54,368 bases of DNA, from positions 1 through 54,368 of the forward strand of contig WOZK01000036.1 in assembly GCA_011620275.1 (NCBI GenBank). Direction: 5' to 3'. Shown here one piece after another: positions 1-54,368 of the stretch. How positions within the stretch are numbered: position 1 is the first letter of the stretch; each line of letters begins with the position of its first letter. Source of the DNA: Candidatus Omnitrophota bacterium (GTDB taxonomy: Bacteria > Omnitrophota > Gorgyraeia > Gygaellales > Profunditerraquicolaceae). Below the pieces are notes generated by a model. The model worked only from the letters and a program-made list of their open reading frames with translations. It did no database searches and had not been told where the DNA came from. Position numbers and translations under genes: made by a program.

Positions 1-52
1 TCCTTGCGACCTTTCGCTCCGCTCAAGGCGAATTTTGCTACTGCAAAATTCG
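1..52. repeat. Left contig-end repeat with palindrome
   Basis: Bases 1-24 also occur as the last bases of the window. They are followed by a perfect 10-bp stem with a 4-base loop at 29-52 (arms CGAATTTTGC and GCAAAATTCG). The palindrome lies just past the gspF stop codon, so on the minus strand it could act as a 3' hairpin, but no T-run follows it. The shared ends suggest a dispersed repeat that stopped the assembly. A circular contig with a short overlap is possible but unlikely given the housekeeping content. Confidence 0.6.
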
Positions 53-55
53 GGT

Positions 56-1276
56 TCAGTGCACAAATTCCGTTATCTGAAATATAGGGAGGAGCACGGA
101 AAGGACTATTGTCCCCAGTATCGCCCCCATCCCGAGTATAAGCATCGGTTCAAGCAAAGAAGAAACAAGCGCTATATCGGATTCCACTTCCTGGGTATAG
201 GAAGCTGCCACCTCGTCGAGCACCTCGGACAGTCTGCCCGACTCCTCTCCGACAGCTACCATCCTGGTGAAAAAAACCGGCAGATCCGTGTACTTCTGCA
301 GGCATTTGGCGATGCTCTGCCCGGAGGCTATATCTCTCCCCGCCTTGGCCAGCCCTTCCTTCAACCTTACGTCCTCCACGGTGAGCGTAGCGATGTCCAG
401 CGACTTCAACGCGGGGACGCCGCTTTTTAAAAGCAGGCTCAACCCGCTGGCAAAATACGCCAGTTCCTGATTCATTGCCATTCTTTTCAACAACGGCACG
501 CGCCGCTTCAATCTGGCGGCCGTGTCCCGAAAGAAGCGGTTGCCCTTGACGCGCAGCAAAAGCAGTATCCCCGCCGCGCATCCGATCACGACCGCGGGCC
601 ACCACTTCCTGCTGAAATCGCTTACCTGAAAAATAACCCCTGTTATGAAAGGGAGCTTTCCTCCCATGCCGGAAAATACCGGTTTAAGGCTGGGGAGCAC
701 GTAATTTATGAGAATGAATATACTGACCGCTCCGACTATCAGCAGGACGGCCGGATACGCCAGAGCGGTCTTGACCTTATTGGACAAGGCGGCGTCTCTG
801 CCCATGAATCCGACTATCTGCTCGAAACTCAAGTCAAGCCTCCCGCTGGTCTCTCCGGCCTTGATAATGTTGATGAAAAGCGGGGAGAAGTATTCCGGAT
901 AGACGGCAAGGGCCGCGGAAAAAACCTTTCCTTCCTTAACGCTGTTATAAAGGCCTTGCACGACTTCGCGCATCTTCTGATTATCGGTCTGTTCGTAGAT
1001 TATCTTGAGGCTGGCGAGCAGTTCCACCCGCGCGCGCATAAGCGTGGTAAGTTTCTTGGTGAAGATATAGATGTCGGCGGGAGAAACGCGTCTATTCCTA
1101 AACCAGGAGCCGGCGGAGTTCCGCGGTTTTACTTCCGGCGGAAGCTCGCGTATAGAGATAGGGAAAAGTTCTGCGGCGATGATTTTATTCAGCGCCTCGG
1201 CCTCGCTGGAGGATTCGATCACGCCTTCTACATGTTCGTCCAGCCCGCGCTTGGCTTTATAGGCGAACTTCGGCAT
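56..1276 (-). CDS. gspF: GspF/PilC-type inner-membrane platform protein
   Basis: This 406-residue protein is a typical-length inner-membrane platform subunit of type II secretion or type IV pilus machines. It docks the assembly ATPase and helps insert or extract pseudopilins. The two-fold GspF domain is visible: a first helical bundle at about residues 65-190 and a repeat at about 270-395, each with the glycine-rich GETSGRLD or GEESGRLSEV signature. Hydrophobic helices lie near 170-195, 225-242 and 375-400. It starts one base after the gspE stop, so the two are surely co-transcribed. It is the last gene of the long riboswitch-headed run. No pseudopilin gene follows before the contig end. Whether it serves secretion or pili cannot be told from sequence. 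Confidence 0.93.
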   Translation of the reverse strand: MPKFAYKAKRGLDEHVEGVIESSSEAEALNKIIAAELFPISIRELPPEVKPRNSAGSWFRNRRVSPADIYIFTKKLTTLMRARVELLASLKIIYEQTDNQKMREVVQGLYNSVKEGKVFSAALAVYPEYFSPLFINIIKAGETSGRLDLSFEQIVGFMGRDAALSNKVKTALAYPAVLLIVGAVSIFILINYVLPSLKPVFSGMGGKLPFITGVIFQVSDFSRKWWPAVVIGCAAGILLLLRVKGNRFFRDTAARLKRRVPLLKRMAMNQELAYFASGLSLLLKSGVPALKSLDIATLTVEDVRLKEGLAKAGRDIASGQSIAKCLQKYTDLPVFFTRMVAVGEESGRLSEVLDEVAASYTQEVESDIALVSSLLEPMLILGMGAILGTIVLSVLLPIFQITEFVH

Positions 1277-1277
1277 A

Positions 1278-2969
1278 TTATTCCTCTCCCCACTCGACCA
1301 CGCGCAACAGCTCTTCCGGCGTTGTCTGTCCCAGGCGAACCTTTTCCAACCCGGCTTTCTTCAACGTGGTGGCCCCCATCTCCAGGGCCTTGGCCTTGAT
1401 CTGCGATGCGGAGGCTTTATTCAGGATAAGAGAACGTATCTCTTCATCCACGAAGAATATCTCATGGATAGCGGTGCGGCCTTTATAGCCGATGAATTTG
1501 CAAAGCTCGCACCCCTTGCCGCGGTATATCTTCATATCGCGGAATTCCTCCGGGAGCGCCCCTTTATCCTTAACTTCCTCCTTGCAGGCCGGGCATATTA
1601 CCCTGACAAGACGCTGGGAGATAAAGGCGTTGACCGAAGAAGCGACGAGATACGGTTCTATGCCTATATCAAGCAGTCTGGTCGCTCCGCTGGCCGCGTC
1701 GTTGGTATGCAAAGTGGAGAAGATAAGGTGCCCTGTCAAAGAGGTCCTTATGGCGAGTTCCGCCGTCTCCAGGTCCCTGACCTCTCCGACCATCATTATG
1801 TCCGGGTCGTGCCTGAGTATACTGCGCAGGGCGTTAGCAAAAGTAAACCCTATCTCCGGCTTGATCTGGATCTGCATCACGCCGCCGAGCTCGTATTCGA
1901 TAGGGTCCTCTATGGTTATGATCTTCACAGCTTCCTTGTTAAGTTTACTCAAGCAGGCATACAAAGTGGTGGTTTTTCCGCTGCCGGTGGGGCCGGTCAC
2001 GAAGATTATCCCGTGCGGTTTCTGCATCATGGTTTCTATTTTCTTCAGGTCTTCCGGGAAGAAACCGAGGTCGTCCAGATTGAAAAGCAGCTGCACCGGA
2101 AGGATCCTTATTACCACGTTCTCCCCGTATATGGAAGGGATAATCGAGATACGCAGGTCCACCTGCCGGTCCTGTATCTTGATGATCGCCCTGCCGTCCT
2201 GGGGAAGCCGTTTTTCCACCACGTTCAGGTTGGAGATTATCTTTATGCGCGAGACGACGGCGGAATGCAGATGTTTGATCGCCTCCGGCACGCGCATATC
2301 GTACAATATACCGTCTATCCTGTATCTGACCCGCACGTAATCGCGGAATGTTTCCAGGTGTATATCCGTGGCCCTGGCGTTGACCGACTCCGAGAGGATC
2401 TGGTTGACCAGTTTTATGACCGAAGCGTCTTCGGCGGTCTTGCCCACATCCCCTATATCCTGTATCTCCTCCAGCGTCTCGTATCTGGATTGTTTGCCTT
2501 TGCCGGTTTTTTCCTGCGTGAGGATCTCCTCCACGGTATCCGCGCCGACCCCGTAATAACGTTTTATGCCTGCGAGGATCTCTTCCTGCGTGGCCAGCAC
2601 CCTTTCGATGTCGAAGCCGAGATGCAGCTTCAGATCCTCCAGCAGCCAAACCGCCAGGGGATCGGAGACGGCGACGGTAAGAACATTGCCTTTCAGTTTT
2701 ACCGGCATGAATTTGTAGAGCTGGATGAACTTCGGGGACACGGCCTTGATGACTTCCTGCGGGATATCAAGCTGCTGCAGACTGGGATAATACGGGATAC
2801 CCAGCTGCTCTCCCAGCGCCATAAGCAATTTCTCCTGGGTCACCAGCCCCATTCTCAGCAGGGTCTTACCGATCAATTCTCCGCTGATGCGGCTTTCCTT
2901 GAGAGCGCGCTCCAGCTGCTCGCGGTTGAGCAGCCCTCTCTGCACCAGGTATTCCCCTATCTTGGTCAT
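1278..2969 (-). CDS. gspE: GspE/PilB-type assembly ATPase
   Basis: This 563-residue hexameric ATPase powers pseudopilus or pilus assembly at the cytoplasmic face. An N-terminal MshEN-type domain (about residues 1-150) is a family known in some members to bind c-di-GMP. It is followed by the N2 and catalytic domains. The Walker A motif GPTGSGKTTT lies near residue 327, with the Asp box and Walker B (MMVGEVRD) after it. A tetracysteine zinc motif, CPAC then CELC, lies near residues 460-490, as in GspE and PilB. The ATP-synthase beta gene ends 11 bases upstream and gspF begins directly downstream. Sitting in one operon with an F-type ATPase and a c-di-GMP riboswitch is unusual. Secretion versus pilus use is unresolved. 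Confidence 0.94.
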   Translation of the reverse strand: MTKIGEYLVQRGLLNREQLERALKESRISGELIGKTLLRMGLVTQEKLLMALGEQLGIPYYPSLQQLDIPQEVIKAVSPKFIQLYKFMPVKLKGNVLTVAVSDPLAVWLLEDLKLHLGFDIERVLATQEEILAGIKRYYGVGADTVEEILTQEKTGKGKQSRYETLEEIQDIGDVGKTAEDASVIKLVNQILSESVNARATDIHLETFRDYVRVRYRIDGILYDMRVPEAIKHLHSAVVSRIKIISNLNVVEKRLPQDGRAIIKIQDRQVDLRISIIPSIYGENVVIRILPVQLLFNLDDLGFFPEDLKKIETMMQKPHGIIFVTGPTGSGKTTTLYACLSKLNKEAVKIITIEDPIEYELGGVMQIQIKPEIGFTFANALRSILRHDPDIMMVGEVRDLETAELAIRTSLTGHLIFSTLHTNDAASGATRLLDIGIEPYLVASSVNAFISQRLVRVICPACKEEVKDKGALPEEFRDMKIYRGKGCELCKFIGYKGRTAIHEIFFVDEEIRSLILNKASASQIKAKALEMGATTLKKAGLEKVRLGQTTPEELLRVVEWGEE

Positions 2970-2980
2970 TTACTGCCTTT

Positions 2981-5242
<2,262 letters not shown>

Positions 5243-5246
<4 letters not shown>

Positions 5247-6727
5247 CCCCGGTTCTCCCGATCCCGAAGCGAAGAGAAGAACTCCTCGATCTCCGCGTCC
5301 AGGGCGGTTTTTATTTCGTCGCTGAGATCGCGTTTGGAATCCAGCAGCCCGGCGAGCTCCGGATCTGTCTCCGTCAGATAAGTAAAAAACCCCTCTTTGA
5401 ACGCCTTGACTTCTTGCGCGCCGCGTTTTTCCAGGGCGCCGCTCTTAAGGGCGTAGAACGTCACGATCTCCTCGAGCGTCGAGACCGGCCTGCCGTTCTC
5501 CTGGGTGAGAAGCTCCCTCAAGATCTCGCCGCGTTTCATCTGGCGCATGGCCTCATCGGAAAGTTTGGTCCTCAACCTGGTCAGACGCAGCAATTCCCGG
5601 TATTGCGCGTATTCCAGGCGCAGCCCGCCGCTTACCTTTTTTACCGCGGGGCACTGCACCTTGCTGCCGATACGGGAAACGGAAAGCCCCATGTCTATGG
5701 CCGGCTTGAAACCTTCGTGAAAAAGCGACGCGTTAAGATAAACCTGCCCGTCGGTCATGGAAACAAGGTTGGACTGCACGTAACCGGTGATGTCGCCCTG
5801 CAGGGTGGAAACGATCGGCAGAAAAGTCATGGTCCCGCCTCCGTGTTCCGGTTTGAGCTTACCCGCCCTTTCCATAAGCTGCGAATGGATATAAAAGATG
5901 TCTCCCGGATAAGCCTCTCTTCCGGGCGGGCGCTCCAGCAGAAGCGACATCTGCCTGTAAGCCCAGGCGTGCTTTATGAGGTCATCGAATACCACCAGCA
6001 CGTCGCGGCCGTGGAACATAAAATATTCTCCGATGGCGGAGGCGGAATACGGGCAGAGATATTGTTCCGCCGAGGAAGTGGCTGCGGTCGAGGCCATCAC
6101 AATGGTATAATCCAGCGCGTTCTTCTGCGCCAGAAGCGAGACAGCGCGTTTGAGGCTGGTGTAGCTGCCGCCTATGCAGACGTATATGCAGACGACGTCT
6201 TTGCCTTTCTGGTTTATGATGGCGTCTATGCCGATGCTGCTTTTTCCGGTCTGGCGGTCCCCTATCAGCAGTTCCCTCTGGCCTTTGCCTACCGGAATGG
6301 CCAGATCGATGATCTTGACGCCGGTCTCGAGCGGATCCACGACCGGGTCGCGTTCTATAACTCCCATCGCCTCGCGGAACACAGGGTAGTGCTCGGACGC
6401 GGTTATCACTCCTTTGTCATCGAGAGGACTGCCGGCGCAATCCACTATCCTTCCCAGGTAGCCGTCCCCCACCGGGATGGTCAATAATTCGGAACGGCTG
6501 ACCAGAGTATCCCCCATCCTGATGTTGCTGTCGTCTCCCAGGGAAACGATAAGCACCGATTCGGGGTTAAAACCGAGTATCAACCCCTTGGTCCCGTTGG
6601 AGAGGTCCACAAGCTGGCCGTAAATACAGGAAGGCAGTCCCGAGGCCATGACTATACCCTGACGCACCTCCTGCACCCGCCCTACTTCGCTGATGTCCAG
6701 ATTAGGTATATGCAGCTGATTGCTCAT
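5243..6727 (-). CDS. atpA: F-type ATPase alpha subunit, divergent
   Basis: This 494-residue protein is the non-catalytic nucleotide-binding subunit of the F1 hexamer. Walker A is GDRQTGKS with Lys162 (Ser replaces the usual Thr). The segment RPPGREAYPGDIFYIHS is nearly standard. The arginine-finger stretch SVSRIG, which completes the catalytic site of beta, is present, as is GGLRLEYAQYREL. The stretch after the first beta strands (IGGSYTSLKRAVSLL) differs from the usual IGQK motif. It is shorter than typical alpha subunits (about 500-515). It follows the b-delta gene after a 62-base gap and overlaps gamma by four bases. Confidence 0.94.
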
Positions 6728-6789
6728 GCTGTTCCTTAAGCAGCTCCGAAGAATGGAGCGGAATGATGTCCGCGGGGAAAAAGTAAACG

Positions 6790-7518
6790 CTATTTGCCCG
6801 GGCCGTTCTTGAGAAAAGGTATGACCTTGCGTAATTTGTTCCTGAGACTGGCGTCTATCACCAGGTCTCCGGTCTGAATCACTATACCGGTGATCAGTTC
6901 CGGGTTCACATCCTCGTTTATTTCGACATCCGTTTTCATCTTGCGCGAAAGCAGGTCTTTCAGCCTCGCGCGCTCTTCGTCCTCCAGCGGACAGCTTGAG
7001 GATATCCTGACCGAGCCTGTGCCCACCGAGAATTTCTCTTCGTCGAGTCCTTCGATCTCGCCGGTGATTTCTTTTATGATCTGCCGCTGGAGGCTGCTTC
7101 TTCCCTCTCCGCTGAAGGCGTACCGGATCATCTCCGTGGCCAGAGCTATTGCCTTCTCTGCCGTCTGGGATTCCATGCTCTGCCGGAGCTTATCCAGTTC
7201 TTCCTTGCCGTGCAGAACGGCCTTACGGCTGTTCTCCCTGGCCTGCTCTTCGGCGTGCGCGAGGATGCCTTCCGTCTCTTTCTTGGCCGCTTCGACTATA
7301 CTTTTCGCCTCCTGCCTGCCTTTTTCGACCTCAGCGATCCTCTCCGCCTTGGCTTTCTCCAGTTCCTCCCGCAGCGCGGCTTCCTTCATCAACGCCTTCT
7401 CGTTAAGATCGCGCAAACGCCGCAAAGCGGAATTAAGATGATTATAGAAAAGGAACCGCAGTATGAATATTAATCCCACGAAAGTCACTATCTGTATCAA
7501 GACCAGCTGAAGAAGCAT
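6790..7518 (-). CDS. F-type ATPase b-delta fusion (stator stalk)
   Basis: This 242-residue protein looks like subunits b and delta in one chain. Residues 5-25 form one membrane helix. Residues 30-150 form a long charged coiled coil, as in subunit b. The C-terminal part (about 170-237) matches the end of delta/OSCP, with CPLEDEERARLKDLL and later GDLVIDASLRNKLRKV. No separate atpH occurs in the run. b-delta fusions are known in a few bacteria. The start has a GGAG ribosome site eight bases upstream. It follows the c-subunit gene after a 60-base gap that holds a strong hairpin. Its presence argues that a complete stator stalk is made although no a subunit is encoded here. Confidence 0.86.
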   Translation of the reverse strand: MLLQLVLIQIVTFVGLIFILRFLFYNHLNSALRRLRDLNEKALMKEAALREELEKAKAERIAEVEKGRQEAKSIVEAAKKETEGILAHAEEQARENSRKAVLHGKEELDKLRQSMESQTAEKAIALATEMIRYAFSGEGRSSLQRQIIKEITGEIEGLDEEKFSVGTGSVRISSSCPLEDEERARLKDLLSRKMKTDVEINEDVNPELITGIVIQTGDLVIDASLRNKLRKVIPFLKNGPGK

Positions 7519-7545
7519 CTGCTTCGCTCCGGGGTAAGGTCCCCG

Positions 7546-7569
7546 GCCGGGCCCATTACCGGGCCCGGC
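7546..7569 (-). promoter_or_regulatory. Intercistronic GC hairpin between c and b genes
   Basis: A perfect 9-bp GC stem (arms GCCGGGCCC and GGGCCCGGC, six-base loop) fills the gap between the c-subunit stop and the b-delta start. No T-run follows on the minus strand, so it is not a normal terminator. Such hairpins can protect upstream mRNA from 3' exonucleases, which would suit the high copy number of c in the ring. That role is inference. Confidence 0.6.
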
Positions 7570-7578
7570 TCCGGGATG

Positions 7579-7788
7579 TCATTTAAAAAGATTGAATACT
7601 ATAAGCATGGCGATGACGGCGATCGCCTCCGCGAATAAAAAAGCGATAATCATGGCCAGCATGACCCTCGGCGTGGCGGAAGGATTACGCCCTATGGCCT
7701 GGACGGAACCGTACCCCACAAAGGCTATTACCAAGGCGGGCCCCAGGGTGCTCAAGAACATTATCAGGAGTATGGTCAGGTTACGCAT
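7579..7788 (-). CDS. atpE: F-type ATPase c subunit (rotor ring)
   Basis: This 69-residue protein is a two-helix hairpin of usual c-subunit size. The polar loop is GRNPSATP near residues 33-40, matching the conserved R(Q/N)P loop. The ion-binding glutamate is in the second helix (FAEAIAVIAM, about Glu54). The Na+-type signature (Gln in helix 1, Ser/Thr after the Glu) is absent, so H+ coupling is predicted. The glycine pattern of helix 1 is weaker than usual. It begins five bases after epsilon. Ring and ion site look usable, yet no a subunit to carry the half-channels is encoded nearby. Confidence 0.9.
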   Translation of the reverse strand: MRNLTILLIMFLSTLGPALVIAFVGYGSVQAIGRNPSATPRVMLAMIIAFLFAEAIAVIAMLIVFNLFK

Positions 7789-7793
7789 AATAT

Positions 7794-8045
7794 CTATCCC
7801 TCCACAAGTATATCCAGAGAATTGTCCTGCAGGGCCGCGACCCCGTCCTTTATGAAAATATTACGCTCCTGTCCCGGCATAGCGGAAGAGGCCGTTCTCA
7901 GCTTGACGTACCCCCTGCGCAGACGGTACAGAAAAGGCTGGTGAAAATCGAGCACGCAAACCTCTCCGTCGCAGCCGGGGAGGATGATTTCTTTCGCCTC
8001 GCCCTCGAAAAGCTTCTCGTAAATGGTCAAAACCCTGGTCTTCAT
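7794..8045 (-). CDS. atpC: F-type ATPase epsilon subunit, short form
   Basis: This 83-residue protein matches only the N-terminal beta-sandwich of epsilon, the part that grips gamma and the c ring. Signs are an early EGEAKEIILPGCDGEVCVLD segment (the usual LPGxxGExGVLxxH area) and FIKDGVAALQDNSLDILV near the end. The C-terminal inhibitory helices are missing. It opens the ATPase set, ahead of c, instead of following beta as in most bacteria. It starts 12 bases after the peptidase gene. Epsilon standing before the c gene recalls the gene order of N-ATPase operons. Confidence 0.83.
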   Translation of the reverse strand: MKTRVLTIYEKLFEGEAKEIILPGCDGEVCVLDFHQPFLYRLRRGYVKLRTASSAMPGQERNIFIKDGVAALQDNSLDILVEG

Positions 8046-8057
8046 ACCGTATGCGCG

Positions 8058-8855
8058 TTATTTGAACAGATACGCCTTCCAGCGCTCACCCATATCCCTC
8101 ATATCCCTGAATCCGTATATATCCATGAAGAACGTTCTCCAGTCATTGTTGAGCTTATTATCCCTTAGGGCCCTGCAAAAATCAATGAATTTCTCCTCCC
8201 CGTATTCCTGCATCAGGAACTGCACCACCGCCGCTGACTCCGCGTAGAAAACCTCCGGCATGAACAACCCGGGTTTGGTTATTTCCGTCAGTTTATCCAG
8301 CTGAATGAACATGCTGGTCTTCACCAGCACCCGGGCGATAGCGATGTATTGTCCGCCGTCTTTCTCCTGCGAACAGGCGATACCTTCGTCCAGCCATAAA
8401 GGAAGCCGGCGGTCGTAGCCGACGAACTCCCTGAAGATAAGATGGGTCATTTCATGCGGCAGGGTGGTGTCCAGGAAACTCCCGGCGTAGAAAAAGGTAT
8501 CGATCCTGCGTTTACGGACATTAGCGATGCCCCCCGACCAATGCGGCTGTTTGGTGCCGGCCAGATAGTCGTCCCGGGAAGTATAAAGATTGATGGTGCA
8601 GGCATTATCCCAGGTCCAGAAATTGAAACGCCGGAACCCCAGATTCTCGGTGATACTGTCGTAGTATTTCTCGGCCTTTTCCAGGACGTCGTCCACATAA
8701 TGCTCCGGGTCGGACTTGTAATAGACCTTGAAATGCGTGCTTTTCTTTACCTGCCAGAGCTCATTCGCTTCGCCGCTCCGGACAGGTAAAAGGAAAAAGG
8801 AAATCGGGATCAAAAGCGCCAAGAAGGGGCTTAGCGATCTATGGAGGCAGTGCAT
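8058..8855 (-). CDS. Secreted gluzincin-type metallopeptidase (peptidase MA-like)
   Basis: This is a predicted exported zinc peptidase of about 265 residues. The chosen start (MHCLHRSLS) has a GAAAGAG ribosome site and follows the upstream stop by 10 bases; a longer reading frame would overlap the neighbour by 62 bases. A signal peptide covers about residues 1-29. The zinc motif HEMTH is followed 19 residues on by LWLDEGIA, whose Glu is the expected third ligand of the HExxH...E clan. This layout is typical of peptidase MA-like (DUF1570-type) proteins. The substrate is unknown. Its place between the giant protein's partner and the ATPase genes suggests maturation or turnover of the surface protein, as inference. 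Confidence 0.75.
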   Translation of the reverse strand: MHCLHRSLSPFLALLIPISFFLLPVRSGEANELWQVKKSTHFKVYYKSDPEHYVDDVLEKAEKYYDSITENLGFRRFNFWTWDNACTINLYTSRDDYLAGTKQPHWSGGIANVRKRRIDTFFYAGSFLDTTLPHEMTHLIFREFVGYDRRLPLWLDEGIACSQEKDGGQYIAIARVLVKTSMFIQLDKLTEITKPGLFMPEVFYAESAAVVQFLMQEYGEEKFIDFCRALRDNKLNNDWRTFFMDIYGFRDMRDMGERWKAYLFK

Positions 8856-8865
8856 AAGCGCTCTT

Positions 8866-9609
8866 TCATACCGCCGGTTTGCCGTCGTCCTGCTGAACGG
8901 CGTTTTCTTTGCCGTCGGAAGTCTCACGGCTCTCTTCGCCGAAAGTGGGCGTGGAGATCACTTTTATCTGCGTCTGCCAAATAAAGTAGGAAGCGATACC
9001 GATGAATCCAAGGAAGAGTATTATTATCAGGATCAGTCTCCAGACCGCGGCTGCGGGAACCGGCTTTGCCTGAGCGAGCAGTCCTCTGGCCGTGGCCAGG
9101 TCTTCTTTCGCCGACTCCATCAGACGCTGGTTATCGCGGAACAGGGAGATATGTCTTTCCGGGTTTACCGACTCGGCTTTCTGGTTCTCTTCAACCATCT
9201 TCAGTTTGCGTTCGATGTTTTCCTTGAGAAAATTTACCCTCTCCCGGAAGTCGGTCTCCGCCAGCAGTTTTACCGTCTTGTCGAGTTCCGAACGCATCGA
9301 CTCTATCTCGGCCGCCGGGACCATCCAGACGTCCATCATCTCTACCTCGCGCTCCACGCTCTCGCCCGGCATCAACTCGTACTGCCCGTAAACGAAATAA
9401 GACCCCTGCTGGTTGTCGTAACCCACTTCAAGGTCTCCTTTATCTATGATGTGCTCCGGTTTGACTTCCTTGGGCAGATATACCTTGATGGGGACCGACT
9501 GTTTCTCGGTCTTGGAAGGATTGAAAGCCATAGCCTTCAGGACTATGCCCGCGTGAGCGTCCGCGGCGCAGGCGAAGAGGATAAACAAGAGGATGAATAA
9601 TTTTCTCAT
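8866..9609 (-). CDS. Exported membrane-anchored coiled-coil protein, unknown
   Basis: I do not recognise a named family in this 247-residue protein. Residues 1-20 are a signal peptide ending at AHA. Residues 21-100 look like a beta-rich extracytoplasmic domain (DLEVGYDNQQGSYFVYGQYE). Residues 100-175 are charged and likely coiled coil. A membrane helix lies at about 187-210, with a short polar tail rich in Glu and Asp inside. It follows the giant protein by 20 bases. The layout suits a membrane anchor or adaptor for the giant protein, whose C-terminus is also coiled coil. That pairing is inference. Confidence 0.65.
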   Translation of the reverse strand: MRKLFILLFILFACAADAHAGIVLKAMAFNPSKTEKQSVPIKVYLPKEVKPEHIIDKGDLEVGYDNQQGSYFVYGQYELMPGESVEREVEMMDVWMVPAAEIESMRSELDKTVKLLAETDFRERVNFLKENIERKLKMVEENQKAESVNPERHISLFRDNQRLMESAKEDLATARGLLAQAKPVPAAAVWRLILIIILFLGFIGIASYFIWQTQIKVISTPTFGEESRETSDGKENAVQQDDGKPAV

Positions 9610-9629
9610 TTAAAGCCCCCCTACTTTCA

Positions 9630-12600
9630 TTATTTGAACTCGAACCAGGTCTGAGTGACGGGTTTATTGGCGATGTTGTCTATCATCTTCTGGTTGATGT
9701 CCATTACCGCCTTCAATTCCTGGGTTTTATTCTTCAAATAGGTCATATCGTTCTTTTTCTCTTCGTTGACCTCCAGAAGCTTTTCCAGGCTGACGTTCTG
9801 TTCCGTGCTGACTTTCTTCAACTCCCTGCCGATATTTACCAGCTGCATGTAAACCGAATTGATGTCGGTAGCGCTTCCCGCTACCTCCTTGACCTGATCT
9901 ACAAGGTCTTTGCTGATCTTGCCCAGGGCCGACTCTATCACGGCGAACTGGCTGCTGAGAGTATCGGCAATTTTCGAAAAATTGTTCAGGCCGGATGTGG
10001 TGCCGAGCACGGCGGAGACCTGCCCGGCTATCTGTTCGATGTCCGAACGGATCACCGAAATGATCATCGCGTCCAGAGAGCCGTATGTGGACTCCGAGCA
10101 AACGATGGTGAAATCGCCCCTGCCCCAGCCGGAAAAAACGGTAATGGTGTATTCATAGATACCGTCGGAGACCTCGGTCATCACGCCTTTAGACACGCAC
10201 TGGACGTTATTCGGATCGTAGAAGTCCACGGTCGGCTGGACCCCCGGATAAGTGCGGTAACGCACCACCAGATCCGTGCCGCTCCTGACCGAATTCTCCC
10301 GGTTCAATATCTCCGATCTTATATCCGTTTCCTGCTGCCGACGCGCCTCCTCTATCTTATCGGGGATGTCGGTCTCGGTGGCGGTGAGTATCCTGGCTGT
10401 ATCCTCCTTTATCTCCTCCTTGGCCTGAGTGATCTTCTGCGGTATGTCCTGCGTGACCTGGGACTGAATGGTCGCGGTCTGCGTCTGCAGGTTTTGCAGT
10501 ATGGCCGTCTGGCCCTTGGCGGTCAATTCCGTCGTTACGTCTATCGAAGCCCCGGAATTGTAACTGCCGCCGCGGAACACGACCGTGGATTTGACGAAAT
10601 AAGTCTTGCCGGAAGTAAGGCCGGTATTGGCCCAGGTGAACCAGAAGGCGCCGTTACCGTCCGGCGCGCCGGAGGTCAATGTCTTTATCAACGTTTCTCC
10701 GTCGTAAACGCTTAAGGTGGCGGAAGTAAGATCCGCCCTGTCGATCTCGTTCAAGCCTACGATCTTTCCCCTTCTTTCCAGCCAGGAAGAGGCGCTGATG
10801 GTATCGGTGGCGGAGTTGTAGGCCGTGGAAAGCAGGACGTGCCACTCGATCTGCGCGCTTATGGAGTTTTCCAACAGGAGCGTGATGCTCTTATTGCCGT
10901 CGGCTATCCAGTCCGCGCTTCTTTCTATATACCCCTCTTTCGACCAGAAGGTGGTGTAATGACCGTAGGGATACTCGTGCGTGACCGGACAGATAATGGC
11001 AGCGCTGGAGTCGAACCACCAGGAATCCCTGACGCTGAGGTTCTGCAAATTATCCATATTATCGTAATCCTTGACCATCCAGGTGATCCGGTAATAGATG
11101 ATGTTGAAAGAAGGCGATACGGAAAAGACGGTGTCGTCCGTCGGGTCGGAAACCTTGAACAAAGCCTTTTGACCGTGGTAATCCGGCGGCACCCAGGTAT
11201 AGGCGCCATTATTGGGGGTGCTGATGATTATGGTCGTCCAGGTGCTTCCGGCATCCATGCTGTAATCAAGCTTTACATTGGGGACCTGTCCTCTGGTCTG
11301 CCAGGTGACGGCGCGCGGTTCGTTAACCGCCCAATCGATATTAGCCGCAGGATAGGTTATGTTGAATCCGCCGCGTATCCTGAAATTGTTGTTGGAGGCG
11401 TCCGAGATGACGGGGCGCGCAGGATCATATATCTTTATCTTCAGGGTATTTACGCAGATGGTGTCGTCCGGGATCACCCAATTATAACTGCCGGTATTAG
11501 GCGCCCCGGTCTTTATGGTGCGCGTGGTGGCGAAATTATCGGAAGAATAAACTATGGTCAGCGGATTGATCGACAACCCTTTGCTGGTCCAGGTGATGTT
11601 CACGCTGTCTCCCACGACGTATTCCTCCCCGCCGTTGGGAGAAGTAACGGTGACCTGCGGATACTGCAGGACGGTGAATGCCTCCGAGGTGGCAATCGTC
11701 GCCGGCCGGTTGCCGTCCACGATGCGGACCTTCATATTATTGGTCGGTTCATCCGGCACGCTCCAGCTGCAACTCCCGTCGTTCGCCTCGCCCACCGCTA
11801 TCGTTTCTAAAGTGATGAAGTTGTCGACAGAATACTGCAGCAGCAGATTATCGCTGACCGCCCCCTCGGATACCCAGGTGATGACCGCCGGGTCTCCCAC
11901 CGCCCAGTAAGTGGCGGAGACCGGAGCGATAATCGTTATCTGGGGATTATCGATGGTGAAAACGGCGTCGGAATAATCAACGGTAGTGGCGCGCTGGTTG
12001 TCGGTTATCCTCACCTGGGCGTTGACGGAATAATCCTCGGGAATGGTCCATTCGTAAGAGCCGCTGTTGGAGACCCCGCCGGCTATCGGCTTCCAGTCCG
12101 AGCCGCCGTCCACGGAGTATTCAAGCACAAGGTTGTTGCTCAAGGGGCCGCCGTTATCGTGCCAGGTGATATTGTGTTTGGTCCCTATCCTCCACCTTTC
12201 ACCTCCGTTGGGTGAATCGATGGTAACCACCGGGAACGGCAGGATGGAAAAGCCGGCGTTGGACTTATCCGTTATCTGGGGGACGGAATTATCGGTGATC
12301 CTGATCCTCAAAACGGTAGAAAGGACTTCCGGAACGCGCCAGATATAGACCCCGGTGTTGACGACATTATCCGCGATCTCGTTTATGTCCAGCACGAAGT
12401 TGTCGCGGGAATACTCGATCTTAAGGCTGTTGCTGACCGTCCCCTCCGTGGACCAGGTGATGTTCTCGTTGTCGGTAACCACGAAGAATTCCCCGCCGTT
12501 GGGCCGCGTAACCGTAATAATGGGATAAGCTATGGAAAAGACGGTGTCGGTCGTATCCTCGATATAAGGAGGTTCATTATCCTTGATCTTGATCTTACAG

Positions 12601-15600
12601 GTCGAAGAGATATTTTCCGAGACGGTCCAGACGTAAGAATGGTTGTTGGTAGGCCCGCTATAGACCGGCAGCCAGGTTGTTCCGCCGTTGACGCTGTAGG
12701 TGATGGTCACGTCGTCGGAGACCTGCCCGATGACGTTCCAGAGTATCTCGTGGCTCGTCCCGTAAGGCCAAACCTCCCCGCCGTTGGGCGTGGTGATGGT
12801 GATACAGGGAGCGGCGATCTGGAATACCGCGTCGGATGCATCCTGCGTCGCGGTGCGGGAATAATCGTATATGCGCACCTTACAGTTATTCGAGATATCG
12901 TTCGGTATATGCCAGATATAGGTGCCCTCGTTGGAAAGGCCGCCGGCAATGCTTTTCCAGGTGCCGCCGTTGTTCATCGAATATTGCAGGACGAGGTTAT
13001 TGCTGATAGAATTATGATCCCCGACGGAAGTCCAGGTTATGGGGTAATCCAGGCCGACCACCCATAATTCACCTCCGTTGGGGGAGGTCAAGGTCAGCGA
13101 GGGCGCGATGATGGAGTTGTTATTTTGGGATTCTCCTTTGACGCCGGGCTGAGAGTCATCGGAGACACTGATCTTCAACTTATCGGTAAGCGAATCGGCG
13201 GTCTTCCAGGAATAACTGCCGCTGTTAGCCAGGCCGCCGGCGATCGTCTGCCAGGTGTTTCCTCCGTTGACGCTGTATTCAAGTTTGATGGCGTTCAACC
13301 CGATGCTCCCCACCGACTCCCAGGTAATATTATAGGTCCCGGCGGCGTAAAGAGACTCACCGCCGTTGGGCCAGGTAAGCGTAAGGTGGGGTTTCTGGAT
13401 GGTGAAGTCGGCGTCGGAGGCGTCCTCGACCCAGGGGAAGTTCTCGGTATCGTCGCATTTGATCTTGATCCTGGCGGTGGAGATCTCCTTCTCCGGAGGT
13501 ATCCAGAAATAAGAACCGTTATTGGGCCTCTGGTCGGAAATAACCTCATAATGCTCCCCGGAATCGGCAGAGAAATAAACGGTGAGTAATGGGCCGTCCA
13601 GGGCGTCCCCGATGGTGAACCATTTAACCTCATACGGGGCGCCGATGGTGGTCTTTTCCCCGCCGTTCGGCTGCACCAGCACGATTATAGGCTTATCCAG
13701 CACCTCGAAGTAAGCGTCGCTTTCATCCTGCACTTCCGGCCTGCTGGTATCGGTGATCCTGATCTTGACGTTGGCGCCGACCGCCCCCTGCGGGATCACC
13801 CAGGAATAACTGCCGTCGTCCGCCTCGTCCTCGGAGACCGTCACCCAGTTCCCTTCTTCATCAATCGAATATTCTATCTTGAGGGCGTTCTCGCCTATGG
13901 CCCCGTCCGAGGTCCAGGCGATCTCGCGGGTGTCTCCTCTCACCCATTTCTCGGCACCGTTGGGAGAGGAGATCGTGATCGTCGGCAGTGTAATGGTAAA
14001 ATCGCCCCCGGACGCGGTCTCTATTTTGTCCTGGGTGTCCCTGCCCGGCGGAACGGCGGTCTCCGCGATGCGGATCCTCACCTGCGAAGAGAGGACGTTC
14101 GGGACCGTGCAGGAGTAGGTCCCGGTGTTGCTCACCGATGACTGCAGCAGCGTCCAGTTTGAGCCGCTGTCAACGGAATAATACACGTCCACCAGCGGAT
14201 TGACGTTACCCTTATTGTCCCAGGTGATGTCCTTCGCGCTGCCGGCTTTCCATATCTCCCCCCCCACCGGGGAAGTGATGGTCATCGCCGGTTTCGGCAC
14301 GATGGAAAAGACGGAGTTGGAACAATCGGTGATATTGGTATTGTTCATATCCGTGATGCGCATTAAACAAACGGAGGAAATGTAGCTCTCCCTGTTCGGT
14401 ATGTTCCAGGTGTATAACCCGTTATTGATACGCTGATCCGCTACCGGAGGATAGAGCCAGGTAGCCCCTCCGTCCAAAGAACATTCTATCTTCAGGTTGT
14501 TGGATACGGTGCCGTAAGAGGACCAGGTGATATTGTGCGTGGAGTCGATCTCCCATTGGTTGCCGCCGTCGGGAGAATTCAATATCAGCCCCATTATACC
14601 GAACACGGCGTCCGAAGTGTCCCGGATGGCGGAATACTTCTTGCTGGTTACCCTGATCAGGGCGTTGGGAGAAGGATTGTTCGCCACCTGCCATTCATAA
14701 GCGCCGTTATTCACCAGATTATCCACTATCAGCATCCAGGTGGAGCCGCCGTCGATGGAATACTCGATCTTCACCTGATTATCCGCCCCGTCGATACCCT
14801 GCGACGTCCAGGTTATCAAAGCGGTGGTGCCGATAGGCAAGGATTCCCCTCCGTTGGGAGAGGTTATCTTCAACACTGCGTCCAGATAAGAAAATCCCAC
14901 GTCCTGCAGGACCGGGGTCTCCTGCCCGTAGGAATTCAATACGGCCTTATACTGCACCCAGCGGTCGTTAACGGTATCGGAATTAAGGAAATTAACCCGG
15001 CTGCCGGCGGGCGTGATGTAATAAGTCGGCTCGGAAGTAGTAAAAACGCTGACCGTGTCCAGCAGAGGCGTGCCGACGCCGTCGGCGGAATTCAGGAAAG
15101 CGCGGAAAAAGAATTCCCCGCTGGGGAATTGTGTCTGGAAAGCGGCGAGATTATTATTGATCTCCGGGGCCTCGTTGGTCTGGCTGAATCCGCCGCTCAC
15201 CGCCTTCCAGGCGGTCCCGTCCCACCAGTGCCAGTTGTAGCCGTCGCAGGAAACCTGATACCTGATGTCGGTGTCCAGCGGTATGGTATTTACTTCCTGG
15301 AAGGCCGTGAGATTGTTGTCATAGAACACCCCCAGCACCGGCTGGATGACCGGATTAGTGGTGTAATAGACCTCCATTCCGGTGGGATTGGAGGTCTCGA
15401 TAAAGACGAAACCCACGTAAGGCTTGACCGCCGCTTTCTTATAGACCATTATCTTGTCCACGTAGATGGCATCCGCAGAAGAGCGTATGGTCGGCTTTAT
15501 CGCCAGGCCCGGACCTGCTACGTACCCGGCGTTATAGGTGAGCTTGTCTCCGGTGCTAAGCTCGAAGATTACCCGGCCGGTCTGTCCGTTCAACGTGTCG

Positions 15601-18600
15601 TGCGGTTTCCAGGACATCTTGTCTTTGTTCCACATGGCGAAGGTATACGGCGTGCGTATAGTATACCAGGTCGTGTAACCGTTGCCGGACTCGTCGTAAT
15701 AGTAACCGTTGGAATTTATCAGCACGTCGTAACCGGCCTTGTAATTGGAATTGTTCATGCCGGTGGAGGCCTTGGCGTTGGGGTCGCAGATACCGATGAA
15801 ATGCCTGCCGGTCTTGTTGGCCGTCTGCCAGGTCACCTCGGTGGTGATATCGTAATTCGGGCTGACGTTGGATTTCGCCTGCAGATAACCGTTATGCGCG
15901 ACCTTGGCCACGCTGCGGCCGCCCTGTGTGGTGTCGATAAGGGTGAATCTCCAGAAAAGGTTGTTCAGGGAAACCCCGCCGGCATTGTCGAAGGTGCCGC
16001 TGATGGAGGCGTTTGTGCCGCCGGTAACTGAAGAAGGCAGAACCGGCCCCGAGCTCAGCTGGAATTGACAGGCGATATTGAACAGCGCCGCCGGCGCCGC
16101 GGAACTGGAAAAAAGCTGGTTATTGTTCTGGTCGAGGACTGCCCATGACCAGTAATAAAGATGCCCGGCGGTCAGGCCGGAAGGCATAGTTACGGAAACA
16201 TTGTTGATTGTGCTGGTCCCGACCGGGATATTAAAGGTGCTGCTGTCTATCTCCTGGAAAGACGCCCCTGTGTCCACATCGGTGAGCGTGAAACGGAATC
16301 TTAATCCGTTAATGGCTATGGAATAGTTATTTGTAAAGGTGCCGCCGATGGTAGTTATGACCTGTCCCGGCGCCACGTTCTTCTCCATAAAAGGGCCGGC
16401 CGTCATTCTCAAAAGGTCGCTGTAAAGGGTGAACGGCTGCGATATGCTCTGCGCCTCCACCAGGGCCCCGTTGGGCCAGCGCAGTTCCCAATACCAGTCA
16501 TACGTCCTGCCCGCGACTATGCCGGTAGGGATAGCGACCGGGGTCTGGACCGTGCTCGCGCCGGCAGAAAGGTTAAAGGGGCTGCTGTCCATACCGAAGA
16601 TGGAGGAAATGGTGGTCAGGTTGCAATACTGCGAATCCCATTTGTCCAGGCCGGCGTCGAAATCATCGAAGAATTCGAAAACGCCGTTCCCGTCGCTGGC
16701 GCTGGCCGCGTCCGCCTTGCCGTAATACATATAGATGACCTTCTGCTCAATGTAGGGCAATACCGGTATCTTCACCCAGAAACGCGCCTCTTTCCCGGTA
16801 TAAGAGAAAGATTCCGCGTAATAATTCAGGAGAGTGCTCCCGTCGCTGTCAACGAAACGCACGTCTCCGCCGTCGGCCAGGCAGTGCAGCCAGAAATCCC
16901 TGTGGTTCTTGTCCACGTCCACCGCCACCTGAAAATCGGTGAGCTCCTGCGTATTCAGGGTATTGTCTATCCTGATGGTCTCTTTGTAAAGCCATCCGGC
17001 AAGAGCGGGGCCGTCCGCGGGTTCCTCTTTCGCCACCAGGTAGGTGGAGATAAGGTGATTGAACTCCGTGGGTTTCAGCACCGGGGTGATCGCCTCCCCG
17101 TAAGAACTGTAGGCGTAAACGGCGAACTTTTTCGTGCCGGTCAAGTGAAGGTTGCGCCAGGTGTTTCCGGGATCGAGAGTAGCCATACCTCCCCTGGCCG
17201 AAAGGGTCAAAGTGGTGGGAGACGGGCTGATATCACCGGTGACTGTGATATTATTGGCGCCTTCTTCATAGTCTATGAGTTTCAGATAACGCGCGCCTCC
17301 GGTATTTATGTAATAATCCTTACCCACGCTCATCAGTGTATCGGCGCTCTGATAGATCTGCCCCTTGCCTCCGTTCATATCGTCTGCCACCACGCACAGC
17401 GGCTTGTCCGCGCTCAAACGCGCGCGCACGGTCATAGAGCTCCCGGGATTCGGTATATGCCTGTAACTCTGCCCTTTGTTCAAGGTGCCGCTGTAATCCC
17501 CGGTGACTCCGCTCAGATTGTCCAGATTGTCGAAAACGATGTTGGTGTTGTCCTCATAGGCGGTAAAGGTTATGTTGGCATCCGGGCAATAGAAATAATA
17601 CTCCTGCATATCGGGAGAACGCATCTGCTCCGAGGCGTCGCCGTGGCCGATCAGCCCGGCCTGGACCGTTATCGGTTTGGTCGCCTCTATATGCCAGACC
17701 TCGCCCCTGGAATCCACCTTGTTCCAGCCGAACCAGAAAATACCGGCGTCCAGGGTCAGGGTGCCGGTATCGTCGCCTTTGCCGTAATCGGTGATCTTGA
17801 TCTGGGTATCGTCATTGTAGGCGGTGATGATCACATCCCCGTCGTAGTTGTAAGCAGGGCACCAGAGCCAGAGGTCGTTGCCGCTGGCGGTATAGAAGTC
17901 GTCGTCGTAAGTTCCGCTCGGTTCTATGGATGAGGCGAATAAGGTAATCGGCTTCTGAGAGTAAACGTGGTAACAGGTCAGCGCCGTGTCCGTGTATCTC
18001 TGGATTTCGCCCACGGAGGTGAAATCCAGGAAGGTGGAAGCCACCACCTGGCCTTCGGCGTTCAGTTTTTCTATATAGACGCGGTTGGGGGCATCGGTAG
18101 AGATGATGTCGAGGAAAGAGAAACTCAAAGCGTAAAAATTCGTACCTATCATAGATTCCGCCAGGCTGGCGTCCGATTCCGAGGTCGCGCTCGATTTACC
18201 GTATAACAGGTATATCTCCTTCTCCGCCCCCTGCGGGATGCTCGGCACGGTTACCCAGCAGGAGGCGCTCTTTTTCTCCTTGCTGAAACCCATGACGCGG
18301 TATTTCAAAGGCGTTTTGCCGTCGGAGTCGGTGAAACGGATGTCGGAACCGTCGTCTGCCACATGGTCCCAAAAATCCATGTCCGCCGAGGGGATATCCA
18401 CCTTGACGGTGGTATTTGCGTAGGCAGAGCTCCCCGATCTGTTGTCCACCACTATCTTCTGCCGGTAGAGATAATCTGCCAGCACCTTGGAAAGTTTAAC
18501 CGTGCCTGCGGAGAACACCACTTCGGAGGTGTTGGCATATTCGTAGGCATCCTCGAAGTCATAAGTAATTTCCTGTACTCCCTGCGGCCCCAGCCAGGAA

Positions 18601-21600
18601 GACCAGGCCCCGGGAGAACCGTTGGAATCAGGCGCGGTGCGCATCTGAAAACGGATATCGGTGCCGGAAGGCAGCGTGGAGGTCCAGAAAAGGCTCTTGA
18701 GCCTGTCGGTGGTAAAAGTGGTGTCGTAAGCAGTGGAAACAAGCGTTTCCTGCTGTGGATACTTGTTATAATTTATGGTAATATTGTCCAGCTGCGGCGG
18801 GCTGGCAAGGTCGTAGCAGAAGAACCGCAGTCTGTATTGCAGGTATTTGTCCTTGTCGTTCACCGAGCTGTATGAGGACAGATCCCTGCCTTTGGTTATC
18901 TTGCCGGCATATCCCCAGACAATGGCGTCGGAGAGGGAACTGTTGTTGCCGGTGCGCACGCGCACCTCGATCTGCCCCTGGGAGTTATCCTGCCAGGTAA
19001 CGGCCCCGTATCCGGCGTTGTTGCCGATCTCCTTTATCTCCGAGGTGTATTCCCCGGAAGAAAACAGCAGATACTTCATCAGCGAATAGTTACCGTATCC
19101 GCTGGAGACATAAATATAATCACCGCTGCCCGGATACATGGCGTTGGCCTGTCCGTCCATGGAAAAAGGCATATCCTCGTTCTTCTCCCAGGTGTTGCTG
19201 CTGATGGAATACCTGTAAAAATACGGGGTGCCATAGGCAATATCGTAATTATAGGAAACGAAAAGATAGATATAGTCGCCGAACCCGGGGCTGAACAGGC
19301 TCGCTCCGACGTTAGGCATCGGCAAAACGGTCAATGTGGACCAGGTGTTGGCAAGCGTATCGTATTTCCAGAAAGCGGTGGAACCGTTGCCCGGAGTGGC
19401 ATAAATATAATCCCCGCTGCCCGGATATACCAGGTTTGCTCCCAGAGAACAGGCAGAAGGAGCTGAAGCTATTTCCTTCCAGTCGTTGTCGGCGATCGAA
19501 TACCTCCAGAAGGTGGTTGTGGAACCGCCGCGCAGGACGTAAATATAACCGTCTTTATACTCGATCGCCTGCCCGGTGGAGAAAGCGGCAGGCGGCGCGG
19601 CGAGGTTGGTCCAGAGGTCGGTGCTCTCCGTGTATTTCCAGAAATCGGAATAACCGCGCCCCCTGGTAACGTAGATATCGTCTCCGGTCCCCGGGTAAAC
19701 GCTCTTGGAATCGTGATAAACGCCCGAAGGCGGGGATTGCAGGGTGTACCAGACAGAAGAGGAAAGATTGTATTTATAACAGGAGATGGAGTTGCCGCCG
19801 CGCAGGTAGAATACGTCGTCCCCGGAAGGCATCGGGCATATCGAGGCCCCGTAACTGGCGTAAACAGGATAAACTATGGTTTCATCCCACTTGTTCTGGC
19901 TGATGGAATAACGGTTGAAATTAATGCCCAGGTCTCCGTGCCCGGTGCCGAGATAGAAATAAATGATATCACCGCTGCCCGGATAATAACCGCCCGGTAT
20001 GCCGGAGACGGAAAGCGGGGCCTCGGTAAGAATAGTCCAACTGTTCTGGCTCAGCGAATATCTGGCGAAATCCCTGCCCCCGCCCTTCAGACAGTAGAGA
20101 TAGTCCCCGGTACCCGGATACATCAGGTAACAATAATCGCTGATAGACCAGGGGGCGTCGCTAAGATATCCCCAGGTGTCGCTGTCAATGCTGTATTTGG
20201 TGAACTTGACCGCCCCGTTCTGTTTAAGCATATAAATACCTTTATACGGGCCGTCGGGGACGACGCAGGTGCCGTTGCCCTCATTGTAGATCGACTCCAG
20301 CATCGAGGTAAGCGCGACCCAGGACCCGCCGGACTCGTCATCCGTGAACTTGAGTAAAGTAGTGGAATTGTAGGCGCCCGGGCAGACGTAGATACTGCTT
20401 CCGTCGCTGACCATGCGCGCCCCGTAGGTGAACATATAAGGGCTGGAGTTTATCTGCGTCCAGATCCCGGTCTCGGTGTTGTATTTCCAGAAATTCTTGT
20501 TCATATTCCCTTCCGAAACATAGATGTAATCCCCGCTGCCCGGATAGACCGCCCTCTGCCCGGATCCGTGCAAGATAAACGGCAGTTTCATAAGATTCAC
20601 CCATTTTTTCCGGCTGAGAGAGTATTTCCAAGCGTAGTTCGACCATCTGTTCGAAAAAAGATACATATAATCGCCTTTTACCACCAGACTGCCGGAGACG
20701 TTTCTGCCCGGTCCGAAGTTATAATTCACCAGCGGATTGTTCCACTCGCCTGTGGCAAAGTTATAGGTCTGTAATCCGCCGTAACTGTAATGAGAAATAA
20801 AATACAGGTTAGTGTCGCTGGCGCACAGCTTGCCCCTCATAAACACGGGAGGGATCGGCAGATTCTCCCAGTTATTGGTAGATATATTGTATTTAAAGAA
20901 GCCCTTTCTTAATTCCAGAGCGCAGCCCGCGCTGTCTATATAATAGATGGCGTTCTCGGAGGATGAATAAACCATCCTGCCCTGGCAACTCGACCTCCAG
21001 CAGTCGGGCAAGTTGGCCCTGCGCTCCCAGGTATTGGTCGAGAGCCTGTAACGCATAAACTCCGCGCGGGAAGTGTTGCGGAACATATATATGTAATCCG
21101 AACCGTCATAAGCGGCGCAGACCCCGGTCTGAAAGGTCCCATAGGGATTGGTGCTCACCGTGGTCCAGGCCCGGTTGGTTTTGTCATACCTGTATAGATT
21201 CGCGGTATAAGTAGCCGTGCCGCCGGTATAATCTCTTCCTCCCAGACAATAAACGCTGTCATCCGTAACCACCAGCCTTCCTCCTCCGTAATACATGGTC
21301 TGCGGCAAAGGCGGTAGCTGTTCCCAGCTTTCGGAGGATATGTTATATCTGGAGAAACCGTTTTCGTTATATCCCTGGAGACAGTAGATATAATCTTCTC
21401 CCTGCTTATAGCCCAATGCCGCTCCGATATAGACTCCTTTGGTATTGCCGGAAAAGCTTACATCGGCAAGCTTCTCCCATTGGAAAGAAACCGCGGTATT
21501 GCTGGAATTGACGGGATTGAAAGTAAGGAAATAACGATAGAAGTTTTTCGTGCCTTCGCCCCTGATCACATAAATGGCGTCCTGCGAAGCCACATACACG

Positions 21601-22925
21601 GCATCTCCGCCGGTACGTAAATCAAAAACCGCCGCCGATTCTTCCCTCCACTTCTTTTGCGCGGGATAATACCGGTAAGTGGAGCTGTAGCTGTGGTTGC
21701 TCAACAGGCGCAGTTCAGTGCCGCTGCCGTCCGGGTCGTAAATATACATCCTGCTGTAGATGTAGAACGGCAGTGCCGGCATCTCCACGTCTTTGGCGAG
21801 CGTGGATGAATAAGCCGAACTCTCCCAGGTGTCGGAGCCTATGGCGTATCTGCCGAACCACCTGCCGGCGCCGTACCAGGCGTAAAGGTAGTCTCCGGAA
21901 CCGGGATAGACCACATCGGAATCCCAGGTCTGGCCGGTGGGACAGTTGGAAAGCGTGGTCCAGGCATTGGAGCCGGCGGTATAATCGAATTTGGCGAAAG
22001 TGACGGAACCGCCGCCAGCGGAGGCGTAGATATAGGGAGAATCCGCTTTGGGATAACAAAGAGAGGCGCCGATACCCACGGTAAAAGGCGCGGACTCCAC
22101 CGCCGACCATGAACCGGTGGCGTTGATGTCCGAAGGTATCACGAACCTGTAAAAAACCGAAGTGTAGTTGCCGCAAAAGGCGTATGCCCGGCCGATGGAA
22201 GGCACGATAGCGATCGTCCCGCCGTGACCTACGGGAGAAGGGACGTTGGCCTTGACATGCCAGGTGTTGGCAGAGATCTTATAGGCATAGAACTCTTTTC
22301 TGTTGCCGCCGATAAGCGCGTAGATAACGTCGCTGCCGTCGTAAGCCAAAGCTGCCCCCTGGCCTGTGCTTACGGGTATGCTTTCCATCAACTCCCATTT
22401 TTCTTCGGCGATGGACCAGCGGGCGAAGGTCTTGTTGTCGTTGCCGCACTGCCAGATGGAATAGATGTAATCACCGGCCTTGACCAGCGGTGATATCCTG
22501 CCCATATAAGGGGCGAAAGGAAGACTGGACCATTCGCCGAGCCGGCTGCAAAAGGGGTCCTGATAGACCGTGTTGATCTCCACCCTGGCGGAGGTGCCGC
22601 TGCCGCCGACCACCACGTTGTTTTTCATCCCCAGGGAGAAGTCCGTATCCGTATCGTCTGTCAGTGCGAAGGTCAGCGGAGACATCATCAACTTACCCGT
22701 GGGGCCGGTGGTAAGATTGGAGCTTTTGGAGGAGTATTTAGTCCAGTTGCTCTTGTTGGTAGGGTGCTTGGCGGTATCGGTAGAGGCCCCGCCTCTCCAG
22801 TCGCCCTGGCTGAAGTTATAGTATTCTTCGCAGAAGGCGCCGGAACAGAGACAAAGAGAACAAAGCGAGAGCGCCGCCAGCGGCATTATCATTCTCAATA
22901 TTCTCGGATATCCCCTTTTCTTCAT
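9630..22925 (-). CDS. Giant exported multidomain surface protein (about 4431 residues)
   Basis: The start at 22925 (MKKRGYPRILRM) is preferred because an AAGGAAAG ribosome site precedes it and the longer start overlaps the upstream stop; a signal peptide ending near CSGAFC follows. Residues of about 130-1430 carry dozens of Kelch-like repeats with the pattern GSGDYIY, FxxY, NxW. Next come a DUF2341 domain (about 1510-1620), an IgGFc-binding-like beta stretch, a second DUF2341 (about 1970-2090), and two beta-sandwich modules. Then there are 13 repeats of about 95 residues beginning like SPNGGE and containing ITW and YSxDGGxTW, which match the Kre9/KNH-like Ig fold (about 2690-3950). The last 300 residues are mostly coiled coil. 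No LPXTG or PEP-CTERM anchor is seen. Likely an adhesin or cell-surface fibre; binding partner unknown. Confidence 0.85.
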   Translation of the reverse strand: MKKRGYPRILRMIMPLAALSLCSLCLCSGAFCEEYYNFSQGDWRGGASTDTAKHPTNKSNWTKYSSKSSNLTTGPTGKLMMSPLTFALTDDTDTDFSLGMKNNVVVGGSGTSARVEINTVYQDPFCSRLGEWSSLPFAPYMGRISPLVKAGDYIYSIWQCGNDNKTFARWSIAEEKWELMESIPVSTGQGAALAYDGSDVIYALIGGNRKEFYAYKISANTWHVKANVPSPVGHGGTIAIVPSIGRAYAFCGNYTSVFYRFVIPSDINATGSWSAVESAPFTVGIGASLCYPKADSPYIYASAGGGSVTFAKFDYTAGSNAWTTLSNCPTGQTWDSDVVYPGSGDYLYAWYGAGRWFGRYAIGSDTWESSAYSSTLAKDVEMPALPFYIYSRMYIYDPDGSGTELRLLSNHSYSSTYRYYPAQKKWREESAAVFDLRTGGDAVYVASQDAIYVIRGEGTKNFYRYFLTFNPVNSSNTAVSFQWEKLADVSFSGNTKGVYIGAALGYKQGEDYIYCLQGYNENGFSRYNISSESWEQLPPLPQTMYYGGGRLVVTDDSVYCLGGRDYTGGTATYTANLYRYDKTNRAWTTVSTNPYGTFQTGVCAAYDGSDYIYMFRNTSRAEFMRYRLSTNTWERRANLPDCWRSSCQGRMVYSSSENAIYYIDSAGCALELRKGFFKYNISTNNWENLPIPPVFMRGKLCASDTNLYFISHYSYGGLQTYNFATGEWNNPLVNYNFGPGRNVSGSLVVKGDYMYLFSNRWSNYAWKYSLSRKKWVNLMKLPFILHGSGQRAVYPGSGDYIYVSEGNMNKNFWKYNTETGIWTQINSSPYMFTYGARMVSDGSSIYVCPGAYNSTTLLKFTDDESGGSWVALTSMLESIYNEGNGTCVVPDGPYKGIYMLKQNGAVKFTKYSIDSDTWGYLSDAPWSISDYCYLMYPGTGDYLYCLKGGGRDFARYSLSQNSWTILTEAPLSVSGIPGGYYPGSGDIIYFYLGTGHGDLGINFNRYSISQNKWDETIVYPVYASYGASICPMPSGDDVFYLRGGNSISCYKYNLSSSVWYTLQSPPSGVYHDSKSVYPGTGDDIYVTRGRGYSDFWKYTESTDLWTNLAAPPAAFSTGQAIEYKDGYIYVLRGGSTTTFWRYSIADNDWKEIASAPSACSLGANLVYPGSGDYIYATPGNGSTAFWKYDTLANTWSTLTVLPMPNVGASLFSPGFGDYIYLFVSYNYDIAYGTPYFYRYSISSNTWEKNEDMPFSMDGQANAMYPGSGDYIYVSSGYGNYSLMKYLLFSSGEYTSEIKEIGNNAGYGAVTWQDNSQGQIEVRVRTGNNSSLSDAIVWGYAGKITKGRDLSSYSSVNDKDKYLQYRLRFFCYDLASPPQLDNITINYNKYPQQETLVSTAYDTTFTTDRLKSLFWTSTLPSGTDIRFQMRTAPDSNGSPGAWSSWLGPQGVQEITYDFEDAYEYANTSEVVFSAGTVKLSKVLADYLYRQKIVVDNRSGSSAYANTTVKVDIPSADMDFWDHVADDGSDIRFTDSDGKTPLKYRVMGFSKEKKSASCWVTVPSIPQGAEKEIYLLYGKSSATSESDASLAESMIGTNFYALSFSFLDIISTDAPNRVYIEKLNAEGQVVASTFLDFTSVGEIQRYTDTALTCYHVYSQKPITLFASSIEPSGTYDDDFYTASGNDLWLWCPAYNYDGDVIITAYNDDTQIKITDYGKGDDTGTLTLDAGIFWFGWNKVDSRGEVWHIEATKPITVQAGLIGHGDASEQMRSPDMQEYYFYCPDANITFTAYEDNTNIVFDNLDNLSGVTGDYSGTLNKGQSYRHIPNPGSSMTVRARLSADKPLCVVADDMNGGKGQIYQSADTLMSVGKDYYINTGGARYLKLIDYEEGANNITVTGDISPSPTTLTLSARGGMATLDPGNTWRNLHLTGTKKFAVYAYSSYGEAITPVLKPTEFNHLISTYLVAKEEPADGPALAGWLYKETIRIDNTLNTQELTDFQVAVDVDKNHRDFWLHCLADGGDVRFVDSDGSTLLNYYAESFSYTGKEARFWVKIPVLPYIEQKVIYMYYGKADAASASDGNGVFEFFDDFDAGLDKWDSQYCNLTTISSIFGMDSSPFNLSAGASTVQTPVAIPTGIVAGRTYDWYWELRWPNGALVEAQSISQPFTLYSDLLRMTAGPFMEKNVAPGQVITTIGGTFTNNYSIAINGLRFRFTLTDVDTGASFQEIDSSTFNIPVGTSTINNVSVTMPSGLTAGHLYYWSWAVLDQNNNQLFSSSAAPAALFNIACQFQLSSGPVLPSSVTGGTNASISGTFDNAGGVSLNNLFWRFTLIDTTQGGRSVAKVAHNGYLQAKSNVSPNYDITTEVTWQTANKTGRHFIGICDPNAKASTGMNNSNYKAGYDVLINSNGYYYDESGNGYTTWYTIRTPYTFAMWNKDKMSWKPHDTLNGQTGRVIFELSTGDKLTYNAGYVAGPGLAIKPTIRSSADAIYVDKIMVYKKAAVKPYVGFVFIETSNPTGMEVYYTTNPVIQPVLGVFYDNNLTAFQEVNTIPLDTDIRYQVSCDGYNWHWWDGTAWKAVSGGFSQTNEAPEINNNLAAFQTQFPSGEFFFRAFLNSADGVGTPLLDTVSVFTTSEPTYYITPAGSRVNFLNSDTVNDRWVQYKAVLNSYGQETPVLQDVGFSYLDAVLKITSPNGGESLPIGTTALITWTSQGIDGADNQVKIEYSIDGGSTWMLIVDNLVNNGAYEWQVANNPSPNALIRVTSKKYSAIRDTSDAVFGIMGLILNSPDGGNQWEIDSTHNITWSSYGTVSNNLKIECSLDGGATWLYPPVADQRINNGLYTWNIPNRESYISSVCLMRITDMNNTNITDCSNSVFSIVPKPAMTITSPVGGEIWKAGSAKDITWDNKGNVNPLVDVYYSVDSGSNWTLLQSSVSNTGTYSCTVPNVLSSQVRIRIAETAVPPGRDTQDKIETASGGDFTITLPTITISSPNGAEKWVRGDTREIAWTSDGAIGENALKIEYSIDEEGNWVTVSEDEADDGSYSWVIPQGAVGANVKIRITDTSRPEVQDESDAYFEVLDKPIIVLVQPNGGEKTTIGAPYEVKWFTIGDALDGPLLTVYFSADSGEHYEVISDQRPNNGSYFWIPPEKEISTARIKIKCDDTENFPWVEDASDADFTIQKPHLTLTWPNGGESLYAAGTYNITWESVGSIGLNAIKLEYSVNGGNTWQTIAGGLANSGSYSWKTADSLTDKLKISVSDDSQPGVKGESQNNNSIIAPSLTLTSPNGGELWVVGLDYPITWTSVGDHNSISNNLVLQYSMNNGGTWKSIAGGLSNEGTYIWHIPNDISNNCKVRIYDYSRTATQDASDAVFQIAAPCITITTPNGGEVWPYGTSHEILWNVIGQVSDDVTITYSVNGGTTWLPVYSGPTNNHSYVWTVSENISSTCKIKIKDNEPPYIEDTTDTVFSIAYPIITVTRPNGGEFFVVTDNENITWSTEGTVSNSLKIEYSRDNFVLDINEIADNVVNTGVYIWRVPEVLSTVLRIRITDNSVPQITDKSNAGFSILPFPVVTIDSPNGGERWRIGTKHNITWHDNGGPLSNNLVLEYSVDGGSDWKPIAGGVSNSGSYEWTIPEDYSVNAQVRITDNQRATTVDYSDAVFTIDNPQITIIAPVSATYWAVGDPAVITWVSEGAVSDNLLLQYSVDNFITLETIAVGEANDGSCSWSVPDEPTNNMKVRIVDGNRPATIATSEAFTVLQYPQVTVTSPNGGEEYVVGDSVNITWTSKGLSINPLTIVYSSDNFATTRTIKTGAPNTGSYNWVIPDDTICVNTLKIKIYDPARPVISDASNNNFRIRGGFNITYPAANIDWAVNEPRAVTWQTRGQVPNVKLDYSMDAGSTWTTIIISTPNNGAYTWVPPDYHGQKALFKVSDPTDDTVFSVSPSFNIIYYRITWMVKDYDNMDNLQNLSVRDSWWFDSSAAIICPVTHEYPYGHYTTFWSKEGYIERSADWIADGNKSITLLLENSISAQIEWHVLLSTAYNSATDTISASSWLERRGKIVGLNEIDRADLTSATLSVYDGETLIKTLTSGAPDGNGAFWFTWANTGLTSGKTYFVKSTVVFRGGSYNSGASIDVTTELTAKGQTAILQNLQTQTATIQSQVTQDIPQKITQAKEEIKEDTARILTATETDIPDKIEEARRQQETDIRSEILNRENSVRSGTDLVVRYRTYPGVQPTVDFYDPNNVQCVSKGVMTEVSDGIYEYTITVFSGWGRGDFTIVCSESTYGSLDAMIISVIRSDIEQIAGQVSAVLGTTSGLNNFSKIADTLSSQFAVIESALGKISKDLVDQVKEVAGSATDINSVYMQLVNIGRELKKVSTEQNVSLEKLLEVNEEKKNDMTYLKNKTQELKAVMDINQKMIDNIANKPVTQTWFEFK

Positions 22926-22950
22926 CTCTATCTTTCCTTCAGCGTCATAC

Positions 22951-23820
22951 TTACGCATGAAAATACTCCGGACTGCCTGCCGGTTTCTTCTCTTCCAGGC
23001 CCGGGATACCGCAGGCGTCGGCCCTGCACTGCCTGCACTTCCTGAACTGGTTTATGTAAGGCTCACACGCGCTCCTGGCCTCCTGCAATTCCCCGCAGGT
23101 AGGAGGTTTCCTCTCCTTCATCTGCGAGACCGGGATAAGCGGGATAATATTCATTATGTGCGCGCCCAGCGCCGAATACTCCCTGGCTATCGCAAAGACC
23201 TGACTCTTGTTGACCTCCGGGATAAGCACGGTATTGATCTTCACCGTGAAGCCGGCCTTCACTGCCTTCCCGACCCCGTCCTTTTGCCGTTCTATGAGAA
23301 GCGCGGCGCCTTCTTCTCCTTTATATGTCTTCCCGTTAAAGTTGACGAACCCGTATATCTCCGCGCCTATTGCTGCATCAAGGGTATTGACGGTAACCGT
23401 GATCGTCCCTACCCTAAGCTCCTTCAATAAGGCGATCTTGTCCGAAAGCAGCAGACCGTTGGTAGAGAGGCACTTTATCAGGTCCGGATGGTGTTTCTCT
23501 ATCAGCCTGAAAGTCTCGAAGGTCTCCGCATTGGCCAGGGACTCTCCCGGCCCGGCTATGCCGGCGACGGTTATGCAGTATTTCCTGCGCGCCTCGCTCA
23601 CTTTCTCCAGCGCCTCGGCCGGTGAGATTATCCTTTCCGACACCCCGGGCCTGTCTTCCGTCAGATTAAGAGAGCGCAGACAGTATTTACAGCCGATATT
23701 GCAGCCGCGCGCCACCGGAAGATGCACCCTGCCGTAGCGGGAATGCGCCGCCTCCGAGAAACAGGGATGCCTGTCGAGAGGGAAGGCCTTTTTACGCAGG
23801 AACCTGCCGAGAATATTCAT
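22951..23820 (-). CDS. NifB-like radical SAM protein
   Basis: This 289-residue protein has the radical SAM motif CNIGCKYC (Cys40, Cys44, Cys47) and closely tracks the NifB core. Shared landmarks are HPCFSE with His18, RPGV, AGPGE, STNGL, KTYKGEEGA, INTVLIPEVN, and the C-terminal CRQCRADA with Cys262 and Cys265. In NifB, which builds the carbide-containing NifB-co precursor of nitrogenase cofactor, a His and this Cys pair hold the substrate FeS clusters. All these ligands are present here. No nifH, nifD, nifK or nifE is in the window, so nitrogen fixation is not supported. The protein may make a related FeS product. It overlaps the TauE-like gene by four bases and precedes the giant protein by 25. 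Confidence 0.85.
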   Translation of the reverse strand: MNILGRFLRKKAFPLDRHPCFSEAAHSRYGRVHLPVARGCNIGCKYCLRSLNLTEDRPGVSERIISPAEALEKVSEARRKYCITVAGIAGPGESLANAETFETFRLIEKHHPDLIKCLSTNGLLLSDKIALLKELRVGTITVTVNTLDAAIGAEIYGFVNFNGKTYKGEEGAALLIERQKDGVGKAVKAGFTVKINTVLIPEVNKSQVFAIAREYSALGAHIMNIIPLIPVSQMKERKPPTCGELQEARSACEPYINQFRKCRQCRADACGIPGLEEKKPAGSPEYFHA

Positions 23821-24395
23821 CTGACTGCCCCTCCGGATTTGTATATGTAAAGCGCTCCCGTCAACACGAGTATGACCCCTCCCGCTCTTTTTATGATGTG
23901 CCTGTGCGGCGCCACCCTCTCCAGCAGGCCGGCTGAAACAAATCCCAGGGAAAGATAGACCGAAGAGCTCAAGGCGTAAGCCAGCGAAACAAGCATCCCC
24001 TGAAACAGCCTTGTGCCCAGTATCAAAGGCACAAGATAAATGTATTTTCTGCCGGGATTCAACATACCCCGCATAAGCCCTATCCCGAACCCTACCCTGC
24101 CCTGCAGAGAGCCGCTGCTTTTTCCACGGTGATTCCTGACGGACAAAAGGGAATATATCCCCATTGCGGCGACCGCTATGCCGAACAGCAGATTCAAGGC
24201 CCTTTTATCGATAGTCAAAGAACGCCCCAGCAAAGCGACTATCAGGCCGAAAATGAGCAGACCGATCAGCCTGCCGAGAAGGAATTTCAGGCCCGCGTAC
24301 CTGTCCGATAGAGTGAGCCCGAAAGCCAGGAAAGGGCAGATAAACAGCCCTTCCGCGGACAACCCTATTACCAACGCCGTTAATATCCTCTCCAT
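23817..24395 (-). CDS. TauE/SafE or DsbD-like polytopic membrane protein
   Basis: This 192-residue protein has about six hydrophobic helices in two similar halves. The first half has ICPFLAFG near residue 18, and the second has LNPGRKYIYLVPLIL near residue 115. That repeat style is seen in the TauE/SafE (UreH-like) and DsbD transmembrane families, which move sulfite, metals or electrons. No paired catalytic cysteines are visible, which argues against DsbD-type electron transfer. It overlaps the NifB-like gene by four bases, so the two may act together, for example in sulfur or metal supply. Substrate unknown. Confidence 0.6.
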   Translation of the reverse strand: MERILTALVIGLSAEGLFICPFLAFGLTLSDRYAGLKFLLGRLIGLLIFGLIVALLGRSLTIDKRALNLLFGIAVAAMGIYSLLSVRNHRGKSSGSLQGRVGFGIGLMRGMLNPGRKYIYLVPLILGTRLFQGMLVSLAYALSSSVYLSLGFVSAGLLERVAPHRHIIKRAGGVILVLTGALYIYKSGGAVR

Positions 24396-24413
24396 ACGCT
24401 CTGCCCGCCCGTT

Positions 24414-24953
24414 TCAATGGCACTTAAAACTCTCCACAATACCCCGGAATTCGCTTTTAGTAACCGTTCCCAGCAGATCCAGGAAAAGAAATTGTCTGCC
24501 GGTCTCCGGACAGCTAAAGCGGCAAATCAGTATTTCCTCTTCAGAAGACTTCCCGCAGGGGCGCGTAATGTTCACGCTCCCTTTAGAGAAAAATACCGCG
24601 TGTCCGTTTACCCGGGTCTCTTTATCATCCTCCCGTTCTCCGGAAGAAAGCCTATACCGTTCCGCGGGGAAGAAAGACATTACCTCCTGCCTCTGTTTTC
24701 CCCAGGAAACGGCGAATAAACGCTCGAACATCCCCCGCTCTGTCTTGCTTGCGAAGATCACCGCCCCCTTCTCTTCGCTGCCTTCCACCGCTTGCGGAGG
24801 AAGGAACGCGGGGACTTCAAAACTTATATTCCTGTCCTTCTTCTGATCTATCTGCCTCTTGTCTCCGGCTCCCGCAGCGCCCTGCGCGGCTAAAAACAGG
24901 AAAACCAGGGATAAAAATAGCGTCAACGAGCTTCTGTATCCGCGGGTACTCAT
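24414..24953 (-). CDS. Small exported protein, unknown
   Basis: This 179-residue protein is not recognised. Residues 1-29 form a clear signal peptide ending at AAGAG. The mature part is polar with alternating beta-like strands and four cysteines (CGK, ICRFSC and the C-terminal KCH). These may form disulfides or bind metal. The start codon overlaps the RAYT-like stop by four bases, and it lies 18 bases before the TauE-like gene, so it is within the long transcript. The phrase SEFRGIVESFKC at the end resembles the closing helix of small secreted lipoprotein-type domains, but this is too weak for a family call. Confidence 0.65.
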   Translation of the reverse strand: MSTRGYRSSLTLFLSLVFLFLAAQGAAGAGDKRQIDQKKDRNISFEVPAFLPPQAVEGSEEKGAVIFASKTERGMFERLFAVSWGKQRQEVMSFFPAERYRLSSGEREDDKETRVNGHAVFFSKGSVNITRPCGKSSEEEILICRFSCPETGRQFLFLDLLGTVTKSEFRGIVESFKCH

Positions 24954-25936
24954 TTCTTCCCGCCTTTTGCCTTTTCTCTTTCTTCCGTCAACTCTATCAC
25001 CTTCTTTTTCTCTATATCCAGGCGCTTCTGCATCGCCTGATAGGATACCAGGTCGGCACGATACAATTCCTGCAGGTCTTTCTTGATGAATTCCCTGTCC
25101 TTCATCAACCTCTCGCTATACTCCATATCCTTCTGGCGGGAGATATTTTTAAGCCTGTTTTTCAGATTGACCTGCACGAGCAACAGCGAAACGGCGATAA
25201 CACAGAAAACCGGGATAAGCATCTTCGCCCGGAGCGAAAAGACCGAGTTCTCTCCCCGCGCCCCGGCCCCGGCTGAGGATTTCTCGCGCTCGACTTCCGC
25301 TCTCACTTTAGCCACGAAATCATCGCTGCCGAGTATGTTCTTCCTGGCCAGCTCGTTACCGAGCGCTTCCATCTCCGGAGCCGGAAGAGACCCTATATAT
25401 TCCGGATACGTCAAAGGCATGTCTGCGGCCTGCGACAAAAGCGCTTCCATTTCCCTGCGCTCGGCCTCCATATCGAAAAGACTGCCCTGCCCTTGCCCGG
25501 CGAATGCCCGGTAACTGCTGAATTCATAGGCCCCGGGGTCATCGGCAAACCCCAGTTTGCAAGGATTCTTGTGTATATAAGCGCTGACCCCCAGTAGATA
25601 GCCGTGTTTTTCCAAAATAGTGATCTTAGCCCTTTCTTGAAGAAGATGCCCTTTTCTGCCGTAACGGGAATTGAAATATTTGGTGTAATTGGAATTCAAG
25701 GCGTGCATTATCCGGGAAACTGTGCATCCCTCTCTGGGCTCGATAAGCAGATGGACGTGATTCGGAAGCAGGATGAACGAGAACACCCTGCAGCCTAATT
25801 GTTTTTTATATTTCTTCAATAATTCGATGTATGTCCGGAAATCTCCGTTGTCTTTAAAGATGACCTTTTCATTGTCTCCGCGCGAAGTTACGTAATAAAC
25901 GGAGCCCTCGATGTAAATGCGTGGTATCTTCTCCAT
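24950..25936 (-). CDS. RAYT-type Y1 transposase domain fused to membrane helix and coiled coil
   Basis: The start at 25936 (MEKIPRIYIEG) has a strong AAAGGAG site; upstream codons in frame lie in the leader and are not used. Residues 1-145 are a complete REP-associated tyrosine transposase domain: the HUH pair is NHVHLL (His60, His62), and the nucleophile is Tyr120 in AYIHKNP. RAYTs nick and join single-stranded REP DNA. Unlike usual RAYTs of about 150-250 residues, this one is 328 residues. It continues through a charged linker to a membrane helix at about 238-256 and a coiled coil at 260-322. It is the first gene of the long run behind a c-di-GMP riboswitch. REP-like palindromes occur throughout the window. 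The tail suggests a role at the membrane or domestication. Confidence 0.85.
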   Translation of the reverse strand: MEKIPRIYIEGSVYYVTSRGDNEKVIFKDNGDFRTYIELLKKYKKQLGCRVFSFILLPNHVHLLIEPREGCTVSRIMHALNSNYTKYFNSRYGRKGHLLQERAKITILEKHGYLLGVSAYIHKNPCKLGFADDPGAYEFSSYRAFAGQGQGSLFDMEAERREMEALLSQAADMPLTYPEYIGSLPAPEMEALGNELARKNILGSDDFVAKVRAEVEREKSSAGAGARGENSVFSLRAKMLIPVFCVIAVSLLLVQVNLKNRLKNISRQKDMEYSERLMKDREFIKKDLQELYRADLVSYQAMQKRLDIEKKKVIELTEEREKAKGGKK

Positions 25937-25973
25937 TTTTACTCCTTTATGCGTGGCACGGCACCGCAAAACA

Positions 25974-26000
25974 TAAAAAAACCGGGCAGGACTGCCCGGG
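25974..26000 (-). terminator. Intrinsic terminator between riboswitch and RAYT gene
   Basis: On the minus strand a 9-bp stem (CCCGGGCAG / CTGCCCGGT, two-base loop) is followed by six T. It lies between the GEMM aptamer and the first start codon, where an expression platform should be. The segment GATCCC at its foot can also pair with GGGAT at the end of the aptamer, giving a possible antiterminator. Which state c-di-GMP favours is not decided by the sequence alone. Confidence 0.85.
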
Positions 26001-26014
26001 ATCGTCAAATCACG

Positions 26015-26115
26015 CATATCCCAACTCTTCGGCAGTCTGCCGTTCCTTATAACCGGCAAAGGAAGCACGACTTTGCGCCCCCCGGTTACCCGGAGTTTGC
26101 CTTTTCGGATCGAGA
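26015..26115 (-). promoter_or_regulatory. c-di-GMP-I (GEMM) riboswitch aptamer
   Basis: Read on the minus strand, the element holds the GEMM core: GGCAAAC (26095-26101), a stem CCGG-GTAA-CCGG with a GNRA tetraloop (26082-26093), and GCGCAAAG (26071-26078). A second hairpin follows with TTCCTT/AAGGAA arms (26043-26064), and then the 3' part GGCAGACTGCC (26031-26041) with GAAG. The base matching Vc2 G20 is G, not A, which favours c-di-GMP over cGAMP. The canonical GACGCAAAG has one change (GGCGCAAAG). It sits 15 bases or so after a promoter -10 box and just before an intrinsic terminator. Confidence 0.85.
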
Positions 26116-26133
26116 TACAATCTACCTGTATAA

Positions 26134-26161
26134 AGTATACCACAAATAGCGCTTTTATCAA
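26134..26161 (-). promoter_or_regulatory. Sigma70-type promoter of riboswitch-headed operon
   Basis: The -35 box is TTGATA (26156-26161) and the -10 box is TATACT (26134-26139), with a 16-base spacer. Transcription would begin near 26127, just ahead of the GEMM aptamer. No other convincing promoter was seen down to the contig end at 56. Confidence 0.75.
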
Positions 26162-26300
26162 TCCGGGCGTTCGGCGGATTTCTTTCAGGATATTCTCCCA
26201 ATATCCCGGAAAAACGGACTTGAACGCCCCCCAATATGCCCGGATATTCAAAAGTGATGCCCGGCCGCGCTCCCATTTAAAAGGATCCCCCTATAGCAGC

Positions 26301-26446
26301 GCGCTGTTAAATAAGTTCTTTAAACAGCGCACGGAGCAATCAAGAGTCGAAAATCAAGCGTTACATAATCCAAAGCTCAATGGAGCTTGCCCTGAGCTTA
26401 TCGAAGGGGTCTAATTTCGCTTCTCGATTGTTAGAAACTTATGTAA
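26301..26446. mobile_element. MITE-like repeat, copy 1
   Basis: The left end (GCGCTGTTAAATAAGTTCTT) and right end (AGAAACTTATGTAAC) are imperfect inverted repeats of each other. A second copy with the same ends lies at 33029-33154. Between the ends, both copies have AGAGTCGAAAATC and TCTAATTTCG. This copy also holds a GAGCTTGCCCTGAGCTTATC stretch that looks like another REP-type repeat. It has no coding capacity and lies upstream of the riboswitch promoter. Confidence 0.6.
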
Positions 26447-26492
26447 CAATGCCCTGTTGAAAATTTATCTTACACTATGCAGCAGCTGCTAT

Positions 26493-27422
26493 TCAGCTCG
26501 CGGTGATAATTTCAAAGAAACTCCTGATCCTCGCCTTCAAATCCTCGTATTCCTTCTCTTCCAGCAGGTTCTTGGACAGCAGCCTGTTTTCGAAAACCTG
26601 CCTGTTCCCGTTCACGGACCGGATCGCGAAAAGGTATCTGCCGGCGAAATTGTATTTTTTGGTCACGGTGACCGCGATCACGAAATTATCCTTATCGAAT
26701 GCGCCGTTCACGTCTTCGACCACGATAGCCAATAGATAATTCTTCTTTATAAACAGCGGAAAGGCCGTGGAAATGGGCAGAGTCATATCTCTCTCTTTAT
26801 TCTCAACAAAACCTACGTTAGCCATCTGCTCATGGAACAGGTAGTCCTCGAATTCATCGAGCCTGCCGTAACGGTGAAAAGAAGGATCCAGCACGAAGAT
26901 ATCGTTGTCGCCCCGCGCCCCGCCGGCGGGCGTTATGAACAGGACCATGTGAGTGGCTTTCGGGGTCTGGAAATAACCGGACTGCACGGCGCGCACGAAC
27001 CGGATATCATAGGCGCCGCCGAACAAAGGCTTGACGTACTTATAGGTATAAGAAGCGAGCTCGCCGCAGGTACCGTATCTGCCGCCTTCCAGAATAAGAT
27101 TCCCGTCCTCGTCGAAACGATGTATATTGCGGACTGTCCAGAGCCTGTTTTCGGGGTCTATGCTCACGGAAACGTCTTTCTGCTCCAGCATCGGCAAACC
27201 GGAATATACCAGTTCCCCGATGATACTTTCCACTTCTTTTCGGAAAGGCGGAACTGCCTCCTGCTGTTTATACGATCTATCCACTTCCGGAGCCGCGCGG
27301 GAGGACAGAATGAACCATATCAGGCCGGCGACCGCCGCTGAAAGAAAGAAACAAAGCCATTTCAAAACACGTTCCCTTCTCTGCATCCGCGCGATGATAG
27401 TTTTTTCCTGCTGGGAATTCAA
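26493..27422 (-). CDS. Membrane-anchored transglutaminase-like protein
   Basis: This 309-residue protein has a membrane helix at about residues 20-40 and a large outer domain. A possible Cys-His-Asp triad in the transglutaminase/cysteine-protease order is visible: YGTCGELASY near residue 118, ATHMVLF near 157, and FVLDPSF near 177. This fold is used by peptidases and cross-linking enzymes, but also by non-catalytic proteins. The C-terminal third (VEDVNGAFDKDN, then a charged helix) is unassigned. It follows the small coiled-coil gene by 19 bases and probably ends the TPR-containing transcript. The fold call is by motif order only. Confidence 0.55.
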   Translation of the reverse strand: MNSQQEKTIIARMQRRERVLKWLCFFLSAAVAGLIWFILSSRAAPEVDRSYKQQEAVPPFRKEVESIIGELVYSGLPMLEQKDVSVSIDPENRLWTVRNIHRFDEDGNLILEGGRYGTCGELASYTYKYVKPLFGGAYDIRFVRAVQSGYFQTPKATHMVLFITPAGGARGDNDIFVLDPSFHRYGRLDEFEDYLFHEQMANVGFVENKERDMTLPISTAFPLFIKKNYLLAIVVEDVNGAFDKDNFVIAVTVTKKYNFAGRYLFAIRSVNGNRQVFENRLLSKNLLEEKEYEDLKARIRSFFEIITAS

Positions 27423-27441
27423 GTTTGTCTCCTCTCAGTTG

Positions 27442-27792
27442 TCATTTTACCGCAGCCGCCGCAGGCCCCTTCAAGACGGGTGCGGTAGGCTTGTTTTTCT
27501 TTTTTTCCGCTGCGGCCTCCGCTTTAAGTTCCGACCGGATCTCCCTAAAAAGATTTTTTTCCTTTTCCAGCTCTTTGGCTTTTCTGCCGTATTCTTCCGT
27601 GAAGGCCCGGTGTTCCCGCGAGAGGTCTTTAACGAAAGCCTCCCTCGCCGCTTTCAGCTTCGAGGCATGTTTCGCTCTCGCGATGCCGTCTATATTACCG
27701 ATCTTCACCGCCGTGATGATGCAGGAAAAAAACAAATACGCGGAACAGGCGGCTGTTATAACAACAATAATTCTCAACTTATGTTTCCGCAT
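27442..27792 (-). CDS. Small membrane-anchored coiled-coil protein, unknown
   Basis: I do not recognise this 116-residue protein. Residues 8-29 form one membrane helix with a short Lys/Arg start, so the bulk should be outside the cytoplasm. Residues 35-95 are a charged coiled coil. The tail is rich in Ala, Lys and Pro. It lies 19 bases before the transglutaminase-like gene and about 145 bases after the TPR gene. It resembles the small helix-plus-coiled-coil partners seen elsewhere in the window, such as the tail of the RAYT-like protein. Confidence 0.6.
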   Translation of the reverse strand: MRKHKLRIIVVITAACSAYLFFSCIITAVKIGNIDGIARAKHASKLKAAREAFVKDLSREHRAFTEEYGRKAKELEKEKNLFREIRSELKAEAAAEKKKNKPTAPVLKGPAAAAVK

Positions 27793-27938
27793 ATCTCACC
27801 TGGATCCATACTGGGGCGCGGACAATATGGCCGCCGCTCGCTGTTTATCTTGGGCGCGGCGTCACATCAGTCTTTGATCTGACAACGCGCAGTTTAATCA
27901 AGCCGGAAGAGTTTCATTGTTCAACCGGTCAAACTCCG

Positions 27939-28631
27939 TTATTTGAGCCTTTCGATCGCCGCGCGGATGTCCCCGGCTTCGGGGACGTCCGGCTTAAGCT
28001 CCAGGTACTTACTATAGTGCTCCACCGCCATCTCCGGGTCCTGTCTGAAGGTGTCATAGACAACGGCAAGATTATAATGAGCGTCGGCGTTGGACGGATC
28101 CAGTTCAAGAGAACGCCGGTAGGCCTCGATCGCCTCTTCATAATATCCGGCGCCGGTATACGCCACCCCGAGATTATAACTATAAACGGCGCGTTCCTGT
28201 TTTATATGTTTCTGCAAAAGTAACAGGCCCTGCTGCGCTTTTTGCGCGGTATTGACGTAATTGCCGCTTTTCTTTAATTTCCCCCTGATCTCCTCCAGCT
28301 GGGTCTTCAACAACCGCAGGTCGTTCTCCTTCTCGCTTATGGTCTGCTGGAACGCTTTCAGGTTTTTCTGCAGTGTTTCGTTATCGTTCTGAAGTTTCGT
28401 GCTCAACGACAGGTAAGACACCGAGTCGTTCTGCAGGCGTTCGTTTTCTTTCTCTACCTTCTCTCTCTCGGCCTGCATCACGGCCAATTCTTCCTGCGCC
28501 TTCTGCATCATTTTATTCAACTGCCCGAGCTGGCCGGTAAGATACACGTTCCTCGAATAAATACCCACCCCAATTCCCAGCGATATTGCCAGCACCACAC
28601 CCGCGGCGGCGATCAATAGTATTTTTTTCAT
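27939..28631 (-). CDS. Membrane-anchored coiled-coil TPR protein
   Basis: This 230-residue protein has an N-terminal membrane helix or uncleaved signal (residues 4-24), a long coiled coil (about 30-125) and at least two TPR motifs (about 145-225: YNLGVAYTGAGYYEEAIEAY, then a unit with DAHYNLAVVYDT). TPR proteins act as protein-binding scaffolds; PilF- or PilW-like ones help secretins assemble. It overlaps the next upstream TPR gene by four bases, so the pair is translationally coupled. Its place behind gspA, gspC and gspD suggests service to that secretin, which is inference. Confidence 0.75.
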   Translation of the reverse strand: MKKILLIAAAGVVLAISLGIGVGIYSRNVYLTGQLGQLNKMMQKAQEELAVMQAEREKVEKENERLQNDSVSYLSLSTKLQNDNETLQKNLKAFQQTISEKENDLRLLKTQLEEIRGKLKKSGNYVNTAQKAQQGLLLLQKHIKQERAVYSYNLGVAYTGAGYYEEAIEAYRRSLELDPSNADAHYNLAVVYDTFRQDPEMAVEHYSKYLELKPDVPEAGDIRAAIERLK

Positions 28632-29191
28632 GGATAAGACGTCCCGCTGTGGTCGGCCAGCATCCGGATAAGATACTTCACATCCTCGGCGTCTCTGGCC
28701 AGAGGGGCAAGCGCGAGATAACGCTTTAGAAAAGCCGCCGCCTTTTTGTTATCGTTCCGCTGGTGTTTATACAACAGACCCAGGTCGTAACAGACGGCTG
28801 CGTCATCGGGGTCAAACGATAACGCTTTCTCGAAAGCGTTTATCGCCTGCTCGAACTGTTTTTCTTTCAGATACCCCTGCCCGAGCTCTTTATACAAAAT
28901 GGCTTCTTCCACTGCCTTCGCTGCGGCAGTGTCTTTTTCAGCAGAAACGGTTGTCTTAACTTTCTTTTCCCTCTTTCCCGCGGCTGCCCGTTGTTTAAGC
29001 CCCGGATCAACCTTCCCGGACTTTGAGAGAGCAGCGTTCTGCGCGTGCAATTCCGCCACCAGGCCGGCGTTCTCCCGCTGCAATTCTTCTATTATCCTGC
29101 GCAGCTGCTTTTCGCTATCCGAAGCGGCAAAGAGACTGCTTTGAAAAAGCAAAATACCGGACGCCAGGACGATCAATATTTTTCCGGACAT
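28628..29191 (-). CDS. Exported TPR protein
   Basis: The start at 29191 (MSGKILIVLASG) is chosen for its GGAGGT ribosome site and because it begins a signal peptide (cut near FAAS, residue 22); a longer frame would run into the upstream repeat. The protein is about 187 residues. It has a short coiled coil (about 25-50), a Lys/Ala-rich linker, and two or three TPR units at about 95-175 (LGQGYLKEKQFEQAINAFEK and the following DAAVCYDLG). It overlaps the next TPR gene by four bases. The two look like an old duplication. A secretin-assembly role is possible but unproven. Confidence 0.72.
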   Translation of the reverse strand: MSGKILIVLASGILLFQSSLFAASDSEKQLRRIIEELQRENAGLVAELHAQNAALSKSGKVDPGLKQRAAAGKREKKVKTTVSAEKDTAAAKAVEEAILYKELGQGYLKEKQFEQAINAFEKALSFDPDDAAVCYDLGLLYKHQRNDNKKAAAFLKRYLALAPLARDAEDVKYLIRMLADHSGTSYP

Positions 29192-29223
29192 TCCCACCTC
29201 CACAGCGGGGCAAAACCCCTCTA

Positions 29224-29510
29224 ATTCCGGGGACACGATACTTAATTCGGCAACGGTTACGCTTACCAACGGCCCCCAACTAACAGTCTGCTAATCTTTC
29301 CTCCCCAATAGCATACTCCAATCTTCCCTCCCGAATGGGTACCTCCAATTTTTCCTCCCCTTGATGGGGAGGACGAAGGAGGGGTGACAATCTTCCCTAT
29401 CCTCCAATGGGGAGGACGAAGGCGGGGTGACAATCTTCCCTGTCATCCGATGGGGAAGATACAGAAAGGGTATCATCGTCCTTATTGCTCCCCACAAGGA
29501 GGAGGGAAAT
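29224..29510. repeat. Composite intergenic repeat, copy 1
   Basis: This block between the secretin gene and the TPR gene is a near copy of 34933-35435. In order it holds ATTCCGGGGACACGATACTT (29224-29243), a CGGCAACGGTTACG motif, ACAGTCTGCTAATC, a CTCCCGAATGGGTACCTCC unit, and two 43-bp tandem units starting at 29366 and 29409. A short GATACAGAAAGGGTATCATC tail follows. There is no coding potential. It lacks the insertion present in copy 2, so it serves as a natural empty site. Confidence 0.8.
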
Positions 29511-29580
29511 TAAGAAGAGAGACCACTTGTTCGTCACGATCTTCCTTAGCGTACCCATTGCCGGATTTTGATCGAAGAAA

Positions 29581-31506
29581 TCAATACTTCTTTAATCCTT
29601 TCAATTGTAACTCCGGCCGGCTCGCCGCCGGTCCCTCGGATGCTGGCCTGACCGCCTTCGCTCCGCCGGGTGGGGATTTCTCATCCCGGCTCTCCGAAAG
29701 TATTATCTCCTGCATCCTGCGGTTCATTATATCTTCCTTCATGCTGTCCGTAAGGACATCGGGCGAGACCCATTTCTCCGGCTCCATCCCGGATACAATA
29801 GCCTCTCCCGAGACTATGTGGGGGGTGAGGAAAATTACCAATTCTGTCTTCTTATACAGCGAAGCCTTGCCGCCGAAAAGTCCGCCGATCACCGGTATCT
29901 TAGACAATAAAGGTACTCCGGTTATGTCGCTTCTCTTATCGTCTTTCATCAATCCGGCGATCATGATCATCGAACCGTCCTTTACCTTGACAACGGTCTC
30001 TGCTTCCGAAGTCTCGACAATAGGCACGATACTTCCCAGACCGGTCTTAAGCGTCTCCCGGACCGAACTGACTTCCGGCTTTATCTTCAAGGTAACAAAA
30101 CCGTCCTGGTTTATGCTCGGAGAAACGTTAAGCTTCACCCCCACGTCTATAAACTGGATGCTTTCGGAAGTAACGGTGGTGGTGTCTCCCTGGCTCAAGG
30201 TCTGGGTCACGTAAGCCTCTCTCACCCCGACCATTACCTTTGCCTCCTGGTTATTGACAGCGGTAATGCGGGGTCTGGAGAGTATCTTGGTCTCGCCGTA
30301 AGTCTGCAGTAGCTGCAAGGTGGCGGTATAATCGTCGTCATTCAGCACGCCCATGCTCATCTTCAGGTTATCCGCGGTCAACAAAGGAGACGGGGTAAAA
30401 GAAGACGAGACGGGAAAAATCCCCGCGAACTTCAAGGAATCGCTGAACACCTCTTCCCAGTTGATACCGCGCTGGTATTCGTCCTTCAGGGTAATCTGAA
30501 CTATCTCCGCCTCGATGAATACCTGGCGGCTGGCTTCGTCGAATGCCTTAACCATGCGCCGGATCTTCTTCATTTTATCCGGGAGGTCAGAAACGACAAG
30601 CTTGCTGGACCTCTCATCCACGTATACCTCTCCGGCGCCTCCTGTTATCACGTTCGACAACTGCGCCTTTATGTCCGCGGCCTTTGCGTACTTGAGATCG
30701 AAGACCTCGGTTTGCAGCGGCTGGTCAAGGTCTTCGACGGTCTTTTCCATGAGATCCAATTTTTCGGGAATGTCTATCAAAAGCAGGGTGCCGGAAGTCT
30801 CGTCGGCGATGACCTTGCCTATATCCGACTTGACCAGACTCAACGCGTTGAAGACGTTGGAAGGTTTGGCGTATCTCAGCTTTATGCTTCTGAAACCGCG
30901 TTTTTCATTGAACCTTCTGCCGTAGAGCTTCTCATACTCGGCGGAGGTCATTATATTGACTATATGTCCTTTTTTGTCGCAGGCAAGGTCCTGGCTCATC
31001 AGAATGACGTCCAGGGCGTCGTCGAAGGTAAGTGAATTCATAAAGATATTCACCCTGCCGGAGACACTTTTGCTCGGCACGATGGTGAGGTTCATCTTCA
31101 TGGAGAGAATACGGAACAATTCTATGATATCTATGCCTTTCAGATCGAGGGATATTCTTTCCCCGGAGGTTTTGATCCCGTCCAGCTTGGCCGCGGCATC
31201 CGCCGTTCCGGCTTCCGACGGCACCTCCGCACTGCCGGACCGCGGCGCAGTGTTTGTTGAGACAGGCTCGGGTAAAGATTGTCCGCCGGGGACCGCAGGC
31301 GGATATCCGTCCTCCGGACGGATGTCCGCCGGGCCTATCGGCGCTCCTCCGGGCGAACCGGCCGGCGGAGGAGATTCGGGAACTCCCCCGGATTGATCGG
31401 CGGGAGGATCCGCGGGAAAAACCGGCAAGCAGACAGCCGTCAAAAGAAAAGAAAACACGGCTATCCTTAACCGTCTCGACAATCTACAACCTGGATTAAT
31501 CGGCAT
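29581..31506 (-). CDS. gspD: GspD/PilQ-family secretin
   Basis: This 641-residue protein is the outer-membrane channel of a type II secretion or type IV pilus system. A signal peptide (residues 1-32) is followed by a Pro/Gly-rich linker (33-95). An STN/N0-like domain is at about 110-170, two secretin N1-type domains at about 195-330, and the conserved secretin core at about 345-590. The core includes VPLLSKIPVIGGLFG and ELVIFLTPHIV, typical of the family. The last 50 residues are basic and may bind a pilotin or cell wall. It follows the GspC-like gene by 34 bases. The Pro-rich linker and lack of AMIN domains favour GspD over PilQ. Confidence 0.92.
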   Translation of the reverse strand: MPINPGCRLSRRLRIAVFSFLLTAVCLPVFPADPPADQSGGVPESPPPAGSPGGAPIGPADIRPEDGYPPAVPGGQSLPEPVSTNTAPRSGSAEVPSEAGTADAAAKLDGIKTSGERISLDLKGIDIIELFRILSMKMNLTIVPSKSVSGRVNIFMNSLTFDDALDVILMSQDLACDKKGHIVNIMTSAEYEKLYGRRFNEKRGFRSIKLRYAKPSNVFNALSLVKSDIGKVIADETSGTLLLIDIPEKLDLMEKTVEDLDQPLQTEVFDLKYAKAADIKAQLSNVITGGAGEVYVDERSSKLVVSDLPDKMKKIRRMVKAFDEASRQVFIEAEIVQITLKDEYQRGINWEEVFSDSLKFAGIFPVSSSFTPSPLLTADNLKMSMGVLNDDDYTATLQLLQTYGETKILSRPRITAVNNQEAKVMVGVREAYVTQTLSQGDTTTVTSESIQFIDVGVKLNVSPSINQDGFVTLKIKPEVSSVRETLKTGLGSIVPIVETSEAETVVKVKDGSMIMIAGLMKDDKRSDITGVPLLSKIPVIGGLFGGKASLYKKTELVIFLTPHIVSGEAIVSGMEPEKWVSPDVLTDSMKEDIMNRRMQEIILSESRDEKSPPGGAKAVRPASEGPAASRPELQLKGLKKY

Positions 31507-31540
31507 AATTAATTTTAGAAAAAACGGCGGCGGGATCCCT

Positions 31541-32158
31541 TCAACGCAGTTCCCATTCCCTGCCGTCCTTGCTTAATACCACCTTATCCGCGTATATCCT
31601 CTTGACCTTAAGGTCGTTAACGGAATCGCCGTCGTTGAGCAAATAGGTCTTGGCATTCTTGATATCTTCCACCATGGCCTGAGGTTTCTCGGACCACAGG
31701 ATGCCGACCAGTTTCAAAGTGCTGACTGCCTGGGCCGTTTCCGCGGAAAGCAGGTTCTCTGCCTTGGCAGGCTCTACGGAAAATATATTGTGCTTCCCCG
31801 CCGAACCAAGCAGATCCTTCAATGCCGGCGCTTTTTCCGCCGCGGCCGCAGTATAAACATTCGCCGTCCCGCGGGAAAGGACTTTCTTGAACCTTACCGA
31901 TGAATCGCGTGAAACGGATACGTAATCGTACAACAGGAACAAAGTAACCACCACCGCGGAGACAACGGACAACTGGATCGCCGTTTTCAAAGTGAAGCCT
32001 CCGGCGGGAAACTGCGAGAAACGGAAGGCCGCGCTATCCGCGTTTTTTTTGCCTCCGCCATCCACCAGGGGACGTCTGACGGCGCCGGACGCCTGATTAC
32101 CGGGGTTCTCTATTATCTTCAACAGCCTTTCTTCCGGGGTCAGATTCTTATTTTCCAT
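31541..32158 (-). CDS. gspC: GspC-like inner-membrane clamp protein
   Basis: This 205-residue protein fits GspC by position (between the ExeA-like ATPase and the secretin) and layout. There is a cytoplasmic N-terminus of about 55 residues, a single membrane helix at about 60-80, a linker, and a small homology-region-like beta domain at about 145-205. That domain has KLVGILWSEKPQAMVED and a KTYLLNDGDSV segment, which match the HR/PilP-type fold (LxGIxxxxxxxAxIxD ... yxxGDxl). GspC links the inner-membrane platform to the secretin. No PDZ domain follows, so it is a short form. PilP-like naming is also possible. Confidence 0.75.
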   Translation of the reverse strand: MENKNLTPEERLLKIIENPGNQASGAVRRPLVDGGGKKNADSAAFRFSQFPAGGFTLKTAIQLSVVSAVVVTLFLLYDYVSVSRDSSVRFKKVLSRGTANVYTAAAAEKAPALKDLLGSAGKHNIFSVEPAKAENLLSAETAQAVSTLKLVGILWSEKPQAMVEDIKNAKTYLLNDGDSVNDLKVKRIYADKVVLSKDGREWELR

Positions 32159-32164
32159 ATAATA

Positions 32165-33010
32165 TCATATATTTTCCGTGACCGCCGTAAGTTTTACATC
32201 ATTATTTATGATATCCCAGATGACCCTCGCGTCAACCGAAACCCGGTTGGACATAATCAGGGCCTTGAGCGCGTTGTGACAAAGCATTGATATCCTGCGC
32301 GGGTACCCTTTAGTATAACGGTGTATTTCGGCTATCGCTTCGTTTGTGAACAGACTGCCTCTTGAATTGAACCCGGCAACTTTCAAACGGTAATTGATCA
32401 TCTCTTTTGTCTCCCTCTCATCCAGCGGATTAAGCATGTATTTCAGGCTTATCCTGTCCCAGAGGTTGGGCATCTGGTTGAGTTTCGGCAGCACCTCCAG
32501 CTGAGACAACAGAACCAACTGCAGGAGCTTATATTCGTTGGTCTCGTAATTGAGCAGCACGCGCAGCACTTCCAGGGACGCCTGGTTAAGTTTCTGGCAT
32601 TCATCCACCACCAGAACTACCGTTTTATTTTCCTGCACCCCTTTCATAAACAGATAATCTTTCAATATCTCCTTATAATCCAGGGTCGTGGGAGAAGGTT
32701 TCGCCGCCTCTATCTTGAAAGTCCTCACCAGCGACTCCAGAAAGATATGCTCGTTGTCGTACGTCGGATCCAGTATAAGATGGAAGATAATGTCTTCCCT
32801 CTCCTTAAGCATTTGAAGCAATCTGCGGGAAAGCGTGGTCTTCCCTACTCCCACGTCCCCGAGTATAAGGCTCAAGCCGCGTTTAAGACGGATCTCCACC
32901 AGCAGACGCATCAGCGCCGCGCGGTGTTCCTGCGATTCATAGAAAAACTCCGGATCAGGGCTGGTCGAAAACGGTTCTTTCTCCAACCCGAGGAGCCGAT
33001 AATAACTCAT
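32165..33010 (-). CDS. ExeA/GspA-type AAA ATPase
   Basis: This 281-residue AAA protein matches the ExeA family from the start: YRLLGLEKEPFSTSPDPEFF is the usual opening. Walker A is GDVGVGKTT near residue 52, Walker B is VVLVVDEC near residue 130, and the sensor region SQLEVLPKLNQ follows. The end has an ExeA-like helical lid (YTKGYPRRISMLCHNAL). In Aeromonas, ExeA with ExeB helps place the secretin through the peptidoglycan. No peptidoglycan-binding domain or membrane helix is present here, so this is the short cytoplasmic form. It heads the gspC-gspD run and begins just after a MITE-like repeat. Confidence 0.9.
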   Translation of the reverse strand: MSYYRLLGLEKEPFSTSPDPEFFYESQEHRAALMRLLVEIRLKRGLSLILGDVGVGKTTLSRRLLQMLKEREDIIFHLILDPTYDNEHIFLESLVRTFKIEAAKPSPTTLDYKEILKDYLFMKGVQENKTVVLVVDECQKLNQASLEVLRVLLNYETNEYKLLQLVLLSQLEVLPKLNQMPNLWDRISLKYMLNPLDERETKEMINYRLKVAGFNSRGSLFTNEAIAEIHRYTKGYPRRISMLCHNALKALIMSNRVSVDARVIWDIINNDVKLTAVTENI

Positions 33011-33028
33011 ATTCCCCCTTCGGATAGT

Positions 33029-33154
33029 GCGCTGTTAAATAAGTTCTTTAAACAGCGTACGCAGTAATCGAGAGTCGAAAATCGAGATTTAATTCGATGA
33101 AAGTTCTCGATTGCGATCTAATTTCGATTCTCTATTATCAGAAACTTATGTAAT
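33029..33154. mobile_element. MITE-like repeat, copy 2
   Basis: It shares both ends with the element at 26301-26446: GCGCTGTTAAATAAGTTCTT on the left and GAAACTTATGTAA on the right, in inverted relation. The inside differs by small indels and lacks the REP-like insert of copy 1. It is non-coding. It sits 19 bases upstream of the ExeA-like start codon, so it may affect that operon's expression. From 33155 to 33282 I see only a decayed REP-like stretch (CAGTGAGCCTGTTGAACTGC). Confidence 0.6.
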
Positions 33155-33282
33155 GAAGCTCCCCGGGCTGATCCTTCGATAATGCATTGACAGTGAGCCT
33201 GTTGAACTGCTCAGGACAAGCGCTCGGAGTTTCTTTCTCGATTAACCCCGTATCGTAAGCTACCGAAAAAATCCCTTCGGCA

Positions 33283-33435
33283 TTTTCACACGAGTGAACA
33301 CTTGTCCAATTCCACACAAGGGCAAAGTGTTATTCCAATTAGCCAAGATATAACGCACGAGCGAATACTTTCACACGAGTGAACACTTGCCCAATTCCAC
33401 ACAAGGGCAAAGTGTTATTCCTATTGGCCAAGGTA
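33283..33435. repeat. Tandem pair of 68-bp repeats, 85-bp period
   Basis: Two nearly identical units lie at 33283-33350 and 33368-33435. Each holds the palindrome TCACACGAGTGA and an inverted pair AACACTTG ... CAAAGTGTT, so each can fold. A shortened third copy is at 51805-51840. There is no open frame. It occupies the gap between the ExeA-like gene and the MerR gene. Confidence 0.8.
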
Positions 33436-33437
33436 AA

Positions 33438-33453
33438 TCCGGCTTGAAAGCCG
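33438..33453 (-). terminator. Possible weak terminator after the MerR gene
   Basis: A 7-bp stem (CCGGCTT / AAGCCGG, two-base loop) lies 18 bases past the MerR-type stop. The bases after it on the minus strand are ATTTACC, a poor T-run, so termination would be weak or need Rho. Confidence 0.35.
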
Positions 33454-33471
33454 GAGATTTCTGCGGTTTGA

Positions 33472-33699
33472 TTAAATACCGACTATCTTTTTGCGGATCA
33501 GATGCAAAGGATAACCTTCCTTGCTCAAGGTATTTATCCTGCGCAAACGCGACCTGACCTCCTTCTCCTCATACATACGCTGGTTCCCGGACTTGGCAAG
33601 AACCTGCAGAAGCCCCATGGCCGTGTAATAATTCAGCGTATGATAAGGGATGTTGAATTTTCTGACCACTTCCTGCGCCGTTATCTCTTTCTTCATCAT
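33472..33699 (-). CDS. Short MerR-type DNA-binding protein
   Basis: This 75-residue protein is a bare MerR-type winged helix-turn-helix: ITAQEVVRKFNIPYHTLNYY, then MGLLQVLAKSGNQRMYEEKEV and a wing helix RRINTLSKEGYPLHLIRKKI. Usual MerR proteins have another 50-200 residues for dimerising and effector binding; here nothing follows. The start could be either of two adjacent Met codons. A strong promoter (33762-33789) and a 17-bp palindrome (33723-33739) lie directly upstream, so self-regulation is likely. HspR, a MerR relative, controls chaperone genes, and a GroES-like gene lies upstream, but that link is speculation. Confidence 0.8.
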   Translation of the reverse strand: MMKKEITAQEVVRKFNIPYHTLNYYTAMGLLQVLAKSGNQRMYEEKEVRSRLRRINTLSKEGYPLHLIRKKIVGI

Positions 33700-33722
33700 C
33701 TTCTCTGTGGCTTGTAGTTTGA

Positions 33723-33739
33723 GTAGTTACTATAACTAC
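33723..33739. promoter_or_regulatory. Candidate operator palindrome
   Basis: GTAGTTA and TAACTAC form a perfect palindrome with a CTA centre, about 20 bases downstream of the -10 box and 24 bases before the MerR-type start. This position would block transcription or translation when bound. The likely binder is the MerR-type protein it precedes. Confidence 0.55.
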
Positions 33740-33761
33740 CGCATTTCTCTTACTTGCGATA

Positions 33762-33789
33762 AATATAGCATACCCCGGGAAAAAGTCAA
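33762..33789 (-). promoter_or_regulatory. Sigma70-type promoter of the MerR gene
   Basis: The -35 box is TTGACT (33784-33789) and the -10 box is TATATT (33762-33767), with a 16-base spacer. The gene therefore has its own promoter, apart from the GroES-like gene that ends at 33866. Confidence 0.7.
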
Positions 33790-33865
33790 GATATATCGTC
33801 TCCGGCTTACCGGACATGACGCCGGACGCTTTATAGCGAGAATGGATATTGGGTTTTACTACGTA

Positions 33866-34222
33866 CTACTGTATGCTTCTTCGCAGAAGCACAAGGATGG
33901 ATGAATGCGGGACGACCACGTATTTCTTCCCGTCGTATTCCATTTCTATCGCCGAAGCGCGCAGGAAGACGCACTTGTCTCCTTCTTGTGCCTGGAGCGG
34001 GAAATACTTCTGGCCCAACTCCTGCGCCGCCCAAGGTTCCGCTTCCAGCGCCGAAGGATCGGGCACGGGATACCCGGGGCCGGTTTTTACCACAGTCCCG
34101 GCCTGTATCTTCTCTTTCTCCCTCACCCCCTGAGGCAGATAGAGGCCGCTTCCGGTCATCTCCTCCCCCTCATCCGGCAGTATCAACACCCTGTCGCCGA
34201 CCACTAAAAGTTCGTTCTTCAT
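33866..34222 (-). CDS. Orphan GroES-like co-chaperonin
   Basis: This 118-residue protein starts like Cpn10: VGDRVLILPDEGEEMTGSGLYLP, then EKIQAGTVVKTGPG, which is the beta-barrel of GroES with its mobile loop. It differs from GroES (about 95 residues) by an extra stretch at about 50-78 rich in Pro, Glu and Ala (DPSALEAEPWAAQELGQK). The end returns to pattern with an EYDGKKYVVVPHSSIL segment. No groEL is next to it. It overlaps the coiled-coil gene upstream by four bases. It may cap a distant GroEL or act on its own; the mobile loop differs from the usual IVL-type contact, so GroEL binding is uncertain. Confidence 0.82.
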   Translation of the reverse strand: MKNELLVVGDRVLILPDEGEEMTGSGLYLPQGVREKEKIQAGTVVKTGPGYPVPDPSALEAEPWAAQELGQKYFPLQAQEGDKCVFLRASAIEMEYDGKKYVVVPHSSILVLLRRSIQ

Positions 34223-34929
34223 TCCCGTCCCGCCTTCAATTTAACGAGTTCTCCGTTCTTCTCTTCCAGCAAAACGAGAACCCGGGTGTATTCTTCTTTG
34301 GATATCCATTCGCTCTCCGCAGCGCGCCTGCGCTGTTCCGACAACGCTTTTTCCTGTTCCGCGGATATCTTCTTCAAAACGGCTTCCCTGTTTTCCGTGT
34401 CCCTTAATTTTTCGCAAAGTTCCTTGTTCCGGAGTGAAAGATCCTGGATATGTTTCTCTTTCTCCCGGAGTTCGCGGCGCAGGGCCAGATTGGAAGAAAA
34501 CTCCTTTTCGGCGTCTTTCTGCGTCTGCGCAAAACGGGACTGTAGAAAATTATTTTCTTTGCGAAGTTTATCCAGTTCGTTCTTTTCTTTATCTCCCCAG
34601 CCCTTCAACCTCTGTATCTCTTTTTTGAATTCTTCTTCCTGCCTGCGCTTGACGTTCATCTCCTTTTCCATCTCGTCGTGCAGCAACTGGTAGTCGTCGT
34701 TCGCCTCTTCCAGTTCGGCTCGCAACCTCTTGAGCTCTTCTTCAAAGCCGTGCTTCAGGGAAAGCAACCCGTCCTTGACAGACGCGGAGTCGGGAACGCC
34801 GCGCGGTTTCTCTTTTTTCTTCCCGGCTCCCGCGGGTTTACGTTTGTGCGGCCACAGAAAAAGAAGCACTCCGGAGCTCAAAAGCATTACTATCAATATA
34901 ATTATAAGGCTATCCATAGTGTTTATCAT
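34219..34929 (-). CDS. Membrane-anchored long coiled-coil protein, unknown
   Basis: I do not recognise this 236-residue protein. The start could also be Met5 (34917); neither has a clear ribosome site. A membrane helix spans about residues 6-26 and is followed by a Lys-rich stretch. Residues 50-235 are almost wholly charged coiled coil. It is probably inner-membrane anchored with the coil in the cytoplasm, given the positive residues after the helix. It overlaps the GroES-like gene, so both are translated together. The start lies only four bases from a composite repeat. Confidence 0.65.
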   Translation of the reverse strand: MINTMDSLIIILIVMLLSSGVLLFLWPHKRKPAGAGKKKEKPRGVPDSASVKDGLLSLKHGFEEELKRLRAELEEANDDYQLLHDEMEKEMNVKRRQEEEFKKEIQRLKGWGDKEKNELDKLRKENNFLQSRFAQTQKDAEKEFSSNLALRRELREKEKHIQDLSLRNKELCEKLRDTENREAVLKKISAEQEKALSEQRRRAAESEWISKEEYTRVLVLLEEKNGELVKLKAGRE

Positions 34930-34932
34930 TGG

Positions 34933-35435
34933 ATTCCGGGGACACGATACTTAATATCGGCAACGGTTACGGCAACCAAGCCTGTTTCGGTTCTCGGTCA
35001 CGCTTACCAACAGCCCCCTACTAACAGTCTGCTGAAAAACCCTGATTTGTCATCCTGAGCACAGCGAAGAATCTCATCTCGCGATGAGATTCTTCGGCCT
35101 GCGGCCTCAGAATGACTACGTGTGGGACTTTTTTAGCAGACTGCTAATCTTTCCTCCCCAATGGGTACCTCCAATTTATCCTCCCCAATGGGTACCTCCA
35201 ATTTATCCTCCCGAATGGGTACCTCCAATTTATCCTCCCCTTGATGGGGAGGACGAAGGAGGGGTGATAATCTTCCCTATCCTCCAATGGGGAGGACGAA
35301 GGAGGGGTGATAATCTTCCCTATCCTCCAATGGGGAGGACGAAGGAGGGGTGATAATCTTCCCTGTCATCCGCTGGGAAGGATGCAGAAAGGGTGTCATC
35401 GTCCTTATTACTCCCCACAAGGAGGCGGGAAATAA
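34933..35435. repeat. Composite intergenic repeat, copy 2, with VNTR arrays
   Basis: This fills most of the 588-base gap. It opens with ATTCCGGGGACACGATACTT and CGGCAACGGTTACGG, as in copy 1 at 29224. It then has a 31-base extra piece, the MITE-like insert (35024-35146), three 26-bp units (AATGGGTACCTCCAATTTAT, 35158-35237), three 43-bp units starting at 35246, 35289 and 35332, and the shared GATGCAGAAAGGGTGTCATC tail. A further CGGCAACGGTTACGGCAACC piece lies at 35479-35498. No coding sequence is seen. Confidence 0.85.
35024..35146. mobile_element. MITE-like insert with 124-bp hairpin layout
   Basis: The ends CAGTCTGCTGAAAAA and TTTTTTAGCAGACTG are inverted repeats. The middle holds GAAGAATCTCATC-GCGATGAGATTCTTC, a long perfect hairpin, flanked by GTCATCCTGAGC and CTCAGAATGAC. 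The matching site at 29281-29296 reads straight through ACAGTCTGCTAATC without this segment, so it is an insertion, with CTGCT as a possible duplicated target. It is non-coding, of the REP/MITE type. Confidence 0.7.
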
Positions 35436-35517
35436 AGACTAAAACAAAGGCATCATAACCGATAAACGAGTTTTAATAACGGCAACGGTTACGGCAACCA
35501 AGACGATATCCTGCCGG

Positions 35518-35946
35518 TCAAGACTCCAGCTTGTCCTTTATGTCCCCGGGGATCGCCTGGGGACGCAGTTGTCCGTCTACACAGGCCATTATGGTCTTCC
35601 CCCGGCAAAGCAACACCCCGTCCTGATTGCGCACGCTTTGTTCGAATTCTATCCGCACGGCCTGTATCTTAGTTATTTCCGCCTCGATAAGCAGTTCGTC
35701 GCCGTAGAAACCGGGATACTTATAATCCACCTCCTGGCGGCAAACAACAAACATCGTCCCGGATTTCGCCATCGTCTTTACATTCAGTCCTTTGGAACGA
35801 AACAGCTCCGTTCGAGCCTCCTCGAAGAAAGCCAGGTAATTTGCGTAATAAACCACGCCGCCGGCGTCGGTATGATGATAATGTATTCCTTTTTTTATCT
35901 GCGCCAATTCTATCTCCTGCTCAACGCTAAGAACGGACCTATTCAC
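35518..35946 (-). CDS. Acyl-CoA thioesterase, YbgC/4HBT family
   Basis: This 142-residue hot-dog-fold protein should cleave acyl-CoA thioesters. The active-site segment [21 protein letters not shown] (about residues 26-46; catalytic Asp in HTDAGG) is typical of YbgC/4-hydroxybenzoyl-CoA thioesterases. Later landmarks are [19 protein letters not shown] and the closing [11 protein letters not shown]. Length is normal. It overlaps the YjbQ-like gene by eight bases. YbgC often sits with Tol-Pal genes, but none are here. The substrate chain length cannot be told. Confidence 0.88.
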
Positions 35947-36355
35947 CTATGATCTTAATGAGAACCTTTTTGGGGCGCCTGCCGTCGAACTCGCCGTAAA
36001 AAATCTGCTCCCAAGGCCCGAAATCCAGTTTGCCTGCGGTAACCGCCACGACCACTTCCCTCCCCATCACGGTGCGTTTCAAATGGGCGTCGGCGTTATC
36101 TTCCCCGGTCAGGTTGTGGCGGTATTTTTTTCTGTCGTAAGGGGCGAGCGACTCCAGCCAGTCCATAAAATCCGAATGCAGTCCTTTCTCATCGTCGTTT
36201 ATGAACACGCTGGATGTGATATGCATGGAATTGACCAGACAAAGCCCTTCCCTGATGCCGCTTTTCGCCAGGGCCTCGCTCACCGCCGGGGTGATATTCA
36301 ACATTTCTTTTTGTTTGGAAGTGGTTATTGTCAGGTAAGAGGTATGGTGTTTCAC
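35939..36355 (-). CDS. YjbQ family (UPF0047) protein
   Basis: This 138-residue protein matches the YjbQ family: an early [11 protein letters not shown] segment, [25 protein letters not shown] (residues 31-55), [13 protein letters not shown], and [19 protein letters not shown] near the end. The conserved His and Glu residues for a metal or phosphate site are there. Some YjbQ proteins show weak thiamine-phosphate synthase activity, but the main role is unknown. It overlaps the genes on both sides by a few bases, so the thioesterase, YjbQ and Minf_1886 genes form one transcript. Confidence 0.9.
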
Positions 36356-36720
36356 CGCCGGGTCACCTTAAAGACGTCGAAAGCGGAGTCAAAATCGTAA
36401 ATGTTCTTGAAATCTTCCGGGGAATCATCGTTCTCCTTGCCTAACACACCTTCATCTATCATATTGAATACGATGTCGCCGAAAGCCTCGGTATTCCTTA
36501 CTCCCCAGTATTCCAGTACCGTTTTAAGCATGGGGCCGTATTGTTTCAGGCCGTAGTTCTTTATCCCGTCCAGCAACTCGCGGCCGCTTACATGGCCTTT
36601 CCTGCCCAGGCTAGTCTGGGTAAAACGCAGGGCCTCCATGACAAACTCATAGGCGTCGGCCTTGTATCTTCCGTCTCTGTCAGCTATTTTGTATATGCGT
36701 CGGCGCAAATCTCCCGGCAT
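36352..36720 (-). CDS. Minf_1886 family protein
   Basis: This 122-residue protein matches the Minf_1886 family common in Planctomycetes, Verrucomicrobia and relatives: [17 protein letters not shown] (residues 19-35), [21 protein letters not shown], then [21 protein letters not shown]. The role is unknown. It starts the small three-gene run ahead of yjbQ and the thioesterase, with a four-base overlap to yjbQ. The family's spread supports placing the organism in or near the PVC group. A 142-base gap separates it from the DUF167 gene. Confidence 0.85.
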
Positions 36721-36862
36721 CTGTTAACCTTTCTGCAACGTAATACTATACTTCCAACCATAATTTTAGCATACTCCGCCGTTTACGCAACAATAAACAG
36801 AAATATTATACGGTGAATTATACACGCGCGGTGTCCTTTTTGACACTGTCAGCCGTTGAGTT

Positions 36863-37084
36863 TCATCCATCAACGGCCACTGTCTTAAGCCTTGAAGAAT
36901 GCCCCGCGGTTATCCTGATCAGGCTTTTAGGGACATCAAGATAATCGCTCAAGATTTCTATAAGTGCTTCATTAGCCTTGCCTTCCCTGGCCGCGGCCCT
37001 CACCCAGACGCACAAATTCCCGTCCCCCTGGTCCTCTATCTTCTCCACCCTGGCGTTCGGCTTGATCTTTATATGCAGTTTCAT
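36863..37084 (-). CDS. DUF167/YggU family protein
   Basis: This 73-residue protein is a short DUF167 (YggU) protein: IKPNARVEKIE at the start, VWVRAAAREGKANEALIEIL in the middle, and ITAGHSSRLKTVAV at the end. The KANxxL and GxxSRxK motifs of the family are present. It is a small alpha/beta fold of unknown role, sometimes found with yggT/yggS genes. It appears to stand alone. The upstream region (37085-37236) has no clear promoter. Confidence 0.85.
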   Translation of the reverse strand: MKLHIKIKPNARVEKIEDQGDGNLCVWVRAAAREGKANEALIEILSDYLDVPKSLIRITAGHSSRLKTVAVDG

Positions 37085-37236
37085 CTTTGAAATACGCTCA
37101 TCTTTCTAAGGCGCGGATAATACAAGCCGCGCTTTATCGGTTTTTCTAAACACCGCGCGCAGCGCAAATTCTTGAATTGAATCCGCAGTCGCCCTTTTCA
37201 TGAATGGAACGGATGTTTAAATTTTATCATAACAGA

Positions 37237-37319
37237 CGGTTTACCACAACCGGTTTACCACAAACCGGAACGTTCTCTTAACATTTTAAAATAGTAACAT
37301 CACACCGGAACGTTCTCCT
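37237..37319 (+). promoter_or_regulatory. Repeated operator-like motifs upstream of the GH94-like gene
   Basis: CGGTTTACCACAA occurs twice in tandem (37237-37249, 37251-37263). ACCGGAACGTTCTC then occurs twice (37264-37277, 37304-37317), 40 bases apart. The second pair brackets an AT-rich core (TTAACATTTTAAAATAGTAA) that could hold a -10 box. Two paired direct repeats ahead of a lone carbohydrate gene suggest regulator binding sites. No matching regulator gene is nearby. Confidence 0.5.
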
Positions 37320-37347
37320 TGAAATCGGCCGCCGGATATGGTAATTT

Positions 37348-40038
37348 ATGGTTCTTATGAAAAAGAACCTTTGGAAATTCTCTAATAAAGAAGGCGACTT
37401 CGTATCCAGAACCGCGAACAGGATAAGAACCCTTTATTTACCGCTGTGCAACGGGTTTCCCTTAATGTCCTCTATAACCCCGGACCTGCACGGTGACATA
37501 AAAACAGACTTTAACTCTTTTCTGCTTGAACCGGTTTCGCGGCATTCCCTGATAGACTCAAAAGCAAGCAGGAATTTCTGGATCTATCTGAACAGCCGTT
37601 CGATATGGTCGGCAGCCGGAGTTTCCCGCGGCCTGCCGCCTCCGGAACAAGATAAGTATTCTTTCGAGGCCGGCATGTTCTGGCAAAAAACGACCCGCTG
37701 TAATGAGCGCATCGGGCTAAAAGCCGAGATAACCTCTTTTGTCCCCGCGGGAGGAGAACCGGTGGAGATAATGCTGGTGGACATCACCAACATCTCTTCC
37801 CGCTCCGTGGAGTTTATCCCGACGGCCGCCGTTCCGCTCTACGCGCGTTCGGCCGCCAATCTGCACGACCACCGCCAAGTGACTTCGCTGCTCGTGCGCG
37901 TAAAAGAATCCCCGAACGGGATAACAGTAGTTCCGACGCTAATCTTCAACGAATCCGGGCACGCCAGAAATACCGTTTCTTATTTCGTTCTCGGGAGGGA
38001 CGACCGCGCAAAAGGGCCCGAATATATATACGCTACGCAGGAAGAGTTCACCGGAGAGGATTCCGATCTGGAGGCGCCGGCCGCCGTATTCAAGAACATC
38101 CTGCCGGATAAGAAACGTTCCACGCAGGGCAAAGAGCCCATGGCCGGGCTGCGTTTCCACTCCAGGCGCCTTAAGAAAAACGAACGCTGTTCATTCATAG
38201 TGATCCTGGGCATCTCGCCTCAGGGAACGCCCGGGCCTGAAGAACTTTTCTCCCGCTTCGACACGAGAGAAAAAGTAAATCTTTCACTGGAAGCCACGAA
38301 AAGATTCTGGTGCGCCAAAAGCGGACGCGTTTCGGTCGAGACCTCCGACGCCGACTTCGATCGCTGGTTCCGCTGGGTCGGCGTACAGCCTGTTTTAAGA
38401 AAGATCTTCGGCTGCTCTTTTCTTCCCGATTTCGATTACGGAAAAGGCGGGCGGGGCTGGCGCGATCTCTGGCAGGACTGTCTCTCGCTTATTCTGCTGG
38501 ATGACCCCGGAGAAGTCCGCAGCCTGCTGATCAACAATTTTTCCGGAGTGCGCATAGACGGCTCTAACGCCACCATTATAGGACAGCGCCCAGGTGAATT
38601 TCTTGCGGACAGGAACAGCATCAGTCGTATCTGGATGGATCACGGTATCTGGCCTCTTATCACTGTTTTACTCTATTTAAACCAGACCGCGGATATCGGG
38701 ATACTTCTGGAAGAGAGCTCTTATTTCCGCGACCATCTGCTTTCACGCAATAAAGAAAGGGACCCGGCCTGGCGGGAAGAGAAAGGCAGACAGCTCACCG
38801 CTAAAGACGGGACCGTCTACAAGGGCACACTGCTCGAACACATCCTGGTGGAGAACCTGGTGCAGTTCTTCAATGTCGGTCCGCACAACCACATACGCCT
38901 CGAGAACGCCGATTGGAACGACGGACTGGACATGGCGGCGGAACACGGGGAAAGTGTTGCCTTCAGCGCGCTTTACGCGCAAAACCTGGAAGACATCTGC
39001 TCCATCCTCGAGTGCATCGGCGCCGCGAAAATAAACGTATTCAGGGAGCTTTTATTGCTCATAGATATGCCGGGAGCGCCGGCGACCGACTATTCTACGC
39101 CTCGGGCGCGAACGGAGAAACTGAACGCCTATTTCGCCTCGGTGCGCGGCGGCATAGACGGCGCGAAGGTAGAGCTTGGCGTAAAAGAGATCATCGCCGA
39201 CCTGCGGGCGAAAACCGCGGCTATCGCAGGACAGATACAAAAGACCGAGTGGCTCGAAGAGGGCTTCTTCAACGGTTATTACGACAATCTGAAAAACCGG
39301 GTGGAAGGCAAGGTAAACGGAAAGATCAGAATGACCCTCACCGGCCAGGTGTTCCAGGTTATGTCGGGGATCGCTTCCCGGGAACAGGTGAACTCTATTT
39401 TTCAAAACGCTTGTAAACACCTGAAAGAACCTTCGCTCGGCGGTTTCAGGTTGAATACCGACTTCGGCGAAGAACAGCTCTCTTTAGGCAGGGCCTTTTC
39501 TTTCTCATACGGCGATAAGGAAAACGGGGCTTTTTTCAATCATATGTCGGTGATGTTCGCTTACGCGTTATACAGCCGGGGATTCGCCCGGGAAGGCCAC
39601 GAAGTTTTGTCCTCCATACACCGCATGGCGTTGGATACGGCGGTAAGCAAAATTTACCCGTGCCTTCCGGAGTATTTTAACGGCGAAGGACGCGGGATGT
39701 ATAGTTATCTTACCGGTTCGGCGAGCTGGTTCGTTTTCACTTATTTGACGCAAGTGTTCGGCGTCAAAGGAGATTTCGGAGACCTGCGGATAGAACCGAA
39801 ACTGATGAAAGAACAATTCGGCGCCGCAAAGAAAGCCGCCATATCTGCTTCCTTCGCCGGGAAGAAACTGCGGGTTGAGTTTTTTAATCCCGGCCTGAAG
39901 AATTACGGAGAATACGCAATTATAAAAGCCTCGCTTAACGGCGGTGAGCTTCCCTTCCCTTCCCCCTCCGCAAGCCTGCGCGTAAACAGGACGCATCTCT
40001 CTTCACAGGATAATCTTATCGAGATACATTTGGGATAA
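37348..40038 (+). CDS. GH94-like glycoside phosphorylase
   Basis: This 896-residue protein has the layout of GH94 (cellobiose, chitobiose or cellobionic acid phosphorylase, and the end of cyclic beta-glucan synthases). A beta-sandwich N-terminal domain spans about residues 1-330. An (alpha/alpha)6 barrel follows, with RGWRDLWQD near 370, MDHGIWPL near 430, ADWNDGLD at 521-528 and YLTGSASWFV near 790. The general acid in GH94 is the Asp of the DWND motif, here about Asp525. It would split a beta-glucoside with phosphate, saving ATP. Met1 and Met4 both lack a clear ribosome site. It is the only plus-strand gene here. The sugar specificity is unknown. Confidence 0.82.
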   Translation: MVLMKKNLWKFSNKEGDFVSRTANRIRTLYLPLCNGFPLMSSITPDLHGDIKTDFNSFLLEPVSRHSLIDSKASRNFWIYLNSRSIWSAAGVSRGLPPPEQDKYSFEAGMFWQKTTRCNERIGLKAEITSFVPAGGEPVEIMLVDITNISSRSVEFIPTAAVPLYARSAANLHDHRQVTSLLVRVKESPNGITVVPTLIFNESGHARNTVSYFVLGRDDRAKGPEYIYATQEEFTGEDSDLEAPAAVFKNILPDKKRSTQGKEPMAGLRFHSRRLKKNERCSFIVILGISPQGTPGPEELFSRFDTREKVNLSLEATKRFWCAKSGRVSVETSDADFDRWFRWVGVQPVLRKIFGCSFLPDFDYGKGGRGWRDLWQDCLSLILLDDPGEVRSLLINNFSGVRIDGSNATIIGQRPGEFLADRNSISRIWMDHGIWPLITVLLYLNQTADIGILLEESSYFRDHLLSRNKERDPAWREEKGRQLTAKDGTVYKGTLLEHILVENLVQFFNVGPHNHIRLENADWNDGLDMAAEHGESVAFSALYAQNLEDICSILECIGAAKINVFRELLLLIDMPGAPATDYSTPRARTEKLNAYFASVRGGIDGAKVELGVKEIIADLRAKTAAIAGQIQKTEWLEEGFFNGYYDNLKNRVEGKVNGKIRMTLTGQVFQVMSGIASREQVNSIFQNACKHLKEPSLGGFRLNTDFGEEQLSLGRAFSFSYGDKENGAFFNHMSVMFAYALYSRGFAREGHEVLSSIHRMALDTAVSKIYPCLPEYFNGEGRGMYSYLTGSASWFVFTYLTQVFGVKGDFGDLRIEPKLMKEQFGAAKKAAISASFAGKKLRVEFFNPGLKNYGEYAIIKASLNGGELPFPSPSASLRVNRTHLSSQDNLIEIHLG

Positions 40039-40215
40039 TCCGGAAAAACCGAAGCACGAAAGATGATTGGAGAAGGACGAAAAGACACCTATCGTATTCC
40101 ATCCTTTATTTGCAAATATGATGCTATAGGGATCTGCGGGAATTCAAGCACAGAGAGGAAAAACTGAACAGGAACCTGCTTTTACGTCCTTCGTGCCTCA
40201 TCCTTCTATATTTTA

Positions 40216-40548
40216 TCAGGCGGAAACCGCGGGCGCTGCGGAAAGAGTGATCTTCAACGAATGCATAAAATAGATCAGGAATAGTTTGCCTTTTATGACC
40301 ACGAACATACCGCCTTTGATGCGGCAGAAGAACTTCTCCGTATGCTCCCTGGTATCTTTGATTTTAAGAATATATAAATATGACCTGGGCTTATTCTCAA
40401 GCTGGCCTCCGGATATTTCTTTAGCCATATAGACGAAATGACGGCTTACGATACTGTGAATACCTTCCTTGTCGGCAACTTCGGTAGTCGCAAGTATTTT
40501 GCGCCTTTTAAGCGGTGAAAAGATATTCTTGAAGACGATGTCTCTCAT
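40216..40548 (-). CDS. Small protein, unknown
   Basis: I do not recognise this protein of about 110 residues. The start at 40548 (MRDIVFKNIFSPLKRRK) has a GGAG site 9 bases upstream; an earlier in-frame Met would lie inside the structured leader. It is basic, with beta-like alternation (YLYILKIKDTREHTEKFFCR) and a hydrophobic end segment (MFVVIKGKLFLIYFMHSLKI) that could be a strand pair or a weak membrane segment. It has a near-consensus promoter and a long folded leader, so it is expressed and probably tightly controlled. It converges with the GH94-like gene. The gap 40039-40215 holds degenerate GCACGAA repeats. Confidence 0.6.
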   Translation of the reverse strand: MRDIVFKNIFSPLKRRKILATTEVADKEGIHSIVSRHFVYMAKEISGGQLENKPRSYLYILKIKDTREHTEKFFCRIKGGMFVVIKGKLFLIYFMHSLKITLSAAPAVSA

Positions 40549-40560
40549 AACGGCGCTCCG

Positions 40561-40658
40561 TAGAAAAATCAGCCGGGATGCGCATAAAGGGATCATTAAG
40601 ATTTTTTCCCCGGCATCCCGGCGTTATCCCCTTGACCTTTGTGGCTGGCGGGGAAAAA
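40561..40658 (-). promoter_or_regulatory. Structured leader RNA, possible pseudoknot or riboswitch
   Basis: On the minus strand four segments occur in the order a, b, a', b': TTTTTCCCCG (40649-40658), GCCGGGATGC (40613-40622), CGGGGAAAAA (40603-40612), GCATCCCGGC (40572-40581). a pairs with a' (10 bp) and b with b' (10 bp), which gives an H-type pseudoknot or two competing hairpins. The b-b' hairpin is followed by TGATTTTTCT, a terminator-like tail. The loop CCACAAAGGTCAAGGGGATA lies between a and b. It matches no riboswitch class I can recall. Confidence 0.6.
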
Positions 40659-40725
40659 CAATTAATAATACTTTTTTAAAACGTTTGTTTTCTGGGTAAA
40701 AAGTTTACTCCTTTGTTGTTAATAA

Positions 40726-40755
40726 ATTATAACACGCACTCTCTGTTCATTTCAA
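40726..40755 (-). promoter_or_regulatory. Near-consensus sigma70-type promoter
   Basis: The -35 box is TTGAAA (40750-40755) and the -10 box is a perfect TATAAT (40726-40731), with an 18-base spacer. The transcript would start near 40719 and carry about 170 bases of leader before the small unknown gene. This is the best promoter in the window. Confidence 0.8.
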
Positions 40756-40911
40756 GATGTAAAACGGCCCGGCGGGAAAACGTTTTCTTTAATCAGGATT
40801 TCATTATAACTTGGTGGGAATACTTGGGATTTGCGCGTGTAATAGTTTTATTAGCGGTATGCTTTGTAAAAATAGCGGGCTTCTTCGATAAACTTTAAGG
40901 TGCAACCACAT

Positions 40912-40935
40912 AATTAAGTATTGTGTCCCCGGAAT
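40912..40935 (-). repeat. TTCCGGGGACAC-type dispersed motif, third copy
   Basis: On the minus strand this reads ATTCCGGGGACACAATACTT followed by AATT. It matches the openings of the composite repeats at 29224 and 34933. It lies directly after the plsY stop codon. This motif is common next to RAYT-type transposases in many uncultured genomes. Confidence 0.75.
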
Positions 40936-41562
40936 CTAAAATATTCTTTTCTCCTGGCCTTTGAGGAAACGGACGATATTACTCCTGTGCCGAAGGACCC
41001 CGAGAAGCCCGAAGATACCCCCTGCCGCTATCCAGAATACCGGGAACCCGAAAACAGCGAGATAGACCGGCAGGAGTATTCCGGCGCAGACGGACGCTAT
41101 GGAGACTATCCTTGTCAACGCAAATACCGCAGACCATGTGAGCACGACCAACCCGAGTATAAATCCCAGTCCCGGTATGCGCAACGCCAACCCGATCAAT
41201 ACCCCCAGAGTCGTGGCTACACCCTTGCCACCCTTGAAACCGAGAAAAACCGGCCAGTTATGCCCGGCTACCGCGGCTATACCACAGCCCACGCTGAGCA
41301 ATACTGCCGGGAACTCCTGGTTAGAGCGCCCGATTATGAAATCTCCGACAGCCGCAACAGCCAGCGTCCCTTTCAAGATGTCGATCAGCAAAACGGTTAT
41401 TCCCGGACCTTTACCGAGCACGCGCAGGGCGTTGGTTGCCCCCACGTTGCCTGAACCCAGTTTACGAATATCCTCGCCTTTAAGCAGATATCCGGCCAGA
41501 TAAGCGGTAGGAAAAGAACCCAGCAAGTAACTAAATATTATCCCTGTAATTATCACCGCCAT
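40936..41562 (-). CDS. plsY: Acyl-phosphate:glycerol-3-phosphate acyltransferase
   Basis: PlsY (208 residues, normal length) moves an acyl group from acyl-phosphate to glycerol-3-phosphate, the first step of phospholipid synthesis, in the inner membrane. The opening YLLGSFPTAYLAGYL and the motif GSGNVGATNALRVLG (residues 36-50) are diagnostic. KGGKGVATTLGVLIGL near residue 105 and the last loop RHRSNIVRFL near 195 are also present. Five or so membrane helices are visible. It overlaps pgsA by 32 bases and follows it, so two phospholipid enzymes are co-transcribed. PlsX, which makes the acyl-phosphate, is not in the window. Confidence 0.95.
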   Translation of the reverse strand: MAVIITGIIFSYLLGSFPTAYLAGYLLKGEDIRKLGSGNVGATNALRVLGKGPGITVLLIDILKGTLAVAAVGDFIIGRSNQEFPAVLLSVGCGIAAVAGHNWPVFLGFKGGKGVATTLGVLIGLALRIPGLGFILGLVVLTWSAVFALTRIVSIASVCAGILLPVYLAVFGFPVFWIAAGGIFGLLGVLRHRSNIVRFLKGQEKRIF

Positions 41563-42103
41563 AAAGGATCTTCAGACCTTTCTTGATATAAAGCAGCCCC
41601 GATATAACGGTCAACCCCGCTGCCGCCCACCAGAGGAACCGCGACATCTTTTGAAGTTGCAGTAATACCGAAATGACCGATAACATCTGCGCGATGGTGG
41701 TGTATTTTCCCCATTTGCTGGGTATTATCTCGATACGCTGGCGCACCATGTATATTACTACCGTACCGAGGACTATTATGACGTCCCGGCTCAGCACTAT
41801 AAGCACGACCCAAAAAGGGAACTTAAGCGCCAGCTTGACCCCGGTGGAATCGCTCAACAGGATGAAGGCGCTCATAAGCAAGAGCTTGTCGCCTATCGGA
41901 TCCAGCACCAGTCCGGCCTTGGATTTCTGCCCGGATTTCCTGGCTATGTAACCGTCCACGGCGTCGGATATACCGGCCAGGCAGAAAATCGCGAGCGCCG
42001 CCAGACGCAGATAACCGCAGCTGGGGGTGTAATATATCAGCGCGGCGATGAAAAACGGCACGCTGAGGATACGAAACGTGGATATCTTGTTCGCGAAGTT
42101 CAT
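41531..42103 (-). CDS. pgsA: CDP-diacylglycerol-glycerol-3-phosphate phosphatidyltransferase
   Basis: The start at 42103 (MNFANKISTFRI) overlaps lepB by four bases and gives a 190-residue protein of usual length. PgsA makes phosphatidylglycerol phosphate in the inner membrane. The CDP-alcohol transferase motif is complete: DAVDGYIARK, then G, then LDPIGDKLL (about residues 50-78), with all metal-binding Asp residues. Several membrane helices follow. Other CDP-alcohol enzymes (cardiolipin or phosphatidylserine synthases) share the motif, but length and the TxxR opening favour PgsA. It is co-transcribed with plsY. Confidence 0.9.
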   Translation of the reverse strand: MNFANKISTFRILSVPFFIAALIYYTPSCGYLRLAALAIFCLAGISDAVDGYIARKSGQKSKAGLVLDPIGDKLLLMSAFILLSDSTGVKLALKFPFWVVLIVLSRDVIIVLGTVVIYMVRQRIEIIPSKWGKYTTIAQMLSVISVLLQLQKMSRFLWWAAAGLTVISGLLYIKKGLKILYGGDNYRDNI

Positions 42104-42690
42104 TGTATGACTCTCAGCCTCTGGGGCGGCCAATATATGAAGACCGCCTTACCCAGCAGGTTCTCCTGCGGCACGAAACCCCAGTAACGGCTGTCCTGAG
42201 AAGAAGCGGAATTATCCCCAAGGACGAAATACTGCCCCTGCGGAACGGTTATCTTGTCCGCCTCCCTGCCGTATTCGCCCCGGTTATAATAATACCTTCC
42301 GCCGAACCCTCCGTCCAGAAGAGGCTGTCCGTTTACGAATATGGTCCCGTTCTTTATCTCTACAGTGTCACCACCGCAAGCTACCAGACGTTTGATGAAA
42401 TCTTTCTTGGGGTCCTCGGGATAGATGAAAACCACCACGTCCCCGGCAACAGGCTTACGCAAAGCCGGCAGTCTTAAGGGCAAAAACGGCACCTTAGCCC
42501 CGTAAATGAATTTATTGACCAGTATAACGTCTCCTTCCATTAGAGTGGTCCTCATCGAGCCTGTCGGGATACGAAAGGCCTGCACCACGAACGTCCTGAT
42601 AAACATGGCCAGGACGAGTGCTATCAAAATGGACTCAACCCACTCCCGGAAGACTTTTTTGCCTGTGGTCTTATTCGCATCTTTCTTCAT
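42100..42690 (-). CDS. lepB: Signal peptidase I
   Basis: The start at 42690 (MKKDANKTT) has a GGAGGTG ribosome site and overlaps lepA by four bases. The longer frame through the lepA gene is not used. The 196-residue protein removes signal peptides on the outer side of the inner membrane. One N-terminal membrane helix (about 16-37) is followed by PTGSMRTTL with catalytic Ser45, GDVILVNK, and the Lys box KKDFIKRLVACGGD (about Lys100). GDNSASSQDSRYWGFV near 160 is the family's box E. It would process the many exported proteins seen in this window. Confidence 0.95.
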   Translation of the reverse strand: MKKDANKTTGKKVFREWVESILIALVLAMFIRTFVVQAFRIPTGSMRTTLMEGDVILVNKFIYGAKVPFLPLRLPALRKPVAGDVVVFIYPEDPKKDFIKRLVACGGDTVEIKNGTIFVNGQPLLDGGFGGRYYYNRGEYGREADKITVPQGQYFVLGDNSASSQDSRYWGFVPQENLLGKAVFIYWPPQRLRVIQ

Positions 42691-44483
42691 ATCTTCAACA
42701 CCTCCCAGAAAGCCTCCTGCGGGATCTCCACTCTCCCGAACTGCTTCAGGCGTTTCTTCCCTTCTTTCTGCGCCTCCCAGAGTTTCCTCTTGCGGGTAAT
42801 GTCGCCGCCGGAGCACCGGCTGGTCACGTGTTTACCTGCCGCCCTGACTTTTTCCGAAGCCAGTATCTGACCGCCTATCGCGGCCTGGATCGAAACCTCG
42901 AACACCTGCCTGGGAATGACGTCCTTAAGTTTGGATACAAGGGCGCGCGCCCTGCTCATCGCCTTCTCCTTGTGCATCAGGCAGGAGAACGCGTCGCAAA
43001 TCGTGCCGTTTATCAATATATCAAGCTTCACCAGCTTGGTAGGCATGTAATCCTCGAATTCATAATCGAGCGATCCGTATCCGCGGGTGAGCGATTTCAC
43101 TTTATCGTAGAAATCCACGATTATCTCCGACAAAGGCATATAAAAAACCACTTTCATCCTGTCCTCGCCGTAATATTCTGTGGATTCAAAGATCCCCCTG
43201 CGCGCTTTGGCGAGTTCGCAGACGGAATCTATCGTGTCTACCGGGACGATCATCAACAGCTTTACGTACGGCTCGAACGCTTCCTCTACGTCCTGCGCGG
43301 AGGGCAGCTTGGCCGGTGTATCCACTTCTACCGTCGTTCCGTCCGGCAGTTTGACGCGGTATACGACGTTAGGAACAGTAAGTATCAGGTTAAGGTTATA
43401 TTCCCTCTCCAGCCGTTCCTGCACGATCTCCATATGAAGCAGCCCCAGGAAGCCGCAGCGAAAACCGGTCCCGAAAGATTGTGAGTTCTCCGGTTCGAAC
43501 ATGAAGGATGCGTCGGTAAGCTTAAGCTTATCCATGGCGTCCCTCAAATAAGTGTAGTCCCCCGGGTTCACAGGATATATACCGCAAAAAACCAGCGATT
43601 TCGGCACGCGGTAGCCGGGAAGAACGGAAGAACAGGGGTTCTTCATATCCGTAATAGTGTCCCCGATCACAATCTCCCTGGGGTCTCTGATATTGCAGAT
43701 GAAATACCCCACTTCTCCGCAGGAAAGCGCTTCTGCGGGGCAGTATTTCAAATTCTTGAAGACGCCCATCTCCTCTATTTTATATACTTTTCCTGAATGC
43801 ATTAATTTAAGCTGCGCGCGGGAATCCAGGGAACCGTCGAATATCCTGGCAAACATCACTACTCCCCGGTAAGAATCGAATCTGCTGTCGAAAACCAACG
43901 CCTTCGCGGGATTTCCGGCTTCTCCTCCGGGAAGAGGGACCAGCTCGATCACCTTTTCAAGGAGATCGGCCACACCCCTGCCTTCCTTGGCGGAGCAAAG
44001 CACTATCTCCTCCTCTTCGAAACCGAAAACGCTGTTTATCTGCCTGATCACCCTCGGCACGTCTGAAGACACAAGGTCGATCTTGTTGATGACCGGAATA
44101 ATCTTTAATCCGTTCTCTTTAGCCAGGTAATAATTGGCCACCGTCTGCGCCTCCACCCCCTGCCCTGCGTCTATGAGCAAGACAGCGCCTTCACATGCCG
44201 CGAGAGACTTAGAGACCTCGTAGCTGAAATCTACGTGCCCCGGGGTATCAATCAGATTGAATGTGTATTCCTTCCCGTCCCGGCTGCGGTAAGAGAGCCT
44301 GACCATGGAAGCCTTGATGGTGATACCTCTCTCCCGTTCAAGGTCCATATCGTCCAGGAGCTGGTCCCGCCGGTTGCGCATGTCCACCGCCCCGGTAAGT
44401 TCCAGTATCCTGTCGGCCAGGGTGGATTTACCGTGGTCTATATGCGCTATTATGGAAAAATTGCGTATCAGGCTCTTATCCAT
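42687..44483 (-). CDS. lepA: Elongation factor 4 (back-translocating GTPase)
   Basis: This 598-residue GTPase is full length. The G1 motif is AHIDHGKSTLAD (residues 13-24), G3 is DTPGHVDF, and G4 is NKID. Domains II, III and V follow, with the LepA-specific C-terminal domain ending in GKHVTSRCSGGDITRKRKL. LepA binds ribosomes and helps initiation or back-translocation under stress. The lepA-lepB pair is common in bacteria. It overlaps cmk by eight bases upstream. Nothing odd was noticed. Confidence 0.97.
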   Translation of the reverse strand: MDKSLIRNFSIIAHIDHGKSTLADRILELTGAVDMRNRRDQLLDDMDLERERGITIKASMVRLSYRSRDGKEYTFNLIDTPGHVDFSYEVSKSLAACEGAVLLIDAGQGVEAQTVANYYLAKENGLKIIPVINKIDLVSSDVPRVIRQINSVFGFEEEEIVLCSAKEGRGVADLLEKVIELVPLPGGEAGNPAKALVFDSRFDSYRGVVMFARIFDGSLDSRAQLKLMHSGKVYKIEEMGVFKNLKYCPAEALSCGEVGYFICNIRDPREIVIGDTITDMKNPCSSVLPGYRVPKSLVFCGIYPVNPGDYTYLRDAMDKLKLTDASFMFEPENSQSFGTGFRCGFLGLLHMEIVQERLEREYNLNLILTVPNVVYRVKLPDGTTVEVDTPAKLPSAQDVEEAFEPYVKLLMIVPVDTIDSVCELAKARRGIFESTEYYGEDRMKVVFYMPLSEIIVDFYDKVKSLTRGYGSLDYEFEDYMPTKLVKLDILINGTICDAFSCLMHKEKAMSRARALVSKLKDVIPRQVFEVSIQAAIGGQILASEKVRAAGKHVTSRCSGGDITRKRKLWEAQKEGKKRLKQFGRVEIPQEAFWEVLKI

Positions 44484-45147
44484 GCCGTTCCCTGTCTTTA
44501 ACCGCAGCGGACATCATCTCCACGACGTCCTCGATCCCTACGCCCGTTGTATCTATGTACACGGCGTCTTCTGCCCGGCGCAGCGGAGCGAATTCGCGCG
44601 TGGAATCTATATTGTCCCTGTTCCGCAGGTCGCGGGAGATATCTTCCATTCTCAACCCGGGATTGGAATCTTTCAACTCCAGATAACGCCTTTTGACCCT
44701 TTCATCGAAGTCCGCGTCGATATAGAACTTCACGTCGGCGCCGGGAAAAACATGCGTGCCGATATCCCTGCCGTCCAAGATGCTGTCCTTACGGCGGCCG
44801 AGTTCTCTTTGTATCCCAACCAGTATCTGCCTGACCTCTTTCACTTTTGCCAGGTCGGAAACCACCCTGGTAATGCGCGGCTGTCTGATTTCCGCGGAAA
44901 CATCCCTGCCGTCCAGGAGCACTGCCGGTGAAGAATCCGCGCCGTATTTGAGGTCTATCGCGGTTCCGGAGGCCATCTCCGCCAGAGATGCGGTATCGGA
45001 AAAATCAACGCCCTGTTCCAAAGCTTTCAATGTAAGAGCGCGGTACATCGCCCCCGTGTCAAGGTAAGTAAAACCCAGTTTCTTTGCCAGCCTTTTGGCC
45101 ACCGTACTCTTGCCGGCTCCCGCCGGACCATCCACCGCTATTATCAT
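44476..45147 (-). CDS. cmk: Cytidylate kinase
   Basis: This 223-residue enzyme phosphorylates CMP and dCMP with ATP. The P-loop is VDGPAGAGKSTVAKRLA (residues 4-20), followed by YLDTGAMYRALTL, the CMP-binding insert, DGRDIGTHVFPGADVKFY, and a lid helix RVKRRYLEL. The end has DTTGVGIEDVVE. Length is usual. It starts four bases after the tyrA stop. Its link with the aromatic amino acid genes is seen in other bacteria (aroA-cmk neighbourhoods), so the layout is ordinary. Confidence 0.96.
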   Translation of the reverse strand: MIIAVDGPAGAGKSTVAKRLAKKLGFTYLDTGAMYRALTLKALEQGVDFSDTASLAEMASGTAIDLKYGADSSPAVLLDGRDVSAEIRQPRITRVVSDLAKVKEVRQILVGIQRELGRRKDSILDGRDIGTHVFPGADVKFYIDADFDERVKRRYLELKDSNPGLRMEDISRDLRNRDNIDSTREFAPLRRAEDAVYIDTTGVGIEDVVEMMSAAVKDRERHG

Positions 45148-45151
45148 TCAT

Positions 45152-45976
45152 TCACTCCCGCTCAAGCATACGCCTCCGGAAAGACGCCCGCGAAAGAAAT
45201 CGTTCCAGTGCCGGGGCATCCCCCCGCGAGACCGCCGAACGTAATTCCCGTAGTCTGGTTTCGAACACACGCACGGCCTGCGCGACGTTACGCCTGTTGC
45301 TCATTATTATATCCGCCCATAGCCTGCTGTCGGAAGACGCGATGCGAGTGGTATCTTTAAGTCCGCCGGCGGAAAACCGGTAAAAAGCCTCCGGGACGGA
45401 ATCGATGAGAGAAAAAGCCACGGTATGCGGAAGATGGCTTACGTAAGACATGATCATATCGTGTTCGGAGGCAGACATGTACGCTACGCGGGAACCTATG
45501 CTGCGCCACAACGCGGCCGCCGCCGAAGCGGAGCGTCCGCGTCCGGTTATCACGCAGAGCGCGCCCATGAAAATACCGGGGTCGGCGCTTTCCGGACCCT
45601 TCTTCTCCGAACCGGCCAGAGGATGACAACCTGCATATCCGGGAAAATAACGGGAGAGTATCCTGCTTACCTCCACTTTAGTGCTGCAGACATCTATCAC
45701 CAGGCAATCCCTGCCTGCCAGTGAGGCCGTCTTGGCCGCGAGTGCTTTTACGGCTCCCGGAGGAACCGCAAAAACCAGCAGATCAGCCCCGGCTGCGGCG
45801 GACAACGAAGTGGACGCGCTGTCTATCAGGCCTTTTTTAAAAGCGGTATTGACCGTGGATCGCCGCCTGCTTATTCCGGTCACGGAGCGGGCAAGTTTAT
45901 TCTTTTTCAGCGCCGCGGCCAGCGAGCCGCCGATCAGTCCGACTCCTATAACCGCCGCCTTTCTGAATTGCGGCAT
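45152..45976 (-). CDS. tyrA: Prephenate dehydrogenase
   Basis: The start at 45976 ([11 protein letters not shown]) overlaps the upstream stop by one base (TAATG); the longer frame has no support. The 274-residue protein oxidises prephenate to 4-hydroxyphenylpyruvate for tyrosine, or arogenate to tyrosine. The NAD-binding motif is GVGLIGGSLAAALK (residues 10-23). CHPLAGSEKKGPESAD near 120 is the substrate region with the key His, and SHLPHTVAFSL near 180 follows. No chorismate mutase or ACT domain is fused. It follows the DAHP synthase directly, inside the Phe/Tyr cluster. Confidence 0.93.
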   Translation of the reverse strand: MPQFRKAAVIGVGLIGGSLAAALKKNKLARSVTGISRRRSTVNTAFKKGLIDSASTSLSAAAGADLLVFAVPPGAVKALAAKTASLAGRDCLVIDVCSTKVEVSRILSRYFPGYAGCHPLAGSEKKGPESADPGIFMGALCVITGRGRSASAAAALWRSIGSRVAYMSASEHDMIMSYVSHLPHTVAFSLIDSVPEAFYRFSAGGLKDTTRIASSDSRLWADIIMSNRRNVAQAVRVFETRLRELRSAVSRGDAPALERFLSRASFRRRMLERE

Positions 45977-46992
45977 TATAGTTCTCTCCCCAGAACAAGC
46001 GCCATTCTTTTTAAATCCTCCATCAAGGCGGAGAAATTGGACGGGAGCAAAGACTGCGCTCCGTCTGAAAGCGCGTCCTCCGGGTGGCTGTGCACCTCGA
46101 TGATCAATCCGTCGGCTCCGGCTGCCATGGCTGCCTTGGACAACGCCGGGACCAATCCCCATTTCCCGGCGGCGTGGCTGGGATCGACCATAACCGGCAG
46201 GTGCGATAACTGTTTAGCTACCGGGATGGCGCTTATATCGAGCGTGCTGCGCGTGGAATCCTCGAACGTTCTTATCCCGCGTTCGCAGAGTATCACGTTC
46301 ATGTTGCCGCCGCTTGCTATATATTCTGCCGACATCAGCAGGTCCTTTACCGTGGAAGCCATACCACGTTTGAGCATCACCGGTTTACTGGTCAAACCCA
46401 CCTCTTTAAGCAAGTTGAAATTCTGCATGTTGCGGGCGCCTATCTGCAGGATGTCCGCGTATTCAGCCACAAGACCGACGTCGCGCGGATCCATCACCTC
46501 GCTGACGGTTATCATGCCGAGCTCTTCGCCGGCTTTTTTGAGATACTTCAATCCCTCCTCGCCAAGCCCCTGGAAGCTGTAAGGTGACGTCCTCGGCTTG
46601 AAGGCCCCGCCGCGCAGGACGCTTGCCCCGGCTTTCTTTACTTCCACCGCCACTTCGTAAAGGGTCTCGTAATCCTCGATGGCGCAGGGACCGGCCATGA
46701 CCACCATCTTTTTCCCGCCTATCTGCACGCCTCTGCCGACGTCCACCACCGAGCCGCCCGGGCGAATCTCCCGCGACACGAGTTTATAAGGCGCCAGGAC
46801 CGGCATGACCTTCTCGACACCCGGGAAGACCTCCAGAGGTGTAACCCTCAAGACGTCTTCCGGGCCGATGACGCCGACGATCGTCCTTTCCGTCCCTTTG
46901 GACACATGAGGAGTCAACCCGAGTTTTCCGACCTTTTCCAGTAAATGGCCGATCTGCTCTTCCGTGGCGTCCGGTTTGAATACTATGATCAT
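45976..46992 (-). CDS. aroF: DAHP synthase (AroF type, with N-terminal ferredoxin-like domain)
   Basis: This 338-residue enzyme joins phosphoenolpyruvate and erythrose-4-phosphate, the first step of the shikimate pathway. Residues 1-65 are the ferredoxin-like regulatory domain ([14 protein letters not shown] ... VIG). The class I-beta barrel follows, with [12 protein letters not shown] near 92, [15 protein letters not shown] near 125, [14 protein letters not shown] near 210 and [11 protein letters not shown] near 265. Feedback is likely through the N-terminal domain, as in Thermotoga. It lies between hisC and tyrA. Confidence 0.95.
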
Positions 46993-47032
46993 CTGCTGCC
47001 TCCGTAGGTTATTCTTCTATCCCGCGGTCTTC

Positions 47033-48127
47033 TTACGCCGGACGGGATAAAACCTTTTTAAGTGCGGTGACGAACTTCTCGTTCTCTCTTCTGGTGCCGA
47101 TCGTTACCCTGACGAAATTCTTCAGGCCGTATTGTTTCATGTCCCTGACGATCACCCCTAATTTAAGTAATTCCCTGAAAACGCCCACGCCGTCCCTGCC
47201 GGTATCTACCAGAATAAAGTTGGCGGCTGATTGAACGCAGGCAATGCCCAAGCCGCGCAATGCCGCATAGAGATACTCCTTGCCGCGCAGCACTTCCGCC
47301 CGCGTCTTCTCCAGGAACTTACGGTCATCCAGCGCCGCGCACGCCGCCGCCTGCGCCAGGGAGTTCACGTTGAACGGCTGGCGTACTCTCTCCATAAAAG
47401 AAATCAATTCCGGCCTGCCTACGGCATATCCAAGCCTGATCCCGGCAAGGCCGTATACCTTGGAGAAAGTTTTAAGCACCAGCACATTGGCTTTTTTTAT
47501 GTAATTTGTCCCGAAGGGAAAGTCATCCGCGTCTATAAAGCTGTCGTACGCCTCGTCAAGCACCACGATCACATTAGCCGGAAGCCCGGCGAGAAATTCT
47601 TCCAGCTCGCAACGCGTCACGTAGGTGCCGGTGGGATTGTTCGGATTGGCGATAAAAACGACCTTGGTCTTCCTGTCTATCTTCTTACGCAGCGCTTCCA
47701 GGTCGTATTTGAAATAACGCAGCGGTACTCTTACCACCTTCCTGGCATTGACGGAAGAAACAATCTCGTATTCCAGGAAAGTGAGATCGGCGGTAACAAC
47801 ATTCTCGTCGTCCTCCACGAACGTCCTTATCACTATGTCGATAAGTTCGTCGGAGCCGTTGCCGAGAACGAAGTTGTCCGCTCCGAGACGCAATACCTTT
47901 GCCAGTTTCTTTTTTAAATAAAACCCCTGGCTGTCCGGGTAACGGTTAAGCCCGGGGAGCGCTTTCTTTATCGCTTCCACCGCTTTCGGCGAGGGGCCCA
48001 GAGCGTTCTCATTGGAAGCGAGCTTAACCACTTCTCTAAGGCCCAATTCTCTCTTTGTCTCTTCTATGGGCTTGCCGGACACGTACGGCGTGACCGCCGA
48101 TATGTTTTTCCTTATAAGTTTTCCCAT
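47033..48127 (-). CDS. hisC: Histidinol-phosphate/aromatic aminotransferase
   Basis: This 364-residue class I PLP aminotransferase matches HisC: LASNENALGPSPKAVEAI near residue 35, GNGSDELIDIVIRTF near 90, ANPNNPTG near 160, and the PLP lysine in LKTFSKVYGLAGIRLGY (about Lys220). HisC swaps the amino group onto imidazole acetol phosphate. Many HisC proteins also accept phenylpyruvate and hydroxyphenylpyruvate. Its place between pheA and aroF-tyrA, away from other his genes, suggests that here it makes Phe and Tyr. That use is inference from context. Confidence 0.93.
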   Translation of the reverse strand: MGKLIRKNISAVTPYVSGKPIEETKRELGLREVVKLASNENALGPSPKAVEAIKKALPGLNRYPDSQGFYLKKKLAKVLRLGADNFVLGNGSDELIDIVIRTFVEDDENVVTADLTFLEYEIVSSVNARKVVRVPLRYFKYDLEALRKKIDRKTKVVFIANPNNPTGTYVTRCELEEFLAGLPANVIVVLDEAYDSFIDADDFPFGTNYIKKANVLVLKTFSKVYGLAGIRLGYAVGRPELISFMERVRQPFNVNSLAQAAACAALDDRKFLEKTRAEVLRGKEYLYAALRGLGIACVQSAANFILVDTGRDGVGVFRELLKLGVIVRDMKQYGLKNFVRVTIGTRRENEKFVTALKKVLSRPA

Positions 48128-48157
48128 TTTATCTCCTCGACGACACGCCGCCGCTGT

Positions 48158-49213
48158 TTAAACCGGATAAGACCCCAGGACCTTCATAAATTTGCATTTA
48201 TTTTCCAATGCGCGCAGCGCACCGGCCACGTTCTTATCCTCTTTATGACCGCAGAGGTCTACGAAAAAGTAATAATCCCACGCCTTCTTCTTGGAAGGCC
48301 TGGATTCTATCCTTGTCAGGTTGACACCGTATTCCCTGAAAGGAAGCAGCATGGCGTATAACGCGCCTACCCTGTCTTTTATCGAGAACATGATGGATGT
48401 CCTGTCCTCGCCGGTGGGCGCCGTTTCGGTCTTGCCTATCACCAAAAACCTGGTGATATTATGCGGCGAGTCCTCTATGGAAACGGCGACCGTCTTCAGA
48501 CCGTATATCCTGGCCGCCAGCAGCGACGAAATCGAAGCGCTGTATTTTTCCTTTGAAGCGATTTCCGCGGCGCGTGTGGTGCTGGAGACCTCTATTCTCT
48601 CCACAGACGGCAGATTCTGCTGCAGCCAGATACGGCACTGCCCGAAGACCTGCGGGATGGAATATATTTTCCTGATCTTATCCTTAGGACAACGCGCGAG
48701 CAGATTATGGGAAATATCCAGCATAAGCTGACTGCAAATCTTCAAATCCGAATCTATAAACATATCCATGGTGTGACTAACCGCCCCTTCTATGGAATTT
48801 TCTATGGGGACCACTCCGTAGTCGGCGGCATCGCGCTGCACCTGAAGAAAAACGTCCGTAATGCTCTGACAGCTCAAGTACGCGACCTGTGAACCGAAGC
48901 GTTTTATGGCGGCAAGATTGCTGAAGCTGGCTTCCGGGCCGAGATACGCCACTTTAAGCGGGGCTCCAAGAGAAAGGCTGTAAGACATTATCTCGCTGTA
49001 AACCGCTTCCAAGGCTTTATTGCTCAACGGCCCCTTGTTGACGGACGCGATCCTGCGCAAGACCTCGCTCTCCCGGTCGGGAGAATACAGGCTTTTCCCA
49101 TTGCTGCGTTTCAAACGGGAGATCTGGCTGCTGACGCAGGCCCGCCGGTTAAGCAGTTCTATCAATTTTCTGTCAAGGCTGTCAATCTGCGACCGCAGGC
49201 TGTTCAGGTTCAT
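48158..49213 (-). CDS. pheA: Chorismate mutase-prephenate dehydratase
   Basis: The start at 49213 (MNLNSLRSQID) gives a 351-residue protein whose first residues are the chorismate mutase helix (residues 1-80: DSLDRKLIELLNRR). The prephenate dehydratase domain follows (VAYLGPEASFSNLAAI near 92; the catalytic Thr in NITRFLVIG near 245). A C-terminal ACT domain (about 262-345, with ESRPSKK) would bind phenylalanine for feedback. It turns chorismate into phenylpyruvate. The start overlaps the scpB end by 32 bases. Confidence 0.96.
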   Translation of the reverse strand: MNLNSLRSQIDSLDRKLIELLNRRACVSSQISRLKRSNGKSLYSPDRESEVLRRIASVNKGPLSNKALEAVYSEIMSYSLSLGAPLKVAYLGPEASFSNLAAIKRFGSQVAYLSCQSITDVFLQVQRDAADYGVVPIENSIEGAVSHTMDMFIDSDLKICSQLMLDISHNLLARCPKDKIRKIYSIPQVFGQCRIWLQQNLPSVERIEVSSTTRAAEIASKEKYSASISSLLAARIYGLKTVAVSIEDSPHNITRFLVIGKTETAPTGEDRTSIMFSIKDRVGALYAMLLPFREYGVNLTRIESRPSKKKAWDYYFFVDLCGHKEDKNVAGALRALENKCKFMKVLGSYPV

Positions 49214-49793
49214 TGCCGTCCTCCTTCTTATCCTTCTCCTCTGCCGACTGCTGCATAACGGCAAGAGCGGCTGCCCCGACTTCGATGCTGTCAAGTTTGG
49301 GCATTTCCTCTATTGAATTCAAACCGAAATATTCCAGAAACTGCCTGGTAGTCCCGAAAACGAACGGACGGCCCGGAGCGTCTTTCTTCCCGCTTATCCT
49401 GATCAGGTTCTTTTCCAGCAGGTTCTTCATTACCCCGTCGATGTTAACGCTGCGCAGAGACTGTACCTCCTGCCTGGTTACCGGCTGTTTATAAGCTATT
49501 ATGGCCAGTGTTTCCATTGCCGGACGGGAAAGTTTATCGCTCCTTCTCTGGCGGTAGAGCCTGCGTACGAAGCCGGAAAGTTCCGGCGCCGTGGTCATCC
49601 TGTACCCGCCGGCGACTTCGTCCACGCGCACCCCCCTGCCTCCGGTTTCATATTCCTGTTTAAGCCGCGTTACGGCTTCTCTCAACATCGCCGTATCGGA
49701 ACCTGGGACAAGCGAACGCAGCTGCTCCAAGCTTACCGGTTGTTCAGCGGCAAATAACAGGGCTTCGACTACTGCTGTAATATTATCCGGCAT
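49182..49793 (-). CDS. scpB: Segregation and condensation protein B
   Basis: ScpB (203 residues) is a dimeric winged-helix protein that works with ScpA and SMC in chromosome folding. The opening AVVEALLFAAEQPVSLEQL and the segments ALATIIAYKQPVTRQEVQ-like (LAIIAYKQPVTRQEV), NIDGVMKNLLEKNLI and GRPFVFGTTRQFLEYFGL are family hallmarks. The C-terminal 30 residues are an acidic tail. scpA is not next to it in the window. It overlaps pheA by 32 bases, so expression is coupled to Phe synthesis by chance of layout. Confidence 0.95.
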   Translation of the reverse strand: MPDNITAVVEALLFAAEQPVSLEQLRSLVPGSDTAMLREAVTRLKQEYETGGRGVRVDEVAGGYRMTTAPELSGFVRRLYRQRRSDKLSRPAMETLAIIAYKQPVTRQEVQSLRSVNIDGVMKNLLEKNLIRISGKKDAPGRPFVFGTTRQFLEYFGLNSIEEMPKLDSIEVGAAALAVMQQSAEEKDKKEDGNEPEQPAVAD

Positions 49794-49880
49794 AATCGTT
49801 CTTCTCTATGCCGCGGCTGGGGTTCCTTCCCGGAGATACCCGACAACTGGGAAGCCCGGCCGCCGGCTGTATGTGATACA

Positions 49881-50522
49881 TCACGGTTTGACCGATTGGG
49901 TCTGCTTATATACTTCGTTCAACAACTCTTCGGTACTGCCGGGACTCGGCAGCCTCCCCAAAGCTTTCTTTATCATCGCGGCGGCCTCCGCTTTTTTATA
50001 TTCCAGCCTGCAGAGTATCTCTGTCGCCTCTTCTTCTATATCCGCGCCGGCGGAAGTCAAGGGAACGGCGGCCCTATCTCCGTCCTCCTGCATCAGACAG
50101 AACTTGCCGACTTTATTCTGCAGCTTGGCCACGATCTCCCTGGCGCGCTGCTGACCGATCCCGGGGAGGGTCTTTAGAAAATTAACGTCCCCGGCGTCTA
50201 TCGCCTTGGCTATGCAAGGAATCGGCTGGTTAAGCGCCCGTAAAGCGGCGCGCGGACCGATGCCCGAGACCGTGATAAAAACCTGGAAGAATTCCTTTTC
50301 TATTTCGTTAAGAAACCCGAACAGGACCGGGGTGCTGCGCGACGGCTCCACGTGGTGGAAATGATACGTGATCAGGTTAAGCTCCGAGCCGTCCGGCGCG
50401 CTGCTCCGCAGCCTGGACATAACTGATGCAGGGACAAACACCTCGTATAACAGGCCATGCGATTCTATGACAAGGGAATTGACGTTCTTCTGGACGATCT
50501 TTCCGCAGATACCTACTATCAT
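49881..50522 (-). CDS. ruvA: Holliday junction helicase subunit RuvA
   Basis: RuvA (213 residues) binds four-way junctions as a tetramer and loads RuvB. Domain I is at residues 1-65 (IVGICGKIVQKNVNSLVIE). Domain II has two helix-hairpin-helix motifs (TVSGIGPRAALRAL near 80 and TLPGIGQQRAREIV near 115), and domain III is at about 160-205. The ATG overlaps the ruvC stop by four bases. RuvB is not in the window: the gene after ruvA is scpB. Nothing else odd. Confidence 0.95.
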   Translation of the reverse strand: MIVGICGKIVQKNVNSLVIESHGLLYEVFVPASVMSRLRSSAPDGSELNLITYHFHHVEPSRSTPVLFGFLNEIEKEFFQVFITVSGIGPRAALRALNQPIPCIAKAIDAGDVNFLKTLPGIGQQRAREIVAKLQNKVGKFCLMQEDGDRAAVPLTSAGADIEEEATEILCRLEYKKAEAAAMIKKALGRLPSPGSTEELLNEVYKQTQSVKP

Positions 50523-51001
50523 ATTTTAGACTTACCGATGAAATAATGGCCTATGGCCAGGGCCAGAGCGTCGGTGATGTCCATGTAGGCGGGGGTTTCC
50601 TTCAGCCCGAGCAGATCGACCACCATTCTCTGCACCTGCTGTTTGGAAGCAAGCCCTTTACCGACGATGGCTTTTTTTATTCTGGTCGCGGCGTATTCCG
50701 CCATGCTTATGCCGGCGGTCGAACAGGCCAGGCATATAACGCCGCGCGCGTGACCGAGTACGCAGGAAGTGGCGGGATGGGCGTAATGAGAATAAATCTT
50801 CTCCAGTACCGCCGCTCCCGGGCGGAACTCTTCCAGTATCGACCCGACCGCAACGTATATCTTTCCGAGCCTGGCCGGTAGGTCTTCCTTCTGAGCGGTT
50901 TCAATAATCCCGGCTTCCAGAACACGGAAAGAAGTCCCGGAAACTTCTATCAAACCGTATCCGGTAATCGATAGAGCGGGATCGATACCCAGTATCCTCA
51001 T
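50519..51001 (-). CDS. ruvC: Holliday junction resolvase RuvC
   Basis: The start at 51001 (MRILGIDPALS) gives a normal 160-residue RuvC. The catalytic acids are present: Asp in GIDPALSITGYG (residue 7), Glu in AVLEKIY (about 66), and the pair in MDITDALALAIGH (about 138 and 141). It cuts Holliday junctions as a dimer with RuvAB. It follows yebC by 16 bases and overlaps ruvA by four; yebC-ruvC-ruvA is a very common order. Confidence 0.96.
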   Translation of the reverse strand: MRILGIDPALSITGYGLIEVSGTSFRVLEAGIIETAQKEDLPARLGKIYVAVGSILEEFRPGAAVLEKIYSHYAHPATSCVLGHARGVICLACSTAGISMAEYAATRIKKAIVGKGLASKQQVQRMVVDLLGLKETPAYMDITDALALAIGHYFIGKSKI

Positions 51002-51017
51002 AGGACTGCGCGGAATA

Positions 51018-51779
51018 TCAGTTCTCACTTTCGGCGATCTTGGCCATCAGATCATCGGGGATGTCGAAATTGGCATAGACGTTCTGCACGTCGTCGTGGT
51101 CTTCCAGCGATTCTATCAGCGACAAAAGCTGCCTGGCGTCGCTCTCGTTTACCTTGACGGTCGACGAGGGAATCATGGTGAGGTCCGCCGACTGCATCTG
51201 AATGTTCTTAGCCTGGAGCGCCTGTTTCACTTTCTCCAGGTCCTGCGGAGCGGTGGTGACCTCGTAATTGGCGTCGTCATCGGATTTGAAGTCTTCCGCC
51301 CCGGCCTCAAGCGCTATATTCATCAGGTCCTCTTCGTTGGCCTGGCTCTTCTCGACAAGAATATAACCTTTCTTTGCGAATATCCAGCTTACGGAACCGG
51401 CCCCGGCCATATTCGCGTTTTTTTTGGACATTATATTGCGCACCTCGGCGGTGGTCCTGTTTTTGTTGTCGGTAAGGGCTTCCACCATCATAGCCACGCC
51501 TCCGGGACCGTATCCCTCATATATAACGTTCTCGTATGAAACACCCGGCAGTTCTCCGGTCCCTCTTTTAATCGCCATCTTGACGTTATCGCTGGGCATG
51601 TTGGCTTCCTTCGCCTTCATCATGACCGCGCGTAATTTAAAATTAGTTTCCGGATTGCCGCCGCCTTCCCTGGCCGCAACCGTCAACTCCTTTATTATCT
51701 TCGTATAGATCTTGCCTTTTTTAGCGTCCAGGGCGGCTTTCTTATGTTTGATACCTGCCCATTTTGAATGTCCCGACAT
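51018..51779 (-). CDS. yebC: YebC/PmpR-family protein
   Basis: The start at 51779 (MSGHSKWAGIKHKKAALDAK) is the universal YebC opening; the seven residues before it are leader. At 253 residues it is full length, with three alpha/beta domains. Landmarks include NFKLRAVMMKAKEANMPSDN (about 50) and GYGPGGVAMMVEALTDN (about 93). YebC proteins were long called transcription regulators; recent work shows several help ribosomes through proline stretches. It heads the ruvC-ruvA run. Confidence 0.96.
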   Translation of the reverse strand: MSGHSKWAGIKHKKAALDAKKGKIYTKIIKELTVAAREGGGNPETNFKLRAVMMKAKEANMPSDNVKMAIKRGTGELPGVSYENVIYEGYGPGGVAMMVEALTDNKNRTTAEVRNIMSKKNANMAGAGSVSWIFAKKGYILVEKSQANEEDLMNIALEAGAEDFKSDDDANYEVTTAPQDLEKVKQALQAKNIQMQSADLTMIPSSTVKVNESDARQLLSLIESLEDHDDVQNVYANFDIPDDLMAKIAESEN

Positions 51780-51804
51780 TTCACTGCCTCCTTCGCGCAA
51801 ACAA

Positions 51805-51840
51805 CCACTTGCCCAATTCTTATAAAGGCAAAGTGTTAAT
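51805..51840. repeat. Partial copy of the 68-bp repeat
   Basis: CCACTTGCCCAATTC and AAGGCAAAGTGTTAAT match the core of the tandem units at 33283-33435, with a different centre. The arms can pair. It lies upstream of yebC. From 51841 to 51930 I see only a short stem (GGGATTAACCCCTTAA) and no gene. Confidence 0.6.
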
Positions 51841-51937
51841 ACTGATAAATGCTCTACACATGCTCTTAGCGAGCAGTTATAATCCCGCGCCTGCGGGATG
51901 CCTATTTAAAAAGGGATTAACCCCTTAACAAAAAACC

Positions 51938-52304
51938 GGGATAGATAGAATAAGCCGGGTTCTGTCTGGCGAAGGTTCTATCCTTCGCCAAGCGGCGATT
52001 CCTCTGAACCTGCGATGTTGCCATCGCAATCGAGCAGCCTACCCGAGATTGATAGCGGGACGGGTAATCCCTCATCTCCTATTCGGCCTTGCTCCACGTA
52101 GAGATTGCGGCGTTTCACCTTCCCGGATCGCTCCGGGAAACTCGTCTCTGTAGCTCTCCCGCTGATTAAGGCGGGTCCCCTTACGGGGATTCCTCCGGTC
52201 CGTTCAAGGACCGGGATGGGCGTTACCCACTACGTTACCCACGGGAGCCCGGACTTTCCTCCCGCCGGAGGTAACCGGCGGGCAGCCGCTTTCTATCTAT
52301 CCCG
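51938..52304 (-). ncRNA. rnpB: RNase P RNA, bacterial class A
   Basis: On the minus strand the gene starts with GGGATAGATAGAAAGCGG, which pairs with ATTCTATCTATCCC at the 3' end (helix P1). The two universal parts of the P4 core are present: GAGGAAAGTCCGGGC near the 5' end and ACAGAACCCGGCTTAT near the 3' end. At about 367 bases it is of normal length. Six T follow, giving a simple terminator. It is the catalytic RNA that trims tRNA 5' ends. Its 5' end overlaps the rnhA stop by a few bases, so it may be cut from a shared transcript. Confidence 0.96.
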
Positions 52305-52716
52305 CATTCATAGCCTGCTGAACCGCATGGTTTGCCAGTTTATCCGCGCCTTTATTCTTTTCGCGCGGGATATGTTTAACTGAAATCTCTTTAAAAGCGG
52401 GAAACAAACGTTTCGCCTGCAAGTAAAGCGCCATAATCTCCGCGTTCCTTACTTTATAAATGCCGTTGATCTGCCGGCAAACCAGTTCACTGTCCGTGTT
52501 TACCACCACTTTTTCCGCCTTGAGAAGAAGGGCTTCCTGCAAGGCGTGAATTAAAGCGGTGTATTCCGCGTGATTGTTGGTGGCGCGCCCCAAGTAAACC
52601 GAGATATTGCGTACGACCTGTCCGGAGCTGAGTATTATGACGCCGATGCCGGCAGGCCCGGGGTTGCCTTTGGAAGCTCCGTCTATGTATATCTCAAGTT
52701 CCCGCGCTACAGTCAT
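52297..52716 (-). CDS. rnhA: Ribonuclease HI
   Basis: The start at 52716 (MTVARELEIYIDGASKGNPG) gives a 139-residue RNase HI of slightly short length. It cuts RNA in RNA-DNA hybrids. The four acids are visible: Asp in YIDGASKGNPG (about 11), Glu in NHAEYTALIHAL (about 48), Asp in VVNTDSELV (about 70), and Asp in NKGADKLAN (about 126). It starts inside the end of the zinc-ribbon gene (23-base overlap) and its stop runs into rnpB. This trio order is shared by several uncultured lineages. Confidence 0.94.
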   Translation of the reverse strand: MTVARELEIYIDGASKGNPGPAGIGVIILSSGQVVRNISVYLGRATNNHAEYTALIHALQEALLLKAEKVVVNTDSELVCRQINGIYKVRNAEIMALYLQAKRLFPAFKEISVKHIPREKNKGADKLANHAVQQAMNAG

Positions 52717-53425
52717 CAAGATAAAGGATCCTGTTGCACATTTCACAGGTCACCAGCGTATCATACATGCTGATCATATTTATCACCTGCGGAGGCACGA
52801 ACATGTGGCATCCGCCGCAGGAAGTCCCCTGAACCGGGACTATAGCCAAACCGCCTCGTATTTTCAATATCCTGTCATATTGCGCCAGCACTTCCGGTTT
52901 TATAAGAGGAGTTGCCTGTTTTCTCCGGGTCTCCAGGCAGGCAAGTTTATCGTCTATTTCCCTGATTTCCGCCTGGAGCGCCTTCTTCTCCTCGGTAAAA
53001 ACCTTCTCTTCTTCTGTCAAGCGCGCTTTCTCTTTCTCGACATCCGCGCGGGAGGCGTCGATGCACTCCATCATTTCGAGAATCTTATCCTCTATGACCG
53101 ACTTGTCGGCCTTAGCGTCCTCGATCTGCTGTTGCATCGTATGATATTCTTTGTTAGTCTTGAGCTGATAAAGCTGTCCCTGAAGTTTTTGAATGTTTTC
53201 TTCCTTGACCGCCAACGCTCCTTCCCGGTCTTTTTTCTGCTTCTGCAGATCAAGGGCCGCTTTCTCCAGCCCGGCGAGCGCGCCCCGCTTGGCTTCAAAG
53301 ACGGCTTCCAATTCGGCTATCTTCGCAGGCTTCTCTTCCTTGATTCTTCGCAAATCGTAAATCTGGATATCTATCTGCTGCAACTCAAGCAGATGCCGAA
53401 GCTGAGTTTTTAAATCCGTATTCAT
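52694..53425 (-). CDS. Coiled-coil zinc-ribbon protein (CT398/DUF164 type)
   Basis: This 243-residue protein has a long charged coiled coil (about 10-175) and a C-terminal zinc ribbon, with TSCGGCHMFV near 203 and TCEMCNRILY near 225 giving the four Cys ligands. This is the CT398 or DUF164/HP0958-like family. The Helicobacter relative helps flagellar export and RNA turnover; CT398 of Chlamydia binds sigma-54 and type III export parts. The role here is unknown. It precedes rnhA and rnpB. From its start to the tRNA (53426-53820) no gene is found. Confidence 0.88.
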   Translation of the reverse strand: MNTDLKTQLRHLLELQQIDIQIYDLRRIKEEKPAKIAELEAVFEAKRGALAGLEKAALDLQKQKKDREGALAVKEENIQKLQGQLYQLKTNKEYHTMQQQIEDAKADKSVIEDKILEMMECIDASRADVEKEKARLTEEEKVFTEEKKALQAEIREIDDKLACLETRRKQATPLIKPEVLAQYDRILKIRGGLAIVPVQGTSCGGCHMFVPPQVINMISMYDTLVTCEMCNRILYLDDCSAGT

Positions 53426-53582
53426 AACTCCTGTCTTCCTGTACCCATCGTTACAGGGTCAATACCTGCTTTATTATAACAAGAATGAAAGACATAAAGG
53501 GGAAAAGATGACCGATATTTTCCCTCATCTTTCCTCCGCCCTCGCTTCTTTCCTCTTCCGTCTTGAAAGCACCCGTAGTTGG

Positions 53583-53820
53583 TAGTGGGACCCCCTCGGG
53601 TTAATCCTTCGACAAACCTAGGCAGTGAGTCTGACGCGCTTCTCAGAACAGGCACCCGATGCTGCCTTGTCCGAGGAAGCCGATACACAGCGTATATTCG
53701 ACTGTCTGCTTATTCAGGCGACCTTCCCGAGGCATACCTGTGTCATTCCCAGGTTAAACTGGGCGGGAAAAATTATCCCCTCCCGGGAAGGCACGGTTTC
53801 TTGAGCCGTCGAAGTATAAC
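53583..53820. other. Folded non-coding stretch with decayed REP-like sequence
   Basis: This gap holds no convincing frame. The left part (CAGTGAGTCTGACGCGCTTC) resembles the REP-like stretch at 33190, so it is a decayed dispersed repeat. The right part can fold on the minus strand: CCTTCCCG with CGGGAAGG enclose a CCCAG/CTGGG hairpin (53751-53766). It may be a structured RNA processed from the tRNA-Val transcript, or just repeat remains. Confidence 0.4.
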
Positions 53821-53894
53821 TGGGCGATACAGGACTCGGACCTGTGACCTTTGCGATGTGAACGCAACGCTCTAACCAACTGAGCTAATCGCCC
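53821..53894 (-). tRNA. tRNA-Val(CAC)
   Basis: The acceptor stem is GGGCGAT / ATCGCCC with discriminator A. The D arm is GCTCAGTTGGTTAGAGC. The anticodon stem TTGCG/CGCAA holds the loop TTCACAT, giving anticodon CAC (valine, GUG). The T arm is ACAGG-TCCGAGT-CCTGT. Base 55 of the T loop is C in place of the near-universal T, which is unusual and noted separately. CCA is not encoded. Confidence 0.9.
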
Positions 53895-53957
53895 GAAAAC
53901 TAATACTCCTGAACATTAAAAAATAGAATTTAGACCGCAATTGAGCTTTTATCCTTC

Positions 53958-54160
53958 ATCTAATAGTACTTTGTTAAAATTTATTTTCTTTGTGCTTACT
54001 TTCCAAAAGCCATCTTATTGTAACACATTGTCATTGGAAGCGTTGTGCGTATTTCAATGCGTTGATTATCTTTGATTTCATGTTAGTTCAACGCATCTTC
54101 TCGACGATAAAACCATTAAATTTAGCCGTTTTTTGACACGCAACAAAGTACTGATCTAAT
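53958..54160. mobile_element. MITE-like element with target duplication
   Basis: An 11-bp perfect inverted repeat (AGTACTTTGTT at 53965-53975; AACAAAGTACT at 54142-54152) bounds an AT-rich, non-coding 188-base segment. ATCTAAT stands directly outside on the left (53958-53964) and one base outside on the right (54154-54160), as expected of a target-site duplication. An inner inverted pair (ATGCGTTGA / TCAACGCAT) lies near 54060-54100. It fills most of the gap between the two tRNA genes. Confidence 0.65.
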
Positions 54161-54181
54161 TTCTAATGCACGATTGCTCCA

Positions 54182-54207
54182 TACTTCACCGGTAAACCGG
54201 TGAAGTA
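54182..54207 (-). terminator. Palindrome directly after tRNA-Ile
   Basis: TACTTCACCGG and CCGGTGAAGTA form a perfect 11-bp stem with a four-base loop, directly after the discriminator base of tRNA-Ile. No T-run follows (ATGGAGC), so it may be a processing or stop signal of a non-standard kind, or a REP-like palindrome. Confidence 0.4.
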
Positions 54208-54280
54208 TGGGCCCACAGGGATTCGAACCCCGGACCAAGTGATTATGAGTCACCTGCTCTAACCACTGAGCTATGGGCCC
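54208..54280 (-). tRNA. tRNA-Ile(CAT), AUA-decoding
   Basis: The acceptor stem is GGGCCCA / TGGGCCC with discriminator A. The D arm is GCTCAGTGGTTAGAGC. The anticodon stem GGTGA/TCACT holds loop CTCATAA, giving anticodon CAT. The arm and variable region (TCACTTGGTC) resemble E. coli ileX more than elongator or initiator Met. It therefore likely carries isoleucine after lysidine (or agmatidine-like) modification of C34 by TilS. The T loop TTCGAAT is normal. CCA is not encoded. Confidence 0.85.
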
Positions 54281-54331
54281 CGAATCTATAGAAACTACCG
54301 TTAGGAAAATACTCTCGCAAATACTGGAATT

Positions 54332-54368
54332 CTCTTGCGAGAATTCCTTGCGACCTTTCGCTCCGCTC
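54332..54368. repeat. Right contig-end repeat with palindrome
   Basis: GAATTCTC-TTGC-GAGAATTC is a palindrome at 54332-54351. The last 24 or so bases repeat the first bases of the window in the same direction. Both ends therefore lie in copies of one dispersed repeat. Confidence 0.65.

Follow-up and report, generated by a model that had tools for sequence, protein, structure and literature searches.

A conserved Omnitrophota gene set that places an F-type ATPase without subunit a beside secretion genes and a giant exported protein

The gene run and its c-di-GMP links

The window analysed here, 54,368 nucleotides that make up the whole of contig C14 of an Omnitrophota genome (GCA_011620275.1), carries 15 tightly packed same-strand open reading frames running from position 25936 down to position 56, where the run is interrupted by the contig end (Table 1). 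The arrangement put forward in a first-pass annotation, with a promoter, a c-di-GMP-I aptamer and a terminator ahead of 15 same-strand genes, is borne out by ORF calls, Rfam and a site scan. So are its longest gaps, 60 bases between the genes for c and b-delta and 62 bases between those for b-delta and alpha; all others are short, or are overlaps of four bases. Upstream of the riboswitch lie gspA-, gspC- and gspD-like genes together with two genes for TPR proteins.

Table 1. Features of the window, in descending order of position
Feature	Coordinates	Strand	Evidence
gspA-like AAA ATPase	32165..33010	-	AAA_22 60.2 bits; relative beside gspC/D in V. archaeovorus LiM (L160)
gspC-like inner-membrane protein	31541..32158	-	T2SSC 23.5 bits, below Pfam cut-off 27; GspC models weak
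Secretin (GspD/PilQ superfamily)	29581..31506	-	PF00263 160.4 bits
TPR protein	28628..29269	-	TPR models
TPR protein	27939..28631	-	TPR models; relative beside gspD in LiM (65 bits)
Promoter-like site TTGATA-16-TATACT	26134..26161	-	10/12 match; best of 9000-26600 scan, just upstream of aptamer
c-di-GMP-I riboswitch aptamer	26028..26111	-	RF01051, 56.6 bits against gathering score 35
Riboswitch terminator	25982..25999	-	7 pairs, 6 G-C, then 7 T; 5' arm can pair with aptamer 3' end
RAYT-like (IS200/Y1) protein; by sequence, TM-like stretch and coiled-coil-like tail	24950..25936	-	Y1_Tnp 44.5 bits
Probable exported protein	24414..24953	-	No Pfam match at E 0.1
DsbD-like membrane protein	23817..24395	-	PF13386 23.7 bits, just under cut-off 24.9
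Radical SAM protein, NifB-like	22951..23820	-	PF04055 63.3 bits; TIGR01290 261.7 bits, below cut-off 343.65
Giant exported protein	9630..22958	-	Kelch, 2x DUF2341, Kre9/KNH repeats; C-terminal region conserved
SPcc: signal peptide, beta domain, helical region, TM	8866..9609	-	Family alignment and model
Peptidase MA-like metallopeptidase	8058..8927	-	PF13485 45.9 bits; start likely near 8855
F-ATPase epsilon, N-terminal domain only	7794..8045	-	PF02823 55.7 bits
F-ATPase subunit c, carboxylate (E) present	7579..7788	-	PF00137 32.9 bits; alignment
Subunit b fused to delta C-terminal half, 242 aa	6790..7518	-	Sequence comparison
Subunit alpha, N-terminus shortened	5243..6727	-	Sequence comparison
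Subunit gamma	4389..5246	-	PF00231 112.3 bits
Subunit beta, P-loop GGAGLGKS	2981..4369	-	Sequence comparison
GspE with MshEN domain	1278..2969	-	T2SSE 429 bits, MshEN 60 bits
GspF; contig end lies beyond	56..1276	-	T2SSF 171 bits

In two scans of both strands, promoter-like sites did not exceed their number in shuffled sequence (observed 11 vs 13.8; 4 vs 5.6). Terminator-like sites did (observed 30 vs 18.2; 21 vs 9.6), most of them weaker than the terminator of the leader. One of these lies on the coding strand within the beta gene, at 3643-3629; with 6 pairs, 3 of them G-C, and its own T tract, it might end transcription inside the run. Relatives of the genes at the head of the run are met elsewhere: proteins similar to the RAYT-like protein are encoded upstream of the giant gene at the G049 and G096 loci, and a weak relative of the probable exported protein (L162, 55 bits) adjoins the giant gene in Velamenicoccus archaeovorus LiM, which is available in enrichment culture, its genome closed and its proteomes public (PRIDE PXD025008, PMC12583861).

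The riboswitch is present at two loci and absent from 12 other upstream stretches scanned, most of which end short of the start of the giant gene. Both leaders examined are predicted by folding to be c-di-GMP OFF switches, which would suit motile cells better than sessile ones. In folding, the terminator also forms in both leaders when the first 84 bases alone are constrained; this adds no support for a switch, and the predicted switch thus rests on aptamer positions ~82-85 and the 3' strand of P1. The GspE of the window, besides its MshEN domain, scores 51.7 bits for the NCBIfam c-di-GMP motif (cut-off 38), and 18 of 32 loci have a REC-GGDEF HMM match ahead of the ATPase genes, two of them checked with Pfam. 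The c-di-GMP control that had been proposed for this run recurs, as riboswitch, MshEN domain or in-operon REC-GGDEF protein.

An F-type ATPase of its own lineage

The ATPase set of the window comprises epsilon, c, b-delta, alpha, gamma and beta, with nucleotide-binding loops in both alpha and beta, and has no gene for subunit a. No PF00119 match (the subunit a family) was found in the whole of this genome, which does hold V/A-type ATPase genes, on contigs C13 and C18. A custom HMM found subunit a in none of 27 family loci; it detected the subunit in all 16 control loci, including one that had supplied a training sequence. The controls are ordinary F-ATPase loci of the phylum, picked for having PF00119. 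The peripheral stalk is altered as well. The N-terminal half of delta is absent, its C-terminal half alone being kept in fusion with b, and the alpha N-terminus is shorter than in the controls, all 16 of which also show two separate ORFs, one b-like and one delta-like. A known b-delta fusion, PDB 7jg5, which we take to be that of the mycobacterial ATP synthase, has 445 residues; the one found here has 242, with only the C-terminal half of delta. A short epsilon was considered as a further hallmark and dropped, since every control locus shows an epsilon-like ORF of 78-103 residues. In a tree that included no Mycoplasma sequences, 57 alphas of the system split cleanly from 16 control alphas (support 1.0). 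The enzyme had been called partial, which holds for subunit a; it is more than partial, being a separate lineage with an altered stalk. In all, it shares with the bacterial F1Fo ATP synthase alpha, beta, gamma, epsilon, c, and b with part of delta, but differs from it by the two missing parts and the shortened alpha.

Among family loci with enough sequence, c was present in 36/36, alpha in 31/31, gamma in 33/33 and beta in 31/31, the c subunits with their RNP loop; gspE follows the ATPase genes in 29/29 and gspF in 18/18, and the peptidase gene is linked in 25/30. In the closed LiM genome, at about 1.758-1.799 Mb of NZ_CP019384, a single run reads GGDEF-eps-c-b/delta-alpha-gamma-beta-E-F-L-M-G-I-J-K-A-C-D, and the giant gene lies on the same strand ~7 kb beyond it. 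The gene order is thus kept in relatives, and the set is conserved across Omnitrophota. Chance neighbourhood is ruled out by its recurrence through rearrangements and in distant lineages. The same recurrence makes it most improbable that the ATPase and the giant/secretion unit are co-regulated neighbours without contact, a view in favour of which one may cite pairs of giant and SPcc genes that occur with no ATPase genes nearby.

Could this be an ordinary ion-coupled ATPase, its subunit a encoded elsewhere or diverged beyond recognition? The carboxylate of c is mostly kept, as E in 31/39 family rows and in 36/39 rows of a second set built from genome contigs (the two sets overlap, some contigs appearing under two names, and are not additive), and of the 166 genomes, among 384 of the phylum, that have a strong b-delta match (E <= 1e-25), 91 hold a PF00119 gene somewhere. 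Where checked, however, that gene is not beside the ATPase locus, and PF00119 is missing from the other 75, including LiM (G176, taken as LiM because the place and E-value of its b-delta equal those of G108). As 44 of these 75 genomes are at least 90% complete and that of LiM is closed, incompleteness as the mere cause of the missing subunit is ruled out. With Q in place of the carboxylate in 8/39 rows, and with the F1-side stator contacts reduced too, ion coupling appears quite unlikely.

The secretion genes and the anchored giant

The secretion genes look, by their sequences, like those of a type II secretion system (T2SS), to which the whole gspA,C,D,E,F,G,I,J,K,L,M-like set bears likeness. 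Those for L, M, I, J, K and G are on contig C7 of the same genome (L102), and it is GspG that is telling: it scores 142.5 bits for the TIGR01710 equivalog, above the cut-off of 88.85. GspE (575.5 vs 630.25) and GspF (329.8 vs 424) stay under their equivalog cut-offs, with T2SS models ranked top for both; GspK (45.7 vs 130) and GspI (24.6 vs 44.35) are also below, and the protein at the J position passes the cut-off for the general pilin domain only. The assembly platform of the first-pass annotation is better read as a T2SS-type system.

Next to genes that they ascribed to a 'type-4a pilus', Seymour et al. (2023) reported a 'symbiotic' F-ATPase in Omnitrophota, and they proposed that it helps attachment and motility on host cells (PMC10066038). 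Their type 2/3 enzyme, with alpha and beta distinct from the respiratory ones and pilus-like genes alongside, probably corresponds to the same loci, LiM included: the distinctness of alpha is matched here (57 vs 16), and so is the placing beside pilus-family genes, T2SS-type by GspG. Besides this published co-location, a type-4a pilus would agree with the window's secretin, which scores 238.0 bits for PilQ and 231.1 for GspD (both under the NCBIfam cut-offs), and with the PilM match of the protein at the GspL position. A true pilus seems nevertheless very unlikely, given the GspG equivalog, the GspK-like protein (if below its cut-off) and the gspC- and gspA-like genes of the set, and the pilus-like gene sets that the genome holds elsewhere, on contigs C29 and C15. 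The earlier claim that no such system had been described must be narrowed accordingly: an ATPase beside pilus genes was already published, whereas the subunit make-up, missing subunit a, T2SS, riboswitch and anchor do not figure in the portion of that text available to us, which treats giant ORFs separately (PMC10066038). Nor did the literature searched yield an earlier description of the missing subunit a, the T2SS identity, the anchor or the c-di-GMP wiring.

The giant protein has the predicted length, 4431 residues counted from M12 and 4442 from the first start. What had been taken for its membrane partner, SPcc, is instead, as its sequence has it, the membrane anchor domain of the giant itself, because SPcc and the giant C-terminus form one polypeptide in 25 loci (L145, where the apparent fusion crosses a run of N, is left out; L148 and L149 have near-identical proteins around the anchor). 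SPcc was found in all 29 family loci of sufficient length; 13 encode it as an ORF of its own, the other 16 within the giant ORF. The structure model of SPcc (pLDDT 83.7) had no PDB match at E <= 0.001; that of the giant C-terminal region is of low confidence (67.2). Pairs of giant and SPcc also occur apart from the ATPase: six Omnitrophota loci (L120, L121, L133, L139, L140, L146) show them in retrieved stretches that hold no ATPase gene, the LiM pair (L123) is ~21 kb from the LiM ATPase genes, and four genomes labelled Patescibacteria have such pairs, with weak or no b- or delta-like matches.

A candidate mechanical machine

Motor genes without the ion-pumping part, clustered with a secretion machine and a giant protein, suggest mechanical surface work rather than ATP making. 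We propose a conserved, c-di-GMP-controlled T2SS-type unit that would display an inner-membrane-anchored giant, with an ion-uncoupled rotary ATPase as its mechanical motor, and judge this reading about evenly balanced between right and wrong. Its parts, conserved linkage, fusions, missing parts and separate alpha lineage are what sequence provides. The T2SS would export or thread the giant, which would stay in the cytoplasmic membrane via SPcc (separate here, its C-terminal domain in other lineages). The ATPase, with c, gamma, epsilon and catalytic alpha/beta, a reduced peripheral stalk and no subunit a, would be uncoupled from ions, and ATP hydrolysis would turn or cycle the c-ring so that mechanical work is done on either the anchored giant or a pseudopilus. 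The outcome might be gliding, pulling, release or contact with prey; Peptidase MA may process or release the giant, and low c-di-GMP would turn the unit on in riboswitch lineages. That the c carboxylate is mostly kept is odd if ion binding has no role, and counts against uncoupling. Also counted against the machine are the giant/SPcc pairs without ATPase, the sighting of the riboswitch at two loci only, the E, F, K and C proteins below curated cut-offs, and the slightly higher PilQ score of the secretin.

A rather unlikely alternative is a chemical rather than rotary secretion ATPase that would unfold, release or cycle the giant, the c-ring being a mere membrane anchor. The linked peptidase gene and the missing normal stalk contacts would suit it, and it may parallel the Type 3 F1-like X0 ATPase of Mycoplasma, which the surface system MIB-MIP needs by a mechanism that is not known (PMC12994834). 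Yet every locus that reaches far enough retains gamma and a c subunit with the RNP loop, which points to a rotor. The mechanical motor can be drawn more sharply, as an F-type engine without ion pumping that turns its c-ring against the T2SS platform, spins, pulls or releases a tethered giant adhesin and powers gliding or prey contact; this we offer as a tentative picture, doubtful in its detail.

Were the proposal true, a rotary F-type ATPase that keeps subunit c but lacks a route for ions would exist outside Mycoplasma. Its genes would be linked to those of a secretion machine and of a tethered giant protein, and its owners would be a phylum whose members are tiny and in part predators. The published 'symbiotic' ATPase gains a parts list, and its role becomes testable. 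As to expression in LiM, the available part of the limonene paper on this organism does not contain the words ATPase, secretion or pilus. The nearest relatives in kind are the Type 2/3 F1-like X0 enzymes of Mycoplasma, likewise non-respiratory, F1-type, surface-linked and with no recognisable subunit a; the accessible accounts give them no recognisable b or c and three unrelated proteins, whereas the Omnitrophota set includes c and b-delta along with a T2SS (PMC3369863, PMC12994834). The literature searched gave no example of a T2SS that incorporates a rotary F-type or F1-like ATPase, or of one that has a membrane-anchored giant. Among the 58 PDB matches to the window's beta at E <= 1e-40, the weakest was the entry for the beta subunit of the G1-ATPase, presumably the M. 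mobile protein.

Conservation of the gene set

With the b-delta protein as query (subunit b fused to part of delta), the 108 genomes of the family gave 47 places, counting that of the window, at E ≤ 1.4e-10; 38 of these were taken with their surroundings and their genes listed. When only loci with enough sequence are counted for each gene, c lies 5′ of b-delta in 36/36, and alpha (31/31), gamma (33/33), beta (31/31), gspE (29/29) and gspF (18/18) are present throughout, Peptidase MA in 25 of 30. SPcc, a small protein gene following the giant gene in the window, accompanies 29 of 29, with an ORF of its own in 13 and as the last part of the giant ORF in 16. Distant lineages (loci L147, L152-L158) have an altered order, SPcc-alpha-eps-c-c'-b/delta-gamma-beta-E-F, with the set still together. 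In the closed genome of Velamenicoccus archaeovorus (LiM) the run is GGDEF-eps-c-b/delta-alpha-gamma-beta-E-F-L-M-G-I-J-K-A-C-D; a 116-aa ORF without assignment lies between beta and E, and a giant gene about 7 kb beyond the run, on the same strand. The gene set noted by the first-pass annotation is kept in relatives across Omnitrophota. When genome_contigs was scanned with an SPcc alignment, 45 loci were obtained. Forty belong to records that bear the label Omnitrophota or Omnitrophica or the name of a member (Velamenicoccus, Zapsychrus); the other five are labelled Parcubacteria, Kaiserbacteria, Falkowbacteria or Patescibacteria. One contig labelled Parcubacteria (L134) carries an Omnitrophota-type locus, in a genome with a strong b-delta, so that its label may be wrong.

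The same annotation knew of no described system with this set. This holds in part: in 56 of 111 Velamenicoccia species Seymour et al. (2023, PMC10066038) reported an F-ATPase other than the respiratory one, next to 'type-4a pilus' genes, and proposed that it serves attachment to hosts and motility on them, but the terms 'type II secretion', 'T2SS' and 'riboswitch' are absent from the main text of that paper, whose 'subunit' passages make no mention of a missing subunit a. The F1-like X0 ATPases of Mycoplasma, linked to gliding and MIB-MIP (PMC3369863; PMC12994834), have the principle in common with the Omnitrophota system, while the make-up of the latter differs.

Subunit a, the stalk and subunit c

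No subunit a was found in the window's own genome (92.5% complete), nor in any of 27 system loci with a subunit-a HMM built for this analysis. That HMM detects 16/16 control loci (one of them a training sequence), ordinary F-ATPase loci selected for having PF00119, the subunit a model. At phylum level 166 of 384 genomes have a strong b-delta (E ≤ 1e-25, a threshold applied by hand); 75 of them, 44 of which are at least 90% complete, give no match to PF00119, and among these 75 is G176, taken to be LiM on the ground that the place and E-value of its b-delta agree with those in the LiM record. Where a genome has both b-delta and PF00119, and both places are among the matches listed, they stand on the same contig in just two cases, at distances of about 86 and 540 kb; within the family, the 47 b-delta and 49 PF00119 contigs have none in common.

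The stalk is reduced as well. Only the C-terminal half of delta remains, fused to b, and system alphas have 16-31 residues before the first conserved motif, except for one ORF with an upstream-extended start. They lack the stretch xPEExxxxI..., which ordinary alphas of the same phylum have and which we take to be the delta-binding helix. In all 16 controls the b-like and delta-like sequences lie in two separate ORFs and the alpha N-terminus is longer. The control alphas are divided from 57 alphas of the system with support 1.0.

At the position of the c carboxylate, 31 of the 39 family rows have E and eight have Q. The genome_contigs set, which overlaps in part with the family set, has E in 36 of 39 rows, and extra tandem c copies account for the other three. 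Ion coupling therefore appears to have been lost, in the Q lineage at least; elsewhere E persists. Q occurs in eight of the 11 loci of a second, diverged machine group (L068-L070, L072-L075, L079-L082). In ten of these 11, gspE is preceded by one or two additional short ORFs that resemble it, and genomes G094 and G095 have both groups. L152-L158 have a second tandem c-like gene (L153 a third), and three extra copies have V, V and G for the carboxylate in L153, L156 and L155, respectively. V/A-type ATPase genes occur at two places in the window's genome: A, B and D on contig C13; two PF00006 proteins, a D subunit, a proteolipid and a weak, below-cut-off subunit I match on C18.

The giant protein, c-di-GMP and a proposed machine

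SPcc comprises a signal peptide, a beta domain, helices and one TM; nothing in the PDB matches its model (pLDDT 83.7) at E ≤ 0.001. In 25 loci a single ORF encodes the giant protein and, after it, the mature part of SPcc, and a giant C-terminal HMM matches the same ORF in 20 of them, four weakly (under 30 bits). The simplest reading is therefore that giant and SPcc act as a single protein tethered to the cytoplasmic membrane; the 'membrane partner' first proposed would then be the giant's anchor domain. L145 was left out as a further fusion, its ORF crossing a run of N. Six Omnitrophota loci have the pair without an ATPase gene in the fetched stretch, some of them in genomes where an ATPase locus is present too (L129/L133, L131/L140 and L139/L144, each couple being of one record series). 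Four genomes labelled Patescibacteria also have the pair, and in these the search with b-delta yielded nothing better than weak matches (best E 4.7e-17), or no match at all; the motor is thus not required for anchoring. On contigs labelled as Patescibacteria groups (L148-L151) the SPcc anchor domain is part of large proteins; the genomes have no strong b-delta.

The riboswitch-RAYT/TM-giant head of the window was found again in G049, of another genus. c-di-GMP-I riboswitches are common in the family (99/108 genomes at E ≤ 0.001, 96 over cut-off), so that the evidence for a link is the position, shared by two loci; among 13 upstream stretches scanned, most of them wholly within a giant gene, G049's alone has one. 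A REC-GGDEF gene lies directly 5′ of the ATPase genes in 18 of 32 loci (two Pfam-checked), and GspE has the MshEN c-di-GMP motif. On folding, the unliganded aptamer's 3′ part pairs in both leaders with the 5′ arm of the terminator (probability about 0.8-0.88), leaving the terminator at 0.12-0.14; with the whole aptamer held unpaired, or its first 84 bases alone, the terminator forms. From folding, c-di-GMP is predicted to switch expression off.

Parts, linkage, fusions and losses of the system are established at the level of sequence. Functionally, the T2SS would export or thread the giant, and the ATPase would rotate and perform work on the tether or the pseudopilus. We give an even chance to a c-di-GMP-controlled T2SS-type machine displaying a membrane-anchored giant, with an ion-uncoupled rotary ATPase built in; a rotary surface motor we consider rather unlikely.

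Contig ends and neighbouring features

Fifteen tightly packed genes, aptamer, promoter-like site and terminator all lie where the first-pass annotation had placed them. The run ends at base 56 because the contig does: the window is the entire contig C14 of a 1.48-Mb genome in 36 contigs, 92.5% complete. The next gene in relatives, gspL, which adjoins gspF there, is found on contig C7, 255 bases from its end, and after it come gspM, I, J, K and G. As an identical 21-base stretch also stands at the ends of both, C14 and C7 are probably neighbours. A same-genus contig (G103:C72) likewise stops soon after gspF.

Positions of features in the window and at related loci
Feature	Place	Position	Remarks
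GCGAATTTTGCTACTGCAAAA, short stretch near both contig ends	window start; L102 end	about 28-48 (window)	perhaps a REP-like element tied to RAYT genes
SPcc gene	window	8866-9609	(-) strand
Giant gene	window	9630-22958	(-) strand
RAYT-like transposase, TM-like stretch, coiled-coil-like tail	window	24950-25936	5′ of giant gene
Same, second genus	L083	8974-9981	5′ of giant gene
Same, third genus	L103	16735-17736	5′ of giant gene
Secretin, gspC-like protein, gspA-like ATPase, two TPR proteins	window		upstream of riboswitch
Glycosyl hydrolase 94-like protein	window	37348-40038	896 aa, opposite strand
RNase P class A RNA	window	51937-52300	tRNA-Val and tRNA-Met further along
Giant ORF	G096:C1 (L061, L085, L103)	about 226.4-265.0 kb	seems open over three fetched stretches

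The RAYT-like copy of L103 lacks one histidine of the HxH motif, which suggests that the protein is domesticated. The giant ORF of G096 would span about 38.6 kb, roughly 12,900 residues, assuming that the frame holds between the three stretches.
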